Source of the DNA: a virus
Reading direction: 5' to 3' (one strand)
Length of the DNA: 43,814 nucleotides
IMG/VR virus record: IMGVR_UViG_3300020176_000028
Span: 1 to 43,814 of that record
Part shown: positions 1-43,814 of the stretch, in pieces
Position numbering within the stretch: the stretch's first letter is position 1
How the letters are laid out: every line of letters starts with the position of its first letter
Made by a program: the position numbers and the translations under genes
The notes under the pieces: generated by a model
Databases searched by the model: none
The model's input: the letters and a program-made list of their open reading frames with translations, nothing else
Told to the model about the DNA's origin: nothing

Positions 1-67
1 CGTTGATCTTGTCGGCTCGCTCCAGCGCCTTGATCGCCTGCTGGGCAGCTTCTCTCAATGTCACCAT
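1..67 (-). CDS. Start of a small phage protein, cut by the window edge
   Basis: The gene starts at 67 behind a strong GGGAGG ribosome-binding site and overlaps the stop of the upstream gene (ATGGTGA). Only 22 residues are visible before the left edge: an amphipathic start with Leu-Arg-Glu-Ala-Ala and Ala-Asp-Lys-Ile-Asn. Phage proteins that begin this way usually continue with an Ala-Ile-Lys-Ala-Leu segment. Exactly such a segment enters from the right edge on the same strand (43392-43814), so the two pieces are probably one gene across a circular junction. A direct join is out of frame, which suggests about two bases are missing. Function unknown. Confidence 0.7.
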   Translation of the reverse strand, partial: MVTLREAAQQAIKALERADKIN

Positions 68-171
68 GTCGCCCCTCCCAGCTCGTCAATCAGCTCTTGG
101 TGCGTCGGCACCTTAGGTTTGATACCCAGCCGATCCAGTAGCTCGTCGTACTCTTTGTCTGTCGTAGTCAT
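61..171 (-). CDS. 36-residue phage protein of unknown function
   Basis: A short gene with an AAGGA ribosome-binding site preceded by CAACAGC, the block that recurs before leftward starts in this phage. It is coupled at both ends: its ATG overlaps the upstream stop (ATGA) and its stop overlaps the next start. The product is acidic (Thr-Thr-Asp-Lys-Glu-Tyr-Asp-Glu-Leu-Leu near the N-terminus) and looks helical. No motif is recognised. The tight packing and good initiation site are the reasons to call it despite its length. Confidence 0.65.
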   Translation of the reverse strand: MTTTDKEYDELLDRLGIKPKVPTHQELIDELGGATW

Positions 172-368
172 TGCTTTTCCTTTGCTGTTGTCTGTAGCTT
201 CGCCACACACTCACGGCATACACGGTGCGCGTGGAAGCCGCTTGAGCCTGCCTGCGGCTTGATCTGGTCGCAGTACATGCATCGTATGGTTTGACCGGGC
301 CTGATGTCAAGCAGCGTCCGCGTCTGGTTGCTCGGCTGTTGTTTTTTGCGTGCCGGTGGTTTTTTCAC
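168..368 (-). CDS. Small zinc-ribbon-like protein
   Basis: A 66-residue basic protein whose C-terminal half carries a Cys-X2-Cys pair (CMYC), a His, and a second Cys-X2-Cys pair (CREC), as in a zinc ribbon. I chose GTG at 368, because AAGGA lies 6 nt before it. An ATG at 374 touches the AAGGA directly and would be badly spaced. The 5' end overlaps the upstream gene by about 60 bp, which is more than usual, so the true start could be further in. It may bind nucleic acid, but no specific family is recognised. Confidence 0.6.
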   Translation of the reverse strand: MKKPPARKKQQPSNQTRTLLDIRPGQTIRCMYCDQIKPQAGSSGFHAHRVCRECVAKLQTTAKEKQ

Positions 369-570
369 GTGCATTCCTTGCTGTTTTCTGCTGGCGCTTG
401 TAGACCTTTAGCGCATCGACGTAGGCGCGGTTCAGTCGGCCAGCTTCGGCCTTGGCCTCTGCCACGCCGGACTTGGCGCGCAGGGCTTGCGACATGCGCT
501 TGTTTGCCTCGTTGCGGGCTCCGTAGAGCCGTGCGAGCTGCTCAATCGTCACGGACTGCGCTTGTGCCAT
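307..570 (-). CDS. Basic helical phage protein, unknown function
   Basis: An 87-residue protein rich in Ala, Arg and Lys, predicted as long helix, with a low-complexity Thr/Gln tail. The start at 570 lies inside the end of the upstream gene. The reading frame is open well beyond that point, but the extension would run back through the MADIT-type gene, so it was not used. No good ribosome-binding site is visible, so translation may be coupled. No function can be assigned. Confidence 0.5.
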   Translation of the reverse strand: MAQAQSVTIEQLARLYGARNEANKRMSQALRAKSGVAEAKAEAGRLNRAYVDALKVYKRQQKTARNAREKTTGTQKTTAEQPDADAA

Positions 571-730
571 CGCTGTATTGCATCGGTGCATAGTACAGGC
601 ACGGCTCACCTTCTGTGCGCGGCGACGGGCTGTAGTACGCTTGACGGTACGGGTTTGCAGGCGCTTGCGCGCGGTAGCATGTTGCAAAATTGCAACATTC
701 CTTGTCTTGACACATCGTAATATCAGCCAT
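542..730 (-). CDS. Small Cys-containing phage protein of the MADITMC type
   Basis: A 62-residue protein starting Met-Ala-Asp-Ile-Thr-Met-Cys, followed by spaced cysteines, Tyr-Arg, and a Pro-Asn-Pro-Tyr-Arg-Gln segment. This arrangement recurs in small uncharacterised proteins of proteobacterial phages. The cysteines suggest metal binding. Two adjacent ATGs exist (733 and 730). I chose 730 because AAAGGA is better spaced from it, although 733 gives the ATGA overlap with the upstream stop. Function unknown. Confidence 0.7.
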   Translation of the reverse strand: MADITMCQDKECCNFATCYRAQAPANPYRQAYYSPSPRTEGEPCLYYAPMQYSDGTSAVRDD

Positions 731-933
731 CATTTTTCCTTTGCATGCATGCATCCGGCGCAAGCGCCGTCATCAAGCGCGCGGTCGTAGCGGCAGTCTC
801 TGCTGAACACATTGGGCCATGTCACCTTGCCATTGGTGTATGTATCCAGGTGCGGCGGGCGGTTGTGGCATCCGTAGCGGTGCTCGGCGTCTCTAACGCC
901 GTGTGGGTGGATTGGGTGGTTAGCTACTGGCAT
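730..933 (-). CDS. Small phage protein, unknown function
   Basis: A 67-residue protein rich in His and Cys. His residues cluster near the N-terminus, followed by Arg-Tyr-Gly-Cys-His and a Cys-Ala-Gly-Cys pair near the end, so a metal-bound fold is possible. The start at 933 has AAGGGG five bases upstream. It overlaps the preceding gene by 14 bp, and its stop overlaps the next start. The Phe-Ser-Arg-Asp-Cys and Tyr-Asp-Arg stretch is typical of small phage proteins that I know only as hypothetical. Confidence 0.65.
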   Translation of the reverse strand: MPVANHPIHPHGVRDAEHRYGCHNRPPHLDTYTNGKVTWPNVFSRDCRYDRALDDGACAGCMHAKEK

Positions 934-1192
934 GGTTGCCCCTTGCGCGGATGGCTGCGGCGCATCGCTTGGCCTCCATGTCTTCGCGGCTGTTGTCGCC
1001 CATGTAGCGGGCATCGCAGGTGGTGGCGCACGCCTCGCGCTCGGCTGCTACTGCCAAGGCGTGGAATCGCTCCAGTATGTGATGCACAGACACCCAGGAG
1101 CCATTCGAATGTCGGACGATGATGTCGGAGTGCGCGTTGCTTTCAATAAAGCCAGCCTCACGCGCCATGGCGATGATTTCATCTTGCGTCAT
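920..1192 (-). CDS. Phage protein of the MTQDEIIxMAREAG type
   Basis: A 90-residue protein with a common phage layout: an N-terminal Ile-Ile-Ala-Met-Ala-Arg-Glu-Ala-Gly helix, a central Leu-Glu-Arg-Phe helix followed by Ala-Ala-Glu-Arg-Glu-Ala-Cys-Ala, and a C-terminal Ala-Ile-Arg-Ala-Arg-Gly. The gene at 23705 in the late region has the same layout. AAGGAG lies 8 nt before the ATG, and that site sits inside the end of the upstream gene, whose stop overlaps this start. Function is unknown for the whole group. Confidence 0.75.
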   Translation of the reverse strand: MTQDEIIAMAREAGFIESNAHSDIIVRHSNGSWVSVHHILERFHALAVAAEREACATTCDARYMGDNSREDMEAKRCAAAIRARGNHASS

Positions 1193-1527
1193 TTTGTCAA
1201 CTCCTTCATTGCCTGTTCGTGCGTAATGTCTAGGTCGTAGTTATCCACCAGGTACCATGCGTACAGCGGCGCATAGTGCATGCCGGCCCACTTGAGCTGT
1301 TCTCGGTACGCCTCAACCTCGCAAGCCAGCCGGTAGCGCCTGGATATCAAGCGGCCAAGGCCGACAAGGCCAAGGGTTCGCCAAAACTGCCGCACATGCA
1401 CACGCTCATGCTCCAGCAGCCCACGATTGCCGACCTGGTGCTCGCGGATCAGCACTATGGGGCCAATGGTGTAGGCGTCGTAGCGGTCGGGAATCAGGAG
1501 GTCGGTGTAGATGACTTGGTGCCACAT
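1189..1527 (-). CDS. Zincin-like metallopeptidase domain protein
   Basis: A 112-residue protein with a His-Glu-X-X-His motif (HERVH, about residues 40-44) followed by Arg-Gln, and about 25 residues later a Glu-Val-Glu-Ala-Tyr-Arg segment. The pair HExxH plus a downstream Glu is the zinc-binding set of gluzincin-type peptidases. The protein is short for an enzyme and has no signal peptide, so it would act in the cytoplasm. AAGGAG behind CAGC precedes the ATG. It sits between thyA and a small gene in the early block. A host-takeover role is possible but unproven. Confidence 0.65.
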   Translation of the reverse strand: MWHQVIYTDLLIPDRYDAYTIGPIVLIREHQVGNRGLLEHERVHVRQFWRTLGLVGLGRLISRRYRLACEVEAYREQLKWAGMHYAPLYAWYLVDNYDLDITHEQAMKELTK

Positions 1528-1559
1528 AGTTTTTGCTCCTTGCTGTTATTTGGCAATGT

Positions 1560-2372
1560 TTAGACGGAAATCGGCAGCCTGACATGCGGGTGATGCAGGT
1601 AGTTGACGATCTCAAAGTCGTCGATCTTGTAGCCGTCAATGTCGATGTTTTCGGTGTTGACGACAAGCGCGGTGGTGTTGGCGATGCCTTGAAAAATGTG
1701 CGGGCGCTTAATCACCTTACGCATGGCGTAAACATGATTGAGGTACAGGTGGGCGTCGCCGTAGGCAAACGACAGCCGGCGCGGCTCACGTCCGGTGGCT
1801 CGGGCCAGCAGGACCAACAAGAAAGCATACTGGGCGATGTTGAACGGGGCGCCGAGCGCTACGTCCCAACTGCGCTGGCTGACCTGCATATCCAGGCCGC
1901 CATCGTTGCTGGCGTAGCACTGAAAGGCCCAGTGGCAGGGTGGCAAGGCCATGTCGTCAAGCTCAGCCACATTCCACGCGCTGACAATGTGCCGGCGCCC
2001 CATTGGGTTGATCTTAATGCCTTCGATCAGGTTGCTTATCTGGTCTATTCGATTCAGATTCGAATCCAGCCAGTAGCGCCACTGCACGCCGTAGACTGGG
2101 CCAAGGCTGCCGTCCCTGTCGGCCCATGCGTCCCACAATGTGCAGCCGTGCTCATGCAGAAAGCTGGTATTGTCCTTGCCGCGCAAGAACCAGAGCATTT
2201 CGAGAAACGCGATTTTCCAGCGGGTCTCTTTGACCGTCACCAGGGGGAATCGGTAGCGCAAGTCGAACGTCATGTGGCCTCCGAATACGCTCAACGTGCC
2301 GGTGCCGGTGCGGTCTTTGCGCTCCTCTCCTTCTGTCAGGATGCGGCGCACGAGGTCGATGTATTGCTTCAT
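1560..2372 (-). CDS. thyA: Thymidylate synthase (ThyA type)
   Basis: A 270-residue, full-length folate-dependent thymidylate synthase that converts dUMP to dTMP with methylene-tetrahydrofolate. Visible landmarks are Arg-Thr-Gly-Thr at the N-terminus (phosphate binding), the active-site Pro-Pro-Cys-His around residue 145, Gln-Arg-Ser-X-Asp-X-X-Leu-Gly-X-Pro-Phe-Asn (dUMP binding), and Gly-Asp-Ala-His-Leu-Tyr-X-Asn-His. All key residues are present, so it should be active. AAGGAAG precedes the ATG, which overlaps the upstream stop (ATGA). It probably raises dTTP for phage DNA synthesis. Confidence 0.95.
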   Translation of the reverse strand: MKQYIDLVRRILTEGEERKDRTGTGTLSVFGGHMTFDLRYRFPLVTVKETRWKIAFLEMLWFLRGKDNTSFLHEHGCTLWDAWADRDGSLGPVYGVQWRYWLDSNLNRIDQISNLIEGIKINPMGRRHIVSAWNVAELDDMALPPCHWAFQCYASNDGGLDMQVSQRSWDVALGAPFNIAQYAFLLVLLARATGREPRRLSFAYGDAHLYLNHVYAMRKVIKRPHIFQGIANTTALVVNTENIDIDGYKIDDFEIVNYLHHPHVRLPISV

Positions 2373-2893
2373 TTTTTACTTCCTTCTGCTGCTTGCTTTT
2401 TGATGTAGTTGAGATCATCCGCAACGCGGCTGCCAATATGGCGCGGCGTGGATTGCATGCCGAACGGCGGGCGGTGCTCAACCCGTTCGTCATTGCGGCG
2501 ACTGGGGTGCTGCAGGTGGTCATCGGCACCCGGGCGCATGGGGGACTGACGCGATGGGATGTAGGTGCCGACCATCTTGTTGATGAGGTGGCCTGGGGTG
2601 ATGTTGTCGCCAACGGCTGATGGCTTTTTCGGCGGCGGCGGGAGTGTTTCCTTGGTCGTGCTGTACGGGTCATTCAGCACGTACCAGTGACCGGGTAGGC
2701 CAGGTTCGCGCTGGCAGACCAGGGATTTTTTGTGCTGCAGGGCGTGCAGCGCGTTCTCGATTTCCCGCTTTGTCAGATCCGCGAGACGCGCTTCGATGTT
2801 GCGCGTCATGATGCCGGGCTCGGCTTTGATGGTGGCGATGATGCGCGAACGGTTGCTGTCGTTTTTCGGCTTGTTGGTCGGTATGTTGATCAT
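2369..2893 (-). CDS. Putative winged-helix DNA-binding protein
   Basis: A 174-residue protein. Residues about 12-65 look like a winged helix-turn-helix: an Ile-Ile-Ala-Thr-Ile helix, then a Met-Thr-Arg-Asn-Ile-Glu and Leu-Thr-Lys-Arg-Glu-Ile-Glu-Asn-Ala-Leu recognition region, then a short wing ending in Trp-Tyr-Val. The C-terminal half is Pro-rich and probably disordered. I took the start at 2893, where AAGGA is 6 nt upstream; a longer frame exists but lacks a site. It overlaps its neighbours by ATGA junctions. It is a likely early regulator with an unknown target. Confidence 0.6.
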   Translation of the reverse strand: MINIPTNKPKNDSNRSRIIATIKAEPGIMTRNIEARLADLTKREIENALHALQHKKSLVCQREPGLPGHWYVLNDPYSTTKETLPPPPKKPSAVGDNITPGHLINKMVGTYIPSRQSPMRPGADDHLQHPSRRNDERVEHRPPFGMQSTPRHIGSRVADDLNYIKKQAAEGSKK

Positions 2894-3207
2894 TGTGCTT
2901 CCTTGACTGCCCAGCCCCATAGCTGGGTAATACCGCCGGTGCGGCTGTTGGTGATGTTTTGCAGCAGCGACCAGCCTGCTTTTTCGAGGATTGCGCGCTG
3001 GCGGTCGTTGCTGGCGTCAATGGTGCAGGTGGCGTAGTCGTAGTTGAGGCCGTACAGGGTCGCCATCTGATGGGTCTTGAGCACATGGCCGTAGCCACGT
3101 CCGCGATGCTCGCGCTTGACAAACAACGAATGGCAATGCGCAATCTGCGGCTGGCCTGGTACGCTGTCGATTTCGTAGGCGCCGTATGGGGTGGCGTAGC
3201 GGGTCAT
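2890..3207 (-). CDS. GNAT-family N-acetyltransferase
   Basis: A 105-residue protein with the acetyl-CoA-binding signature Arg-X-X-Gly-X-Gly (RGRGYG) at about residues 35-40, a beta strand before it (Ser-Leu-Phe-Val), and the usual later Asn-Asp-Arg-Gln and Ala-Gly-Trp elements. It is short for the GNAT fold but carries its core. AGGAG lies 7 nt before the ATG, and the stop overlaps the next start. The substrate is unknown. GNAT enzymes of phages can modify host proteins or, as in Mu Mom, DNA bases, but nothing here points to either. Confidence 0.75.
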   Translation of the reverse strand: MTRYATPYGAYEIDSVPGQPQIAHCHSLFVKREHRGRGYGHVLKTHQMATLYGLNYDYATCTIDASNDRQRAILEKAGWSLLQNITNSRTGGITQLWGWAVKEAQ

Positions 3208-3452
3208 TGGGTGGCTCCTGTAGCTTTGGCGATGGCGGCGCGGGCTGAGATGTATTGCGGCAGCGACCTGCATCCTTCATCGGTGTCGTATAGATCGGCC
3301 AAGTCTTTCAGTGCCCCTATCACTTCCTGGTTCAGATCGTGCAGGCGGCGCAGCTCGGCGGCTGCATTGTCATAAATTGCTTCGTCAGCTAGGCAACCGC
3401 ATGATTCCAGTTCATCAGCCAGGCGCAAGGCCTCAGGTTGTTTATCAGTCAT
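3204..3452 (-). CDS. Small phage protein (EALRLADELE type)
   Basis: An 82-residue protein of a frequent phage type: Glu-Ala-Leu-Arg-Leu-Ala-Asp-Glu-Leu-Glu at the N-terminus, then Ala-Ala-Ala-Glu-Leu-Arg-Arg-Leu-His, and a C-terminal Ala-Arg-Ala-Ala-Ile-Ala-Lys-Ala. Genes at 23466 and 34993 share this plan, so the phage carries three versions. It is probably a helical protein. GAGG precedes the ATG, and the stop overlaps the acetyltransferase start. Function unknown. Confidence 0.75.
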   Translation of the reverse strand: MTDKQPEALRLADELESCGCLADEAIYDNAAAELRRLHDLNQEVIGALKDLADLYDTDEGCRSLPQYISARAAIAKATGATQ

Positions 3453-3460
3453 TACTTACC

Positions 3461-3757
3461 TCACTTCGGAAAATTGCCACGGATAGCGGTCTTGGCGGGC
3501 TGCTCAGGCTGGGGATACACCAGCCAGACGCGTGGCTTGCCGTCTTCCGGGTATTTCATGGTGCTGCGGACCTTGGCACCATTGACGTGCTTTTCGGCCC
3601 ACAGGTCGAGACGCTGCTTGAAGCGCTCGGCGTCCTTCACGTCATCGAAGACCACGCACGGTTTTGCGGGGCTCAAGCCATCGAAAATCGGCTGGTACTT
3701 GCTCGGCTCGGTCGTTGACTTGCCGACGATGGGGTCATTGGTGAAGTGGAATTTCAT
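3461..3757 (-). CDS. Phage protein of unknown function
   Basis: A 98-residue protein with a predicted mixed alpha/beta pattern (Met-Lys-Phe-His-Phe, Val-Val-Phe-Asp-Asp-Val, Val-Trp-Leu-Val-Tyr). The start at 3757 is preceded by CAACAGCGAGC, which matches the block before other leftward starts although its purine run is weak. The frame stays open upstream, but no initiation signal is seen there. No catalytic motif is recognised. Confidence 0.6.
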   Translation of the reverse strand: MKFHFTNDPIVGKSTTEPSKYQPIFDGLSPAKPCVVFDDVKDAERFKQRLDLWAEKHVNGAKVRSTMKYPEDGKPRVWLVYPQPEQPAKTAIRGNFPK

Positions 3758-3948
3758 GATTGCTCGCTGTTGGTATTGGGGTTGGTTGTGGTCATTTGGT
3801 GCCAAGGCAATTTTTGATGCCCGGTGTGACTGGTGCATCCATCGTTCCATGCTGTGCACTCTCCCCGTTTGTTGATGCCGGAAAAGTGCCCTTTCATCCA
3901 GGCGTCGTCGTTAGATAGTCTGACCCAAACCGGCGTATCAATCGCCAC
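3754..3948 (-). CDS. Small phage protein, GTG start
   Basis: A 64-residue protein that appears to start at GTG (3948), as no in-frame ATG lies upstream. It has a compact hydrophobic N-terminal part (Val-Trp-Val-Arg-Leu, Trp-Met-Lys-Gly-His-Phe-Ser-Gly) that could form a small beta barrel. The C-terminus is Asn/Thr-rich. No convincing ribosome-binding site is visible. The stop overlaps the next start. Function unknown. Confidence 0.5.
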   Translation of the reverse strand: MAIDTPVWVRLSNDDAWMKGHFSGINKRGECTAWNDGCTSHTGHQKLPWHQMTTTNPNTNSEQS

Positions 3949-3966
3949 GTCTTGCCATGGGTTGTA

Positions 3967-4200
3967 CTAGGTCAGCCACGGCTCGGGACTGGTGGCGGTC
4001 TTGCGCAGGTCTTGCGTCAGGAAAACCAGGGACTCAGCGCCGGTGATATCAAAGTCGAGCACTGCGGCGATGGTGCAGAGGTTTCCCCGTGGTGGGTAGC
4101 CGTTGGTGCTGTGCTGGAAATCCGTGCAGATGATGCGGGCCTTGAATCCTGCCCAGGTGCGGTGCGTGTAATTGATGGCCACGATAGATCCTTGTTTCAT
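3967..4200 (-). CDS. Small phage protein, unknown function
   Basis: A 77-residue protein with a beta-rich pattern (Gly-Ser-Ile-Val-Ala-Ile-Asn-Tyr, Ala-Arg-Ile-Ile-Cys-Thr) and one Cys-Thr-Ile segment. The start at 4200 overlaps the upstream stop (ATGA); GTG at 4209 is an alternative. No family is recognised. It lies in a run of six tiny coupled genes. Confidence 0.55.
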   Translation of the reverse strand: MKQGSIVAINYTHRTWAGFKARIICTDFQHSTNGYPPRGNLCTIAAVLDFDITGAESLVFLTQDLRKTATSPEPWLT

Positions 4201-4370
4201 GCGCGCCACTCGGCGCTCTTAAGGGGTTGTCCGGTGCGCTCTTGCTGGCTGTAGAGCTTGAGCGCGGGCGATTGCAGGACGGTCTGTTTTTGCGCCGATG
4301 CGGTGCCGGCCTTGCTTGACGCATAGGACAGGCGAGCAGCGGCTGCAAACGGGGTGAGCTTGGCAATCAT
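4197..4370 (-). CDS. Small basic phage protein
   Basis: A 57-residue protein, basic, starting Met-Ile-Ala-Lys-Leu-Thr-Pro. GGAG lies 7 nt before the ATG, which overlaps the upstream stop. The longer frame (to 4535) runs through the upstream gene as an Arg/Pro-rich shadow and was rejected. No function can be assigned. Confidence 0.55.
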   Translation of the reverse strand: MIAKLTPFAAAARLSYASSKAGTASAQKQTVLQSPALKLYSQQERTGQPLKSAEWRA

Positions 4371-4576
4371 TGCAGCACTCCGGCTAGGTAGAGGAAGGCT
4401 AAGCCTGCCAGCACTACGACCGCGACGGCGGCGACGGCGGGCACCAGGTCGCGGTCGTGGTTGGCTTGGTACGCGCCGAGATAGCTGGACTCTGCGGCCT
4501 CCAGTGGGAGTTCGCAGGGTTGGCGGGCCGGGCACTTGGCGCAGCCGTTGGTGGAGTTGAATTTGCAGCCGGTCAT
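4367..4576 (-). CDS. Small membrane protein with Cys-rich N-terminus
   Basis: A 69-residue protein with four cysteines in the first 20 residues (Cys at 4, 12, 15 and 20) and one strongly hydrophobic helix near the C-terminus (about residues 45-67, Ala/Val/Leu-rich). It is probably a single-pass inner-membrane protein with a small metal-bound or disulfide N-terminal knot. GGGAG lies 7 nt before the ATG, and both ends overlap neighbours. With the next gene it forms a small envelope-directed pair in the early block, perhaps for exclusion or host takeover. Confidence 0.6.
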   Translation of the reverse strand: MTGCKFNSTNGCAKCPARQPCELPLEAAESSYLGAYQANHDRDLVPAVAAVAVVVLAGLAFLYLAGVLQ

Positions 4577-4785
4577 TTTGCGTCTCCCAGCGCGGCGTAG
4601 CCGTGCATCACTTCCTCGATTGTCCGCTCGCATTTGGCCTCGAGGGCCGCTTGCCGTGCGTCCTGCAGGCTGTCTGCAGTGGCTTGCGCGGCCTCATGGT
4701 CGCTGGCGCCATCAAGTAGTGCGCCAACCGCTGTCAGGGCGCAGGCGATTGCCAGGGCGGGCGTGAGATTCATCAGGCGGTTCAT
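4573..4785 (-). CDS. Small exported or membrane-anchored protein
   Basis: A 70-residue protein with an N-terminal hydrophobic segment (residues about 6-24, Ala/Leu-rich after a short basic start) that looks like a signal peptide or anchor. A soluble helical, Ala/Glu-rich tail follows. There is no clear lipobox, although one Cys lies inside the hydrophobic stretch. Its start overlaps the upstream stop (ATGA). It is next to another membrane protein gene. Function unknown. Confidence 0.6.
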   Translation of the reverse strand: MNRLMNLTPALAIACALTAVGALLDGASDHEAAQATADSLQDARQAALEAKCERTIEEVMHGYAALGDAK

Positions 4786-4985
4786 TCGGCTTGCTCCAGT
4801 GCGTCGGCGTGGGCGATCAGGGATGAGGCCATTTCGCGGGCTTGTGCTGGGGTCATGCTGAACTGGAAGCGCAGGCTGCCAGAATTCTGGATGATGCTGA
4901 CAAGAGGTCCGATTTCAGCGTGGCTGGTTCCTACGATTTCAATGTTATCTCGTCCAGTGAACTGATAAATTTTTGTTGCTTCCAT
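4782..4985 (-). CDS. Small phage protein, unknown function
   Basis: A 67-residue soluble protein with beta-like N-terminal strands (Ile-Tyr-Gln-Phe-Thr, Ile-Glu-Ile-Val) and a C-terminal helix (Thr-Pro-Ala-Gln-Ala-Arg-Glu-Met-Ala, Leu-Ile-Ala-His-Ala-Asp-Ala-Leu). The start is preceded by CAACAGCGAGA, the shared leftward initiation block. The stop overlaps the next gene. No family is recognised. Confidence 0.6.
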   Translation of the reverse strand: MEATKIYQFTGRDNIEIVGTSHAEIGPLVSIIQNSGSLRFQFSMTPAQAREMASSLIAHADALEQAE

Positions 4986-5009
4986 GATGGTCTCGCTGTT
5001 GGTTGGTTT

Positions 5010-5267
5010 TCAGATTTCCAGATCGCGCTGACGCTCTTCGTAGGCGTCGATGCTGGCGTCGTCGATCAGCGCTTGTACGATGGCTGAGTGTCCGTCAAAT
5101 AGCTTGTCGGACATGCGCTCAATCTGCTCAAGGTCGAACGCGCCTACGGGGATTGTGCAGTTTCCTACATTTATTCCCGTGATGATGAGGACATCCTCGT
5201 CCTCCATCTCATATTCGATCTCGGCTTGAATGCCTTCTTCCCCGATTTTTAGTATCTGGTGATACAT
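5010..5267 (-). CDS. First gene of the leftward early operon, acidic protein
   Basis: An 85-residue acidic protein (Glu-Tyr-Glu-Met-Glu-Asp-Glu-Asp cluster near residue 15) that probably folds as strands followed by a C-terminal helix. AGGAG with CAACAACA upstream precedes the ATG at 5267. It is the first gene after the putative promoter near 5549-5578 and the hairpin-rich leader, so it should be among the first expressed. Acidic early phage proteins are often DNA mimics or inhibitors, but that is only a guess here. Confidence 0.65.
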   Translation of the reverse strand: MYHQILKIGEEGIQAEIEYEMEDEDVLIITGINVGNCTIPVGAFDLEQIERMSDKLFDGHSAIVQALIDDASIDAYEERQRDLEI

Positions 5268-5318
5268 GCGCTTTCTCCTGTTGTTGGTGATGGTTGATGA
5301 CCCGACCCCTCGCATAAA

Positions 5319-5441
5319 GTAGCGTGTTTGCTACAAGGCAACCTCTTTGTGTTGCTGACCGGCGCTAACCCGGTCCTGGCTCGGATCATCACAAAAGGCG
5401 TCCTGGTGGGCGTCTTGTGTGATGCCACTCTTGCGAGTGGC
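5319..5441. ncRNA. Five tandem hairpins in the control-region leader
   Basis: Five hairpins follow each other: 5319-5334 (GTAGC/GCTAC); 5337-5356 (GGCAAC/GTTGCT with one GU); 5357-5375 (GACCGG/CCGGTC); 5387-5424 (7 plus 9 pairs around one mismatch, 4-nt loop); and 5424-5441 (GCCACTC/GAGTGGC, 4-nt loop). The strand is unclear. GU pairs favour a rightward RNA, but the last loop reads GCAA (a GNRA tetraloop) in the leftward RNA, and the stretch lies in the leader of the leftward operon. It may be an antitermination, attenuation or stability element. Confidence 0.55.
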
Positions 5442-5498
5442 GGTCTGTCTGTCTGTGGGTTGTTAAGGATCGGTGCGGGCTGGCGGCGATACGCTGGC

Positions 5499-5574
5499 CT
5501 TGTGTGCTTGGCGCTGGGCTTGTGTGCTTTGCGTCTTGCGATGGCTCCATTATGCACAAGAAACGGCGCTTGTG
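5499..5574. promoter_or_regulatory. Operator-like CTTGTG repeats
   Basis: The hexamer CTTGTG occurs at 5499-5504, 5519-5524 and 5569-5574, with its complement CACAAG at 5555-5560. The first two are direct repeats extended to CTTGTGTGCTT and exactly 20 bp apart. The last two form an inverted repeat with an 8-bp centre that lies between the -35 and -10 boxes of the leftward promoter. This is a plausible operator set for the HTH protein encoded at 5624. Confidence 0.4.
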
Positions 5575-5578
5575 TAAA
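5549..5578 (-). promoter_or_regulatory. Leftward early promoter
   Basis: On the minus strand, TTTACA (5573-5578) and CATAAT (5549-5554) are separated by 18 bp. Each box matches five of six positions of the sigma70 consensus. Transcription would start near 5541, pass through the hairpin array and reach the first leftward gene at 5267, giving a leader of about 275 nt. Confidence 0.55.
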
Positions 5579-5610
5579 AAGTTTGGAAATTTTTTGTTTA
5601 GTGCTTGCTG

Positions 5611-5616
5611 TACAAT
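5611..5616 (+). promoter_or_regulatory. Possible rightward -10 box
   Basis: TACAAT lies 7 bp before the ATG of the HTH gene at 5624, with no clear -35 box and no ribosome-binding site. If used, it would give a leaderless or nearly leaderless mRNA. The same TACAATG sequence precedes the second HTH gene (13845). Confidence 0.35.
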
Positions 5617-5623
5617 GGGCGGC

Positions 5624-5860
5624 ATGAAAACAGCACAGAACCCCGCACCCATACTAGACCATGCCGTTGCCATCGAAGGTGGCAAAGCCAAGCTGGCAAA
5701 AGCTCTAAACGTCACCCCGGCGGCGATAACGCACTGGTACGCTCGCGGGCTGCCGTACAAAGTGGCCGCCGACCTAGTGCGCGCCTATGGCAAGCGCAAG
5801 GTGCCCAAGTCGCCGCTTGAATGGAAGCCAAAGACCATCAACAAGGAGAAAGAAGCATGA
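5624..5860 (+). CDS. YdaS/Cro-like helix-turn-helix regulator
   Basis: A 78-residue DNA-binding protein. Residues about 11-55 carry the helix-turn-helix: Ala-Ile-Glu-Gly-Gly-Lys-Ala-Lys-Leu-Ala, then Leu-Asn-Val-Thr-Pro-Ala-Ala-Ile-Thr-His-Trp (recognition helix), then Gly-Leu-Pro-Tyr-Lys-Val-Ala. This resembles the YdaS family and Cro-type regulators. No ribosome-binding site precedes the ATG. It lies opposite the leftward promoter, beside CTTGTG repeats that could be its operators. It probably controls the early switch, although no divergent CI-like partner is present. Confidence 0.75.
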   Translation: MKTAQNPAPILDHAVAIEGGKAKLAKALNVTPAAITHWYARGLPYKVAADLVRAYGKRKVPKSPLEWKPKTINKEKEA

Positions 5861-6132
5861 GGAAAAAGACAGAAGACCTGGCGCTTGAGCTGGACGCAGT
5901 GCCAGAAAACGGGGCTGACCCGGATTTGATCGCTGAGGCTGCGGCAGAGCTGCGGCGCTTAAATGATGAGTTGAGCAAGGCCGTCAAGCTGGCGCGCGTC
6001 CGTCGGCAGCGGATTACGCAGCTCGAAACCGCAGTCAAAAACATGCACTCGGCGCGCATGCCGTACGCGATGCAGGCGGCCTGGGCTGAGCTGCTTGTGC
6101 TGTGTGGTTTGCCGAAAAAGGAACAAAAATGA
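5857..6132 (+). CDS. Small coiled-coil phage protein
   Basis: A 91-residue helical protein with Ala-Ala-Glu-Leu-Arg-Arg-Leu-Asn and a basic Arg-Arg-Gln-Arg stretch, predicted coiled coil in the middle. AAGGAG precedes the ATG, which overlaps the stop of the HTH gene. It resembles the EALRLADELE-type small phage proteins in its Glu-Leu-Arg-Arg-Leu motif. Function unknown. Confidence 0.65.
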   Translation: MRKKTEDLALELDAVPENGADPDLIAEAAAELRRLNDELSKAVKLARVRRQRITQLETAVKNMHSARMPYAMQAAWAELLVLCGLPKKEQK

Positions 6133-6725
6133 AGTCCGTCACCATCCGCAACATCTGCCGCAGCCAGCAACTCCCCAGTCTGGCGCACATCAAGCAAAAG
6201 TTCCAGCCGTTCATTTTGCGTCGCGGCCTGGTACAGCTCGGCGCACAGCGTCGCCTGCGCTCGCCAGTGGCAGCTATTGCGTCACGGCAGCCGATGGGAG
6301 AGGCTAAGCCGCATGAGGTACGGAGGATCATGCTCAAGGCTCACTCGCATCTTGACATGCTGGAGCGTGGCCTGGTGCCCGCTGGCGATGAAGAGACGCA
6401 CGACTATCTGTGTCATGTGGTCGGCATTGCTCAGATCAGAGTCTGCGACATCGGCACGGCAAACAAGGCCAGCGGCGGGATTGCGTCGGCAAACGAGTTG
6501 CTGCTGACGCTCAACGCTGCGGCACAGGGGCTGCTGAGGGCGAGGGGGCGGCATGCCAAGAATGGCAAGTGGGGATTGGATGGACCGGCCATAGAGCCGC
6601 TGCGGGTGGCGCTTGACATCTATGAGACGGTGCTGAATGCCAGTAGCGCGCAGCAGATGGAGGAGGCGCAAGGGGTGAGGCTGCGGTATTTGCAGATGGA
6701 GCAGGCCAAGAGTAAGAAGCCATGA
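6129..6725 (+). CDS. Phage protein of unknown function
   Basis: A 198-residue, mostly helical protein. Its centre (Ala-His-Ser-His-Leu-Asp-Met-Leu, then Asp-Tyr-Leu-Cys-His-Val-Val-Gly-Ile-Ala) and C-terminal helix (Ala-Leu-Asp-Ile-Tyr-Glu-Thr-Val-Leu) resemble hypothetical proteins that I associate with phage early regions. Its start overlaps the previous stop (ATGA) and its stop overlaps the methyltransferase start. It may be a replication or modification accessory. No catalytic motif is visible. Confidence 0.6.
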   Translation: MKSVTIRNICRSQQLPSLAHIKQKFQPFILRRGLVQLGAQRRLRSPVAAIASRQPMGEAKPHEVRRIMLKAHSHLDMLERGLVPAGDEETHDYLCHVVGIAQIRVCDIGTANKASGGIASANELLLTLNAAAQGLLRARGRHAKNGKWGLDGPAIEPLRVALDIYETVLNASSAQQMEEAQGVRLRYLQMEQAKSKKP

Positions 6726-7747
6726 CCGCCTACTACAACGAAATTGACCCTGCAGCCGCTCAATGGCTGCGCAACCTGATCGAGGCCGGCCACATTGCGC
6801 CCGGCTATGTGGATGAACGGAGTATTGAGGATGTCTACCCCAGCGACTTGCGAGGTTTTACCCAGTGTCATTTCTTCGCCGGCATCGGCGCCTGGTCCCA
6901 TGCTCTTCGGTCTGCAGGATGGGCAGACGGCCGACCTGTTTGGACTGGTTCCTGTCCGTGCCAACCTTTCAGCGCGGCAGGCAAGGGAGCTGGGTTTGAT
7001 GACGAGCGGCACCTGTGGCCAGCCTTCCACCACCTCATCAAAGAGTGTAAGCCTGCAGCGGTCATTGGAGAGCAGGTTGCGAGCAAAGACAGCGACCCTT
7101 GGATCGACCTTGTACACACTGACATGGAAGCCCTGGGTTACGCCTTCGGGGCGATCCCGTTTCCGTCTGCGGGCGTCGGTGCGCCGCACATCAGAGATAG
7201 GCTTTACTGGGTGGGCCACGCCGGCAGCAAGGGACTGGCGCAGCGCGAGCGGATCGCCGGAATTCCTTGCGGGCCGGATGGAGGAAACGCGCGGAAAGCC
7301 ATTGAGCGAGCAGGCGTTTGCGCTGGCGGGATGGCCGACCACAACGGTGACGGATGCCAGCCGGGGCGTAAAGGAGGCGAGGCCATGGGATACAGGCAAA
7401 CCACTGGGGCAGATCGTGGCTCTGGCGGGGTGGCCGACGACAAGCTGCAACAACGACCGGACTGGAAACCCGGAATCTGCAATATCGATCACGCGGCCCG
7501 ATGGATCAAAGGTTCAGCAGCGTCTGCAGGACTTCGCGGCGATATGCGGACCAGTCCGACTAATGGCTTCTGGCGAGATGTTGACTGGCTTGGATGCCGG
7601 GATGGAAAGTGGCGGCCAGTTGAACCCGGCTCATTCCCGCTGGCTCATGGGGCTTCCGCCCGAGTGGTGCGCTTGCGCGCCTACGGAAACGCCATCAATG
7701 CTAAAGCGGCGCAAGCCTTCATTGAGTGCGTGATGGATAGCATCTGA
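6722..7747 (+). CDS. C5-cytosine DNA methyltransferase
   Basis: A 341-residue enzyme that should transfer a methyl group from S-adenosylmethionine to C5 of cytosine in a DNA site. Motif I is Phe-Phe-Ala-Gly-Ile-Gly-Ala (about 51-57). Motif IV is Gly-Ser-Cys-Pro-Cys-Gln-Pro-Phe-Ser with the catalytic Cys. Motif VI is Gly-Glu-Gln-Val instead of the usual Glu-Asn-Val. Motif VIII is His-Ile-Arg-Asp-Arg-Leu-Tyr-Trp. Motif X is Gly-Asn-Ala-Ile. The region between VIII and X is poorly conserved and is the part most overlapped by the second gene. It probably protects phage DNA from restriction or acts in regulation. Confidence 0.85.
   Translation: MTAYYNEIDPAAAQWLRNLIEAGHIAPGYVDERSIEDVYPSDLRGFTQCHFFAGIGAWSHALRSAGWADGRPVWTGSCPCQPFSAAGKGAGFDDERHLWPAFHHLIKECKPAAVIGEQVASKDSDPWIDLVHTDMEALGYAFGAIPFPSAGVGAPHIRDRLYWVGHAGSKGLAQRERIAGIPCGPDGGNARKAIERAGVCAGGMADHNGDGCQPGRKGGEAMGYRQTTGADRGSGGVADDKLQQRPDWKPGICNIDHAARWIKGSAASAGLRGDMRTSPTNGFWRDVDWLGCRDGKWRPVEPGSFPLAHGASARVVRLRAYGNAINAKAAQAFIECVMDSI
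6900..7733 (+). CDS. Second gene overprinted on the methyltransferase
   Basis: A 277-residue open frame, shifted one base relative to the methyltransferase, with no stop. Its sequence matches a pattern I know from many phage hypothetical proteins: an early Leu-Phe-Gly segment, Leu-Gln-Arg-Ser-Leu-Glu-Ser-Arg-Leu-Arg-Ala, Gly-Ser-Thr-Leu-Tyr-Thr-Leu-Thr-Trp-Lys, repeated Gly-Trp-Pro-Thr, and a C-terminal His-Ser-Arg-Trp-Leu-Met-Gly-Leu-Pro-Pro-Glu-Trp. The start is unsure; the frame is open to 6795, and ATG 6900 begins the Leu-Phe-Gly segment. It may be a modification partner or a separate protein. Its conserved C-terminus suggests real coding. Confidence 0.6.
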   Translation: MLFGLQDGQTADLFGLVPVRANLSARQARELGLMTSGTCGQPSTTSSKSVSLQRSLESRLRAKTATLGSTLYTLTWKPWVTPSGRSRFRLRASVRRTSEIGFTGWATPAARDWRSASGSPEFLAGRMEETRGKPLSEQAFALAGWPTTTVTDASRGVKEARPWDTGKPLGQIVALAGWPTTSCNNDRTGNPESAISITRPDGSKVQQRLQDFAAICGPVRLMASGEMLTGLDAGMESGGQLNPAHSRWLMGLPPEWCACAPTETPSMLKRRKPSLSA

Positions 7748-7761
7748 CGCAGGAGCGCACA

Positions 7762-7790
7762 TAAAAAAACCCGCTTCGGCGGGTTTTGTT
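7762..7790 (-). terminator. Bidirectional terminator, mainly leftward
   Basis: The stem AACCCGC/GCGGGTT with a TTCG loop (CGAA on the minus strand). The minus-strand copy is followed by seven Ts, so it should end the leftward replication operon. The plus-strand copy has only four Ts and may also stop transcripts from the methyltransferase. Confidence 0.75.
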
Positions 7791-7797
7791 GTATGAT
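7790..7797 (+). promoter_or_regulatory. Promoter-like TG-TATGAT box
   Basis: TGTATGAT follows the terminator directly and resembles TGgTATGAT before the Bro-N leader (22804). Transcription would start near 7803 and meet the terminator at 7834-7867, giving an RNA of about 65 nt, or read through to the gene at 7889. Confidence 0.35.
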
Positions 7798-7833
7798 CGC
7801 AACATTGCTTCCTTCTCCTGCTGTTGGAACTTG

Positions 7834-7867
7834 GCCCGGCTACTCTCACGAGTGCCGGGCTTTTTTT
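7834..7867 (+). terminator. Rho-independent terminator, rightward
   Basis: The stem GCCCGGC/GCCGGGC continues as ACTC/GAGT past a one-base bulge, with a TCAC loop, and is followed by seven Ts. It is a strong plus-strand terminator and lies just before the small gene at 7889, so that gene depends on read-through or on a start inside the T run. Confidence 0.8.
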
Positions 7868-7888
7868 GTCGGCAGGTAAAATTGCAGG

Positions 7889-8095
7889 ATGAAAACACAG
7901 TGCATCTCATGCGTACATGCGGACCTTCAGAGCAATCGGACCATGAGCCGTGAAGGTTTTGTGCTGTGCAAGGCAAGCGCGGCCCGCTGGCGCTTTTACT
8001 CGCTGACGTATGTGCGCGAGTGCGCAAAGCACAGGCCAGCCGGTGGTGACGTTGAGCAACGCCGCCGCACATGGTGGGCTAGAACCAGGCCTTAA
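7889..8095 (+). CDS. Small Cys-containing phage protein
   Basis: A 68-residue protein with Cys-Ile-Ser-Cys near the N-terminus and further Cys residues at about 27 and 45, followed by His-Arg-Pro and a basic Arg-Arg-Arg-Thr-Trp-Trp tail. Small zinc-binding phage proteins of this shape are common and uncharacterised. The ribosome-binding site is weak (GCAGG). Its 3' end overlaps the convergent nuclease gene by 17 bp. It is the only plus-strand gene between two terminators and the leftward operon. Confidence 0.6.
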   Translation: MKTQCISCVHADLQSNRTMSREGFVLCKASAARWRFYSLTYVRECAKHRPAGGDVEQRRRTWWARTRP

Positions 8096-8474
8096 CCGCT
8101 TCCATGGCTGCGTCAGCACCAAGGGCGACGCACACGACTGCGCCTGCAGATTGCGCGGCTTGCATGTATTCAAGCTGCCCTGGCTGGAAACGTGACTTCG
8201 TATGGTCCCGTCGCTTCAGCTCAATCAGAAGCGTAGGCGATCCTGGAATGATGATGTCGCACGCGCCTGTTGTTAGCCCCATGGCTTTGTCTCGCGCGAC
8301 CTGCCAGCTATACCGCTTGCCCTCGTTCTTGACGTGCACCACGATCAAGCCCAGTGTGTCTGGGTATTCGCGGCGCAGGCGATTGATGAATGTCATCTGT
8401 TCGGCGGACTCGGTGGGGCAGTCGCCTCGGAAGGATGGGTCGCCGTACAACGGGAGCCACGAGGGTACTTTCAT
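8079..8474 (-). CDS. VRR-NUC domain nuclease
   Basis: A 131-residue nuclease of the PD-(D/E)XK superfamily. The core is Gly-Ala-Cys-Asp-Ile-Ile-Ile (catalytic Asp), then Leu-Leu-Ile-Glu-Leu-Lys-Arg (Glu-X-Lys), followed by Gln-Leu-Glu-Tyr. This is the usual VRR-NUC layout, and stand-alone phage versions are thought to cut branched or flapped DNA. Its start overlaps the helicase stop (ATGA), so the two are made together and probably act on the same replication or recombination intermediates. Confidence 0.85.
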   Translation of the reverse strand: MKVPSWLPLYGDPSFRGDCPTESAEQMTFINRLRREYPDTLGLIVVHVKNEGKRYSWQVARDKAMGLTTGACDIIIPGSPTLLIELKRRDHTKSRFQPGQLEYMQAAQSAGAVVCVALGADAAMEAVKAWF

Positions 8475-10309
8475 GCGGTTGCCTTTGCTTTGTTGGCCGC
8501 AAGGGCTGCTTCTAGCTGCTCCTTGTCGGTGGGTTGGTCGATGGCCAGGATGCGGTAGAAGCCGCTGTCCTCCTTCTTGTATGTGATGGTACGCGGCGCG
8601 CGCTGGCCGTTGTCTGTGGCGGCTGCGAAGTTTTCCCACTGCGAGCGGACGAAGTTTGACTTGCTTTCCGGCATGTAGAACACCGCGAACTTCCGAGCGT
8701 CCGTGATGACTTCTACCCGCATCATGCGCTCGCCTTTGCTGCTGACCGTGGGTAGGCAGTCAAGCTGCAGCACTTCGTCGGTCTGGCGCTCGCTGGGGCT
8801 GCGTTTGAGGGCTTTGAAGTCTGCTATCAGCTTCGCCGCCGGGTCTATTAGCTCATGTTTGCAGCTTGAGCAATACCGGGCCGCTATGTCGTTGTCCGCT
8901 TCGCACTCAGGGCAGATTTTGCAGGACCAGAAATGCCCGCAGCGGCTCGCCTCATGCCTGCCAATGGTGACGCCACAGCAGCGCCTGCCGAAGTGGGCGG
9001 GGATGGGCTGTCCATCGGCGTTTTTGATGCGCTCGCCGTCTAGGTCGGTGAAGTAGCCGTGCTGGTCAATTGGCCAGTCGCCGTCATTGGGGCGGGGGGT
9101 GAAGGTGTTGACGAAGCCGCAGGACTCGCACTCGGCTTCGATGGTGCCTTTGGTGGCGGATTGGTATTGAGCCTTGATCTCGGGGCGGAATAGATCACCA
9201 TCTGGGCAATGCTTGTCGATGTTGCCGCCGTAGTCGAGCACGAGGCAGTTTTCCTTGCCGTCGTGCAGGCGCAAGCCGCGACCGATGATCTGCTGCAGCA
9301 GGCTGACGGACTCGGTGGCGCGCAGGATGGCTATGCATGATACGTGCGTGAAATCGACGCCGGTGGTCATGGTGCCGACACTGACAAGGTGGCGGTACTT
9401 CTGGGCCTTGAAATCAGCCACCAGGCGCGCGCGGTCGGCCTTCTTGGTGTTGATGTCGCCGCCGATCATGCGGGCGTTTGCGGGGTCCAGGCTTGCCATG
9501 ATTTCCTGGGCGTGCTTTACCGTGGCGGCAAACCACATGATGCCTTGTCGGCCTACCGACTGCCGCAGCACATCATCAACGATCTGGGCCGTCTTGCGAC
9601 CCCACCCCTCAAATGCTCGCTCAACTGTGGCAGCAGAGTAAGTGCCCGCAGACGTGGTTTGCAGGCCGCTGGTGTCGTAGCTCTCGGCGTGGATTGCGCC
9701 GACGATGGGGGGCGTCAGATAGCCGCGACCGATCAGCTCTGGCGCCCCGATGTAGTACACCAGACGCGCAAAGTAGGGGTCTCGCGCGACGGTCGGAGGC
9801 ATGGTGCGGCCTTGCGTGTCCTGGGCGAACACAAAGCCGGACCCGAGCCGATATGGGGTTGCAGACAGGCCGCATACGCGCAGGTTTGGGTTTCCCTCGC
9901 GCATGTCGGCGATGATGCGCTGCACGGTCGGTGTGATCCGGTGGCACTCGTCAACGATGACGCCAGCGAACTCGCCGCCTAGGCGCTTGGCCTGGGTCTT
10001 GAATGTGCCCTCGGTGGCAAAGATGACGCGCCCGCGTAGGCTCTTGCTTATGCTGGCGCTGTATATGGAGTACGGGATGCCGCATGAGGAAAATTTAGAC
10101 GCATTTTGAGAAATTAACTCTCCCGATGGAGCCAAACACAAAACCTTTTTGCCTGACAGGCCGTGCAGCGTCTCGGCCAGCATGGCAATGATGACGCTCT
10201 TGCCTGCACCGGTGGCTGCTTCTACGACGCATGGCGTGGTGGTGGATTTCCACCACTGGATCACGGCGTCGTGAGCGTGCTGCTGATAATCGCGCGGCTG
10301 GAATCGCAT
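8471..10309 (-). CDS. SF2 DNA helicase (DECH box) with zinc-ribbon tail
   Basis: A 612-residue helicase of the DEAD/DEAH restriction-helicase type. Walker A is Ala-Thr-Gly-Ala-Gly-Lys-Ser (about 33-39), the DECH box is Val-Asp-Glu-Cys-His, motif III is Ser-Ala-Thr, and motif VI is Gln-Ile-Ile-Gly-Arg-Gly-Leu-Arg. After the second RecA-like domain comes a Cys-rich part (Cys-Glu-Ser-Cys, Cys-Lys-Ile-Cys-Pro-Glu-Cys, Cys-Ser-Ser-Cys), a likely zinc ribbon, and then a tail for DNA or protein binding. GGAG lies 7 nt before the ATG at 10309. It probably unwinds DNA during phage recombination-dependent replication. Confidence 0.9.
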   Translation of the reverse strand: MRFQPRDYQQHAHDAVIQWWKSTTTPCVVEAATGAGKSVIIAMLAETLHGLSGKKVLCLAPSGELISQNASKFSSCGIPYSIYSASISKSLRGRVIFATEGTFKTQAKRLGGEFAGVIVDECHRITPTVQRIIADMREGNPNLRVCGLSATPYRLGSGFVFAQDTQGRTMPPTVARDPYFARLVYYIGAPELIGRGYLTPPIVGAIHAESYDTSGLQTTSAGTYSAATVERAFEGWGRKTAQIVDDVLRQSVGRQGIMWFAATVKHAQEIMASLDPANARMIGGDINTKKADRARLVADFKAQKYRHLVSVGTMTTGVDFTHVSCIAILRATESVSLLQQIIGRGLRLHDGKENCLVLDYGGNIDKHCPDGDLFRPEIKAQYQSATKGTIEAECESCGFVNTFTPRPNDGDWPIDQHGYFTDLDGERIKNADGQPIPAHFGRRCCGVTIGRHEASRCGHFWSCKICPECEADNDIAARYCSSCKHELIDPAAKLIADFKALKRSPSERQTDEVLQLDCLPTVSSKGERMMRVEVITDARKFAVFYMPESKSNFVRSQWENFAAATDNGQRAPRTITYKKEDSGFYRILAIDQPTDKEQLEAALAANKAKATA

Positions 10310-10313
10310 GGCG

Positions 10314-11030
10314 TCACTCCGTAACCAGGTGTGGCGCAACCGGAGCAAGCGTGGCCAGGTTGATCAGCGCAAACTGCTTCTCGTCGCTTGACCAGGCGCC
10401 AGTGTCGATGTAGAGCACGCCGCCCAGCCAGCTCGGCCGCTTGACAGGCGTGTGGCCGACCACGGCGGCACGCAGCCCCTTGATGACCGATTGATAGCCC
10501 CCCTCGACGCGGGAGCGGTCCCACAGCAGGCACTGGCGCAGCTGCTTCAGTCTCGAGCGCGGGATGGCCTCGTCTTGCAGGAGGCCGCGCAGCTCGTTCC
10601 AATCCTCGGTTGGCTCAGCATGCACGATCCCGACCAGGCCCTTGGCCGTCTCGACTTCGATGGCCAGCGGCAACGCGCTCAAGGCGTCGGATATGGCCAG
10701 TCGCTCGGCCGGGACATGGCCGATGTTCCAGGCGCCACCATTGCGGGCATACAGCTCCAGATCCATGCGGCAGCCGGGCAGCCCCCAGCGGATTGCCATG
10801 TCCTCGTGGTTGCCGATGACGGGATGGAACCAGGGGCGATCGAGCCAGTCCAGCACGCTGGCCGACTCGGGGCCGCGGTCTACCAGATCGCCGACCGAAA
10901 ACAGGCGGTCGCCGGAAGCAGGATCAAAACCAAAGGCGTCGAGCGCCCGCTGCAGCTTGGTGAAATGACCGTGGATGTCGCCGACCACCAAGTCGCGCCC
11001 GGTGGTGTTGCGGGTGAAGTGCTTAATCAT
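10314..11030 (-). CDS. Calcineurin-like metallophosphoesterase (lambda PP family)
   Basis: A 238-residue phosphatase with the family motifs in order: Val-Gly-Asp-Ile-His-Gly, Gly-Asp-Leu-Val-Asp-Arg-Gly-Pro, Gly-Asn-His-Glu-Asp, a His before Ala-Glu-Pro, and Val-Gly-His-Thr-Pro. These bind two metal ions and make it close to the lambda serine/threonine phosphatase. Its length is typical. AAGGA behind CAACAACAGC precedes the ATG at 11030; the longer frame upstream is an Arg-rich shadow. It sits between exonuclease and helicase, but its targets are unknown. Confidence 0.9.
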   Translation of the reverse strand: MIKHFTRNTTGRDLVVGDIHGHFTKLQRALDAFGFDPASGDRLFSVGDLVDRGPESASVLDWLDRPWFHPVIGNHEDMAIRWGLPGCRMDLELYARNGGAWNIGHVPAERLAISDALSALPLAIEVETAKGLVGIVHAEPTEDWNELRGLLQDEAIPRSRLKQLRQCLLWDRSRVEGGYQSVIKGLRAAVVGHTPVKRPSWLGGVLYIDTGAWSSDEKQFALINLATLAPVAPHLVTE

Positions 11031-11055
11031 TGTGTTCCTTGCTGTTGTTGATTTT

Positions 11056-11961
11056 TTATTTGAGAAGCCAGTATTCGCTGGCCTTCCCGCGCCACTTCTC
11101 GAGATCCGCCTCGGGCGCCAGCGCCTTGATCGCCTTCGCATAGCTGATCGACCCGGCACGTTGCACCAGTGTCAGCTTGCGCCCCGCGACCTCGGCGTTC
11201 TTGCCATCGGCTAGCCTCACCAGTTCCTCCAGCGCGGCAGCGCGGGCAGCTGTCGCCTGCTCGATTGATGCGTCAAGCTCTGTGATGTAGTCGGCCAGGC
11301 GCAATGCTTCAGGCGTGTCAAGCTGTACGCGCAACGGCTCAAGATGCGCCGGGTTGTCCAGTTCGTCCTGCAGCATCTCCCAGATGCTGCGCAGCTCTGG
11401 CAGGTAGTGCGCTCGCCATTCGTGATCGACCTCGACGCGCTCATAGTGAAGGAATTCCGGCTCATAGTCGTGCTGCAGCGGGTCGCCGATGGGCGGGCGA
11501 TACTGCGCGAAGTGGGCATGCGTTCTGCCGGCACACAGGATCTCAAGCTGCACCTGGGCGTAGTAGTGGGGCTGGTTGGCCAGCGGCTTGACTTCTGGCG
11601 TCACCTTGTCGCGCCACGAATACGGGCACTTGGTTTCAGCGACCCCTCCGTCATCAGTCAGTCCGTCCGGGCTCGCACCCAGCCAATCCTCATAGGTCAG
11701 AAAGCCGCAGTCATTGATCGTGATGCCAGCATGGCGCATCATTGCGAGCTGGGCGGCTCGCTCGTGTCGGCGGCCATGGGCAAAAGCGGGGTTGTCCAGG
11801 ATTTCGGACTCGGCGCCTTTGGCGTTGCGGACCCATGCTCGGATGGCCTGGGATTGCGTCTGGTGGGGCGACAGGCCGAGTAGGGCGCCGGCTTGGGAGC
11901 CGGTGATTCGGCCTCGGCGTTGCTCGTGCCAGTCGGCTGTGCGTTGTAGTTGGTCGAACAT
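11056..11961 (-). CDS. YqaJ-type viral exonuclease
   Basis: A 301-residue protein of the YqaJ/lambda-exonuclease fold. Signature elements are Arg-Ile-Thr-Gly-Ser near the N-terminus, Gly-Arg-Arg-His-Glu-Arg-Ala-Ala, Ala-Ser-Pro-Asp-Gly-Leu (catalytic Asp), Ala-Glu-Thr-Lys-Cys-Pro (Glu-X-Lys), and Tyr-Tyr-Ala-Gln-Val-Gln. It should digest one strand of duplex DNA from an end to give 3' tails for annealing. AAAGG precedes the ATG. It works with the SSB-like and RecA-like proteins encoded just upstream. Confidence 0.9.
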   Translation of the reverse strand: MFDQLQRTADWHEQRRGRITGSQAGALLGLSPHQTQSQAIRAWVRNAKGAESEILDNPAFAHGRRHERAAQLAMMRHAGITINDCGFLTYEDWLGASPDGLTDDGGVAETKCPYSWRDKVTPEVKPLANQPHYYAQVQLEILCAGRTHAHFAQYRPPIGDPLQHDYEPEFLHYERVEVDHEWRAHYLPELRSIWEMLQDELDNPAHLEPLRVQLDTPEALRLADYITELDASIEQATAARAAALEELVRLADGKNAEVAGRKLTLVQRAGSISYAKAIKALAPEADLEKWRGKASEYWLLK

Positions 11962-11972
11962 GTGTGTCGCCT

Positions 11973-12266
11973 TTAATATTGTGTGGCTTTGGCGATGGCG
12001 GCGCGGGCCTTGCTGAAGTCAGCATCAATCTGATCCCACCCCTCACCATCTGCTGCTGCAACAATTTCCTGAAGCGCCGCCAGCAGCTCGGGCGCTGCGG
12101 CGATCAGGCGGGCATTGGCTTTGTCGCGCACTGGATCGTGGCCACTGAGAGTGGCCAGTTCGTAGCTGATTACAGGCGCAGCACCTTGTGCCCTGATGCT
12201 CCATTGGCGTATTTTCCTTTCGTTCACTTTTTCAGCCGCCCACGGCCCTGGTGTATGTTCGCTCAT
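11973..12266 (-). CDS. Phage protein of the HTPGPW...ANARLIAAAPELL type
   Basis: A 97-residue protein with a very widespread phage pattern: His-Thr-Pro-Gly-Pro-Trp at the N-terminus and Ala-Asn-Ala-Arg-Leu-Ile-Ala-Ala-Ala-Pro-Glu-Leu-Leu in the middle, then a helical tail. AGGAG is 9 nt before ATG 12266; a TTG two codons earlier is too close to it. Function is unknown for the whole family, though such genes commonly lie in early regions. Confidence 0.85.
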   Translation of the reverse strand: MSEHTPGPWAAEKVNERKIRQWSIRAQGAAPVISYELATLSGHDPVRDKANARLIAAAPELLAALQEIVAAADGEGWDQIDADFSKARAAIAKATQY

Positions 12267-12325
12267 TTTCAAATTCTCCTGCTAGGCGGCTTGCGCCGCC
12301 GTATGGTTTATTGTGTTAAAAATGA

Positions 12326-12877
12326 TCAAAAAGGCACATCGTCGTCAAGATCATCAAAAGCAGCAGGCGCCGGTGCGGGCTTCGGTGCCGGCTTCGGCGC
12401 AGGAGCCGGCGCAGCTTGCGCGCCTTGCCCAGCTTGCGGACGCGGCGCAACCTTGGAAACCCAGTTGCCGCTCTTGCTCTTGTCGTCCAGCTCCCAGACT
12501 CCAAGCTTCAGCACCATCGGGCGATTCATCAGTGCGGCAGCAAGCGCCTGGGTGTCGGGTTGCACGCCAGCGGCTTGCAGCTTGCCTCCGGCGTTGGTGT
12601 CGATGGCTGCGAGCATCAGCAGGGCTTTGTCACGCTTGGCTGGGTCTGTGTCCTGAACTTTGATCTTCTGGAAAATCTTGCGGTTCGCGTATTCCTGGGG
12701 GCGGGCGACGGACCAGCGCAGGCTGATGTAGCTCTCGTTTTTGTAGGTATCCCACTTGGCTTCGTCGATGACGGCCAAGACCTGGGTTCCGTCCGGGATA
12801 GGAGCGAGTCCGCCGCCGCTCTCAAAATTGCCGGTGGATTGAACGGCCTGCCCGTTGGATTGAACGAAAAATGACAT
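12326..12877 (-). CDS. SSB-like protein (DUF669 type)
   Basis: A 183-residue protein with an OB-fold-like core (Gly-Thr-Gln-Val-Leu-Ala-Val-Ile, Tyr-Ile-Ser-Leu-Arg-Trp, Val-Leu-Lys-Leu-Gly-Val-Trp), a Pro/Ala/Lys-rich linker (about 145-172), and an acidic tip ending Asp-Asp-Val-Pro-Phe. The tip matches the C-terminal interaction tail of single-stranded-DNA-binding proteins. DUF669 proteins sit beside Sak4-type ATPases in many phages, as here. It should coat single-stranded DNA and recruit the other recombination proteins. Confidence 0.85.
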   Translation of the reverse strand: MSFFVQSNGQAVQSTGNFESGGGLAPIPDGTQVLAVIDEAKWDTYKNESYISLRWSVARPQEYANRKIFQKIKVQDTDPAKRDKALLMLAAIDTNAGGKLQAAGVQPDTQALAAALMNRPMVLKLGVWELDDKSKSGNWVSKVAPRPQAGQGAQAAPAPAPKPAPKPAPAPAAFDDLDDDVPF

Positions 12878-12889
12878 GGTGCGCGCTCC

Positions 12890-13744
12890 TTATTTTGCGG
12901 CTTGGTTGAAAAACGGGATGTACTGAATCAGCGGGTTTTCGCCTTGCGGCAGTGGCAGCTCGACCGGCATTGGGTAGCGGGACTTGGCCGCAACATAGCC
13001 GACCATGCCATCTCCGCTGGTGATTAGGATGCGGTCGCCAGTTTGCATGGCGCGTCCGAACTTCGTGGTTTGGCCCTTGCGGTTGCTCTCAGCGCCTTGG
13101 ATGAACTCTTCCTTGCGGATGTAGACCACGGCGTCACTGTTGCTGATATAGGCGCTGGCGCTGTCACGGTGCATGTCAATGCCGTAGACCGTGTACTCGC
13201 TGCCCTCGTCTGGACGGTTTTTCACCTTGACGATACCGGCATGAGCCAGGAACACAACGGCCATGTTGCGGCGCTTGCGAATCATCTCGCAGGCGTAGAT
13301 GATTTCGCTGTGCCAACTGGCGAGCTGGACGTATCCCTTGTGAAAGCCGCCCGCTGCATCTGCCACGGTGGCCACGTTGTCGGCCAGGGCGATCTCGTGC
13401 TCCAGCTTGCGTGACAGTGCCGTCACGGTGTCGATCACCAGCGTTTTGAAATCGTGCTCGGCGGTTGCGATCTCGCGCAGTTGCTCCATGAGTGTGGTGT
13501 AGGGGCTTGCCCTGAGGTTGCCAGCGTCATCCTTGCTGGCTTTGGGAAGCTCGGGCAGCATGGTCGGCTGCACATCATCGGCCCAGGTCTCAAAGACCGT
13601 GCCGGCGCTCTCGGCTTGGACGAACAGCGCTTGCGGGAACATGCCGGCAAACGAGGTCTTGCCAGCGCCTGGGCTGGAAACGACGGTGATCATGGGCGGC
13701 GCTGGGTTCGCGCCGGGCTTTTTTGCTTTTGCTAGGAAGCTCAT
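12890..13744 (-). CDS. RecA-like AAA ATPase, Sak4-type recombinase
   Basis: A 284-residue P-loop ATPase. Walker A is Ser-Ser-Pro-Gly-Ala-Gly-Lys-Thr-Ser (about 23-31) and Walker B is Leu-Val-Ile-Asp-Thr. It lacks the domains of full RecA and fits the phage AAA family that includes Sak4 recombinases, which anneal or exchange strands with help from an SSB. The next gene is exactly such an SSB-like protein. CAACACAGCAGGAG precedes the ATG. It is the first gene of the leftward replication operon, driven from near 13790-13818. Confidence 0.8.
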   Translation of the reverse strand: MSFLAKAKKPGANPAPPMITVVSSPGAGKTSFAGMFPQALFVQAESAGTVFETWADDVQPTMLPELPKASKDDAGNLRASPYTTLMEQLREIATAEHDFKTLVIDTVTALSRKLEHEIALADNVATVADAAGGFHKGYVQLASWHSEIIYACEMIRKRRNMAVVFLAHAGIVKVKNRPDEGSEYTVYGIDMHRDSASAYISNSDAVVYIRKEEFIQGAESNRKGQTTKFGRAMQTGDRILITSGDGMVGYVAAKSRYPMPVELPLPQGENPLIQYIPFFNQAAK

Positions 13745-13789
13745 TTTTTACTCCTGCTGTGTTGCCGCGCTTCGTGCTGCGGTGCCTCA

Positions 13790-13818
13790 ACTATAGCGCG
13801 AAAAACAAGCCGCAACAA
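13790..13818 (-). promoter_or_regulatory. Leftward promoter of the recombination operon
   Basis: On the minus strand, TTGTTG (13813-13818) and TATAGT (13790-13795) are 17 bp apart, a good sigma70 arrangement. The start would lie near 13783, leading to the ATPase gene at 13744. It is back to back with the rightward box at 13842, so the HTH protein at 13879 may control both. Confidence 0.6.
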
Positions 13819-13841
13819 CAGAAACATGACAATTTTTCTTT

Positions 13842-13850
13842 TGCTACAAT
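13842..13850 (+). promoter_or_regulatory. Extended -10 box before the second HTH gene
   Basis: TGcTACAAT has an extended -10 form (TGn before the hexamer) and no clear -35 box. The start would be near 13857, leaving a leader of about 22 nt with an AAGGAG site before ATG 13879. Confidence 0.45.
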
Positions 13851-13878
13851 GCGGGCAACCAACACAAGGAGCTGAACC

Positions 13879-14094
13879 ATGAAGACAAAGCAAGCCGTCG
13901 AATACTTCGGTGGGGTCGCGCGACTGGCGCACGCACTACGCGTCTGGCCACAGAGCATCTACACCTGGGGCGAGTACCCGCCTATCTCCAAGCAGTACGA
14001 GATCCACGTCAAGTCGGGCGGGCGCTTGCCGGTTGACGACAACCGGGAGCAGGATAGCCATGATAGCGAGGGGGCGGCGCATGTGGAGCAATGA
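13879..14094 (+). CDS. Cro-like helix-turn-helix regulator
   Basis: A 71-residue protein of the P22-Cro type: Ala-Val-Glu-Tyr-Phe-Gly-Gly-Val-Ala-Arg-Leu-Ala (first helix), Val-Trp-Pro-Gln-Ser-Ile-Tyr-Thr-Trp-Gly (recognition helix), then Pro-Pro-Ile-Ser-Lys-Gln-Tyr-Glu-Ile and Ser-Gly-Gly-Arg-Leu-Pro. AAGGAG precedes the ATG. It lies at a divergent promoter pair, so it probably represses the leftward recombination operon, the rightward replication operon, or both. Its 3' end overlaps the start of the primase gene. Confidence 0.8.
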   Translation: MKTKQAVEYFGGVARLAHALRVWPQSIYTWGEYPPISKQYEIHVKSGGRLPVDDNREQDSHDSEGAAHVEQ

Positions 14095-16432
14095 CGACGA
14101 CTTCGAGGACGAGGCGCTAACCCCCGAGCAGGAAGCCGCGCTACCCTATGCGCGGTACATGGCAGCAGGGTTTCGCGTCATGCCGCTGCACCGCATCCTT
14201 GAGCTGCCTGGGCACGCGCTTGGGTGTGGGTGCGGGCATGTTGAGTGCAAGGCCGTCGGCAAACACCCTGTAGCCAGCGCGTGGCAACATACCCCAGCTT
14301 GGGACGCCGAGCAGCTGGAAGCCATGCGGATGATGGGCCAGTTACACCCGGCAGTCGGTGTGCTGGTGACGGGCTGGCTTGTTGTAGACGTGGATGAGCG
14401 CAACGGCGGGCATGAGTCCATTGAGCGGCTGGAGCGCGTGCTGGGCGTCGCCATCCGGGACGCTGCGCGTTTTGTCGTCCGCACCGGATCAGGAGGCCAG
14501 TCAGCGCACTACTATTTCAGGCTCCCACGGGACGGCGCCAGCTACCGGCAGAACTTGCAGGAGTACCCAGGGCTGGATTTCAAAACCAGTGGCTTTGTGG
14601 TCGGCTACGGCTCGCCGCACGCGAGCGGCAGGGATTACGCGCTGTTGCGCGGCGACCCAGCCGACACAGCAGAAGCCCCGCAGGCGCTGCTACAAAAGCT
14701 GGCGCAGGCCAACACCTACGCAGGCGTGGTCAATGGCGTGGTGCGCGAGGTCAAGGCGAGCGAGCTATCGGCCATTGCGGACGCCGTGCAGGTCGAGAAG
14801 CTGACCTATGAGCAGTGGATCGAGTGTGGAATGGCGCTGCACCACACCACGGGCGGCAGTGATGACGGGTTGCGGCTCTGGGACGCCATGAGCGCCAGGG
14901 ACGCGGCGAGGTACGACGCCGGGGCGCTTGACCATCGGTGGCATGGATTCGGAAAATCCAAGACCGTGGTTACGGTCGGCACACTGCTGATGCATGCCAA
15001 GGCGGGCGGGTACGTCGAAGCGGTGACGTTCGAGCCCGACCCGGCGTTTGCCGATGATGAGCCAGCGACACCGGCCAGAATATTGGAACGCTCCAAGGGG
15101 ATCAAGCCCTGGCACCTCCCAGGTTTCGCGGGCCGGCTGTACCACTGGATCGAGGGCCAGTGCCTCTATCCCAAGCCGACCATATCCGCGGGCGCTGCGC
15201 TCTATGTGCTGTCGTGCCTGGGTGGAATGCGACACAGGGATGCCAGAGATGGCATGGGACTAAACCTCATGATTTTCTCGGTGGCGGGGTCTGGCACCGG
15301 CAAGGAAAGCGTTTTTCAAGCCGTCACCAAGCTGTTTAGCCGGGTCAAGGTCTCGCAGGCCATGCACGGCAAGATCAAGTCCGAGCAGGAAATCTACCGC
15401 AACCTTCTGAGGCACCAGGCGGCCTACTACCTGATCGACGAAATAGGCATCATGCTGCAAAAGATCGCGCAGGCCAGCAAGTCGGGCGGCGCCATTTACT
15501 TGACGGGTGTGATCGGTGCGCTCATGGAAATCTACTCCAAGTCCACGGGTATCCTGACCATCACGGGCGACTTGAAAGAGGAGATCAAGACGAAGCTCAA
15601 AGATGAAGTCGCCAAGCTCTACAAGCGCCTAGACTCAGGGGACGGCAAAGCAGCCGAGATCGAAGCCGAGATAGAGCGAACGCTGAAATCCATCCAAGAC
15701 GCCGACCAAGGCATCCTAGAGCCATTCCTGTCGCTCATGGGCACCACGACGCCCGACACGTTCGACGCCACGATCACGCCGGACAACGTGAAGAACGGCT
15801 TCGTTGCGCGCGCCCTGGTGTTGCGCGAGGACAACACAAACCCACGCAAGAAAGAAGGGTTCAGCAAGCCAGAGCTAGACGACTCCATTGTGATGCGCCT
15901 GCAGTCCCTGCACTACGGGGGCCACAGCGAGCCGCTTGGAGGGCGCGTAGAGCGTTGCGGCGACTTCGTTGATGTCACCACGGCGGCGGACGCTTCGGAG
16001 TTGCTGGAGGCCGCTTACGAGCATTTTTGGAAGCTGGGCGAGCTGCACCGCAACCACACAGGCATGGAGGCCATCACGCGCCGCTCATGGGAGATGTGCA
16101 GCAAGATCAGCTTGATCCTCGCCATGGCGGACGGGGGCCACCGGACCGCCGATCACGTGCTGTACGGTTTCGCACTGGCTGCTGACGATACGGCGCTGAA
16201 GATCCGCTATGCGCGCGCCAACGATGACGCGGACACGGGCAAGGACACCCAGCGGGTACTGGCTATGCTTTCTGAGACCGAGTGGTTGGCACGGTTCAAG
16301 GTCAACCGGGCGCTTCGTACCACCAGTGAAGGTTGTCAGGACTTGATTGACCATCTGGTCATGGCTGGCCGGATCGTGGTCGAGCAGCGCAAGTCCGGCA
16401 AGGCCAACGCCGAGTTTCTTAAGCTGGCGTAA
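14060..16432 (+). CDS. Primase-polymerase/helicase fusion, replication protein
   Basis: A 790-residue protein. The N-terminal part (about 20-220) resembles the bifunctional primase/polymerase domain: Cys-Gly-Cys-Gly-His-Val-Glu-Cys, Gly-Lys-His-Pro, and Val-Val-Asp-Val-Asp for metal binding. A PriCT-like segment follows (Thr-Tyr-Glu-Gln-Trp-Ile-Glu-Cys-Gly-Met-Ala-Leu-His). The C-terminal part holds an ATPase with Ala-Gly-Ser-Gly-Thr-Gly-Lys-Glu-Ser and Leu-Ile-Asp-Glu-Ile-Gly. The start is 14060 (AGGA 6 nt before) or 14081 (GAGGGGG before). The likely origin lies directly downstream, so this is the probable initiator. Confidence 0.85.
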   Translation: MIARGRRMWSNDDDFEDEALTPEQEAALPYARYMAAGFRVMPLHRILELPGHALGCGCGHVECKAVGKHPVASAWQHTPAWDAEQLEAMRMMGQLHPAVGVLVTGWLVVDVDERNGGHESIERLERVLGVAIRDAARFVVRTGSGGQSAHYYFRLPRDGASYRQNLQEYPGLDFKTSGFVVGYGSPHASGRDYALLRGDPADTAEAPQALLQKLAQANTYAGVVNGVVREVKASELSAIADAVQVEKLTYEQWIECGMALHHTTGGSDDGLRLWDAMSARDAARYDAGALDHRWHGFGKSKTVVTVGTLLMHAKAGGYVEAVTFEPDPAFADDEPATPARILERSKGIKPWHLPGFAGRLYHWIEGQCLYPKPTISAGAALYVLSCLGGMRHRDARDGMGLNLMIFSVAGSGTGKESVFQAVTKLFSRVKVSQAMHGKIKSEQEIYRNLLRHQAAYYLIDEIGIMLQKIAQASKSGGAIYLTGVIGALMEIYSKSTGILTITGDLKEEIKTKLKDEVAKLYKRLDSGDGKAAEIEAEIERTLKSIQDADQGILEPFLSLMGTTTPDTFDATITPDNVKNGFVARALVLREDNTNPRKKEGFSKPELDDSIVMRLQSLHYGGHSEPLGGRVERCGDFVDVTTAADASELLEAAYEHFWKLGELHRNHTGMEAITRRSWEMCSKISLILAMADGGHRTADHVLYGFALAADDTALKIRYARANDDADTGKDTQRVLAMLSETEWLARFKVNRALRTTSEGCQDLIDHLVMAGRIVVEQRKSGKANAEFLKLA

Positions 16433-16453
16433 CTTTCCACAATGCCAACAAAA

Positions 16454-16475
16454 GCCGCCTGAGGGCGGTTTTTTT
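16454..16475 (+). terminator. Terminator after the replication gene
   Basis: The stem CCGCC/GGCGG with a TGAG loop, followed by seven Ts. It ends the rightward replication transcript just after the primase-helicase stop. A run of As before the stem makes it weakly bidirectional. Confidence 0.8.
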
Positions 16476-16488
16476 GCGCGCGGACGAG

Positions 16489-16832
16489 CCAAGCATTGCA
16501 CGACTGCGCAAGCATTGCGCACTGTTCTGTGTAATGCTTAGGGCTGTTTGTAACAAAATGTAACCCTGAGAGAGACAACGTAAGTTGTTGATATATAAGT
16601 ATTTATTAGTAGTATTACTACTACCTCTACCCCTCTCTGGGCCTGATTTTCCAAGCATTGCAACGATTACACAGGGTTTTGAGCCGTCTTTGAAAATATC
16701 TACCTGTCTGAATATGTATGACACCCCCTGTGTAATCGTGCGATGCTTGGCAATGCTTGCTAAGTGTTTGATCTGTAAGGATTTTTTAGATTTAACGACT
16801 GCGCAAGTTGTCGAAATGGTGAGCAATGCTTA
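16489..16832. other. Likely replication origin with AAGCATTGC iterons
   Basis: A gene-free, AT-rich stretch. AAGCATTGC or close variants occur at 16491, 16510 and 16653 on the plus strand and at about 16532, 16743, 16751 and 16823 on the minus strand. An inverted repeat of about 25 bp (16651-16676 against 16725-16750) joins an iteron to ATTACACAGGG, with one mismatch and one indel between arms. Between the iteron groups are TGATATATAAG and a short palindrome, AGTAGTATTACTACT (16608-16622). Position next to the replication protein, iterons and AT richness fit an origin. The minus-strand open frame here is not believable. Confidence 0.65.
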
Positions 16833-16868
16833 ATTTTCTGCCAAGAGCAGCCCAGCAGGCCATGGCGG

Positions 16869-16932
16869 TGGTAAAATCACCCCACCAGGCTAGAGTCGCC
16901 CTCGAAGACGGGAGTAGTGCCCCGCTGCCTGG
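16869..16932 (+). promoter_or_regulatory. Extended -10 promoter and 5' RNA element, copy 1
   Basis: TGgTAAAAT at 16869-16877 should start an RNA near 16884. The RNA would begin with a closing stem CCAGGC/GCCTGG (16885-16890 and 16927-16932), containing GGCTAG, CTCGAA and a CGGG/CCCG hairpin with loop AGTAGTGC. The same plan occurs at 32999 and 34250. The element ends 41 nt before the ATG of the next gene. Confidence 0.5.
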
Positions 16933-16973
16933 CACCCCTAACGCACTGGATCAACAGCACAAAGGATCAAGAC

Positions 16974-17300
16974 ATGAGCAAGATTGATAACGGCGGGCCG
17001 GCGTTTCCGGTCCCACTGAATCAAGGCCAAATATGGAACGAAGTAGGGCCGTGTGATGGCATGACCCTGCGCCAGTACGCCGCCATCAAGCTGCGCGTAC
17101 CAGACAGCGGAACCGACTGGCTTGACGAGATGATCCGCAAGTCGGCGCGTGACGAATTTGCAGCCAAGGCCCTGGCTGCCGTCATCACTGGGGCAATGGC
17201 AGATGGATCGCAACTAAGCGAAGGTGTCGATGTGATTTTTTCCCGCGTTGCATACATGATGGCCGACGCCATGCTGCACGCACGGGAGGCCAACCAATGA
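16974..17300 (+). CDS. Phage protein of the DNGGPAFP type
   Basis: A 108-residue protein with the frequent phage pattern Gly-Gly-Pro-Ala-Phe-Pro near the start, Gly-Met-Thr-Leu-Arg-Gln-Tyr-Ala-Ala in the middle, and Met-Met-Ala-Asp-Ala-Met-Leu near the end. AAAGGA lies 7 nt before the ATG, which was preferred over an upstream ATG at 16917 inside the RNA element. It is the first gene of the terminase transcript. Function unknown. Confidence 0.8.
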   Translation: MSKIDNGGPAFPVPLNQGQIWNEVGPCDGMTLRQYAAIKLRVPDSGTDWLDEMIRKSARDEFAAKALAAVITGAMADGSQLSEGVDVIFSRVAYMMADAMLHAREANQ

Positions 17301-17518
17301 GCGCCCTTGACACCCAAGTGGCAGGCACCCACTACAAGAACCGCGCCATCCAGCCGGTCGAGTACATCCACGCCAACGGCCTTGGCTTCTTGGAAGGCTG
17401 CATCATCAAACGCATCACCCGCTGGCGCGACAAGGACGGCTTTGCCGACCTGCAAAAGATCAAGCACGAGGTGGATCTGCTGATCGAGCTGGAATCCCGC
17501 AAAGCGGCCCAAGCGTGA
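17297..17518 (+). CDS. DUF3310 family protein
   Basis: A 73-residue protein with the DUF3310 pattern: His-Tyr-Lys, Gln-Pro-Val-Glu-Tyr-Ile, Gly-Phe-Leu-Glu-Gly-Cys-Ile-Ile-Lys-Arg-Ile-Thr-Arg-Trp-Arg-Asp-Lys, then Asp-Leu-Gln-Lys-Ile-Lys-His. The family is widespread in phages and may bind nucleotides, but its role is not known to me. It overlaps the previous gene by ATGA. Confidence 0.85.
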   Translation: MSALDTQVAGTHYKNRAIQPVEYIHANGLGFLEGCIIKRITRWRDKDGFADLQKIKHEVDLLIELESRKAAQA

Positions 17519-17522
17519 TGGG

Positions 17523-17903
17523 ATGCACCAGCTCTGCCTCGACCTACCCCACCACGGCCTACGGGCCGTCAGGCGGTCTACCGATGACGAAGATCGCCTG
17601 GTGGTGGTCGAGTCTGTGGCGCCGCCTGCGCTTGCCAAGCCTGGGCCTTCGTCAGTGTTTGACCTTGCTGCTATGAGCATCAAGCGCGTCAAGCTGTCCA
17701 GCGAGTCCAAGAGGCCGCACAGCCGGGTGGTCGAGCTGCCGGGCGGTCGCCGGGTGCGCACCGTGATCCATGAGAGTGATACCGAGGAGTGGCAGGAGCG
17801 GGAGTTCCAGCGACGGGCGCGGCAGGTGGTGCCTAGGCCTGGGGCGCATATGGTGACTTTGAGTGAGAAGCAGCGCAAGTTGACGGGAGGCAAAAATGGC
17901 TAG
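17523..17903 (+). CDS. Protein of unknown function before the terminase
   Basis: A 126-residue basic protein whose C-terminal half (Ser-Ile-Lys-Arg-Val-Lys-Leu onward) is rich in Arg and Glu and probably helical. There is no clear ribosome-binding site at 17523, and an internal ATG at 17673 is a possible start giving 76 residues. It overlaps the small terminase gene by 8 bp. Its place suggests a packaging accessory, without sequence proof. Confidence 0.55.
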   Translation: MHQLCLDLPHHGLRAVRRSTDDEDRLVVVESVAPPALAKPGPSSVFDLAAMSIKRVKLSSESKRPHSRVVELPGGRRVRTVIHESDTEEWQEREFQRRARQVVPRPGAHMVTLSEKQRKLTGGKNG

Positions 17904-18447
17904 GCCATCGAAGTTGACGCCGGAGCAGTGGGTAGAGGTTGAGCGCCGCCTGCCAACAGAGGGGGCCAGCGCCCTAGCCCGCGAGTTCGGCATCAGTGAA
18001 GCTGGAATACGCAAAAAGTTCGGATCGAACCAAACAATAGGTTCGAAAAGTTCGAAGGTTCGAGAAGTTGCCCACAAGCTGGCAGAAGCTCAGACCGCCC
18101 TTGCAGAATTGCCTGTCCGTCAGCAGTACATAGCCGTCAGCCTAGCCGAGAAGCTGCGCAACATCAGCGACAACCTTGCCAGCGCCGCACAGTACGGCGC
18201 ACAGACCGCGCACCGCCTGAGCGCCCTGGCGAACAGCGAGGTCGCCAGGGTCGATGACGCCGAGCCCCTGGCGTCTGTCGAAAACCTGAAAGGCGTGGCG
18301 GCTCTCACCAAGTTGGCAAACGAGTCAGCGACGATTGCGCTCAATCTGTTGTCGGCCAACAAGGACCGCATAAAGGAGATCGAGGACACCGAGCGCACCA
18401 AGGCTATTCCTTCAGGCTTGGATCACTTCTATGGCCAGCAAGGGTAA
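17896..18447 (+). CDS. terS: Terminase small subunit
   Basis: A 183-residue protein. The N-terminus (Ser-Lys-Leu-Thr-Pro-Glu-Gln-Trp, then Ala-Leu-Ala-Arg-Glu-Phe-Gly-Ile-Ser-Glu-Ala-Gly-Ile-Arg-Lys) is a helix-turn-helix for DNA. The rest is helical and ends in Ile-Pro-Ser-Gly-Leu-Asp. GGGAGG precedes the ATG. Its 3' end overlaps the large subunit gene by 17 bp, the normal order. It should recognise the packaging site and load the large subunit. Confidence 0.85.
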   Translation: MARPSKLTPEQWVEVERRLPTEGASALAREFGISEAGIRKKFGSNQTIGSKSSKVREVAHKLAEAQTALAELPVRQQYIAVSLAEKLRNISDNLASAAQYGAQTAHRLSALANSEVARVDDAEPLASVENLKGVAALTKLANESATIALNLLSANKDRIKEIEDTERTKAIPSGLDHFYGQQG

Positions 18448-19804
18448 GCCAACACTGAACCCGGTGCTGCGCCCGTTCTGGACCGCGCCTGCTCGCAACC
18501 GGGTGCTGTACGGAGGTCGAGCATCAAGCAAGAGCTGGGACGCCGCAGGCTTCGCAACCTACCTAGCTGACAACGCCAGGCTGCGCGTTCTGTGCGTGCG
18601 TCAGTTCCAAAACCGCATCAGCGAGTCGGTCTATGCCCTGCTGAAGATCCAGATTGAGCGCTTCGGCTTGATGAGCCGCTTCGACATCCAGCGCGACAAG
18701 ATTTACAGCCGTGTGACGGGATCTGAGTTCATGTTCTACGGCCTGTGGCGGTCGATTGATGAAATCAAATCGCTGGAGTCCATCGACATCCTGTGGATTG
18801 AGGAAGCGCACAGCCTGACAGAGGAGCAGTGGAAGGTTTTAGAGCCGACGATCCGAAAGGCTGGCTCCCAGGTTTGGGTGATATTCAACCCGAAGCTGGC
18901 GACCGACTTCGCCTACAAGCGCTTCGTCGTCAGCCCACCGCCAAACACCATCGTCAGAAAGATCAACTACGACGAAAACCCGTTTCTGTCCGAGACGATG
19001 CTGGGCATCATCGAGGCGGCCCGCAAGGAAGACCCTGACGAGTTCGCGCACATCTACGGCGGAGAGCCGATGCAGGATGACGACAGCGTGATCATCAAGC
19101 GGTCGTGGATCATGGCGGCAGTTGACGCCCATAAAGCGCTGGGCCTGAGTGCAGTCGGCAAGAAGCGCATGGGCTTCGACATTGCCGACAGCGGGGCCGA
19201 CAAGTGCGCGACCGTTTACGCCCATGGCTCCATCGTGATGGATGCCGACATGTGGAAGGCGGGAGAGGATGAGCTGCTGCAGAGCTGCACTAGGGTCTAT
19301 CACGCGGCGCGCACAGTGGATGCTGCTATCACCTACGATTCTATCGGAGTCGGGGCCAGCGCCGGCGCGAAGTTCGGCGAAATCAACGAGGCCCAGGCGG
19401 TCGGCAGGCCGGTGCAGTACGCGAAATTCAACGCTGGCGGGGCTGTGTGCCGACCAGAGGCCATCTATGCCCACAGCACGAAGAACAAGGACATGTTCAG
19501 CGGCGTCAAGGCCCAGGCCTGGTGGATGCTGGCCGACCGATTCCGCAACACATTCAGTGCTGTGACCAAGGGCGAGAAGTACGCCGAAGACCAACTGATT
19601 AGCCTATCTAGCGACCTGCCGCACCTTGAGATGCTGATTGATGAGCTATCGACGCCGCGCAAGCGCTTCGATGCCAATGGGCGCGTAAAAGTGGAAAGCA
19701 AGGAAGAACTTGCCAAGCGCGGAGTTGCTTCGCCGAACCTAGCCGATGCCATCGTCATGGCTTTTGCACCAGAAGGCGGGCAGCAGACGGGGATATTTAC
19801 ATGA
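18431..19804 (+). CDS. terL: Terminase large subunit (PBSX type)
   Basis: A 457-residue packaging motor. The ATPase domain has Gly-Gly-Arg-Ala-Ser-Ser-Lys-Ser (Walker A-like, about 29-36) and Ile-Leu-Trp-Ile-Glu-Glu-Ala-His (Walker B and catalytic Glu). The nuclease domain has Gly-Phe-Asp-Ile-Ala-Asp, Ile-Thr-Tyr-Asp-Ser-Ile-Gly-Val-Gly-Ala, and a late Asn-Leu-Ala-Asp-Ala. The sequence fits the PBSX-family large terminase. It pumps DNA into the prohead and cuts it. No cohesive-end site was seen, which suits headful packaging. Confidence 0.92.
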   Translation: MASKGKPTLNPVLRPFWTAPARNRVLYGGRASSKSWDAAGFATYLADNARLRVLCVRQFQNRISESVYALLKIQIERFGLMSRFDIQRDKIYSRVTGSEFMFYGLWRSIDEIKSLESIDILWIEEAHSLTEEQWKVLEPTIRKAGSQVWVIFNPKLATDFAYKRFVVSPPPNTIVRKINYDENPFLSETMLGIIEAARKEDPDEFAHIYGGEPMQDDDSVIIKRSWIMAAVDAHKALGLSAVGKKRMGFDIADSGADKCATVYAHGSIVMDADMWKAGEDELLQSCTRVYHAARTVDAAITYDSIGVGASAGAKFGEINEAQAVGRPVQYAKFNAGGAVCRPEAIYAHSTKNKDMFSGVKAQAWWMLADRFRNTFSAVTKGEKYAEDQLISLSSDLPHLEMLIDELSTPRKRFDANGRVKVESKEELAKRGVASPNLADAIVMAFAPEGGQQTGIFT

Positions 19805-19816
19805 TGTGCGGTCTCC

Positions 19817-19824
19817 TGTAGAAT
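19817..19824 (+). promoter_or_regulatory. Promoter-like TG-TAGAAT before the terL-portal RNA
   Basis: TGTAGAAT lies 9 bp before the first stem of the structured stretch. The same hexamer recurs as TGgTAGAAT at its far end (20108). A start near 19831 would put the RNA 5' end at its first helix. Confidence 0.4.
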
Positions 19825-20108
19825 CCACAACGATGGTGGCGCTCAGTGCTGACGCACAATAGATGAGGCCACCATTATCAGCGCTTCATCCGACGCGGAC
19901 GGCGAAAGCCAGAATATCGGATGACCATCACGCATGCGGATTGCAGCGCCGGGTCGAATCCTGAGACACCGAGACCGCTGAAGGTCAGTCCGCAGCCGTG
20001 ATGGTGAGGGCAATGCTGGGGGTTACCGGCACCCAATGAGTGAAGCGCAGTACCAGAGACGGGTGGAGCGGCCGCGAAGCCCCGAAGGTCTGAATCTGCG
20101 TGCGCCCT
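19825..20108 (+). ncRNA. Structured noncoding RNA between terL and portal
   Basis: About 285 nt without a credible gene but with several perfect helices: 19833-19840 with 19868-19875 (8 bp, ATGGTGGC/GCCACCAT); 19887-19893 with 19917-19923 (7 bp, holding a GGC-GAAA-GCC hairpin); 19924-19932 with 19997-20005 (9 bp); 19936-19942 with 19987-19993 (7 bp, one GU), enclosing GACC/GGTC at 19973-19986; and 20007-20011 with 20104-20108. The second and third helices abut and could stack. Such nested long-range pairing points to a folded RNA. I do not recognise a known class. Confidence 0.65.
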
Positions 20109-20116
20109 GGTAGAAT
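20108..20116 (+). promoter_or_regulatory. Extended -10 box before a terminator
   Basis: TGgTAGAAT lies 21 bp before a strong terminator. If used, it makes an RNA of only about 40 nt that carries GCCACCAT, the same 8-mer as the 3' arm of the first helix of the upstream RNA. Confidence 0.4.
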
Positions 20117-20137
20117 ATGGGCCACCATCAACACACA

Positions 20138-20165
20138 AGCCCTGACCTCAACTCAGGGCTTTTTT
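20138..20165 (+). terminator. Terminator before the portal gene
   Basis: The stem AGCCCTGA/TCAGGGCT (8 bp) with a 7-nt loop and a T run. It is preceded by CACACA like the terminators at 24039 and 35619. It separates the upstream transcripts from the head genes. Confidence 0.85.
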
Positions 20166-20170
20166 GCGCC

Positions 20171-20181
20171 TACCTATCATC
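20171..20181 (+). promoter_or_regulatory. Late restart motif, copy 1
   Basis: TACCTATCATC lies 5 nt before the portal ATG and directly after a terminator. TATCAT matches five of six -10 positions. There is no Shine-Dalgarno sequence before the ATG, so transcription may begin at the start codon. Confidence 0.5.
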
Positions 20182-20186
20182 GCACC

Positions 20187-21512
20187 ATGACCACATTCGT
20201 CGCCAACACCTACGACATCCAGATGGCCCGCTACGAGTTGGCGCAGTCGCTCGGGGCACTGGACGCCAAGCGGCCCGCAGCATGGCAACAGTACGGCTAC
20301 CCCACCGACATCACGTTCGGCCATATGCTCGCAGCCTACGAGCGCCACCCAGCCGCTCACGGCGCAGTGCATCGTCTGCTTGACAAATGTTGGCAGGAAC
20401 TGCCGCGCATCAAGTCGCCGGCCAGCGATCAGGAAACACCCTGGGAGCAGCGCGTCAATGCCGTACTCAAGAGCGTGAGCGCATGGGCCAAACTGCGCGA
20501 CTTTGACCGGCGCAACATGATCGGGCGCTACGCCGCGCTGATCTATCGTGTGGCTGATGGCAAGGCCTTGCGTGAGCCCTTGGACCGTGCCGCGTGGCTG
20601 GTGGACCTGGTGCCGGTCTACGAAGATCAGATAACTGTGACGCGATGGGACGCCGACCAAGAAAGCCAAACCTACGGTCAGCCGCTCATGTATCAATTCA
20701 AGGCTCGCCGAGTCACCAACGGCGACCAAGGGCAGCCTGTTGAGCAGGTTGACGTTCACCCCAGCCGGGTGCAGATCCTGGCCGAGGGCAGTGTGGGCGA
20801 CATGTTCGACGGTGTGCCGCTGCTGCGCGCTGGTTTCAACGCCTTGGTAGACCTGGAAAAGATCAGCGGCGGCAGTGCAGAGAGCTACCTGAAGAACAGC
20901 GCGCGCACCCTAGTTTTCCAGTACGACAAAGACACCGCTGTGCAGGCCATCGGCGAGAATGGCGAGACGACCAGCGTCAGGCAAGCCCACGAGGAGCAGG
21001 CCCGATCGCTCAATCGCAACCAGGACGCCAGCATTGTGATGCAGGGCGGAACGGCTTCGACGCTGCAGACCACGACGCACGATCCGAAGCCGTCGTTCGA
21101 GGTGGCGGCGAACCTGTTCGCTGCTTCGGTGCGCTTGCCTTTCAGCATCCTGTTCGGACAACAGACCGGCAGGCTGGCCAGTGACGAGGACAAGGCGGAC
21201 TATGCCGCCCGCGCCAAGGCAAGGCAGCAGAATGAGCTGACACCCATGCTGGAACAGTTCGTTCGGCGCATGCAGGCAGCTGGCATCATCGAGGCGGGCG
21301 AGTTTGAGGTGGAGTGGCCCGATGTCGCAGCACCAAGCGAGGACGAAAAGGTCAAGCGCCTGAAGGACTATACGACCGCCATGCGGGAGGCTTTCGGGGC
21401 TGGCATCCAAGGCTTGTTTGATGCTGACGAGCTGCGGCGCGTGGTGGGGTTTGAGCCGCTGCAGCCGGTTGACATGCCGACTGAGGGCGTGGGGCCGGAG
21501 GTGCTGGCATGA
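20187..21512 (+). CDS. Portal protein (DUF1073 type)
   Basis: A 441-residue protein that should form the dodecameric ring through which DNA enters the head and to which the tail attaches. Typical features are Tyr-Gly-Tyr-Pro and Phe-X-X-Met-Leu-Ala-Ala-Tyr near the N-terminus, His-Pro-Ser-Arg-Val, and Pro-Phe-Ser-Ile-Leu-Phe-Gly-Gln-Gln-Thr-Gly-Arg-Leu-Ala-Ser, a strong signature of this group, followed by a helical tail. The start is 20187, as the upstream frame runs through the terminator. No ribosome-binding site is present. Confidence 0.88.
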   Translation: MTTFVANTYDIQMARYELAQSLGALDAKRPAAWQQYGYPTDITFGHMLAAYERHPAAHGAVHRLLDKCWQELPRIKSPASDQETPWEQRVNAVLKSVSAWAKLRDFDRRNMIGRYAALIYRVADGKALREPLDRAAWLVDLVPVYEDQITVTRWDADQESQTYGQPLMYQFKARRVTNGDQGQPVEQVDVHPSRVQILAEGSVGDMFDGVPLLRAGFNALVDLEKISGGSAESYLKNSARTLVFQYDKDTAVQAIGENGETTSVRQAHEEQARSLNRNQDASIVMQGGTASTLQTTTHDPKPSFEVAANLFAASVRLPFSILFGQQTGRLASDEDKADYAARAKARQQNELTPMLEQFVRRMQAAGIIEAGEFEVEWPDVAAPSEDEKVKRLKDYTTAMREAFGAGIQGLFDADELRRVVGFEPLQPVDMPTEGVGPEVLA

Positions 21513-21892
21513 CCAAGGCTGCATCAATTACCCGGCTCCGCTTCTGCCCCATCTGGTCGGCGCTCTCCATGGGCCTGTCGATCTACGGAGCCGCTACAGC
21601 GCCATCTGATGACTGGCTTGCCTTCAATCTCGCCTGCACACTGCTGAATTGGCTGCTGTGCCTGTCGTGGATGCGCAACATCGTGCGCGAGCTGATGCGC
21701 CGTGAGATGCTGCGCAGGCAGCGAGTGCTGGCTTTGCGCTGCCAGGCCTATCACCACGTTTTCAAGGACAGGAGTCAGTCGGAAAGCCGGCGCAGCATGT
21801 TGACCAGTTACGCATGGCTTGGCGCAGTCCGGGCGCTTGATGAGCTGAAGTCGCTGCGCGTGGCCCTTGACATCCATCGAGAGACAGCATGA
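21509..21892 (+). CDS. Small membrane protein in the head operon
   Basis: A 127-residue protein with hydrophobic stretches at about residues 12-28 and 36-54 (Trp/Leu-rich), then a basic helical tail (Arg-Arg-Glu-Met-Leu-Arg-Arg-Gln-Arg). It overlaps both the portal and the head morphogenesis genes by ATGA junctions, so it is made with them. A membrane protein here is unusual. It might act in exclusion or lysis timing, but no family is recognised. Confidence 0.6.
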   Translation: MTKAASITRLRFCPIWSALSMGLSIYGAATAPSDDWLAFNLACTLLNWLLCLSWMRNIVRELMRREMLRRQRVLALRCQAYHHVFKDRSQSESRRSMLTSYAWLGAVRALDELKSLRVALDIHRETA

Positions 21893-22800
21893 ACCCCATC
21901 ATCCCCGGCACCCCAGCCGACCGCACCGGCACCCTACCAATCCTGCGCCGTGCCGTGCGCGAGATCAACCGGCGATGGGCTGGCCTGCAAGCCGATGTGC
22001 TCGCCATCTTCAGTGCCATTCCGGTCTACGCCATCAACGCGGGCGAACAGGAGCTAGTGCGCTACGGCCTGACCGCCGAGCAGCTTCAGCGCCTATCAAC
22101 CGAGCTGCAAGCCGCAGTGGAGCGGTGGATAGCGGACGGGCGCGACCCGGCGAATCTGTTTTGGTGGTCGCAGTATGTGGCGGAAACGCAACAGCTAGGG
22201 ACTGCGCAAACCGTGGCGAACCTGGGCAACCTGTCGCCAGCGTATGCTGCCGCTCGGTCGATTGAAATGGTGATCTATTCCGAGCCCTACATTCAGCGGC
22301 TCGCCATGGCGCAGTACAAATCCTATGAGCATTGGACCGGCCTTGCAGCCCAGCAGAAGTCGGAGCTGGCGCAGATCATCGGGCAAGCCGTGGTCGATGG
22401 GCGCAACCCCCGCGCTGTGGCTGAGACCATCAAGGAGCGGCTGGGAGTGAGTCTAAGCAAGGCGAAAAGCTATGCGCAGACTGATGTGACCGACACCCTA
22501 CGACAAGCCCGCTGGGCTGAGTCCGAGCAAGCGCAAGAGGACTTCGGCATTCGCATCGGGCAGCTGTGGACTTCGGCGTTGTTGCCGACGACAAGGCCAT
22601 GGCATGCTTCACGTCATGGGCGGATTTACACGACTGCCGAGGTGCAGGCGTTCTACGGCCAGCGCGGGAATGTTTATGCGTGTCACTGTTCAACCACCGA
22701 GGCACTGCTAGACGACGATGGCAAGCCCATCTTGACGCCGAAGCTGAGGGCCAAAATGCAAGGCGAGAAACTGAAATGGGACGCTGACAACCTGGCTTGA
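21889..22800 (+). CDS. Head morphogenesis protein (Mu gpF-like)
   Basis: A 303-residue minor head protein. The C-terminal third has the Mu-F signature: Ala-Tyr-Ala-Gln-Thr-Asp-Val-Thr-Asp-Thr, then Trp-Thr-Ser-Ala-Leu and Arg-Pro-Trp-His-Ala-Ser-Arg-His-Gly, and a Cys-His-Cys near the end. These residues may bind a metal. It follows the portal, the usual order, and probably sits inside or near the connector. Confidence 0.85.
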   Translation: MNPIIPGTPADRTGTLPILRRAVREINRRWAGLQADVLAIFSAIPVYAINAGEQELVRYGLTAEQLQRLSTELQAAVERWIADGRDPANLFWWSQYVAETQQLGTAQTVANLGNLSPAYAAARSIEMVIYSEPYIQRLAMAQYKSYEHWTGLAAQQKSELAQIIGQAVVDGRNPRAVAETIKERLGVSLSKAKSYAQTDVTDTLRQARWAESEQAQEDFGIRIGQLWTSALLPTTRPWHASRHGRIYTTAEVQAFYGQRGNVYACHCSTTEALLDDDGKPILTPKLRAKMQGEKLKWDADNLA

Positions 22801-22803
22801 CCG

Positions 22804-22812
22804 TGGTATGAT
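22804..22812 (+). promoter_or_regulatory. Extended -10 promoter of the Bro-N segment
   Basis: TGgTATGAT overlaps the end of the head morphogenesis gene and has an extended -10 form. The start would fall near 22819, at the beginning of the structured leader of the antirepressor-like gene. Confidence 0.5.
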
Positions 22813-22818
22813 CGCCTT

Positions 22819-22923
22819 GTCGGTTTTGATATTGCGTGTACCAGACGCTACATATCAAAGCCGAAAGGCTTACCGCCATCAGAACGTGACTGGTACTCGC
22901 GTTTCTGGTGGCGGTTTTCTTTT
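22819..22923 (+). ncRNA. C4-like antisense RNA leader
   Basis: A folded leader before the Bro-N gene: TTTGATAT/ATATCAAA (22825-22832 and 22852-22859) enclosing GCGT/ACGC, then AGCC-GAAA-GGCT (22859-22870), then a 13-bp helix (22872-22884 with 22903-22915) ending in a T-rich run. The order and the GCCGAAAGGC hairpin resemble the C4 RNA of phages P1, P7 and relatives, which controls antirepressor synthesis. The last helix contains sequence just before the ribosome-binding site of the Bro-N gene. The class assignment is from memory. Confidence 0.55.
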
Positions 22924-22932
22924 GGAGATTTC

Positions 22933-23469
22933 ATGTCATCCATCATCCCCTTCAGTTTTTCGCACAATCAAGTGCGTGTCATCGTCAGTGAGGCAGGAGA
23001 CCCGTGGTTTGTCGCCCAAGACGTTTCTGCAGCGCTGCAGTACAGCGAAGCTTCGGCAATGACGCGCACCCTTGACGACGACGAAAAGGGTCTGCAGACT
23101 GTGCAGACCCCTGGCGGAAAGCAAGAGCTTGTGACCATCAACGAATCCGGCCTGTATTCGGCGATCCTTAGGAGTCGTCGCCCCGAAGCCAAGCGCTTTA
23201 AGAAATGGGTCACGTCCGAGGTTTTGCCAAGCATCCGCAAGACCGGTATGTACGCCGTGCAAACGCCCAGCGTCCCAGGTGACCTCTACACCCGCGCACT
23301 GAAAGCCGAGAAAGACGAGGCCGCATCCATGGCGCTGGCATCCGTCGCGGGCAAGTCACTGTCGCTGCGTCGCAAGGAAAAGCGCGTCCTGGCGCAGATC
23401 GTCGGTTTGCTGCGTGAGGAGGTGCAATTGAAGTTGACGCTGGCGTCTATTGATGGGGGTGTGAAATGA
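22933..23469 (+). CDS. Bro-N domain antirepressor-like protein
   Basis: A 178-residue protein with a Bro-N domain (about 8-105): Val-Arg-Val-Ile-Val, Pro-Trp-Phe-Val-Ala-Gln-Asp-Val, Leu-Asp-Asp-Asp-Glu-Lys-Gly, Thr-Ile-Asn-Glu-Ser-Gly-Leu-Tyr-Ser-Ala-Ile-Leu-Arg-Ser-Arg, and Phe-Lys-Lys-Trp-Val-Thr-Ser-Glu-Val-Leu-Pro-Ser-Ile-Arg. The C-terminus is a helical domain. Such proteins act as phage antirepressors or DNA-binding regulators. GGAG precedes the ATG. It lies in an accessory segment with its own promoter, RNA leader and terminator. Confidence 0.88.
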   Translation: MSSIIPFSFSHNQVRVIVSEAGDPWFVAQDVSAALQYSEASAMTRTLDDDEKGLQTVQTPGGKQELVTINESGLYSAILRSRRPEAKRFKKWVTSEVLPSIRKTGMYAVQTPSVPGDLYTRALKAEKDEAASMALASVAGKSLSLRRKEKRVLAQIVGLLREEVQLKLTLASIDGGVK

Positions 23470-23708
23470 GCGAAAAACAGACTGAGGCGCGCCGACTGGC
23501 TGATGAAGTCGATGAAGTCGCAAAGATTTACCCAGACATGGCGGAGGTATCAGCCGAACTGCGCCGCCTGGATGCTGAAAACGAGGCACTGCGCGACGTG
23601 CTTCGATGCATTGCGAATGTTGGCGAGCCGTGGCAGCGCGACTACCTGATTCGGGAAATTCAGGCCGCAGCCGAGGCCGCCATCACAAAAGCAGAGCCCA
23701 CAAAATGA
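23466..23708 (+). CDS. Small phage protein (EARRLADEVDE type)
   Basis: An 80-residue helical protein similar in plan to the genes at 3204 and 34993: Glu-Ala-Arg-Arg-Leu-Ala-Asp, then Ala-Glu-Leu-Arg-Arg-Leu-Asp-Ala-Glu-Asn-Glu-Ala-Leu, then a C-terminal Ala-Ala-Ile-Thr-Lys-Ala. It is coupled to both neighbours by ATGA overlaps. Function unknown. Confidence 0.75.
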   Translation: MSEKQTEARRLADEVDEVAKIYPDMAEVSAELRRLDAENEALRDVLRCIANVGEPWQRDYLIREIQAAAEAAITKAEPTK

Positions 23709-24019
23709 CCAATGAAGAAATCATGAAAATGGCCCATGCCGCAGGCTGGGAACAAGGCCCGCAGTTCGACGACTGCGGCGATTGCAGCAGGTTTGATGTT
23801 GTCAAGTTTGCGCGCATGGTGGCCGCCGCCATGGCGCCGACTGCTGAGCAGATGAACGCGTGGGTAAAAAATGCCGCTGATCTAGCATACGCGGCAGGTG
23901 CAGAAGCAGAGCGTAAAGCGTGCGCCACCATAGACGTGACGTCGCTTCGCATCTTAGCCATCGAAGGCCCAGGAACTGCAATATTGAAGTACCGCGCCGC
24001 CATCCGCGCAAGAAAATAA
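23705..24019 (+). CDS. Phage protein of the MTNEEIMKMAHAAG type
   Basis: A 104-residue protein with the same plan as the gene at 920: an N-terminal Met-Ala-His-Ala-Ala-Gly-Trp helix, Phe-Ala-Arg-Met-Val-Ala-Ala-Ala, Ala-Glu-Arg-Lys-Ala-Cys-Ala, and a C-terminal Tyr-Arg-Ala-Ala-Ile-Arg-Ala-Arg. The start at 23705 overlaps the previous stop. It is the last gene of the Bro-N segment before a terminator. Function unknown. Confidence 0.75.
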   Translation: MTNEEIMKMAHAAGWEQGPQFDDCGDCSRFDVVKFARMVAAAMAPTAEQMNAWVKNAADLAYAAGAEAERKACATIDVTSLRILAIEGPGTAILKYRAAIRARK

Positions 24020-24038
24020 CACCCGACCCACCCACACA

Positions 24039-24060
24039 AGCCCGCCCAGCGGGCTTTTTT
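24039..24060 (+). terminator. Terminator closing the Bro-N segment
   Basis: The stem AGCCCGC/GCGGGCT with a CCA loop and six Ts, preceded by CCACACA. It is nearly identical to the terminator at 35619. It isolates the accessory genes from the protease and capsid operon. Confidence 0.9.
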
Positions 24061-24064
24061 CATG

Positions 24065-24076
24065 CTCCCTATCATT
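24065..24076 (+). promoter_or_regulatory. Late restart motif, copy 2
   Basis: CTCCCTATCATT begins 4 nt after the terminator T run and ends 6 nt before ATG 24083. The only purine run, GGAG, almost touches the ATG and is too close to work well as a ribosome-binding site. Confidence 0.55.
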
Positions 24077-24082
24077 TGGAGC

Positions 24083-25372
24083 ATGAACCAAAAACGCGTC
24101 CACATTCTGAGCGCCGTGAACGCTGCCAATGTCAGCAAGACCGGCGCGACCTACACGATCCGCGATGTCGTCGGCGCGCTGGACAACATCGTGATGAACG
24201 GCCGGCTATACCCTGCCGACCAGCTAGCCGCTGGCGTGGCCAGCTTGGAAGGAAAGCCGGCGCCAGCGGGACACCCGAAGTCCGCCGAAGGCAAGTTCAT
24301 TTCCGCCCTGAACGGCGAAGCACTGGCATCGGCCTGGATCGGCTCCTACGTCCGCAATGCTCGCCACGAAGGCGGCAGGACGATGGTTGACGTGGTGGTC
24401 AACGAAGCCCAGGCCAAAGCGCACCCGGACGGCGCCAAGTTGGTTGAGCGCCTGGACGCTGCAATCGCCGGCACCAACAGCGACCCGATCCACGTCTCGA
24501 CCGGCCTCATGATGCAGCCCATCACGGCCAATGGCGAGTCGCGGGGCAAGAAATATTCCAGCATCGTCACCAACATACAGTATGACCATCTTGCAATTTT
24601 GCTGAACGAGCGTGGCGCGGCAACCCCTGAGGACGGCGTGGGCATGTTCGTGAATGCAGACGGCGAACAACAGGTCGAATCCGTCATCGTCAACACCGAG
24701 CCCGAGGACCGGCGCACTCGCGGCCTGATCGGCTGGATCAAGAAACTGATCGGCAACAGCGACAGCTACGACTTGTCGTTCGAGCAGATCTATTCCGGCC
24801 TGCAATCGCTGCTGCCCGCTGAATCCTGGATTCGTGAGGTCTATTCCAAGAGCTTCATTTGGTCGGACAAAGAGAATCGACTGTGGCGACAGGATTACAA
24901 CGTGTCTTCTGACTCCTCCCTATCATTCGTGGGTGAGCAGGTCGAAGTGCAACGACAGGTGAAATATGAACCCATCGAAAAGGAAACCGATCCGATGAAA
25001 GACGCCATCCTCGCCGCGCTGAACGCTGCCGGCATTTCCGTGGCAGGACTGGATGACTCCCAGTTGCTCGCCGCCTACAACTCGCTGCAAGCCAAGCCGC
25101 TGCAAGAAGCTGTCAACGCCGCCAACAGCAAGCTTGCCGAAATCGAAGCCGCCACCAATGCCGCCAAGACTGCCGAGCTGGACGCGCTCGCGCAATCGCT
25201 GGCTGTCAACTCGGCGCTGACCGCCGCCGACCTGAAGGCGCTGGGCCTGGATCGCCTCAAGGCCATCAAAGCCGCAACCGCTGGCGCTGCCCCGGTGCTG
25301 GCTGGCAACAGCGCAACCAAACCCGCTAGCGAGTTCGCCGGCTACTCAATCAACTCTCATCTGGAGGCCTAA
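24083..25372 (+). CDS. Prohead protease (DUF2213-like) fused to scaffold
   Basis: A 429-residue protein. The N-terminal two-thirds fits phage DUF2213-type proteins, thought to be prohead proteases: Asn-Gly-Arg-Leu-Tyr-Pro, Gly-His-Pro near residue 60, Val-Ser-Thr-Gly-Leu and Tyr-Asp-His-Leu-Ala-Ile-Leu. The C-terminal 125 residues are Ala-rich and helical, like a scaffold. Start 24083 was chosen because the upstream ATG at 24062 lies before the restart motif and would read through it. An internal start at 24995 may give the free scaffold. It precedes the decoration and major capsid genes. Confidence 0.75.
   Translation: MNQKRVHILSAVNAANVSKTGATYTIRDVVGALDNIVMNGRLYPADQLAAGVASLEGKPAPAGHPKSAEGKFISALNGEALASAWIGSYVRNARHEGGRTMVDVVVNEAQAKAHPDGAKLVERLDAAIAGTNSDPIHVSTGLMMQPITANGESRGKKYSSIVTNIQYDHLAILLNERGAATPEDGVGMFVNADGEQQVESVIVNTEPEDRRTRGLIGWIKKLIGNSDSYDLSFEQIYSGLQSLLPAESWIREVYSKSFIWSDKENRLWRQDYNVSSDSSLSFVGEQVEVQRQVKYEPIEKETDPMKDAILAALNAAGISVAGLDDSQLLAAYNSLQAKPLQEAVNAANSKLAEIEAATNAAKTAELDALAQSLAVNSALTAADLKALGLDRLKAIKAATAGAAPVLAGNSATKPASEFAGYSINSHLEA
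24916..24927 (+). promoter_or_regulatory. Late restart motif, copy inside the protease gene
   Basis: CTCCCTATCATT occurs exactly, within codons for Ser-Leu-Ser-Phe. A GTG follows 5 nt later, but its frame closes after nine residues. The motif could feed the internal scaffold start at 24995. Confidence 0.35.
24995..25372 (+). CDS. Possible free scaffold from an internal start
   Basis: In frame with the protease gene, ATG 24995 has AAGGA upstream and begins the helical domain (Met-Lys-Asp-Ala-Ile-Leu-Ala-Ala-Leu). It would give a 125-residue scaffold, as lambda Nu3 does inside gene C. A copy of the restart motif lies 67 nt upstream (24916-24927). This is a proposal from layout. Confidence 0.4.
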   Translation: MKDAILAALNAAGISVAGLDDSQLLAAYNSLQAKPLQEAVNAANSKLAEIEAATNAAKTAELDALAQSLAVNSALTAADLKALGLDRLKAIKAATAGAAPVLAGNSATKPASEFAGYSINSHLEA

Positions 25373-25375
25373 CAA

Positions 25376-25816
25376 ATGGCAAACCGCATTTTCCGTGGCT
25401 CGGCTGAAAAGACCGTCTCGAGCAAAACCGTGGCCGGCGCGTACCTGCCCGGCACCTTTGTCACCGAGGGCGCCAGCACGTTGACCCAGGCCACTGCCCC
25501 TGCCGGCCTGCTGCGCGTCCTGGCCAACCGAGACTGGTACAGCGAAGGTGGCCTGACCGCTACCGATCCGATGCTGACCGCTTACGCCTCTGGCGACACC
25601 GCCGACGCCTACGCCATCGAACCCGGCTACATCTTCCAAGTCGCCGCCGCTGCCGCGACCTACACCTACGGCCAGGAACTGACCATCGGTGCCGGTGGCC
25701 GCGTGACCGCTGCCGCTTCGACCAACCTCGTGATCGGCTTCGCTCGCACCGCTGGTACCAAGTCCGCCGGCGACCTGATCGATGTCGAGATCGCCAACTT
25801 CTACGTCAAGGCCTAA
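25376..25816 (+). CDS. Capsid decoration protein (DUF2190-like)
   Basis: A 146-residue protein rich in Ala, Thr and Gly with a beta pattern: Gly-Ala-Tyr-Leu-Pro-Gly-Thr-Phe-Val-Thr near the start, a central Ala-Tyr-Ala-Ile-Glu-Pro-Gly, and Gly-Asp-Leu-Ile-Asp-Val-Glu-Ile-Ala near the end. It lies between protease/scaffold and major capsid, the usual place of head decoration or stabilising proteins. It would bind the outer capsid surface. Confidence 0.7.
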   Translation: MANRIFRGSAEKTVSSKTVAGAYLPGTFVTEGASTLTQATAPAGLLRVLANRDWYSEGGLTATDPMLTAYASGDTADAYAIEPGYIFQVAAAAATYTYGQELTIGAGGRVTAAASTNLVIGFARTAGTKSAGDLIDVEIANFYVKA

Positions 25817-25827
25817 AGGAAACTGAC

Positions 25828-26820
25828 ATGCTGAAATTTACCGCAGAGCAAGAGCTGGCCGTCAACTCGGCCCGCGAGTCCTTCAACCAAACCATGACTG
25901 CCATCTCGGCACAGAACAGCCTGATCGGCAACGCAAGCCCGATCCCGCTGGATGCATGGCGTCGTGTCGATCGGCGCGGCGCTATGATCCAGCGCGACGT
26001 TCTCGCTGTGTTCAACCGCTTGGCCGCATCGAATCAGACACCGGTCGGCGTCGGCGACATCGTCAACTTCTACCCGCAGATCAGCGATTCGGGCGAAGTG
26101 CATGTGTCCATGGACGGTCGCAGCGAAGGCCTGGCCGACCAAGCGAACGTGAAGTACGTGGGCACTCCGGTCCCGGTGTTCGACTCCTACGCCCGCATGG
26201 GCTGGCGTCAGATGGAGACCATCCGCAAGTCGGGTGGTGGCCTTGACGTGGACACCATCGCCAACCATCAGCGCAAGGTCGCCGAGAAGCTGGAAGATGT
26301 CGCCCTGAACGGCCTGCCGTCTGTCGTGGTCGGCGGCTCCACCATCTACGGTCTGCGCACATTCCCGCAGCGTTCTACCGACACGCACGGCCTGACCCTG
26401 AAGTCCTCGACCGGCGCGCAGTGGGTTGCAGCTTTCGAAAAGCTGATCAACTCCCTGATCGGCGACAACGCTTTCGGCCGCGTGACTGTGTTTGTCAACT
26501 ACGCTGACTATGTGTACGCCTCGATCAACGAGTACACCGCAAACTACCCGAAAAAGATCCTGCAAGCCCTGCAAGAAATCGGCCAGATCGCCGAAATCGT
26601 CCCGGCCGCCAAGGTCCCGGCCAACGAAATCATCGGCATTGCTGGCCTGGCCACTGGCGAGTGGGGCTCGATCCTGCAAGCCATGCCGCTGGTGACTCGC
26701 CCAAAGTCCCGCAGCAACCCGGAAGACGACTACGTGTTCGGCGTGCTGGCCATGGCCGCCCCGCAGTTCCGCGCCGACTACGATGGTCGCTCGCAGATCG
26801 CGCACCTGACCGCCGCTTAA
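25828..26820 (+). CDS. Major capsid protein
   Basis: A 330-residue protein, identified by position after protease and decoration genes and by an HK97-like pattern. It has an N-terminal helical arm, Val-Gly-Asp-Ile-Val-Asn-Phe-Tyr-Pro (E-loop region), Gly-Trp-Arg-Gln-Met-Glu-Thr-Ile-Arg-Lys-Ser-Gly (spine helix), Leu-Asn-Gly-Leu, and a C-terminal Tyr-Val-Phe-Gly-Val-Leu-Ala-Met-Ala-Ala-Pro-Gln. GGAAACTGAC precedes the ATG. Strong, regular codon use suits high expression. It forms the head shell. Confidence 0.85.
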   Translation: MLKFTAEQELAVNSARESFNQTMTAISAQNSLIGNASPIPLDAWRRVDRRGAMIQRDVLAVFNRLAASNQTPVGVGDIVNFYPQISDSGEVHVSMDGRSEGLADQANVKYVGTPVPVFDSYARMGWRQMETIRKSGGGLDVDTIANHQRKVAEKLEDVALNGLPSVVVGGSTIYGLRTFPQRSTDTHGLTLKSSTGAQWVAAFEKLINSLIGDNAFGRVTVFVNYADYVYASINEYTANYPKKILQALQEIGQIAEIVPAAKVPANEIIGIAGLATGEWGSILQAMPLVTRPKSRSNPEDDYVFGVLAMAAPQFRADYDGRSQIAHLTAA

Positions 26821-26835
26821 TAGGAGGCCACGAGC

Positions 26836-27141
26836 ATGAAAGTTCAGATCACACACCTGAAAGCTCCGTGGCCCCATGGGGGCAAAGTCGGCGACATCGT
26901 GGAGGTCGGCTCCGGCCAAGTCGGCATCCCCGCATGGGCGCTTGGAAAGTGCCAGCCGATGCCTGACGATGCCAAGGTCACGGTGGAGATCGCGGCTGCA
27001 GAGCCTGCCGTAGAAGCCGAGCCGGCCGCAACCGGCGACGACCTGCGCGCGCAAGCCGAGGCGCTTGGCATCAAGGTCGATGGCCGCTGGTCCGAGCAGC
27101 GCCTGGCCGAAGAAATCGAGAAGGCGAAGGCGGCCAAGTGA
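26836..27141 (+). CDS. Head protein with C-terminal HeH/LEM-like motif
   Basis: A 101-residue protein. The first 40 residues look like a small beta domain (Gly-Gly-Lys-Val-Gly-Asp-Ile-Val-Glu-Val-Gly). An Ala/Glu linker follows, and the C-terminus (Asp-Asp-Leu-Arg-Ala-Gln-Ala-Glu-Ala-Leu-Gly-Ile-Lys-Val-Asp-Gly-Arg-Trp) has the helix-extension-helix pattern seen in phage head-tail proteins. GGAGG precedes the ATG. It follows the major capsid gene and probably belongs to the connector. Confidence 0.65.
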   Translation: MKVQITHLKAPWPHGGKVGDIVEVGSGQVGIPAWALGKCQPMPDDAKVTVEIAAAEPAVEAEPAATGDDLRAQAEALGIKVDGRWSEQRLAEEIEKAKAAK

Positions 27142-27506
27142 TCACCAGCGCACAGGCGACCCAGTACCTCGACCAGATGCTTGGCGTCGGTGCGCCCAGC
27201 TTCCTGGTTGATGCCGCCATTGAAGATGTGGCAGCCTACGAGACCGCATTGCAGGCTGCAGGCTACACGGCCTCGACCATCGTGCGGATCGAATGCATCA
27301 CGGTCGCGCTGCTGGTAGCTGCTGGCGACCCCAGGCGCATCGGATCGCAGGGGGCTCCGTCCGGTGCTTCGCGCAGCTTTCGCTACACGGCCAACGACCT
27401 GTCCAAGCTGCGCCGGTCGCTGACTGCGCTGGATACGTCCGGCATTGTTGCCGACCTGATCGGCCCAGACCCCGCCAACAGCGGATTTTTGATGGTGGTG
27501 TGCTGA
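27138..27506 (+). CDS. Head-tail connector protein, GTG start
   Basis: A 122-residue helical protein starting at GTG within the overlap with the previous stop (GTGA). The pattern of a short N-terminal helix, Tyr-Glu-Thr-Ala-Leu, and Thr-Ala-Asn-Asp-Leu-Ser-Lys-Leu-Arg-Arg-Ser-Leu fits adaptor proteins that extend the portal. The assignment rests mainly on position. Confidence 0.65.
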   Translation: MITSAQATQYLDQMLGVGAPSFLVDAAIEDVAAYETALQAAGYTASTIVRIECITVALLVAAGDPRRIGSQGAPSGASRSFRYTANDLSKLRRSLTALDTSGIVADLIGPDPANSGFLMVVC

Positions 27507-27507
27507 C

Positions 27508-27873
27508 ATGGCAATGCTTCACAAATTCATGACGGATGGCGGGTCCGAGGTGCTGCCTACCGCTGGCGGGCCGTACTTCACCGAGGACATGTCGGCGGAC
27601 TGGCCGCGCGGGCAGGTCTACATCGAGTTCTACAGCGACGCAGCGGGCACCGTACCAGTAACCCCAACTGGCGGCGAGGTCTACGCTTACGGCACCCCGC
27701 TGGGCACCGTGTACATGAAGGCCGGCAACGTCAACGGCATTCAGGCTGCCAATGCGGGCACAGAGCCCATGTACGAGCCGCCAATGTTCGATGGTTGCGT
27801 CATCAAGGGTAAACTGGAATTTTCCGGCGTCACTGGCGCTCCGTATGCCCGCGCAATCTTCTGGAGGTCATGA
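27508..27873 (+). CDS. Structural protein in the connector region
   Basis: A 121-residue beta-rich protein (Val-Tyr-Ile-Glu-Phe-Tyr, Gly-Thr-Val-Tyr-Met-Lys, Ile-Lys-Gly-Lys-Leu-Glu-Phe) with many Gly and Tyr. It could be a neck or head-surface protein. It lies between two connector-type genes, and its stop overlaps the next start. No specific family is recognised. Confidence 0.6.
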   Translation: MAMLHKFMTDGGSEVLPTAGGPYFTEDMSADWPRGQVYIEFYSDAAGTVPVTPTGGEVYAYGTPLGTVYMKAGNVNGIQAANAGTEPMYEPPMFDGCVIKGKLEFSGVTGAPYARAIFWRS

Positions 27874-28241
27874 TGTACCCCGATTCAGCCCAGCGCGCAC
27901 AAGTCCAATCCTACGCTCGGATCTACCACGAGGGCGTCTCTTTAGTGACGCCTGGTAGGCCATCGCTCAAGTCGGTGGCCATCCAGAACCGGGACAACAA
28001 GATCATTTATTTCTGGCATGGCCGGATGCCCAGCGGCACCGATGGCCAGGGTCCTTTTTTGCCGGTCAACCCTGTCGAATGGACAGCCCAGCAAAAGCTC
28101 GACGCTGCAACGATGATGCTGACCTATGGCGAGGCAATCGCGGCGGGACAGACCTACGAGCCCCGCGTGGCCCAGACATCGGCTCTTTACAGCTATGTGA
28201 CCGTGGGCACCGCAGTCGCGCACGTCAAGGTGGGCAACTGA
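27873..28241 (+). CDS. Structural protein in the connector region
   Basis: A 122-residue protein with aromatic strands (Ile-Ile-Tyr-Phe-Trp-His-Gly, Tyr-Ser-Tyr-Val-Thr-Val-Gly) and a helical stretch around Gln-Gln-Lys-Leu-Asp-Ala-Ala. Two adjacent ATGs exist (27870, 27873). I chose the second because GGAGG is better spaced. It pairs with the preceding gene and may form part of the neck. Function not recognised. Confidence 0.55.
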   Translation: MYPDSAQRAQVQSYARIYHEGVSLVTPGRPSLKSVAIQNRDNKIIYFWHGRMPSGTDGQGPFLPVNPVEWTAQQKLDAATMMLTYGEAIAAGQTYEPRVAQTSALYSYVTVGTAVAHVKVGN

Positions 28242-28242
28242 C

Positions 28243-28584
28243 ATGAGCGCAGCAGCACGATGGAGCCTGACCAATACGGCTACGCATTGGGCGCAGGCTG
28301 GGTTTGACGACTGGACCGGCGCACGCACATGGGCCGCACCTGTTGCGTTTGCCTGCGACTACAAGGCCGAGGCCAGGACGATGACTGATGCCAACGGCCA
28401 GGTGTTCGTCAGTCGCCAGGTACTGTACACCGAGCGCGCGACCGTGCAACCGGGTGACATGGTGTTGATCGGCACCCATGCCGGCGCTGACCCCGTAGCC
28501 GCTGGCGCTGCCGAGGTGCGCATTGTGACTCGGTACGCTGATACTTTTGATCAGTTCGCCGACGATTTCATGATCGCCACCTGA
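28243..28584 (+). CDS. Head-tail joining protein, probable
   Basis: A 113-residue beta-rich protein: Phe-Ala-Cys-Asp-Tyr-Lys-Ala, Gln-Val-Leu-Tyr-Thr-Glu-Arg-Ala, Gly-Asp-Met-Val-Leu-Ile-Gly, and Arg-Ile-Val-Thr-Arg-Tyr. Its length, strands and place before the gp10-like gene fit a stopper protein that closes the connector. This is by analogy only. Confidence 0.6.
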   Translation: MSAAARWSLTNTATHWAQAGFDDWTGARTWAAPVAFACDYKAEARTMTDANGQVFVSRQVLYTERATVQPGDMVLIGTHAGADPVAAGAAEVRIVTRYADTFDQFADDFMIAT

Positions 28585-28585
28585 C

Positions 28586-28939
28586 ATGGCTACCAGTAAG
28601 CGCATGACCAACCGCCTGCCGCAGTTCATCGGTCAGGTAGAGCAAAAGGCCGCGCGCGCCATGACACAGGCACTGATCCTGGGGGCGTCCGAGGCCAGCG
28701 TCATGACGCCTGTTGATACCTCGACGCTGCTCAATAGCCAATATCGCAAGGTTGACAAGGACGGCACCAAAATTGTCGGCACAGTGGGCTACACGGCAGA
28801 GTACGCCAAGTACGTTCATGACCCGAACGTCAAGCAACGATTCCGGCGCTCGACAGCAGAGAAACTTTTCTTGAAGAAGGGTTTTGAGGAAGCCGAGCCG
28901 AATATACGGGCCGTCATCACTGGCGCAATCAAGACCTAA
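28586..28939 (+). CDS. HK97 gp10-like tail completion or neck protein
   Basis: A 117-residue protein with the gp10-like pattern: a helical N-terminus, Val-Met-Thr-Pro-Val-Asp-Thr-Ser-Thr-Leu-Leu-Asn-Ser (the conserved Pro-Val-Asp-Thr-Gly-like segment), Val-Gly-Thr-Val-Gly-Tyr-Thr-Ala-Glu-Tyr-Ala-Lys-Tyr-Val, and a helical end. Such proteins complete the neck or join the tail. Confidence 0.8.
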   Translation: MATSKRMTNRLPQFIGQVEQKAARAMTQALILGASEASVMTPVDTSTLLNSQYRKVDKDGTKIVGTVGYTAEYAKYVHDPNVKQRFRRSTAEKLFLKKGFEEAEPNIRAVITGAIKT

Positions 28940-28944
28940 TCAGC

Positions 28945-28956
28945 CTCCCTATCATT
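28945..28956 (+). promoter_or_regulatory. Late restart motif, copy before the tail terminator gene
   Basis: CTCCCTATCATT lies 6 nt before ATG 28963, five bases after the stop of the gp10-like gene. No terminator precedes this copy, and no ribosome-binding site separates it from the start codon. Confidence 0.55.
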
Positions 28957-28962
28957 GCCCAC

Positions 28963-29313
28963 ATGAGCCAAGCCGCCGACGCCATTCGCAACCTGATCAC
29001 GCCACTTCTAACGGGGTGGCGAGTCCAGTTCGGCCGGTGGGTCGATGGCCTGCCGACTGACCGTTTCGCAGTGATTCGCCCTGTTGGCGGCGTTCCTTCT
29101 ACGCTTGTCAGGCGTCCGCAGTTTTCCCTGATGCTGATCGGCGCAGTCAATGACCCGGCAACCACTGCTGACGGCAAGGCCGGCGAGATTGTGCAGGCTA
29201 TGCGCGCCAGCAATGGCTCGATTGTCGTGATGACAGCTGGCGAACCTGTTTTCTTTTCAACCGACGATGGCCGTCCGGTATTCGAGATAGCCGTTTCCAC
29301 CATCACCAACTAA
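28963..29313 (+). CDS. Tail terminator protein, probable
   Basis: A 116-residue protein with an N-terminal helix (Ala-Ile-Arg-Asn-Leu-Ile-Thr-Pro-Leu-Leu), a Phe-Ala-Val-Ile-Arg-Pro strand, Phe-Ser-Leu-Met-Leu-Ile-Gly-Ala, and a final Phe-Glu-Ile-Ala-Val-Ser-Thr. The alternating helix and strands and the place between neck and tube genes fit a gpU-like terminator that caps the tail tube. Confidence 0.65.
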   Translation: MSQAADAIRNLITPLLTGWRVQFGRWVDGLPTDRFAVIRPVGGVPSTLVRRPQFSLMLIGAVNDPATTADGKAGEIVQAMRASNGSIVVMTAGEPVFFSTDDGRPVFEIAVSTITN

Positions 29314-29323
29314 AGGATCAATC

Positions 29324-29776
29324 ATGAGTGCATATGACGGCAAGACCTGCGCGGTCAGCTTCTCCGCCACTGCCGAGGGCACGCTGCCCACAGTCTGGAC
29401 CACGCTCGGCATGATGCGCACCAAGTCCATCGCTGGCACCTGGGACACCGCCGATTCGACCGCTGATTCGACTGCTGATTCGGCCAAGACCGTGATTGCC
29501 ACGCGCCGTTCGTTCACCTTCTCTGGCGACGGCGTTTCGTACGATGACGCTGCCTACAACCAGCGCACCCTCAAAAACCACTTCTACAACCCTGGAGTCA
29601 CGACCAGCAATCAGCCGAAAGCCTGGTTCAAGCTGACGTTTGCCAGCGGCGAGAGCTTCACTGGCCCGTTCATGATCACATCGTGGACCGACGACGCGCC
29701 CGAAGCCGATGTGATGACGTGGAGCATCGAAGCCGTCAGCAATGGCAATGTGACCTACGACGATGGCGTGATCTGA
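29324..29776 (+). CDS. Major tail (tube) protein
   Basis: A 150-residue beta-rich protein. It has Lys-Ser-Ile-Ala-Gly-Thr-Trp-Asp near residue 30, Phe-Thr-Phe-Ser-Gly-Asp-Gly, and a final Met-Thr-Trp-Ser-Ile-Glu-Ala-Val-Ser-Asn-Gly typical of tube subunits. AAAGGA precedes the ATG. A tandem repeat of 12 nt (about 29453-29490) encodes Ala-Asp-Ser-Thr three times, probably a surface loop. It stacks as rings to form the tail tube. Confidence 0.8.
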   Translation: MSAYDGKTCAVSFSATAEGTLPTVWTTLGMMRTKSIAGTWDTADSTADSTADSAKTVIATRRSFTFSGDGVSYDDAAYNQRTLKNHFYNPGVTTSNQPKAWFKLTFASGESFTGPFMITSWTDDAPEADVMTWSIEAVSNGNVTYDDGVI

Positions 29777-30315
29777 TGCTAGTCGAGTGCGGCTTTGTCA
29801 GGGCGCAGACTGAGGATGGGACGGAATACACGTTCACGCCCTCGTTTGCGCGCATTGCATCACTCGGCAACCCCGCGCAGATCGTGCAGCTCTACGCCGA
29901 CCTGCACGGCTTTCGCGCATCGTATGCAGCCGGGTATGTACTGACTGTCCTGTGCGACCAAGATGACCCCACGCCTCTGATAGGCTGGCTAGACGAGGGC
30001 GGCATGTGGCATAGCGGCGCAATGCCGGTGCATGAGCAGGTGCTGATCGCGCGCCATCTAATGCAGCACGGCATCATCGGCAAAGCCAAGCCCAGCAAGG
30101 GCGGCGGGCAATACGCGCAGGAATTCCACGCTGCGGAATACATTGCGGCGGCGCGGGTGCATCTGGGCCTAAGCAGCGCGGACGCCGAGGCGCTGTCAAT
30201 GACGGAATTTCAGACGGCGTTTGAGATGAAGTTCCCGGAAGCGAAGGCCAAGGAATTGCCATCGCGCGAGGAGTACCGTGAGCTGATGGCGAAGATTGAG
30301 GGTAAGCGCAAATGA
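29776..30315 (+). CDS. Tail assembly chaperone, probable
   Basis: A 179-residue protein between tube and tape-measure genes, the position of the gpG-type chaperone. The sequence is partly helical, with Ala-Glu-Tyr-Ile-Ala-Ala-Ala-Arg and a Lys-rich end. Its start overlaps the tube stop (TGATG). No slippery sequence or second frame was seen, so there may be no programmed frameshift. The function is inferred from position. Confidence 0.6.
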   Translation: MLVECGFVRAQTEDGTEYTFTPSFARIASLGNPAQIVQLYADLHGFRASYAAGYVLTVLCDQDDPTPLIGWLDEGGMWHSGAMPVHEQVLIARHLMQHGIIGKAKPSKGGGQYAQEFHAAEYIAAARVHLGLSSADAEALSMTEFQTAFEMKFPEAKAKELPSREEYRELMAKIEGKRK

Positions 30316-32855
30316 GCACGAACGTCGGCGGCATTGAATACACCCTGACCCTGGATACGGCAGGGCTGATAGCTGGCGAGCGCAAGGCCAGGCAAAGCCT
30401 GCAAAAAGTCGGTGACGAAGGCGACAAGCTGCAGTCGCGCATGTCTGGCATTGCTGCTGCGATTTCTGCTGCCATATCCGCCATCGCCATTGATGGGCTT
30501 GTCTCAAAAATCGTCGCAGCACAGCGCCAATTCGACGTGCTGTTCGCCAGTCTCAAAACCATGACGGGCGGCACCGAGCAGGCGACGGCGGCATGGGAGA
30601 AGCTGGTCGATTTTGCCGCGCAGACACCGTACAGCCTGGAGCAGGCCGTGCAAGGATTCACCAAGCTGAAAGCTCTTGGACTGGACCCGTCTATCAGGTC
30701 TATGACCAGCTTCGGCAATACGGCATCGGCCATGGGCAAAGACCTGATGCAGATGATCGAGGCGGTAGCCGACGCCAGCACGGGTGAGTTTGAGCGCCTA
30801 AAGGAATTTGGCATCAAGTCCAAGGCCGAAGGCGACAAGGTGACGTTCACTTTTCAGAACGTCAAGACCACGGTACAAAACAACGCTCAAGCCATCACCG
30901 AGTACCTGACAAAGATCGGCGAGGTCAACTTCGGCGGCGCCATGTCTGAGCGCATGAAAACGCTCGACGGCGACATCAGCAACCTGCAGGATTCCATGCA
31001 GGCGCTGTATCTGTCCATCGCGCAGTCCGGCTTCGGTGACGCCATCGCTCAAGGTGTGCGCGCTGCGACAGAGGCTATTCAGCAGGCGACTACCAGCATC
31101 AAAGAAGGCGAGCTGACCGAATACTTCGCCACGCTCAAGGAATACAGCGGGGCGGCAGAAGTGGCTGTCGTGTCGCTGGCTGGCGCAATCGCTGGCCGAC
31201 TGGTGGCGGCACTGGCGGCAAGCGCAGCGCAAGCATACGCGACCGCTGCCGCAATGGGCGCTGCGACAGTGGCGACGCGCGGATTCACGGCGGCGCTGTC
31301 GCTGCTGGGCGGTCCTGTTGGCGTCGCCATCACGGCGCTGGGCCTGCTTGCGATGAACTGGGACAAGATCTCAGGCAGCGCCAAGACAGCAGCGCAGATT
31401 TCCGAAGAGTCTGCGACACGCATTGCCGCAGCGCAAAAGAAGGCATCAGACCGGGCATCCAAGGATCTGGCGACCCAGCTATCTGAAGCCGAGCGCGGCC
31501 TGAAGTCGGTGCAAGCCAGCATGGCCCAGGCGCAAAAGCCCGGCATGTACGGCAACAAGGCTTCGGATTCCGTCATCCAAGGCTACCAGGATCAGGCCGA
31601 CGCCTACCTACAGTCCATCGCCGACATCAAGGCCGCACAAGCATCGCTCGGAGGTGGTGCGGGACGAGGCAAGATCAACCCCGAGCTGGTCAAGGGTCCG
31701 ACAGCTACCGAGCCGGACAAGCCAAAGGGCAGCAAAAAGCAGCCGTTCGATCAGATCGGCTACTTGGCCGAAATGCGAGAGCAGGCAGCGTCAGAGTACG
31801 ACAAGATCGACATTGTTGAGCAGGAAGCGTTGCGCAAAAACAACGCTCTACTCAAGCGCAAAGAGATCAGCACGGCAACCCATGCCGAGGCTGTCAAGCT
31901 GATTGGTGAGCGCGCAGCGCGTGAGCGTGCCGAGCTGGCCGACAAGAACCTGACCGACATGATCCGTGAGATCGAGGATGAAAACCGCGTCCGTGAGCAG
32001 GCAGCACGGGAAAAGGCGCAGCGCGAGGAAGAGCAGGCGCGCAATCGTCAGGTGGCTATGCAGGCTATCGCTGACGCCTCTGGCGATCCGGTTGAGCGTA
32101 TCAGGCTGGAAGAAGAAGCCAAGCTGGCTATCCTTGAGGAATACCGGCTGCGAGACATCGCTAATACCCAGCTCTATGAAGATGCCAAGCTAGCCATCAA
32201 GGAGCGGGCCGCGCAGCAGGAGCGCGACATTCAGAATGCACTGAATATCCAGTCGCTGCAACTCATGCAGAGCGGCGCTGACATGGCCTACGACATCCTA
32301 TCCAAGGCCGGGAAAGAGCGCACCGCGCTAGGCAAGGCGTTATTCCTGGCGAGCAAGGCGTTAGCGGTCGCCGAGATCATCATGAATACCGAGATCGCTG
32401 CTACCAAGGCTGGCGCGCAGCTTGGCATATTCGGTATCCCAATGGCGACCATGATCCGCGCCCAAGGCTACGCCAGCGCCGGTATGGTCGCAGGCATGGC
32501 GGTCGCTGATGCCGTGGGCGGTCGGCAGTACGGCGGTCCCGTATCGGCCGACAGCCTCTACCGTGTGAACGAAAATGGCGCACCCGAAATGTTCACCGCT
32601 GCAAACGGCAGCCAGTACATGTTACCCACGACGAACGGGCGCGTGACGGCTGCTGACAAGGTGGGCGGCGGCGCTCCATCGGTCAACATCGTGGTCAACA
32701 ACACCGCACCAGGCACGGTGGCCAGCGCCAGCTATGATGACCAGAGCCGCACTGTGTCGATTGCCGTCACAGAGGTGGCGAACCAGATCCGCACCAACAC
32801 CGGGCCGGTGTGGTCGGCTATGCGCGGGGCGACGAACGTGCAGGCGAGGATGTGA
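30312..32855 (+). CDS. Tail tape measure protein
   Basis: An 847-residue protein that sets tail length. The N-terminus has Leu-Thr-Leu-Asp-Thr-Ala-Gly-Leu-Ile-Ala-Gly-Glu-Arg, then a long Ala-rich helical core with a Phe-Ala-Ala-Gln-Thr-Pro-Tyr-Ser segment near residue 100, and hydrophobic stretches near 280-345. Lys/Glu-rich coiled coil follows, and the end carries Gly-Gly-Pro-Val-Ser and Asn-Val. It is short for the class, so the tail should be fairly short. Confidence 0.88.
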   Translation: MSTNVGGIEYTLTLDTAGLIAGERKARQSLQKVGDEGDKLQSRMSGIAAAISAAISAIAIDGLVSKIVAAQRQFDVLFASLKTMTGGTEQATAAWEKLVDFAAQTPYSLEQAVQGFTKLKALGLDPSIRSMTSFGNTASAMGKDLMQMIEAVADASTGEFERLKEFGIKSKAEGDKVTFTFQNVKTTVQNNAQAITEYLTKIGEVNFGGAMSERMKTLDGDISNLQDSMQALYLSIAQSGFGDAIAQGVRAATEAIQQATTSIKEGELTEYFATLKEYSGAAEVAVVSLAGAIAGRLVAALAASAAQAYATAAAMGAATVATRGFTAALSLLGGPVGVAITALGLLAMNWDKISGSAKTAAQISEESATRIAAAQKKASDRASKDLATQLSEAERGLKSVQASMAQAQKPGMYGNKASDSVIQGYQDQADAYLQSIADIKAAQASLGGGAGRGKINPELVKGPTATEPDKPKGSKKQPFDQIGYLAEMREQAASEYDKIDIVEQEALRKNNALLKRKEISTATHAEAVKLIGERAARERAELADKNLTDMIREIEDENRVREQAAREKAQREEEQARNRQVAMQAIADASGDPVERIRLEEEAKLAILEEYRLRDIANTQLYEDAKLAIKERAAQQERDIQNALNIQSLQLMQSGADMAYDILSKAGKERTALGKALFLASKALAVAEIIMNTEIAATKAGAQLGIFGIPMATMIRAQGYASAGMVAGMAVADAVGGRQYGGPVSADSLYRVNENGAPEMFTAANGSQYMLPTTNGRVTAADKVGGGAPSVNIVVNNTAPGTVASASYDDQSRTVSIAVTEVANQIRTNTGPVWSAMRGATNVQARM

Positions 32856-32870
32856 TGTCAAATGACCAGG

Positions 32871-32978
32871 CTTGCCATCGCTTGAAACGGAGGCAAGATT
32901 GTCCGTTGCGGGGGTTCCCATATCGGGCTCACACGGGTTTATGCGTTTCAAACGGATAAACCACCACTTGGTGAAGCG
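32871..32978 (+). other. Structured stretch after the tape measure gene
   Basis: Several pairings lie in this gene-free 108 nt: CTTGCC/GGCAAG (32871-32876, 32892-32897), AACGG/CCGTT (32886-32890, 32903-32907), GGTTTAT/ATAAACC (32936-32942, 32956-32962), TTGAAACG/CGTTTCAA (32882-32889, 32944-32951), and CGCTT/AAGCG. Some exclude each other, so it could switch between folds. It sits just before the promoter of the KilA-N segment. No U tract marks it as a terminator. Confidence 0.4.
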
Positions 32979-32983
32979 AGTGA

Positions 32984-33048
32984 TGTAAAATCAAGGATCA
33001 GGGCTAGGTTAGCTCCCGAAATGCGGCCTCGTGAACCGCACCGCCCTG
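32984..33048 (+). promoter_or_regulatory. Promoter and 5' RNA element, copy 2
   Basis: TGTAAAAT (32984-32991) would start an RNA at about 32998. It begins with the closing stem CAGGGC/GCCCTG (32999-33004 and 33043-33048), followed by CTAGG, GCTCCCGAA and a TGCGG/CCGCA hairpin with loop CCTCGTGAA. Its plan matches copy 3 almost base for base. It ends 37 nt before the KilA-N ATG. Confidence 0.55.
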
Positions 33049-33085
33049 AGCCCATCATTCACGCCCTCATCACGAAGGATTCAGT

Positions 33086-33850
33086 ATGGCAAGCGCCATC
33101 ATTACCCGCACCTACCAAGACCACGCCATCAGCTACGACGCTAGCGGATGGTTCAATGCCACGCAAGCCGCCGCCAGGTTTGATAAAGAGCCAACGGCAT
33201 GGATTCGTCAATCTGACACTATTGAGTACATTGCCGCACTGTGCGAGCGCAACGGCAAATCAGGTTTTGTGACAGAGTTCAACAAAATCAAGGACTTAGA
33301 CAGCAAAAGCAGCAAGGCTAGGTCATCTCTCTTGAGGCTAGCGAAAGACAGCGGCCTAGTCAAGACCAAGGCTGGATCGCCAGAAAATGGCGGTGGGACG
33401 TGGCTGCATCCCAAGCTTGCTATCCTGTTCGCCCGCTGGCTGGATGTGGACTTTGCCATCTGGTGTGATGAGCAGATCGACGGCATCGTGCGAGGCAAAG
33501 ACGACTGGCGCAAGCTGCGCCACGCTGCCGCCAGCTCGAACATTGTGCTTAACGGCATCATCCAAGAGACGCGCTCCGAGGCCGGCAAAGAAACCGGCGC
33601 CGTCCACTACATGAGCGAGGCGAAGTTGGTGAACTGGGCCGCTTTCGGCGAGTTCGCAGGCGTCGAGCGCGACAGCTTGACCCGTGAGCAGCTAGACCTG
33701 TTGGCGCACCTTGAAACGCGAAACGGCATCATGTTCGCGCGCGGCCTGAGCTACGACGAGCGCAAGGCGCGGCTACCGGAGATTGCTGAGGCTTGGCAGG
33801 AGCGGCGGATTGCTAAGATGGCGGCGAAGCTGGAAGGGGGCGCGGCATGA
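33086..33850 (+). CDS. KilA-N domain protein, antirepressor-like
   Basis: A 254-residue protein with a KilA-N domain (about 1-110): Ile-Ser-Tyr-Asp-Ala-Ser-Gly-Trp-Phe-Asn-Ala-Thr-Gln-Ala-Ala, then Trp-Ile-Arg-Gln-Ser-Asp-Thr-Ile-Glu-Tyr-Ile, Gly-Gly-Gly-Thr-Trp-Leu-His-Pro-Lys-Leu-Ala, and Phe-Ala-Arg-Trp-Leu-Asp. The C-terminal part is helical. AAGGA precedes the ATG. KilA-N proteins bind DNA and often act as phage antirepressors or inhibit host division. It opens an accessory segment in the late operon. Confidence 0.88.
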   Translation: MASAIITRTYQDHAISYDASGWFNATQAAARFDKEPTAWIRQSDTIEYIAALCERNGKSGFVTEFNKIKDLDSKSSKARSSLLRLAKDSGLVKTKAGSPENGGGTWLHPKLAILFARWLDVDFAIWCDEQIDGIVRGKDDWRKLRHAAASSNIVLNGIIQETRSEAGKETGAVHYMSEAKLVNWAAFGEFAGVERDSLTREQLDLLAHLETRNGIMFARGLSYDERKARLPEIAEAWQERRIAKMAAKLEGGAA

Positions 33851-34212
33851 GCGCGCTGCCAGATGACGTGCGGGACGCACTTCTCAGGATCGCCAAAAGA
33901 TGGCTCCTGAACAACTACATTGGCGGCAGAAAGAAGTTGGAGCCCTGGAGCGACCATTACGCCCACTTGACCAGCATCAAATCTTTCGACCTTCCGGGAG
34001 ATCGAGCTAGGAACCTTCGCCGACTCACCAAGCTTACCACCGATGGTGTTCTTGTTGAGAAGCCAAATTGCATCCGCGTCCGTGCATTCACAGCCCCGCG
34101 TCATGCGCTCGACGAAATCGGCCGGCAGGCCGTCCGAGAGTGGGAGGCTGTTGGGTACCGAGTTGGTGAGATGATGGGTGAAATCAACAAACCGAAAGAC
34201 GGTGCCGCATGA
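33847..34212 (+). CDS. Accessory protein of unknown function
   Basis: A 121-residue protein with a winged-helix-like pattern (Leu-Leu-Arg-Ile-Ala-Lys-Arg-Trp-Leu-Leu; Leu-Arg-Arg-Leu-Thr-Lys-Leu-Thr-Thr-Asp-Gly-Val-Leu-Val-Glu), which could bind DNA. It is coupled to the KilA-N gene by ATGA. Its last residues, Gly-Ala-Ala, come from the junction sequence shared by genes in this segment. Confidence 0.55.
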   Translation: MSALPDDVRDALLRIAKRWLLNNYIGGRKKLEPWSDHYAHLTSIKSFDLPGDRARNLRRLTKLTTDGVLVEKPNCIRVRAFTAPRHALDEIGRQAVREWEAVGYRVGEMMGEINKPKDGAA

Positions 34213-34235
34213 GGACTGAAAAACTCTCAAAACCC

Positions 34236-34302
34236 TGATACACTGACACTTCCGGGCTAGGCTTGCTCCCGAAAGGCGGACTAGTTCACCGCTTGCCCGG
34301 AA
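34236..34302 (+). promoter_or_regulatory. Extended -10 promoter and 5' RNA element, copy 3
   Basis: TGaTACACT (34236-34244) leads into the closing stem TTCCGGGC/GCCCGGAA (34250-34257 and 34295-34302, 8 bp), then CTAGG, GCTCCCGAA and a GCGG/CCGC hairpin with loop ACTAGTTCA. The loop CTAG could pair with the 5' CTAG. It ends 35 nt before the ATG at 34338. Confidence 0.55.
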
Positions 34303-34337
34303 CCCTTCACGAACTGACCTTTGAACAAGGAAACAAG

Positions 34338-34712
34338 ATGGAACAGGCAATACCCGATCAAGACGTTGATCTTTTGAGGCTTGCGGCAAAGGCTGCGGGC
34401 ATAACGATAGATTTCCCGTGTGGCATGTATGACCCCATGCTGGTGGTGAAAGATGAATTCGGCAACTACCGTTGGTGGAATCCTATCATTGACGACGGCG
34501 ACGCGCTGCGGCTGGCGTGCGACCTAGGCCTGCGCGTGTATCCGGTTGCTAGGACGCCCACTGGCGCAGCGTGCAGCGCAGTGGGCTCCGCGACAAACGA
34601 GCTGCTGGCAGAGGTTGCGGACATGTCGCTTGATACGCAAACCGCCACCCGCCGCGCCATCGTCCGCGCTGCTGCTGAGATTGGCAGGCAGCTGGAAGGC
34701 GGTGCAGCATGA
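34338..34712 (+). CDS. Accessory protein of unknown function
   Basis: A 124-residue protein with Asp-Phe-Pro-Cys-Gly-Met, Trp-Trp-Asn-Pro, Asp-Gly-Asp-Ala-Leu-Arg-Leu-Ala-Cys-Asp-Leu-Gly-Leu and a helical C-terminus. The Trp-Asn-Pro...Asp-Gly-Asp-Ala-Leu-Arg-Leu-Ala layout occurs in small phage proteins that I know only as hypothetical. AAGGA precedes the ATG. It ends in Gly-Gly-Ala-Ala, from the shared junction sequence that also serves the next gene. Confidence 0.65.
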   Translation: MEQAIPDQDVDLLRLAAKAAGITIDFPCGMYDPMLVVKDEFGNYRWWNPIIDDGDALRLACDLGLRVYPVARTPTGAACSAVGSATNELLAEVADMSLDTQTATRRAIVRAAAEIGRQLEGGAA

Positions 34713-34996
34713 CCGTAATCCGCGTGAGCATGAGCGTAAGCGTGCGTGGATCGCTCAAAAGCCTGCTGCGCAGCCGAGCCAAGAACAGCTATTTCAGCGA
34801 TGACAACGGAAAGCCTCTTACGCGCCTTCAAGCTATTGACTGCCTGATGGACGAGCTTTCCAAAGGACACGAGTGCATTCCGACAGATGGTCGCTGCAGC
34901 AACCCCTGCAAGAAAAGCTCGAAGTGCAAAGGCTTCGACTACGGCAAGAGTGGCGGATGCCCCGGCTATCCGATTGAGGAAGGCGGTGCAGCATGA
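34709..34996 (+). CDS. Cys-rich accessory protein
   Basis: A 95-residue protein. The C-terminal half has about six cysteines (Cys-Ile, Arg-Cys, Pro-Cys, Lys-Cys and Gly-Cys among basic residues) and may bind metal. The N-terminus is basic. The start overlaps the previous stop within a GGCGGTGCAGCATGA junction. Function unknown. Confidence 0.6.
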   Translation: MTVIRVSMSVSVRGSLKSLLRSRAKNSYFSDDNGKPLTRLQAIDCLMDELSKGHECIPTDGRCSNPCKKSSKCKGFDYGKSGGCPGYPIEEGGAA

Positions 34997-35307
34997 GCGC
35001 AAAGCAACCAAAGGCTCTGCGACTTGCTTCCCACTTCGATGGATTTTTTATTAGCGAAGAGGTGAACGCATCGACGGCGCGCAAAACCGCAGACGAGCTG
35101 CGCCGCCTGCACGCAAAGAACGCCGTGCTTGTCACGCAGCTTTCCAACGCGCTCGAAGAAGTCAACAGCGTCAAGTCAATGAATCAGGAGCTGCTGGAGG
35201 CGATTAATGGGCTGCTTATCCGCGTTGCCGACGACGAGGAATACGGGCCAGATCACGCTGTCACCATAGCCCGCGCCGTCATCGCCAAGGCTGGAGGTGC
35301 AGCATGA
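34993..35307 (+). CDS. Small coiled-coil phage protein
   Basis: A 104-residue helical protein of the same plan as those at 3204 and 23466: Lys-Ala-Leu-Arg-Leu-Ala, Ala-Asp-Glu-Leu-Arg-Arg-Leu-His-Ala-Lys-Asn-Ala, then a leucine-spaced coiled coil and Ala-Arg-Ala-Val-Ile-Ala-Lys-Ala. It is coupled on both sides by GGTGCAGCATGA junctions. Function unknown. Confidence 0.7.
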   Translation: MSAKQPKALRLASHFDGFFISEEVNASTARKTADELRRLHAKNAVLVTQLSNALEEVNSVKSMNQELLEAINGLLIRVADDEEYGPDHAVTIARAVIAKAGGAA

Positions 35308-35597
35308 GCGCGCAGCACACACAAGAAACCGATTGGAAGAGCATCGCAATGGCGCTGGCCCAGCGCGTGAATTTTTCGATCACGAACTGCGACTGCAAAG
35401 GCGAAGGACTTTTAAACATGGAGACTAACCAGGTCACGCCGTGGCGCGACTACATGGCCGAGGCGATGGAGATGATCCCTGGTGTAAGGATTGACAGAGA
35501 GATCATGGCCACGCTGTACTTACCGCCAGCGAAACGCAAAAAAGCTCAAGCAGAGATAATGGCGAGACGCAACGCCGCCAAAGCTGTTGACCAATAA
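35304..35597 (+). CDS. Last accessory gene of the KilA-N segment
   Basis: A 97-residue protein with one Cys-Asp-Cys, Trp-Arg-Asp-Tyr-Met-Ala and a basic helical end. GGAGG lies 5 nt before the ATG inside the previous gene. A terminator follows 22 nt after the stop. No family is recognised. Confidence 0.65.
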   Translation: MSAQHTQETDWKSIAMALAQRVNFSITNCDCKGEGLLNMETNQVTPWRDYMAEAMEMIPGVRIDREIMATLYLPPAKRKKAQAEIMARRNAAKAVDQ

Positions 35598-35618
35598 GGC
35601 TTGCCAAGCCGCCACACA

Positions 35619-35641
35619 AGCCCGCCCCCAGCGGGCTTTTT
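35619..35641 (+). terminator. Terminator closing the KilA-N segment
   Basis: The stem AGCCCGC/GCGGGCT with a CCCCA loop and five Ts, preceded by CCACACA. It matches the terminator at 24039 apart from two loop bases, and the minus-strand terminator at 43364-43384 uses the same CCCGC-CCCCA-GCGGG hairpin. Confidence 0.9.
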
Positions 35642-35658
35642 CACGTCCGTTGCCCACC

Positions 35659-35670
35659 CTCCCTATCATC
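35659..35670 (+). promoter_or_regulatory. Late restart motif, copy before the tail-tip genes
   Basis: CTCCCTATCATC lies 5 nt before ATG 35676, 18 nt after the terminator. No ribosome-binding site is seen. It should restart expression of the distal tail and lysis genes after the accessory segment. Confidence 0.55.
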
Positions 35671-35675
35671 ACCCC

Positions 35676-36149
35676 ATGCCCGTAGCCTACCCGTCAACCG
35701 TCCCGCGCCCGCTCAAGGCCACCAAATCCCGCACGCAACCGGCCAGTTTTCGCCTGACTGAGCCCCGGCGCGGGTATGGCTACGCGCAGGCGGTCGGCAC
35801 AGACATGCCGGTGTTCTGGGATGTGTCGTGGGTGCTGACCAGTTCGCAGGCGGTCGCGTTTCAGCTATGGTTTGACCTCAAGCTAGAGCGCGGCTTGCTT
35901 GAATTCGACCTGCCGCTGCGCACCGAGTTCGGGGACGTGCTTCATACGTGCCGGTTCTTGCCTGACACGCTGCTGCCCGCTTCGCAGGACGGGCAAACCT
36001 GGACTTACACAGCGCAGCTAATGGCGCGCAAGCTGCTGCGGCCTGCCGGTTACGACGAGGCGGTGGATATGATCCTGGCGCTGCCGGATTGGCAGTCCTG
36101 GGCTGTTTTGCTGGATCAGGCTGTCACTGCTGAGATGCCGAGCGCCTGA
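35676..36149 (+). CDS. Minor tail protein
   Basis: A 157-residue protein after the tape measure/accessory block. It shows Phe-Arg-Leu-Thr-Glu-Pro-Arg-Arg-Gly-Tyr-Gly-Tyr-Ala and Leu-Trp-Phe-Asp-Leu-Lys-Leu-type segments with Trp-Thr-Tyr-Thr-Ala-Gln-Leu, a beta pattern typical of distal tail proteins that I know from related phages. The start is 35676; the frame is open upstream through the terminator but lacks signals. Confidence 0.7.
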   Translation: MPVAYPSTVPRPLKATKSRTQPASFRLTEPRRGYGYAQAVGTDMPVFWDVSWVLTSSQAVAFQLWFDLKLERGLLEFDLPLRTEFGDVLHTCRFLPDTLLPASQDGQTWTYTAQLMARKLLRPAGYDEAVDMILALPDWQSWAVLLDQAVTAEMPSA

Positions 36150-36151
36150 CG

Positions 36152-36634
36152 ATGGACAAGCGCACATTCTGGACCACAAAGAGCCCGCTGGCTGAGTACC
36201 ACGCGATCACATTCACGCACCCGTCATTCTCCGGCCCATTTCGGCTAGTGGCGAACCAGTTTGCCGAGGTGACGCTGGGCGGCTTCGTGCATACCCCGGC
36301 ACCGATGAAGATCAAAGCCCCCGACCAGCGGGGTGACGTGCAACCCAAGCTCACGCTGGCCTTCCCCCGTGCAGTCGTGGGTAGAGAGTTCAAGCGCCAA
36401 CTGCGCCTGATAGCTGCGACCGGATCGCGCGATCCTATCGCTGTCACCTATGCCGTGTACCTGGGCGACACGGCGACGCCTGAAATCACTTGGAATCTGT
36501 ACGCTGCCGAGGACGGAGGGATTCAGTTTTCCGCCGAGTCGGTGCAGGTGACGGCGACGATTGACAACCCAATGCGACGGGCGGTTGCGCCGATCTATGA
36601 CCCGGCCACGTTTACCGGACTGGAAATCATATGA
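36152..36634 (+). CDS. Minor tail protein (DUF1833-like)
   Basis: A 160-residue beta-rich protein. It has Tyr-His-Ala-Ile-Thr-Phe-Thr-His-Pro-Ser-Phe near the N-terminus, Phe-Arg-Leu-Val-Ala-Asn, and a C-terminal Arg-Arg-Ala-Val-Ala-Pro-X-Tyr-Asp-Pro-X-Thr-Phe-Thr-Gly-Leu, which I associate with the DUF1833 family next to the NlpC-type gene. It is probably a tail-tip hub component. Confidence 0.75.
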   Translation: MDKRTFWTTKSPLAEYHAITFTHPSFSGPFRLVANQFAEVTLGGFVHTPAPMKIKAPDQRGDVQPKLTLAFPRAVVGREFKRQLRLIAATGSRDPIAVTYAVYLGDTATPEITWNLYAAEDGGIQFSAESVQVTATIDNPMRRAVAPIYDPATFTGLEII

Positions 36635-37032
36635 GCCCTGCTGAGTTCGTCAATCGCGCTGTTGGCCTGCCGTGGGTCAAGTGGCGCAGTGATTGGCAGG
36701 CAATGGACTGCTACGGGCTTGTGGTGCTGTGGCATCGTGAGGTATTGGGTGTGGATCTGGGCGACGTGCCGCAAGAACCCATTGCTGATGGCTTCACGCA
36801 TGCGATGGAGCAAGGCAACTGGGTTCAAGTCGCAACCCCGCAGGCGGGAGCTACGGCATGGATGGCCTGGCGTGACAATGCACCGACCCATTGCGGGATC
36901 GTGCTGGACCCGCTGACCGTGCTACACGCCGAGGGCTGCGAGGAGCGCGGCGGCAGCGTCAAGGTTTCGCGGCTGGCGGCTGTCGAGCGCATGTACGGCG
37001 CTATCACTTATCACCAATACATACCATGCTGA
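36631..37032 (+). CDS. NlpC/P60-like tail assembly protein
   Basis: A 133-residue protein with a Cys-His peptidase pattern: Met-Asp-Cys-Tyr-Gly-Leu-Val (catalytic Cys, about residue 28) and Pro-Thr-His-Cys-Gly-Ile-Val-Leu (catalytic His, about residue 89). It resembles lambda gpK-type proteins at this position, which may trim or open peptidoglycan during entry or mature the tail tip. It overlaps both neighbours. Confidence 0.8.
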   Translation: MSPAEFVNRAVGLPWVKWRSDWQAMDCYGLVVLWHREVLGVDLGDVPQEPIADGFTHAMEQGNWVQVATPQAGATAWMAWRDNAPTHCGIVLDPLTVLHAEGCEERGGSVKVSRLAAVERMYGAITYHQYIPC

Positions 37033-39479
37033 TCATCCAAAACGACCCCGCAGGCGTCACCGGGCGGACTCGCTATCCGCTGGATTGCTCCATATCGCTG
37101 CAGGCCAATATCGAGCAGCATCTGCAAAGCGGACATAGTTGCACCGTGGCTATCAACGGCATCGAGATTGACCCGTTGACTGACGCGCGGATGGATATGC
37201 CGCCACTGCTGTTTGATCACGTCGTCGTGACGCGCAGGCCGGAGGGTGTAGACCCGGTGACGATTGCTATCGCCGTGGCTGTGGCGACGTTTGCAGCTAC
37301 TGCGCTCATGCCGAAACCGGACTTCGGAGCTGCGGCCACGCGCAACGAGTCTCCGAACAACAAGCTGACCCAGCAAACGAACATCGCGCGGGCCTACCAG
37401 GGTATCCCAGACGTGTACGGAAGGCGCAGGGTATGGCCTGACCTGATTCAGCCGTCCACGGTTGAGTACATCGACCACATCAAATACGTCACAGAATGGC
37501 TGTGCGTCAGTCGCGGGATTGGCACCATCAGCGATGTGAAGTATGCTGACACGCCGATCACTGACATCGAAGGCGCGAGCTATGAGCTGTTCGAGCCTAA
37601 CCTGCTTGGCACCGAGTTCCAAGAGTGGCGAACGACCACCATCAACGGCATTGTCGAGACATTCGCATCGGACGAAGTGAGCGGCCAGGAGTTGACGCCG
37701 GTTGCGCCGTTTGCGCAGTTCACCAGGTTCGGCGCGTACTCGGCAACCATCGGCGCTACGCAGTTCACGGCGACCATGCCGGACGGTGCAGAGCTTGACC
37801 AACTGAAATCTCTGTCGCCATCAGGCACGGCGGCGGTGAGCTTTGAGCGCGCGGGCGGCGCTGGCACGTTCACTGAAACATGCACAGTGCTGTCGTGGTC
37901 TATCGTAGGCACTGACGCGGTTTTCGTGCTGTCGAGTCCAGCCTGGGCTGCGACCGAGAGCGGATCGACGATGTTTGATATCACGCCCAATGGCAGCACG
38001 AGAACAGTCCTGGGCCCGTTCACGTTGCCGATTGACTGCGACCGCTTGCGGTGGAATACGGTGTTTTTGCGTGGCCTGAAAGGCACTGTCAACATAACGG
38101 CTACGTGGTGGCAGGTTGACGCGCTGGGTGCAGAGATTTCAGGCACCAGGCAGACGCAGGCAGATACCTACACGGCGGACACCTACGACCAGAGGTACTA
38201 CACGACGAACGTCACGCCGACTGCGGGGCATGGCCGCTATCGCATTCAGTTCGAGCGCACCAACGCCGTGAACGGCGACGGATCGGCGGACGTGGCGAAG
38301 CTCGAAGAGGTCTATGCCGTCCGGTACTACGCCAGCAAGGTGCTGCCGGGTGTGACCGTCATTCGGGTGACGACAAAGGCCACCGAGGAGGCTACCGGGT
38401 TCAGCGACCGGAAATTCAATCTGATATGGCAACGCCATGTCAGCACGTTGACCGGTACGCTTGCGGCTGGCGTATCGCGCAACTTTGCGCGCATCATGTC
38501 GCACATTTGGAAGGTGTCTGGCGGCGACGTTGCCGAGCTTGACACCGATACGCTGGCGGCGATCAATGCCGAGTTCGGCGAGGACTCGCCGCTGTTGCGC
38601 TTCGACGGCTCCCTGGACGACGCCGATATGAGCCTGGGTGAGCGGCTGCAGGCAGTCGCCAACGTGGCCCGCTGTCAGCTATGGCGCGATGGCACACGCT
38701 GGACTGTGACGCGCGACCAGGCGCGCGACTATCCAGAGATGCAGCTGGATTACCGCAACCTGGCAGCAGGCGGCGATTCGGCGATTGCCTATTCTGCCCA
38801 CTTGCCGGCGAGCTATGACGGGGTGGATGTCGAATACGTTGACGAGGCGACGCAGGCCAAGAAGGCGTATATCAGGCTGAATATCAGCACGGGGGCGCCG
38901 GTGGCCGGCGCTGTTGCGAACCCGCTCAAGATCAAGTTGACCGGCTGCGCCACGACTTCCCAGGCCGAGAATCGCGCACAGCTTGAGGCGCGAAAATTGA
39001 TCTACCGTCGCGTCAGTGTGCAGGATACGGCGCTATCAGATGCTGGATCGCTCGGCATCGGTGCGCTTGTGCGCTGGGTTGACCCGAATGATTTTGCGGG
39101 CGACGATGGATTGCAGGCCGGTGAGGTGCTGTCCATTGCTGGCGACCTGATCACGACCAGTGAGCCGCTGCAGTGGGGTGCTGAGACTTCGGGGCGGATT
39201 CTGTTTACCGGCACAGATGGCGCATTGCTGGGATCGCCTGTCGTGTGCTATCCGGCTGCGGGTGGTGCGGTGCAGCTTGCCAGTGTGCCGGCTGGGCTGT
39301 ATGTGGCCGATGGCACTACGCGCCAGCTTGGAAGCCGTTACGCATTCTCTGCTGGCTTGACGCAGGCTGAAATGGAAGCGGCCGGGCTGTACACGGTCTC
39401 CGAGATTCGACCGGCAGGCGATGGGACGTACTCCCTATCATTGGCTCAATACGATCAACACATCTACGAGGCCGACTAA
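37026..39479 (+). CDS. Tail-tip host-specificity protein (TipJ/gpJ-like)
   Basis: An 817-residue protein. An N-terminal hydrophobic part (about 75-100, Ala/Val-rich) recalls gpI-type segments. Asn-Ile-Ala-Arg-Ala-Tyr-Gln-Gly-Ile-Pro-Asp-Val-Tyr-Gly follows, then the hub region and repeated beta modules. It is shorter than lambda gpJ. It should form the central fibre or hub that contacts the host receptor. The start at 37026 overlaps the NlpC stop. A restart motif lies near its 3' end (39431). Confidence 0.85.
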   Translation: MLIIQNDPAGVTGRTRYPLDCSISLQANIEQHLQSGHSCTVAINGIEIDPLTDARMDMPPLLFDHVVVTRRPEGVDPVTIAIAVAVATFAATALMPKPDFGAAATRNESPNNKLTQQTNIARAYQGIPDVYGRRRVWPDLIQPSTVEYIDHIKYVTEWLCVSRGIGTISDVKYADTPITDIEGASYELFEPNLLGTEFQEWRTTTINGIVETFASDEVSGQELTPVAPFAQFTRFGAYSATIGATQFTATMPDGAELDQLKSLSPSGTAAVSFERAGGAGTFTETCTVLSWSIVGTDAVFVLSSPAWAATESGSTMFDITPNGSTRTVLGPFTLPIDCDRLRWNTVFLRGLKGTVNITATWWQVDALGAEISGTRQTQADTYTADTYDQRYYTTNVTPTAGHGRYRIQFERTNAVNGDGSADVAKLEEVYAVRYYASKVLPGVTVIRVTTKATEEATGFSDRKFNLIWQRHVSTLTGTLAAGVSRNFARIMSHIWKVSGGDVAELDTDTLAAINAEFGEDSPLLRFDGSLDDADMSLGERLQAVANVARCQLWRDGTRWTVTRDQARDYPEMQLDYRNLAAGGDSAIAYSAHLPASYDGVDVEYVDEATQAKKAYIRLNISTGAPVAGAVANPLKIKLTGCATTSQAENRAQLEARKLIYRRVSVQDTALSDAGSLGIGALVRWVDPNDFAGDDGLQAGEVLSIAGDLITTSEPLQWGAETSGRILFTGTDGALLGSPVVCYPAAGGAVQLASVPAGLYVADGTTRQLGSRYAFSAGLTQAEMEAAGLYTVSEIRPAGDGTYSLSLAQYDQHIYEAD
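39431..39442 (+). promoter_or_regulatory. Late restart motif inside the tail-tip gene
   Basis: CTCCCTATCATT occurs exactly, as codons for part of Ser-Leu-Ser-Leu, 37 nt before the tail-spike ATG. The second coding copy (24916) uses the same codons for Ser-Leu-Ser-Phe. It may supply extra transcript for the tail-spike gene. Confidence 0.4.
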
Positions 39480-42098
39480 ATGCCGACAAGCAATCCAGTT
39501 CCCAGCCAAGACCCGAGCGACCTGCTATTCAACGCGGGGAAGCTGGACGAGGCATTGAACGGCACCGGAAACAGTTTTACTGACCGGCTCGGGGTTGCTC
39601 GGCGCACTGTTGCCGGAATGAACGCGGACTTCGATGCGCAACTGGCCGATGCCGAATCCGACTTGAACGTGTACCGGGCCGATGCGGCTGCCAGCGCAGC
39701 GCAGGCTCTGGGGTATCTGAATACCATCCGAACAACATCGTATGGAGCCTATGCGGCAGACCCTGTATGGGACCCGCTTGGCAATCCGCCGAATGTCGGT
39801 GACGAGTATTTCAACACTACGGCTAACCTGCTGAAGCGCTGGAACGGCACGACCTGGCAAGCCAGCGACATCAATACCGCGAACCTTGCCGCATACAGTG
39901 GATCATCGCTGATCGGATACGACACCGGCACGGTGCAGGATGTGCTGGATGCGGTGACTGGGCCGAATGGTGCGGCGTCTGTTGGGTATACGCCAGCCGG
40001 CACCGGAGCAGTCGCCACGACTGCAAATGAAAAGCTGTCAGAGTTTGTCAGCGTTACTGATTACATGAACGTTTTTGAGAAAGCAGACTCGCTTTCTGAA
40101 AATCCTGTTCTTGACCACACAGCAGCCATCCAAAAAGCTCTCGATACAAATAATTTTGTCGATTTCTTGGATGGTCGCAACTACAGGGTAAACGGCAATC
40201 TTACAAAAGCAATAGCAGCAAACAAGACTTTTGAAATACGAGGAAAGTCAAACATTAAGCGCTACAGCACAACTGGCGCGACACTTCGTGTCACTGGCGA
40301 AGCAAGCTCCAGGATTCATGCCCGTGAAGTTCTTTTTGACGGCAATGAATCTGGCGTTATTCGCTACAGCTCAGGCAATCCTGTCGCTGAGCTGGTTGCA
40401 GTCGGTGTTGGCACCGTAATTGTAAAAGCGAGGTTCACCAAAACATCGTACGCATCTGTCATCGCTATTTCGTGCGGTGATGTAAAAGTGTCTGAATCTG
40501 AATTCAGTGAAGGCGTTCCATGGTATGGGTCTGCATCTGCGACGACGACTTATCACATACAGGTTTCACAGTGCAAGTCGCTCAGCGTAAAGTCGAATAA
40601 GTTCTATTCGAGCATTGTCTACGATCCAGGAAATTACAATTCATCCAATCCGCAGAACGCTGTATTGGCTGTAGCGCCTATTGCTGTGTATGCAGATTAC
40701 ACTGATTCCGTGAGTATTCGGTACAACGAGTGCGACAATTCAGGATATTTTGATGTATATGAAAAAGTAAAATACGTCAGAATCAACAGGAATAAAATCA
40801 AAAACTCTCATGGGCCATTAAAAGTCCAAAGCTTCCTGCGTGCCGAGATTGAAGATAACGTCATTGATAGCCCACTTCATTACTGGGGCGGTGCAATTTC
40901 TGCGTCTCCTTATTCTCGCTTGACCACATATGGATGGCTTGGTCCTGATCAGGGCGACATAACCATTCGAGGAAACAAGATCTACAACTGCCGAAGCCGC
41001 GAGGGCGTAATAGCAGCTCTTGGTGCTTTGTACTCAACTGCCACGCTTGATCAGCGTATTTCCCAGCAAGGTGGCAGCACGACAAACATTGTCTACAAGG
41101 TTGGCTCGGACTACTTCTACAAAGACTTCGACGGGACCATTACCGGACCACTGTCTCAAGAATACCTGGCCGCAAAATCGATAACGATAGAAGATAACAG
41201 GATCGAAAAATTCGCAACAACTGGAATCCTTGCATCGCTATCGTCGTCTGAAATCAACGTGCGAAATAACAGGATTTTCAGGGCTGCATCGCTTGATACG
41301 CCTTACGGCTACACAAAGGTAGCCATAACCGCGACGGATGCTCCAATAATCACTGTTGAAGACAACTTGCTAAGCATGAAATCTTCGGATGTGCCAATGG
41401 TGAATGGTGTAGAAAGCGCCATAATTGGTATTCTGGCAAGCTGTCAGACTTACATGAAGAACAATGCTGTATATTCTATATCTGGAAACATATTTTCTCT
41501 TGGATATGTCTCGAACGGCGTTTTTGTCTACGACTCAAACCATCTGAAATTTAAGGACAACACGTTCTCAATTTTCAACTTCAAGCCCGGCGGCTTTTTC
41601 TTCCGTGCAGGCAGAAGAAACAACATTGGCCGGTTCTCAGGCAACGTCTACAGCGCAATAGACGCCACGAATGCTCCGTCTGCTGCTTCTGAGTACGCGA
41701 ACGCTTTTGCCAACTTTAACACTGTCGTTAATGATGACGTAAGCTATTCGGCTGCAACCAGGAACGTCAGGAGCATTGCGTCGTCACTTGACTACACCAC
41801 ACCAAATCAAGTCGCATCAGGTGTCTATGGTGTCGGATCTGTGATCAAGCTAGACTCAACAGTCAATAAGCGATTCTGGAGATGCGAAACGGCTGGCGGG
41901 CTGGCTAATCTGTATGCTGCTGGTACATCGTATTCTGAAGGTAATAATGTTAAGAGCGCGGAAGGAAACTACTTCGTCGCAAACAAAACCAATCTTGGAA
42001 TAACTCCTCCAGCAACTGCAACATCTAATGCAGACTGGACATATCTGACTAGCTCGACAGCGACTTTTGTCGAGTATACCGTGATCGTGGCAACGTAA
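39480..42098 (+). CDS. Tail spike or fibre with beta-helix and receptor domains
   Basis: An 872-residue protein. Residues 1-190 form a head-binding part with Ala-rich helix and Trp-Asn-Gly-Thr-Thr-Trp. From about 195 (Phe-Val-Ser-Val-Thr-Asp-Tyr) a typical right-handed beta-helix starts, with many Asn-Asn-Arg/Lys-Ile turns such as Ile-Arg-Gly-Asn-Lys-Ile and Val-Arg-Asn-Asn-Arg-Ile. The last 80 residues look like a small carbohydrate-binding module (Phe-Trp-Arg-Cys, Trp-Thr-Tyr-Leu). Composition changes to AT-rich near 40060, a sign of exchange. It probably binds or cuts surface polysaccharide. Confidence 0.85.
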   Translation: MPTSNPVPSQDPSDLLFNAGKLDEALNGTGNSFTDRLGVARRTVAGMNADFDAQLADAESDLNVYRADAAASAAQALGYLNTIRTTSYGAYAADPVWDPLGNPPNVGDEYFNTTANLLKRWNGTTWQASDINTANLAAYSGSSLIGYDTGTVQDVLDAVTGPNGAASVGYTPAGTGAVATTANEKLSEFVSVTDYMNVFEKADSLSENPVLDHTAAIQKALDTNNFVDFLDGRNYRVNGNLTKAIAANKTFEIRGKSNIKRYSTTGATLRVTGEASSRIHAREVLFDGNESGVIRYSSGNPVAELVAVGVGTVIVKARFTKTSYASVIAISCGDVKVSESEFSEGVPWYGSASATTTYHIQVSQCKSLSVKSNKFYSSIVYDPGNYNSSNPQNAVLAVAPIAVYADYTDSVSIRYNECDNSGYFDVYEKVKYVRINRNKIKNSHGPLKVQSFLRAEIEDNVIDSPLHYWGGAISASPYSRLTTYGWLGPDQGDITIRGNKIYNCRSREGVIAALGALYSTATLDQRISQQGGSTTNIVYKVGSDYFYKDFDGTITGPLSQEYLAAKSITIEDNRIEKFATTGILASLSSSEINVRNNRIFRAASLDTPYGYTKVAITATDAPIITVEDNLLSMKSSDVPMVNGVESAIIGILASCQTYMKNNAVYSISGNIFSLGYVSNGVFVYDSNHLKFKDNTFSIFNFKPGGFFFRAGRRNNIGRFSGNVYSAIDATNAPSAASEYANAFANFNTVVNDDVSYSAATRNVRSIASSLDYTTPNQVASGVYGVGSVIKLDSTVNKRFWRCETAGGLANLYAAGTSYSEGNNVKSAEGNYFVANKTNLGITPPATATSNADWTYLTSSTATFVEYTVIVAT

Positions 42099-42218
42099 AT
42101 GCAGGGAGAATACGAAATCAGAACAGATAGTGGCCTGATAGCAGCTTACATGCGCCGCTGCGGCTTCAGGGGCCGGGCCAGCTTCTGGAGCAACCACAAC
42201 GAGGTCGAAGCCAGCTAG
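42099..42218 (+). CDS. 39-residue protein after the tail spike
   Basis: A short gene that starts directly after the tail-spike stop. The product has Ser-Gly-Leu-Ile-Ala-Ala-Tyr-Met-Arg-Arg-Cys-Gly-Phe and Phe-Trp-Ser-Asn-His-Asn-Glu-Val-Glu, basic then acidic, with no membrane segment. It is GC-rich like the phage backbone, unlike the spike. No clear ribosome-binding site is seen, so coupling is likely. Function unknown. Confidence 0.6.
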   Translation: MQGEYEIRTDSGLIAAYMRRCGFRGRASFWSNHNEVEAS

Positions 42219-42235
42219 GCTGAATGGAAGAACTC

Positions 42236-42478
42236 ATGACACCAGACGAGCGCAAGGCGCTGATCGCCGAAATCGTGGAGGTCATGAACTCCACGAAGCC
42301 GCAACTCAGTGACGAGGAAATGCAGTGGGTCCGCCTTGCGATTGAGGCCGAGTCGCGCAAAATCAGATTCAGGGATGCCGTGATCGAGAAGACGCTGGGC
42401 AGCTTGGTCTGGTCCGGCATTGCTGGGCTTGGCTTCCTGGTCATCGATTACCTGAAAAACCGAGGAGTTTCTTTATGA
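42236..42478 (+). CDS. Small membrane protein (DUF6127-like), lysis region
   Basis: An 80-residue protein: a helical N-terminus (Thr-Pro-Asp-Glu-Arg-Lys-Ala-Leu), Leu-Ser-Asp-Glu-Glu-Met-Gln-Trp-Val-Arg-Leu-Ala-Ile-Glu-Ala-Glu, then one hydrophobic helix near residues 53-72. It resembles small phage proteins (DUF6127, from memory) found beside lysis genes. I chose ATG 42236 because GGAAG is 6 nt upstream; ATG 42224 lacks a site. It could be a holin partner. Confidence 0.65.
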   Translation: MTPDERKALIAEIVEVMNSTKPQLSDEEMQWVRLAIEAESRKIRFRDAVIEKTLGSLVWSGIAGLGFLVIDYLKNRGVSL

Positions 42479-42528
42479 ACCCGATTGCAATCGCTATGCT
42501 GTTTTTCTGGTGGAGGTGGTGGATATGA
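42475..42528 (+). CDS. 17-residue hydrophobic peptide before the endolysin
   Basis: ATG 42475 overlaps the stop of the DUF6127-like gene, and the frame encodes a very hydrophobic peptide ending in Phe-Phe-Trp-Trp-Arg-Trp-Trp-Ile. Its last codons carry the GGAGG that serves the endolysin, whose ATG overlaps this stop. It may be a coupling leader or a small membrane-active peptide. Confidence 0.4.
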   Translation: MNPIAIAMLFFWWRWWI

Positions 42529-42980
42529 GCGATCAGGCTCTGGCCATTGCTGCTGGCCTATGCCGGCGCTTTGAGGGGCTACGCTTGAAGCCGTACCTGT
42601 GCCCCGCTGGTGTGCCGACCATCGGCTACGGCTCTACCTGCTATGCCGATGGCCGCGCTGTCACGCTGCGTGATGCGCCCATCACGGCAGCGCAAGCCGA
42701 GGAGCTGTTGATGGCTACGCTGCGGCGCGACTACCTGCCTGGGGTGCTGCGGCTGTCGCCGTCACTGGCCGACAAGCCGCAGGTGCTGGGGGCTATCGTG
42801 GATTTTGCGTACAACCTTGGCGTCAGCAAGTACGGCTCTAGCACGCTACGCAAGCGCATTGACGCTGGCGACATGGCAGGCGCTCGGGCCGAGCTGGCGA
42901 AGTGGGTGCGCGGCGGTGGCAAGGTGTTGCCCGGTCTGGTGGCACGGCGCGCGGCAGAGGCTGCGCTATTGGAGGTGTAG
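42525..42980 (+). CDS. Endolysin, GH24 lysozyme with E-C-T active site
   Basis: A 151-residue lysozyme of the T4/P22 fold. Near the N-terminus are Phe-Glu-Gly (catalytic Glu), Tyr-Leu-Cys-Pro-Ala-Gly-Val-Pro-Thr-Ile-Gly-Tyr-Gly (Cys in place of the usual Asp, and the conserved Thr), and later Phe-Ala-Tyr-Asn-Leu-Gly. The Cys variant recurs in this phage subgroup. There is no signal peptide, so it needs a holin. GGAGG lies 8 nt before the ATG. It cuts peptidoglycan glycan strands at lysis. Confidence 0.9.
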   Translation: MSDQALAIAAGLCRRFEGLRLKPYLCPAGVPTIGYGSTCYADGRAVTLRDAPITAAQAEELLMATLRRDYLPGVLRLSPSLADKPQVLGAIVDFAYNLGVSKYGSSTLRKRIDAGDMAGARAELAKWVRGGGKVLPGLVARRAAEAALLEV

Positions 42981-42981
42981 C

Positions 42982-43365
42982 ATGGATGCAACAGGAGTTG
43001 GCGCTGTCGCCAATCTGGCAACAACCGTCATCGGGCGGCTGTGGCCCGACAAGAGCGAGCAGGAGCGCGCACAGATGGCGGCTGCGCTGACCATCGTGCA
43101 GGGACGGCTTGACGCCAATCGGGCGGAGGCTGCGAGCCCGAGCGCTTTTACCAGTGGGTGGCGTCCTGCTATCGGCTGGGTCTGCGGCGCGGCACTGGGG
43201 ATGCAGTACATTGCCCGCCCGCTGGTGGCCTGGGTTGGGATTGTGACGGGACATCCGCTGCCTGAGCTGCCGGGGATTGATGACAATCTGTGGGAGCTGA
43301 TGTTGGGGCTGCTGGGCCTTGGTGGGTTAAGGACGTTCGAGAAGACGCGGGGCGTGGCGCGGTAA
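42982..43365 (+). CDS. Holin (three-TM, GTA-type)
   Basis: A 127-residue protein resembling the holin family found in gene-transfer agents (DUF3154 type). A soluble start is followed by hydrophobic segments near 63-78, 80-92 and 104-116, with Pro-Ser-Ala-Phe-Thr-Ser-Gly-Trp-Arg-Pro before the first, a signature of this group. GGAGG precedes the ATG. It would form the membrane lesion that releases the endolysin. No Rz/Rz1 spanin pair was seen nearby. Confidence 0.8.
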   Translation: MDATGVGAVANLATTVIGRLWPDKSEQERAQMAAALTIVQGRLDANRAEAASPSAFTSGWRPAIGWVCGAALGMQYIARPLVAWVGIVTGHPLPELPGIDDNLWELMLGLLGLGGLRTFEKTRGVAR

Positions 43366-43384
43366 AAAGCCCGCTGGGGGCGGG
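43364..43384 (-). terminator. Terminator of the leftward early operon
   Basis: On the minus strand, CCCGC-CCCCA-GCGGG is followed by CTTTTTA. It comes right after the stop of the minus-strand gene at 43392. The same hairpin occurs on the plus strand at 35619. It lies back to back with the holin stop, but the plus-strand copy lacks a T run. Confidence 0.75.
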
Positions 43385-43391
43385 ATTGGGG

Positions 43392-43814
43392 TTATTTGAT
43401 GTTGTGGAAACTCTCGACTAAGCGCGTGAAGTAGATAAACCGCTCCAGGCCGCTGAACGTCTCTCGGCATGCCACACTGAACAGGTCAGCTATCTTTTCT
43501 TCTGTCAGCGGCTGCTGCGCTGGCTGCTGGTGGGCGCTACGTGGCCTCCCGCAGTGCGGACACCTGGCAATCCACAGTTCAATGCCAATACACAGTGCGT
43601 CGCAATCATGTTTCCACGCCACAGGCTCGGCCTGCTGCTCGGCCTCAATCCGCTTCGCCGCATCCATTTCCGCCCGGCCGGCATACTCGCTGCCGCAGGT
43701 GTCACAGATGCGGGTGACGGAAATGCGGGCCTTGCCTTCGCCGCAGCAGGCGCAGGGCTTGGTGTCGGCCTCAAGGGCTTGGCGCAGGGCTTTGATAGCC
43801 GCAGCGTTGTTCGG
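43392..43814 (-). CDS. C-terminal part of a zinc-binding phage protein, cut by the edge
   Basis: A frame of 140 residues enters from the right edge. It begins with Ala-Ile-Lys-Ala-Leu-Arg-Gln-Ala-Leu-Glu-Ala, then has two Cys-X2-Cys pairs (Cys-Ala-Cys-Cys and Cys-Asp-Thr-Cys), a further Cys-Pro-His-Cys-Gly-Arg-Pro, and a helical tail. Its N-terminus is missing and is probably the fragment at 1-67. It would be the last gene of the leftward operon, since a minus-strand terminator follows. The zinc sites suggest nucleic-acid binding. Function unknown. Confidence 0.75.
   Translation of the reverse strand, partial: PNNAAAIKALRQALEADTKPCACCGEGKARISVTRICDTCGSEYAGRAEMDAAKRIEAEQQAEPVAWKHDCDALCIGIELWIARCPHCGRPRSAHQQPAQQPLTEEKIADLFSVACRETFSGLERFIYFTRLVESFHNIK

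Follow-up and report, generated by a model that had tools for sequence, protein, structure and literature searches.

The closest described relative of the elements reported here is int-alpA RNA (RF02996), an orphan Rfam family with a three-way junction and CUAG and CGAAA junction strands. Rfam types it as 'Gene; sRNA', and its consensus structure contains neither the pairings of the P3 loop with downstream sites (L3-S4 and L3-S5) nor the hairpin P4 described below. The motif was reportedly defined in one earlier paper. Our literature search for RF02996 or the element sequence found none, and the searchable papers yielded no description of int-alpA function, the family being named in one paper only, in a table. 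Related forms of control are known from other leaders. T4-type homing endonuclease genes (I-TevI, segB, and mobE) have hairpins that sequester the ribosome-binding site, and in T4 the position of the late promoter excludes the hairpin from late transcripts (PMC2988022). The IsrK-orf45-anrP leader of the prophage Gifsy-1 is a 5' RNA that can adopt either of two structures, and one of these is translationally silent (PMC4825925). Translational riboswitches combine a structured 5' domain with mutually exclusive pairing that includes the Shine-Dalgarno (SD) region.

The window analyzed here, the 43,814-nt stretch of virus record IMGVR_UViG_3300020176_000028, contains three elements of the int-alpA type, all on the plus strand. 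Exact matches to the core GGCTAGNNNNGCYCYCGAA occur at 16888, 33002, and 34255, the int-alpA model matches at each of these sites, and no further core match or fourth element was found in the window. The three-way junctions span 16885 to 16932 (copy 1), 32998 to 33049 (copy 2), and 34250 to 34302 (copy 3), confirming the positions of three elements proposed in a sequence-only reading. As that reading also held, copies 2 and 3 share 23 of 26 bases (33001 to 33026 versus 34254 to 34279), and the closing stem P1 differs in sequence in every copy while its pairing is kept: CCAGGC/GCCTGG in copy 1 (16885-16890/16927-16932), TCAGGGC/GCCCTGA in copy 2 (32998-33004/33043-33049), and TTCCGGGC/GCCCGGAA in copy 3 (34250-34257/34295-34302). 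P1 encloses P2 (16893-16895/16901-16903, 33007-33008/33016-33017, and 34260-34261/34269-34270 in copies 1 to 3) and P3 (16909-16912/16921-16924, 33022-33026/33036-33040, and 34276-34279/34289-34292). The loop of P3, L3, reads AGTAGTGC in copy 1 (16913 to 16920), CCTCGTGAA in copy 2 (33027 to 33035), and ACTAGTTCA in copy 3 (34280 to 34288).

A model built from 58 sequences (R1) gave copies 1, 2, and 3 scores of 46.9, 45.2, and 54.4 bits, against at most 14.8 bits elsewhere in the window, a comparison that is partly circular because the three window copies are among the 58 sequences. The independent test was the Rfam int-alpA model, built separately from the search patterns used here. All three copies aligned to its full length (1 to 71), with 24.5 bits (E = 0.0054) for copy 1, 23.6 bits (E = 0.036) for copy 2, and 34.8 bits (E = 4.6e-5) for copy 3. 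The three elements are not a chance occurrence. A scan of the window at Rfam gathering scores returned no match, int-alpA emerging only below its cut-off of 35.8 bits, and motif-fetched close relatives exceeded that score (12 matches, 36 to 50 bits). Because the window copies lie below the cut-off while these close relatives pass it, we term them divergent homologues of int-alpA, not members by Rfam's cut-off. They retain the P1, P2, and P3 pairing and the CUAG and CGAAA strands, with CGAAG for CGAAA in copy 1. That the element belongs with a known Rfam family had not been recognized in the sequence-only reading. Matches to int-alpA reach Planctomycetes, Acidobacteria, and Firmicutes. Copies in Escherichia coli occur in 50 of 5,426 genomes and gave no functional clue. 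IsrK, considered as a prophage leader with alternative structures, was rejected, as the isrK model had no match in the window up to E = 10; like the switch proposed below, it has two alternative structures, but its structure and mode of action differ.

Single-sequence folding showed no unusual stability for the elements, and in copies 2 and 3 the expected fold was not the minimum. Folding of this kind was therefore set aside as evidence, and support for the fold is comparative. Across several hundred relatives, the P1/P2/P3 junction covaries strongly. A fixed-column test of P1 and P3 counted 237 two-sided changes versus 90 in shuffles, with a covariation score of 0.444 versus 0.119 that vanished when the partner was slid. 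The extension of P1 came to 2.77 bp, compared with 0.77±0.09 after permutation, and P2 was swapped between very different sequences among family members. Nucleotides set by the search patterns cannot be counted as conserved. The compensatory change previously claimed within one genome is strong family-wide, and the two outcomes named in advance as damaging to that claim, a lack of conserved position or of conserved pairing, were both looked for and not encountered.

The -10-like boxes TAAAAT (16872 to 16877, with TGG upstream, of the extended -10 type), TAAAAT (32986 to 32991), and TACACT (34239 to 34244, with TGA upstream) end 5 to 7 nt upstream of copies 1, 2, and 3, and a start codon lies 35 to 41 nt downstream of each, both spacings as first reported. 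Family-wide, a -10 peak is found at -18 to -13 relative to GGCTAG, and the start codon lies a median of 83 nt downstream of GGCTAG (middle half, 79 to 85), a distance measured without that value as a target. The position of the -10 box places the predicted 5' end of the transcript at P1. Transcription would begin at or beside P1, and the element would therefore be the extreme 5' end of the mRNA.

A location directly at the transcription start, and three copies in the present phage, could point to an antitermination or RNA polymerase-binding leader of the put or nut type, which the sequence-only reading had entertained. Such sites lie in the leaders of main early operons, whereas most of 50 phage contigs carry a single int-alpA copy, typically preceding one cargo gene. 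The element also covaries with the SD region, a link that is not needed for antitermination, and we consider this explanation very unlikely. The put type was rejected on copy number, and a literature search on put-type antitermination found no paper. What stands of the original interpretation is a promoter-proximal, structured, possibly riboswitch-like leader, in keeping with the covariation and the fixed promoter and start positions.

That reading captured the junction half of the element and overlooked the downstream half, including pairing of L3 with the ribosome-binding region. In most elements, L3 has two complementary sites downstream: S4, shortly 3' of P1, and S5, within the apical loop of P4, a hairpin bearing the SD. 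L3-S4 pairing averaged 5.92, versus 3.78±0.11 in permutations, and a score of at least 5 was attained by 62 of 67 unique loops (permuted maximum, 19). The result was repeated in bacterial genomes (40 of 50; permuted maximum, 16) and in the P2-variant set (39 of 43 versus about 12). L3-S5 pairing was found in 41 of the 67 unique loops (permuted maximum, 21) and in 26 of 50 in bacterial genomes (permuted maximum, 17). In these loop tests, P3 stems were picked by pairing, which leaves the fixed-column P1/P3 test unaffected. With start choice favoring about 83 nt, two nonoverlapping L3 sites were present in 131 of 170 elements (versus 32±6) and in 26 of 26 members found with the Rfam model (permuted maximum, 20); under the same start choice, the P4 stem score was 4.90 versus 4.04±0.065, a score of 5 being attained in just 83 of 170 elements, and complementarity between L3 and the P4 loop was 4.63 versus 3.04±0.065. 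S4 and S5 are short (4 to 8 bp), are separated by a median of 8 nt, and would pair with L3 at nearly equal strength (-6.8 and -6.2 kcal/mol), with S5 ending 7 nt upstream of the start codon.

The individual S4 and S5 copies in the window are of modest significance (P = 0.01 to 0.25). Copy 1 has S4 (GCACT, 16943 to 16947, 5 bp complementary to L3) and a GATC/GATC P4 hairpin (16949 to 16968), weak alone and supported by the family test, which holds both S5 (GCAC, 16957 to 16960) and the SD (AAAGGA, 16961 to 16966). Copy 2 has S4 (TTCACG, 33058 to 33063, 6 bp) and an S5/P4 region (33065 to 33079) with a weak P4 (CCT, 33065-33067/AGG, 33076-33078) and S5 (TCACGA, 33070 to 33075) adjoining the SD GAAGGA. 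In copy 3, S4 (GAACT, 34311 to 34315, 5 bp) is followed by a CCTT/AAGG P4 hairpin (34318 to 34330) whose loop contains S5 (TGAAC, 34322 to 34326) and whose 3' strand carries the SD, AAGG. The predicted downstream pairings L3-S4/S5 and P4 are absent from the Rfam structure. Comparative evidence supports the helices, both L3 partners, P4, the fixed start distance, the placement of the promoter, and the classes of gene downstream.

Taken together, each copy is probably an int-alpA RNA that works in cis, as a bistable translational leader 5' of a single mobile cargo gene. P1, P2, and P3 would fold into the three-way junction, leaving L3 with two competing, nearly equal partners, S4 shortly after P1 and S5 in the P4 loop, and the SD would be held in the P4 loop or its 3' strand. 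We infer that, in the cell, only one of the two pairings can form at a time and that regulation acts on translation. L3-S5 would be a loop-loop contact that locks P4 and blocks ribosome binding; L3-S4 would sequester L3, leaving a weak P4 that the ribosome can open, and would presumably be the ON state. Such a switch would hold down the expression of costly mobile genes or set its timing. It may respond to a ligand or a protein sensed by the junction, or it may be driven by folding kinetics alone. As in T4, RNA structure over the ribosome-binding site would control translation of phage endonucleases, and P4 places a hairpin there family-wide, weakly in copy 2. Unlike the T4 arrangement, the promoter precedes the whole element, the -10 box lying upstream so that its transcript would include the hairpin, and one loop has two alternative partners.

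A covarying downstream half argues for a cis regulator of translation over a small RNA gene. A trans-acting small RNA, terminated or processed and pairing via L3 with start regions of its own or other mRNAs, would fit the Rfam typing, the U-rich stretch that the Rfam consensus and many members have 3' of P1, and a 7-bp match of the copy 2 L3 within the copy 3 leader; IsrK, moreover, is a prophage leader with cis as well as trans activity (PMC4825925). The window copies lack a terminator-like U run, however, and a trans RNA needs neither a fixed start distance nor two L3 partners in cis that covary per element, which makes this role improbable. We assign a similarly low likelihood to a 5' mRNA stabilizer, in which the junction and an L3-S4 pseudoknot would bar 5' nuclease entry. 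Flaviviral xrRNAs have a closing helix, two hairpins, and a loop that pairs with sequence 3' of the closing helix, a topology that the int-alpA element, itself a 5' end, appears to resemble, but a stabilizer leaves S5, P4, and the fixed start-codon spacing unexplained.

The proposed translational switch could also be a ligand-binding riboswitch, a special case in which the junction is a candidate aptamer. The layout is that of an aptamer plus expression platform, the platform being tied to the SD through L3-S4 versus L3-S5/P4 on comparative evidence, and the Rfam consensus, which is independent of our patterns, is most conserved in two stretches bordering the junction, CUAG and CGAAAAG, though P2 is exchanged. 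Unlike translational riboswitches, int-alpA has no known ligand, and the genes downstream of family members share no common metabolic pathway; junction conservation may also serve the fold only. We regard a ligand as possible but less likely than not, and one may await discovery.

Genes downstream are often mobile-element cargo, namely, HNH, NUMOD4, and GIY-YIG endonucleases, DUF1376 replication proteins, KilA-N and Rha proteins, and integrases, which connects int-alpA with phage cargo, free-standing homing endonucleases included. It is conceivable, with somewhat less than even confidence, that int-alpA RNAs form a large cross-phylum class of bistable translational switches of mobile DNA, in which a junction that senses a signal controls the choice of one loop between a decoy and the SD loop, and provide a portable promoter-plus-switch for phage homing endonucleases, replication starters, integrases, and antirepressors. 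Its covarying downstream half makes the role of this orphan family testable by point mutations, and the question of how a host phage keeps its cargo genes silent becomes experimentally addressable. In the window, copy 1 precedes a phrog_2201-like gene of unknown function (16974 to 17300) between primase and terminase genes, copy 2 a KilA-N domain protein gene (33086 to 33850; Pfam KilA-N, 1e-17), and copy 3 a gene for a phrog_5086 protein of unknown function (34338 to 34712; 1.8e-24). A search for relatives with a 97-aa tail protein gave a single locus. Copies 2 and 3 lie in a cargo block (32856 to 35600) that is missing from a relative, L247. There, the tape measure match ends at 7149 and the homologue of g35601, the next tail gene, starts at 7154, the two genes adjoining.

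The window, an IMG/VR virus record that its terminase, tape-measure, and primase/helicase genes mark as a tailed phage, carries three RNA elements, at 16885-16932, 32998-33049, and 34250-34302 (all on the + strand). They are as the sequence-only reading had described them, and no other copy was found in the window. The -10-like box before each copy, the distances from element to start codon, the 23 of 26 bases identical between copies 2 and 3, and the retained pairing of closing stems that differ in sequence were all verified on the sequence. A scan of the window against Rfam at the gathering threshold gave no match. Below that threshold, with E-values considered, int-alpA RNA (RF02996) was the sole plausible Rfam match, spanning the full model length in all three copies; copies 3, 1, and 2 score 34.8, 24.5, and 23.6 bits, all short of the 35.8-bit cut-off. 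The core GGCTAGNNNNGCTCCCGAA occurs in at least 120 stretches of viral contigs (locus counts are lower bounds), and int-alpA exceeded the cut-off in 12 of 18 scanned core-motif loci (36 to 50 bits). The element's RNA thus falls with int-alpA, a known orphan family, and its three window copies are best called divergent homologues. Among 5426 complete E. coli genomes, 50 have the lambdoid form of the element, which none of those listed (H27-H66) annotates as RNA.

The element forms a three-way junction of helices P1, P2, and P3. Across 58 diverse sequences, two-sided covariation in the junction reached 237 cells versus 90 in shuffles, the covariation score was 0.444 versus 0.119 shuffled and disappeared on sliding, and RNAalifold recovered the same three helices unaided. 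The apparent invariance of P2 among these sequences stems chiefly from the search pattern, which held most of the helix constant; positions fixed by motif patterns were left out when conservation was counted. Some members have GCCCGACGGGGC in place of GGGUAGCUCCC in P2, the relative L300 has GGA/UCC, and more forms occur among Rfam-model matches. These variants show that P2, too, varies compensatorily.

The sequence-only reading had captured the upstream half of the element; the downstream half, which it missed, was revealed by comparing relatives. Read side by side, these show the loop of P3 (L3) to be complementary to a stretch just past P1 (S4), with sequences that change element by element. 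L3-S4 scores were at least 5 in 62 of 67 unique loops, against a maximum of 19 in 200 loop/tail permutations, which shows that the complementarity is specific to each loop's own tail. A second L3-complementary stretch, S5, lies ~8 nt past S4 and ends ~7 nt before the start codon; both were present in 131 of 170 elements versus 32±6 permuted, elements with different loops being counted as independent in the permutation tests, although some are related. The S4-S5 spacer pairs with a stretch 3' of S5; in the resulting hairpin (P4), both S5 and the Shine-Dalgarno (SD) sequence are presented, as in the loci L027 (AAATACTT-cggg-AGGTATTT), L115 (TCAACTT-tcgg-GAGTTGA), and L198 (GATAACTT-gggg-AGGTTATC). 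The fit of L3 to the P4 loop was 4.63, versus 3.04±0.065 for permuted loops. The L3-partner result was replicated in three sets outside the formation of the idea (bacterial genomes, a P2-variant viral set, and Rfam-model matches in genomes), and the distant covariance-model members L300, L297, L296, and L210 follow the same plan. In the Rfam model and the literature searched, we found no description of the pseudoknot, SD hairpin, double partner site, or homing-endonuclease tie.

In the window, copy 1 has L3 AGTAGTGC, S4 GCACT, and S5 GCAC, then AAAGGA; copy 2 has CCTCGTGAA, TTCACG, and TCACGA, then AGG; and copy 3 has ACTAGTTCA, GAACT, and TGAAC, then AAGG. Each taken alone, these L3 pairings have p values of 0.01 to 0.25, and their weight comes from the family-wide result rather than from single copies. 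Also, a 7-bp complementarity links the copy 2 loop (33027-33035) with the copy 3 leader (34302-34316, TTCACGA), so cross-talk between these copies is possible.

The two L3 partners are nearly isoenergetic (-6.8 and -6.2 kcal/mol). One loop with two such partners, one of them the SD-bearing loop, is an arrangement typical of a bistable translational leader. In the mechanism we propose, L3-S4 would be the permissive form, able to arise first during transcription, and L3-S5 would lock P4, blocking ribosomes. Ribosome-binding-site hairpins of T4 homing endonucleases are a precedent, although they lack the int-alpA anatomy (PMC2988022), as does a second precedent, the IsrK leader with its alternative structures (PMC4825925).

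Among 107 unique regions upstream of the element, -10-like hexamers are most frequent at positions -18 to -13 relative to its GGCTAG, a peak that places the transcription start at the P1 5' strand. With gene starts chosen by a simple score, the start codon lies a median of 83 nt past GGCTAG (middle half, 79 to 85). In Pseudomonas phage vB_PaS_IME307 (32862-33425), the annotated gene start precedes the element; the true start is probably ~83 nt past GGCTAG, with the annotation spanning the leader.

The 97 first genes behind the element included DUF1376 (primosomal/replication proteins; 17), HNH_3 (11), and NUMOD4 (4), along with further HNH, endonuclease VII-like, Rha, and KilA-N genes; DUF1376 and HNH_3 were absent from the top Pfam families of 98 control ORFs on the contigs that carry these genes, and phrog_374 (HNH) occurred 12 times behind the element versus twice in controls. 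Pseudoalteromonas phage TW1, which is annotated, has the element directly 5' of an HNH endonuclease gene adjoining head genes. In bacterial genomes, genes 3' of the element include integrases and HNH/NUMOD, and most lack a Pfam match.

Among 50 phage contigs, most carry the element once and a few carry it two or three times; few of 80 terminase relatives have it close to the terminase. In the window, copies 2 and 3 share a block that separates the tape-measure gene from the next conserved tail gene. These two genes adjoin in the relative L247, so the block is best read as a cargo insertion. Another phage contig (L114) has a RAGATH-18 RNA (3144-3205, - strand; 76.9 bits) ~2 kb from an int-alpA element; RAGATH-18 is the guide-RNA type of IS607 TnpB. 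The genome of the planctomycete Roseimaritima has four int-alpA matches, at least three of them before related genes resembling tyrosine recombinases. Two MAGs, one of Saprospiraceae and one of Planctomycetota, have the element before a nearly identical gene (MA..YP..QNTFV) that possibly encodes a capsid protein; such a non-cargo context is unusual.
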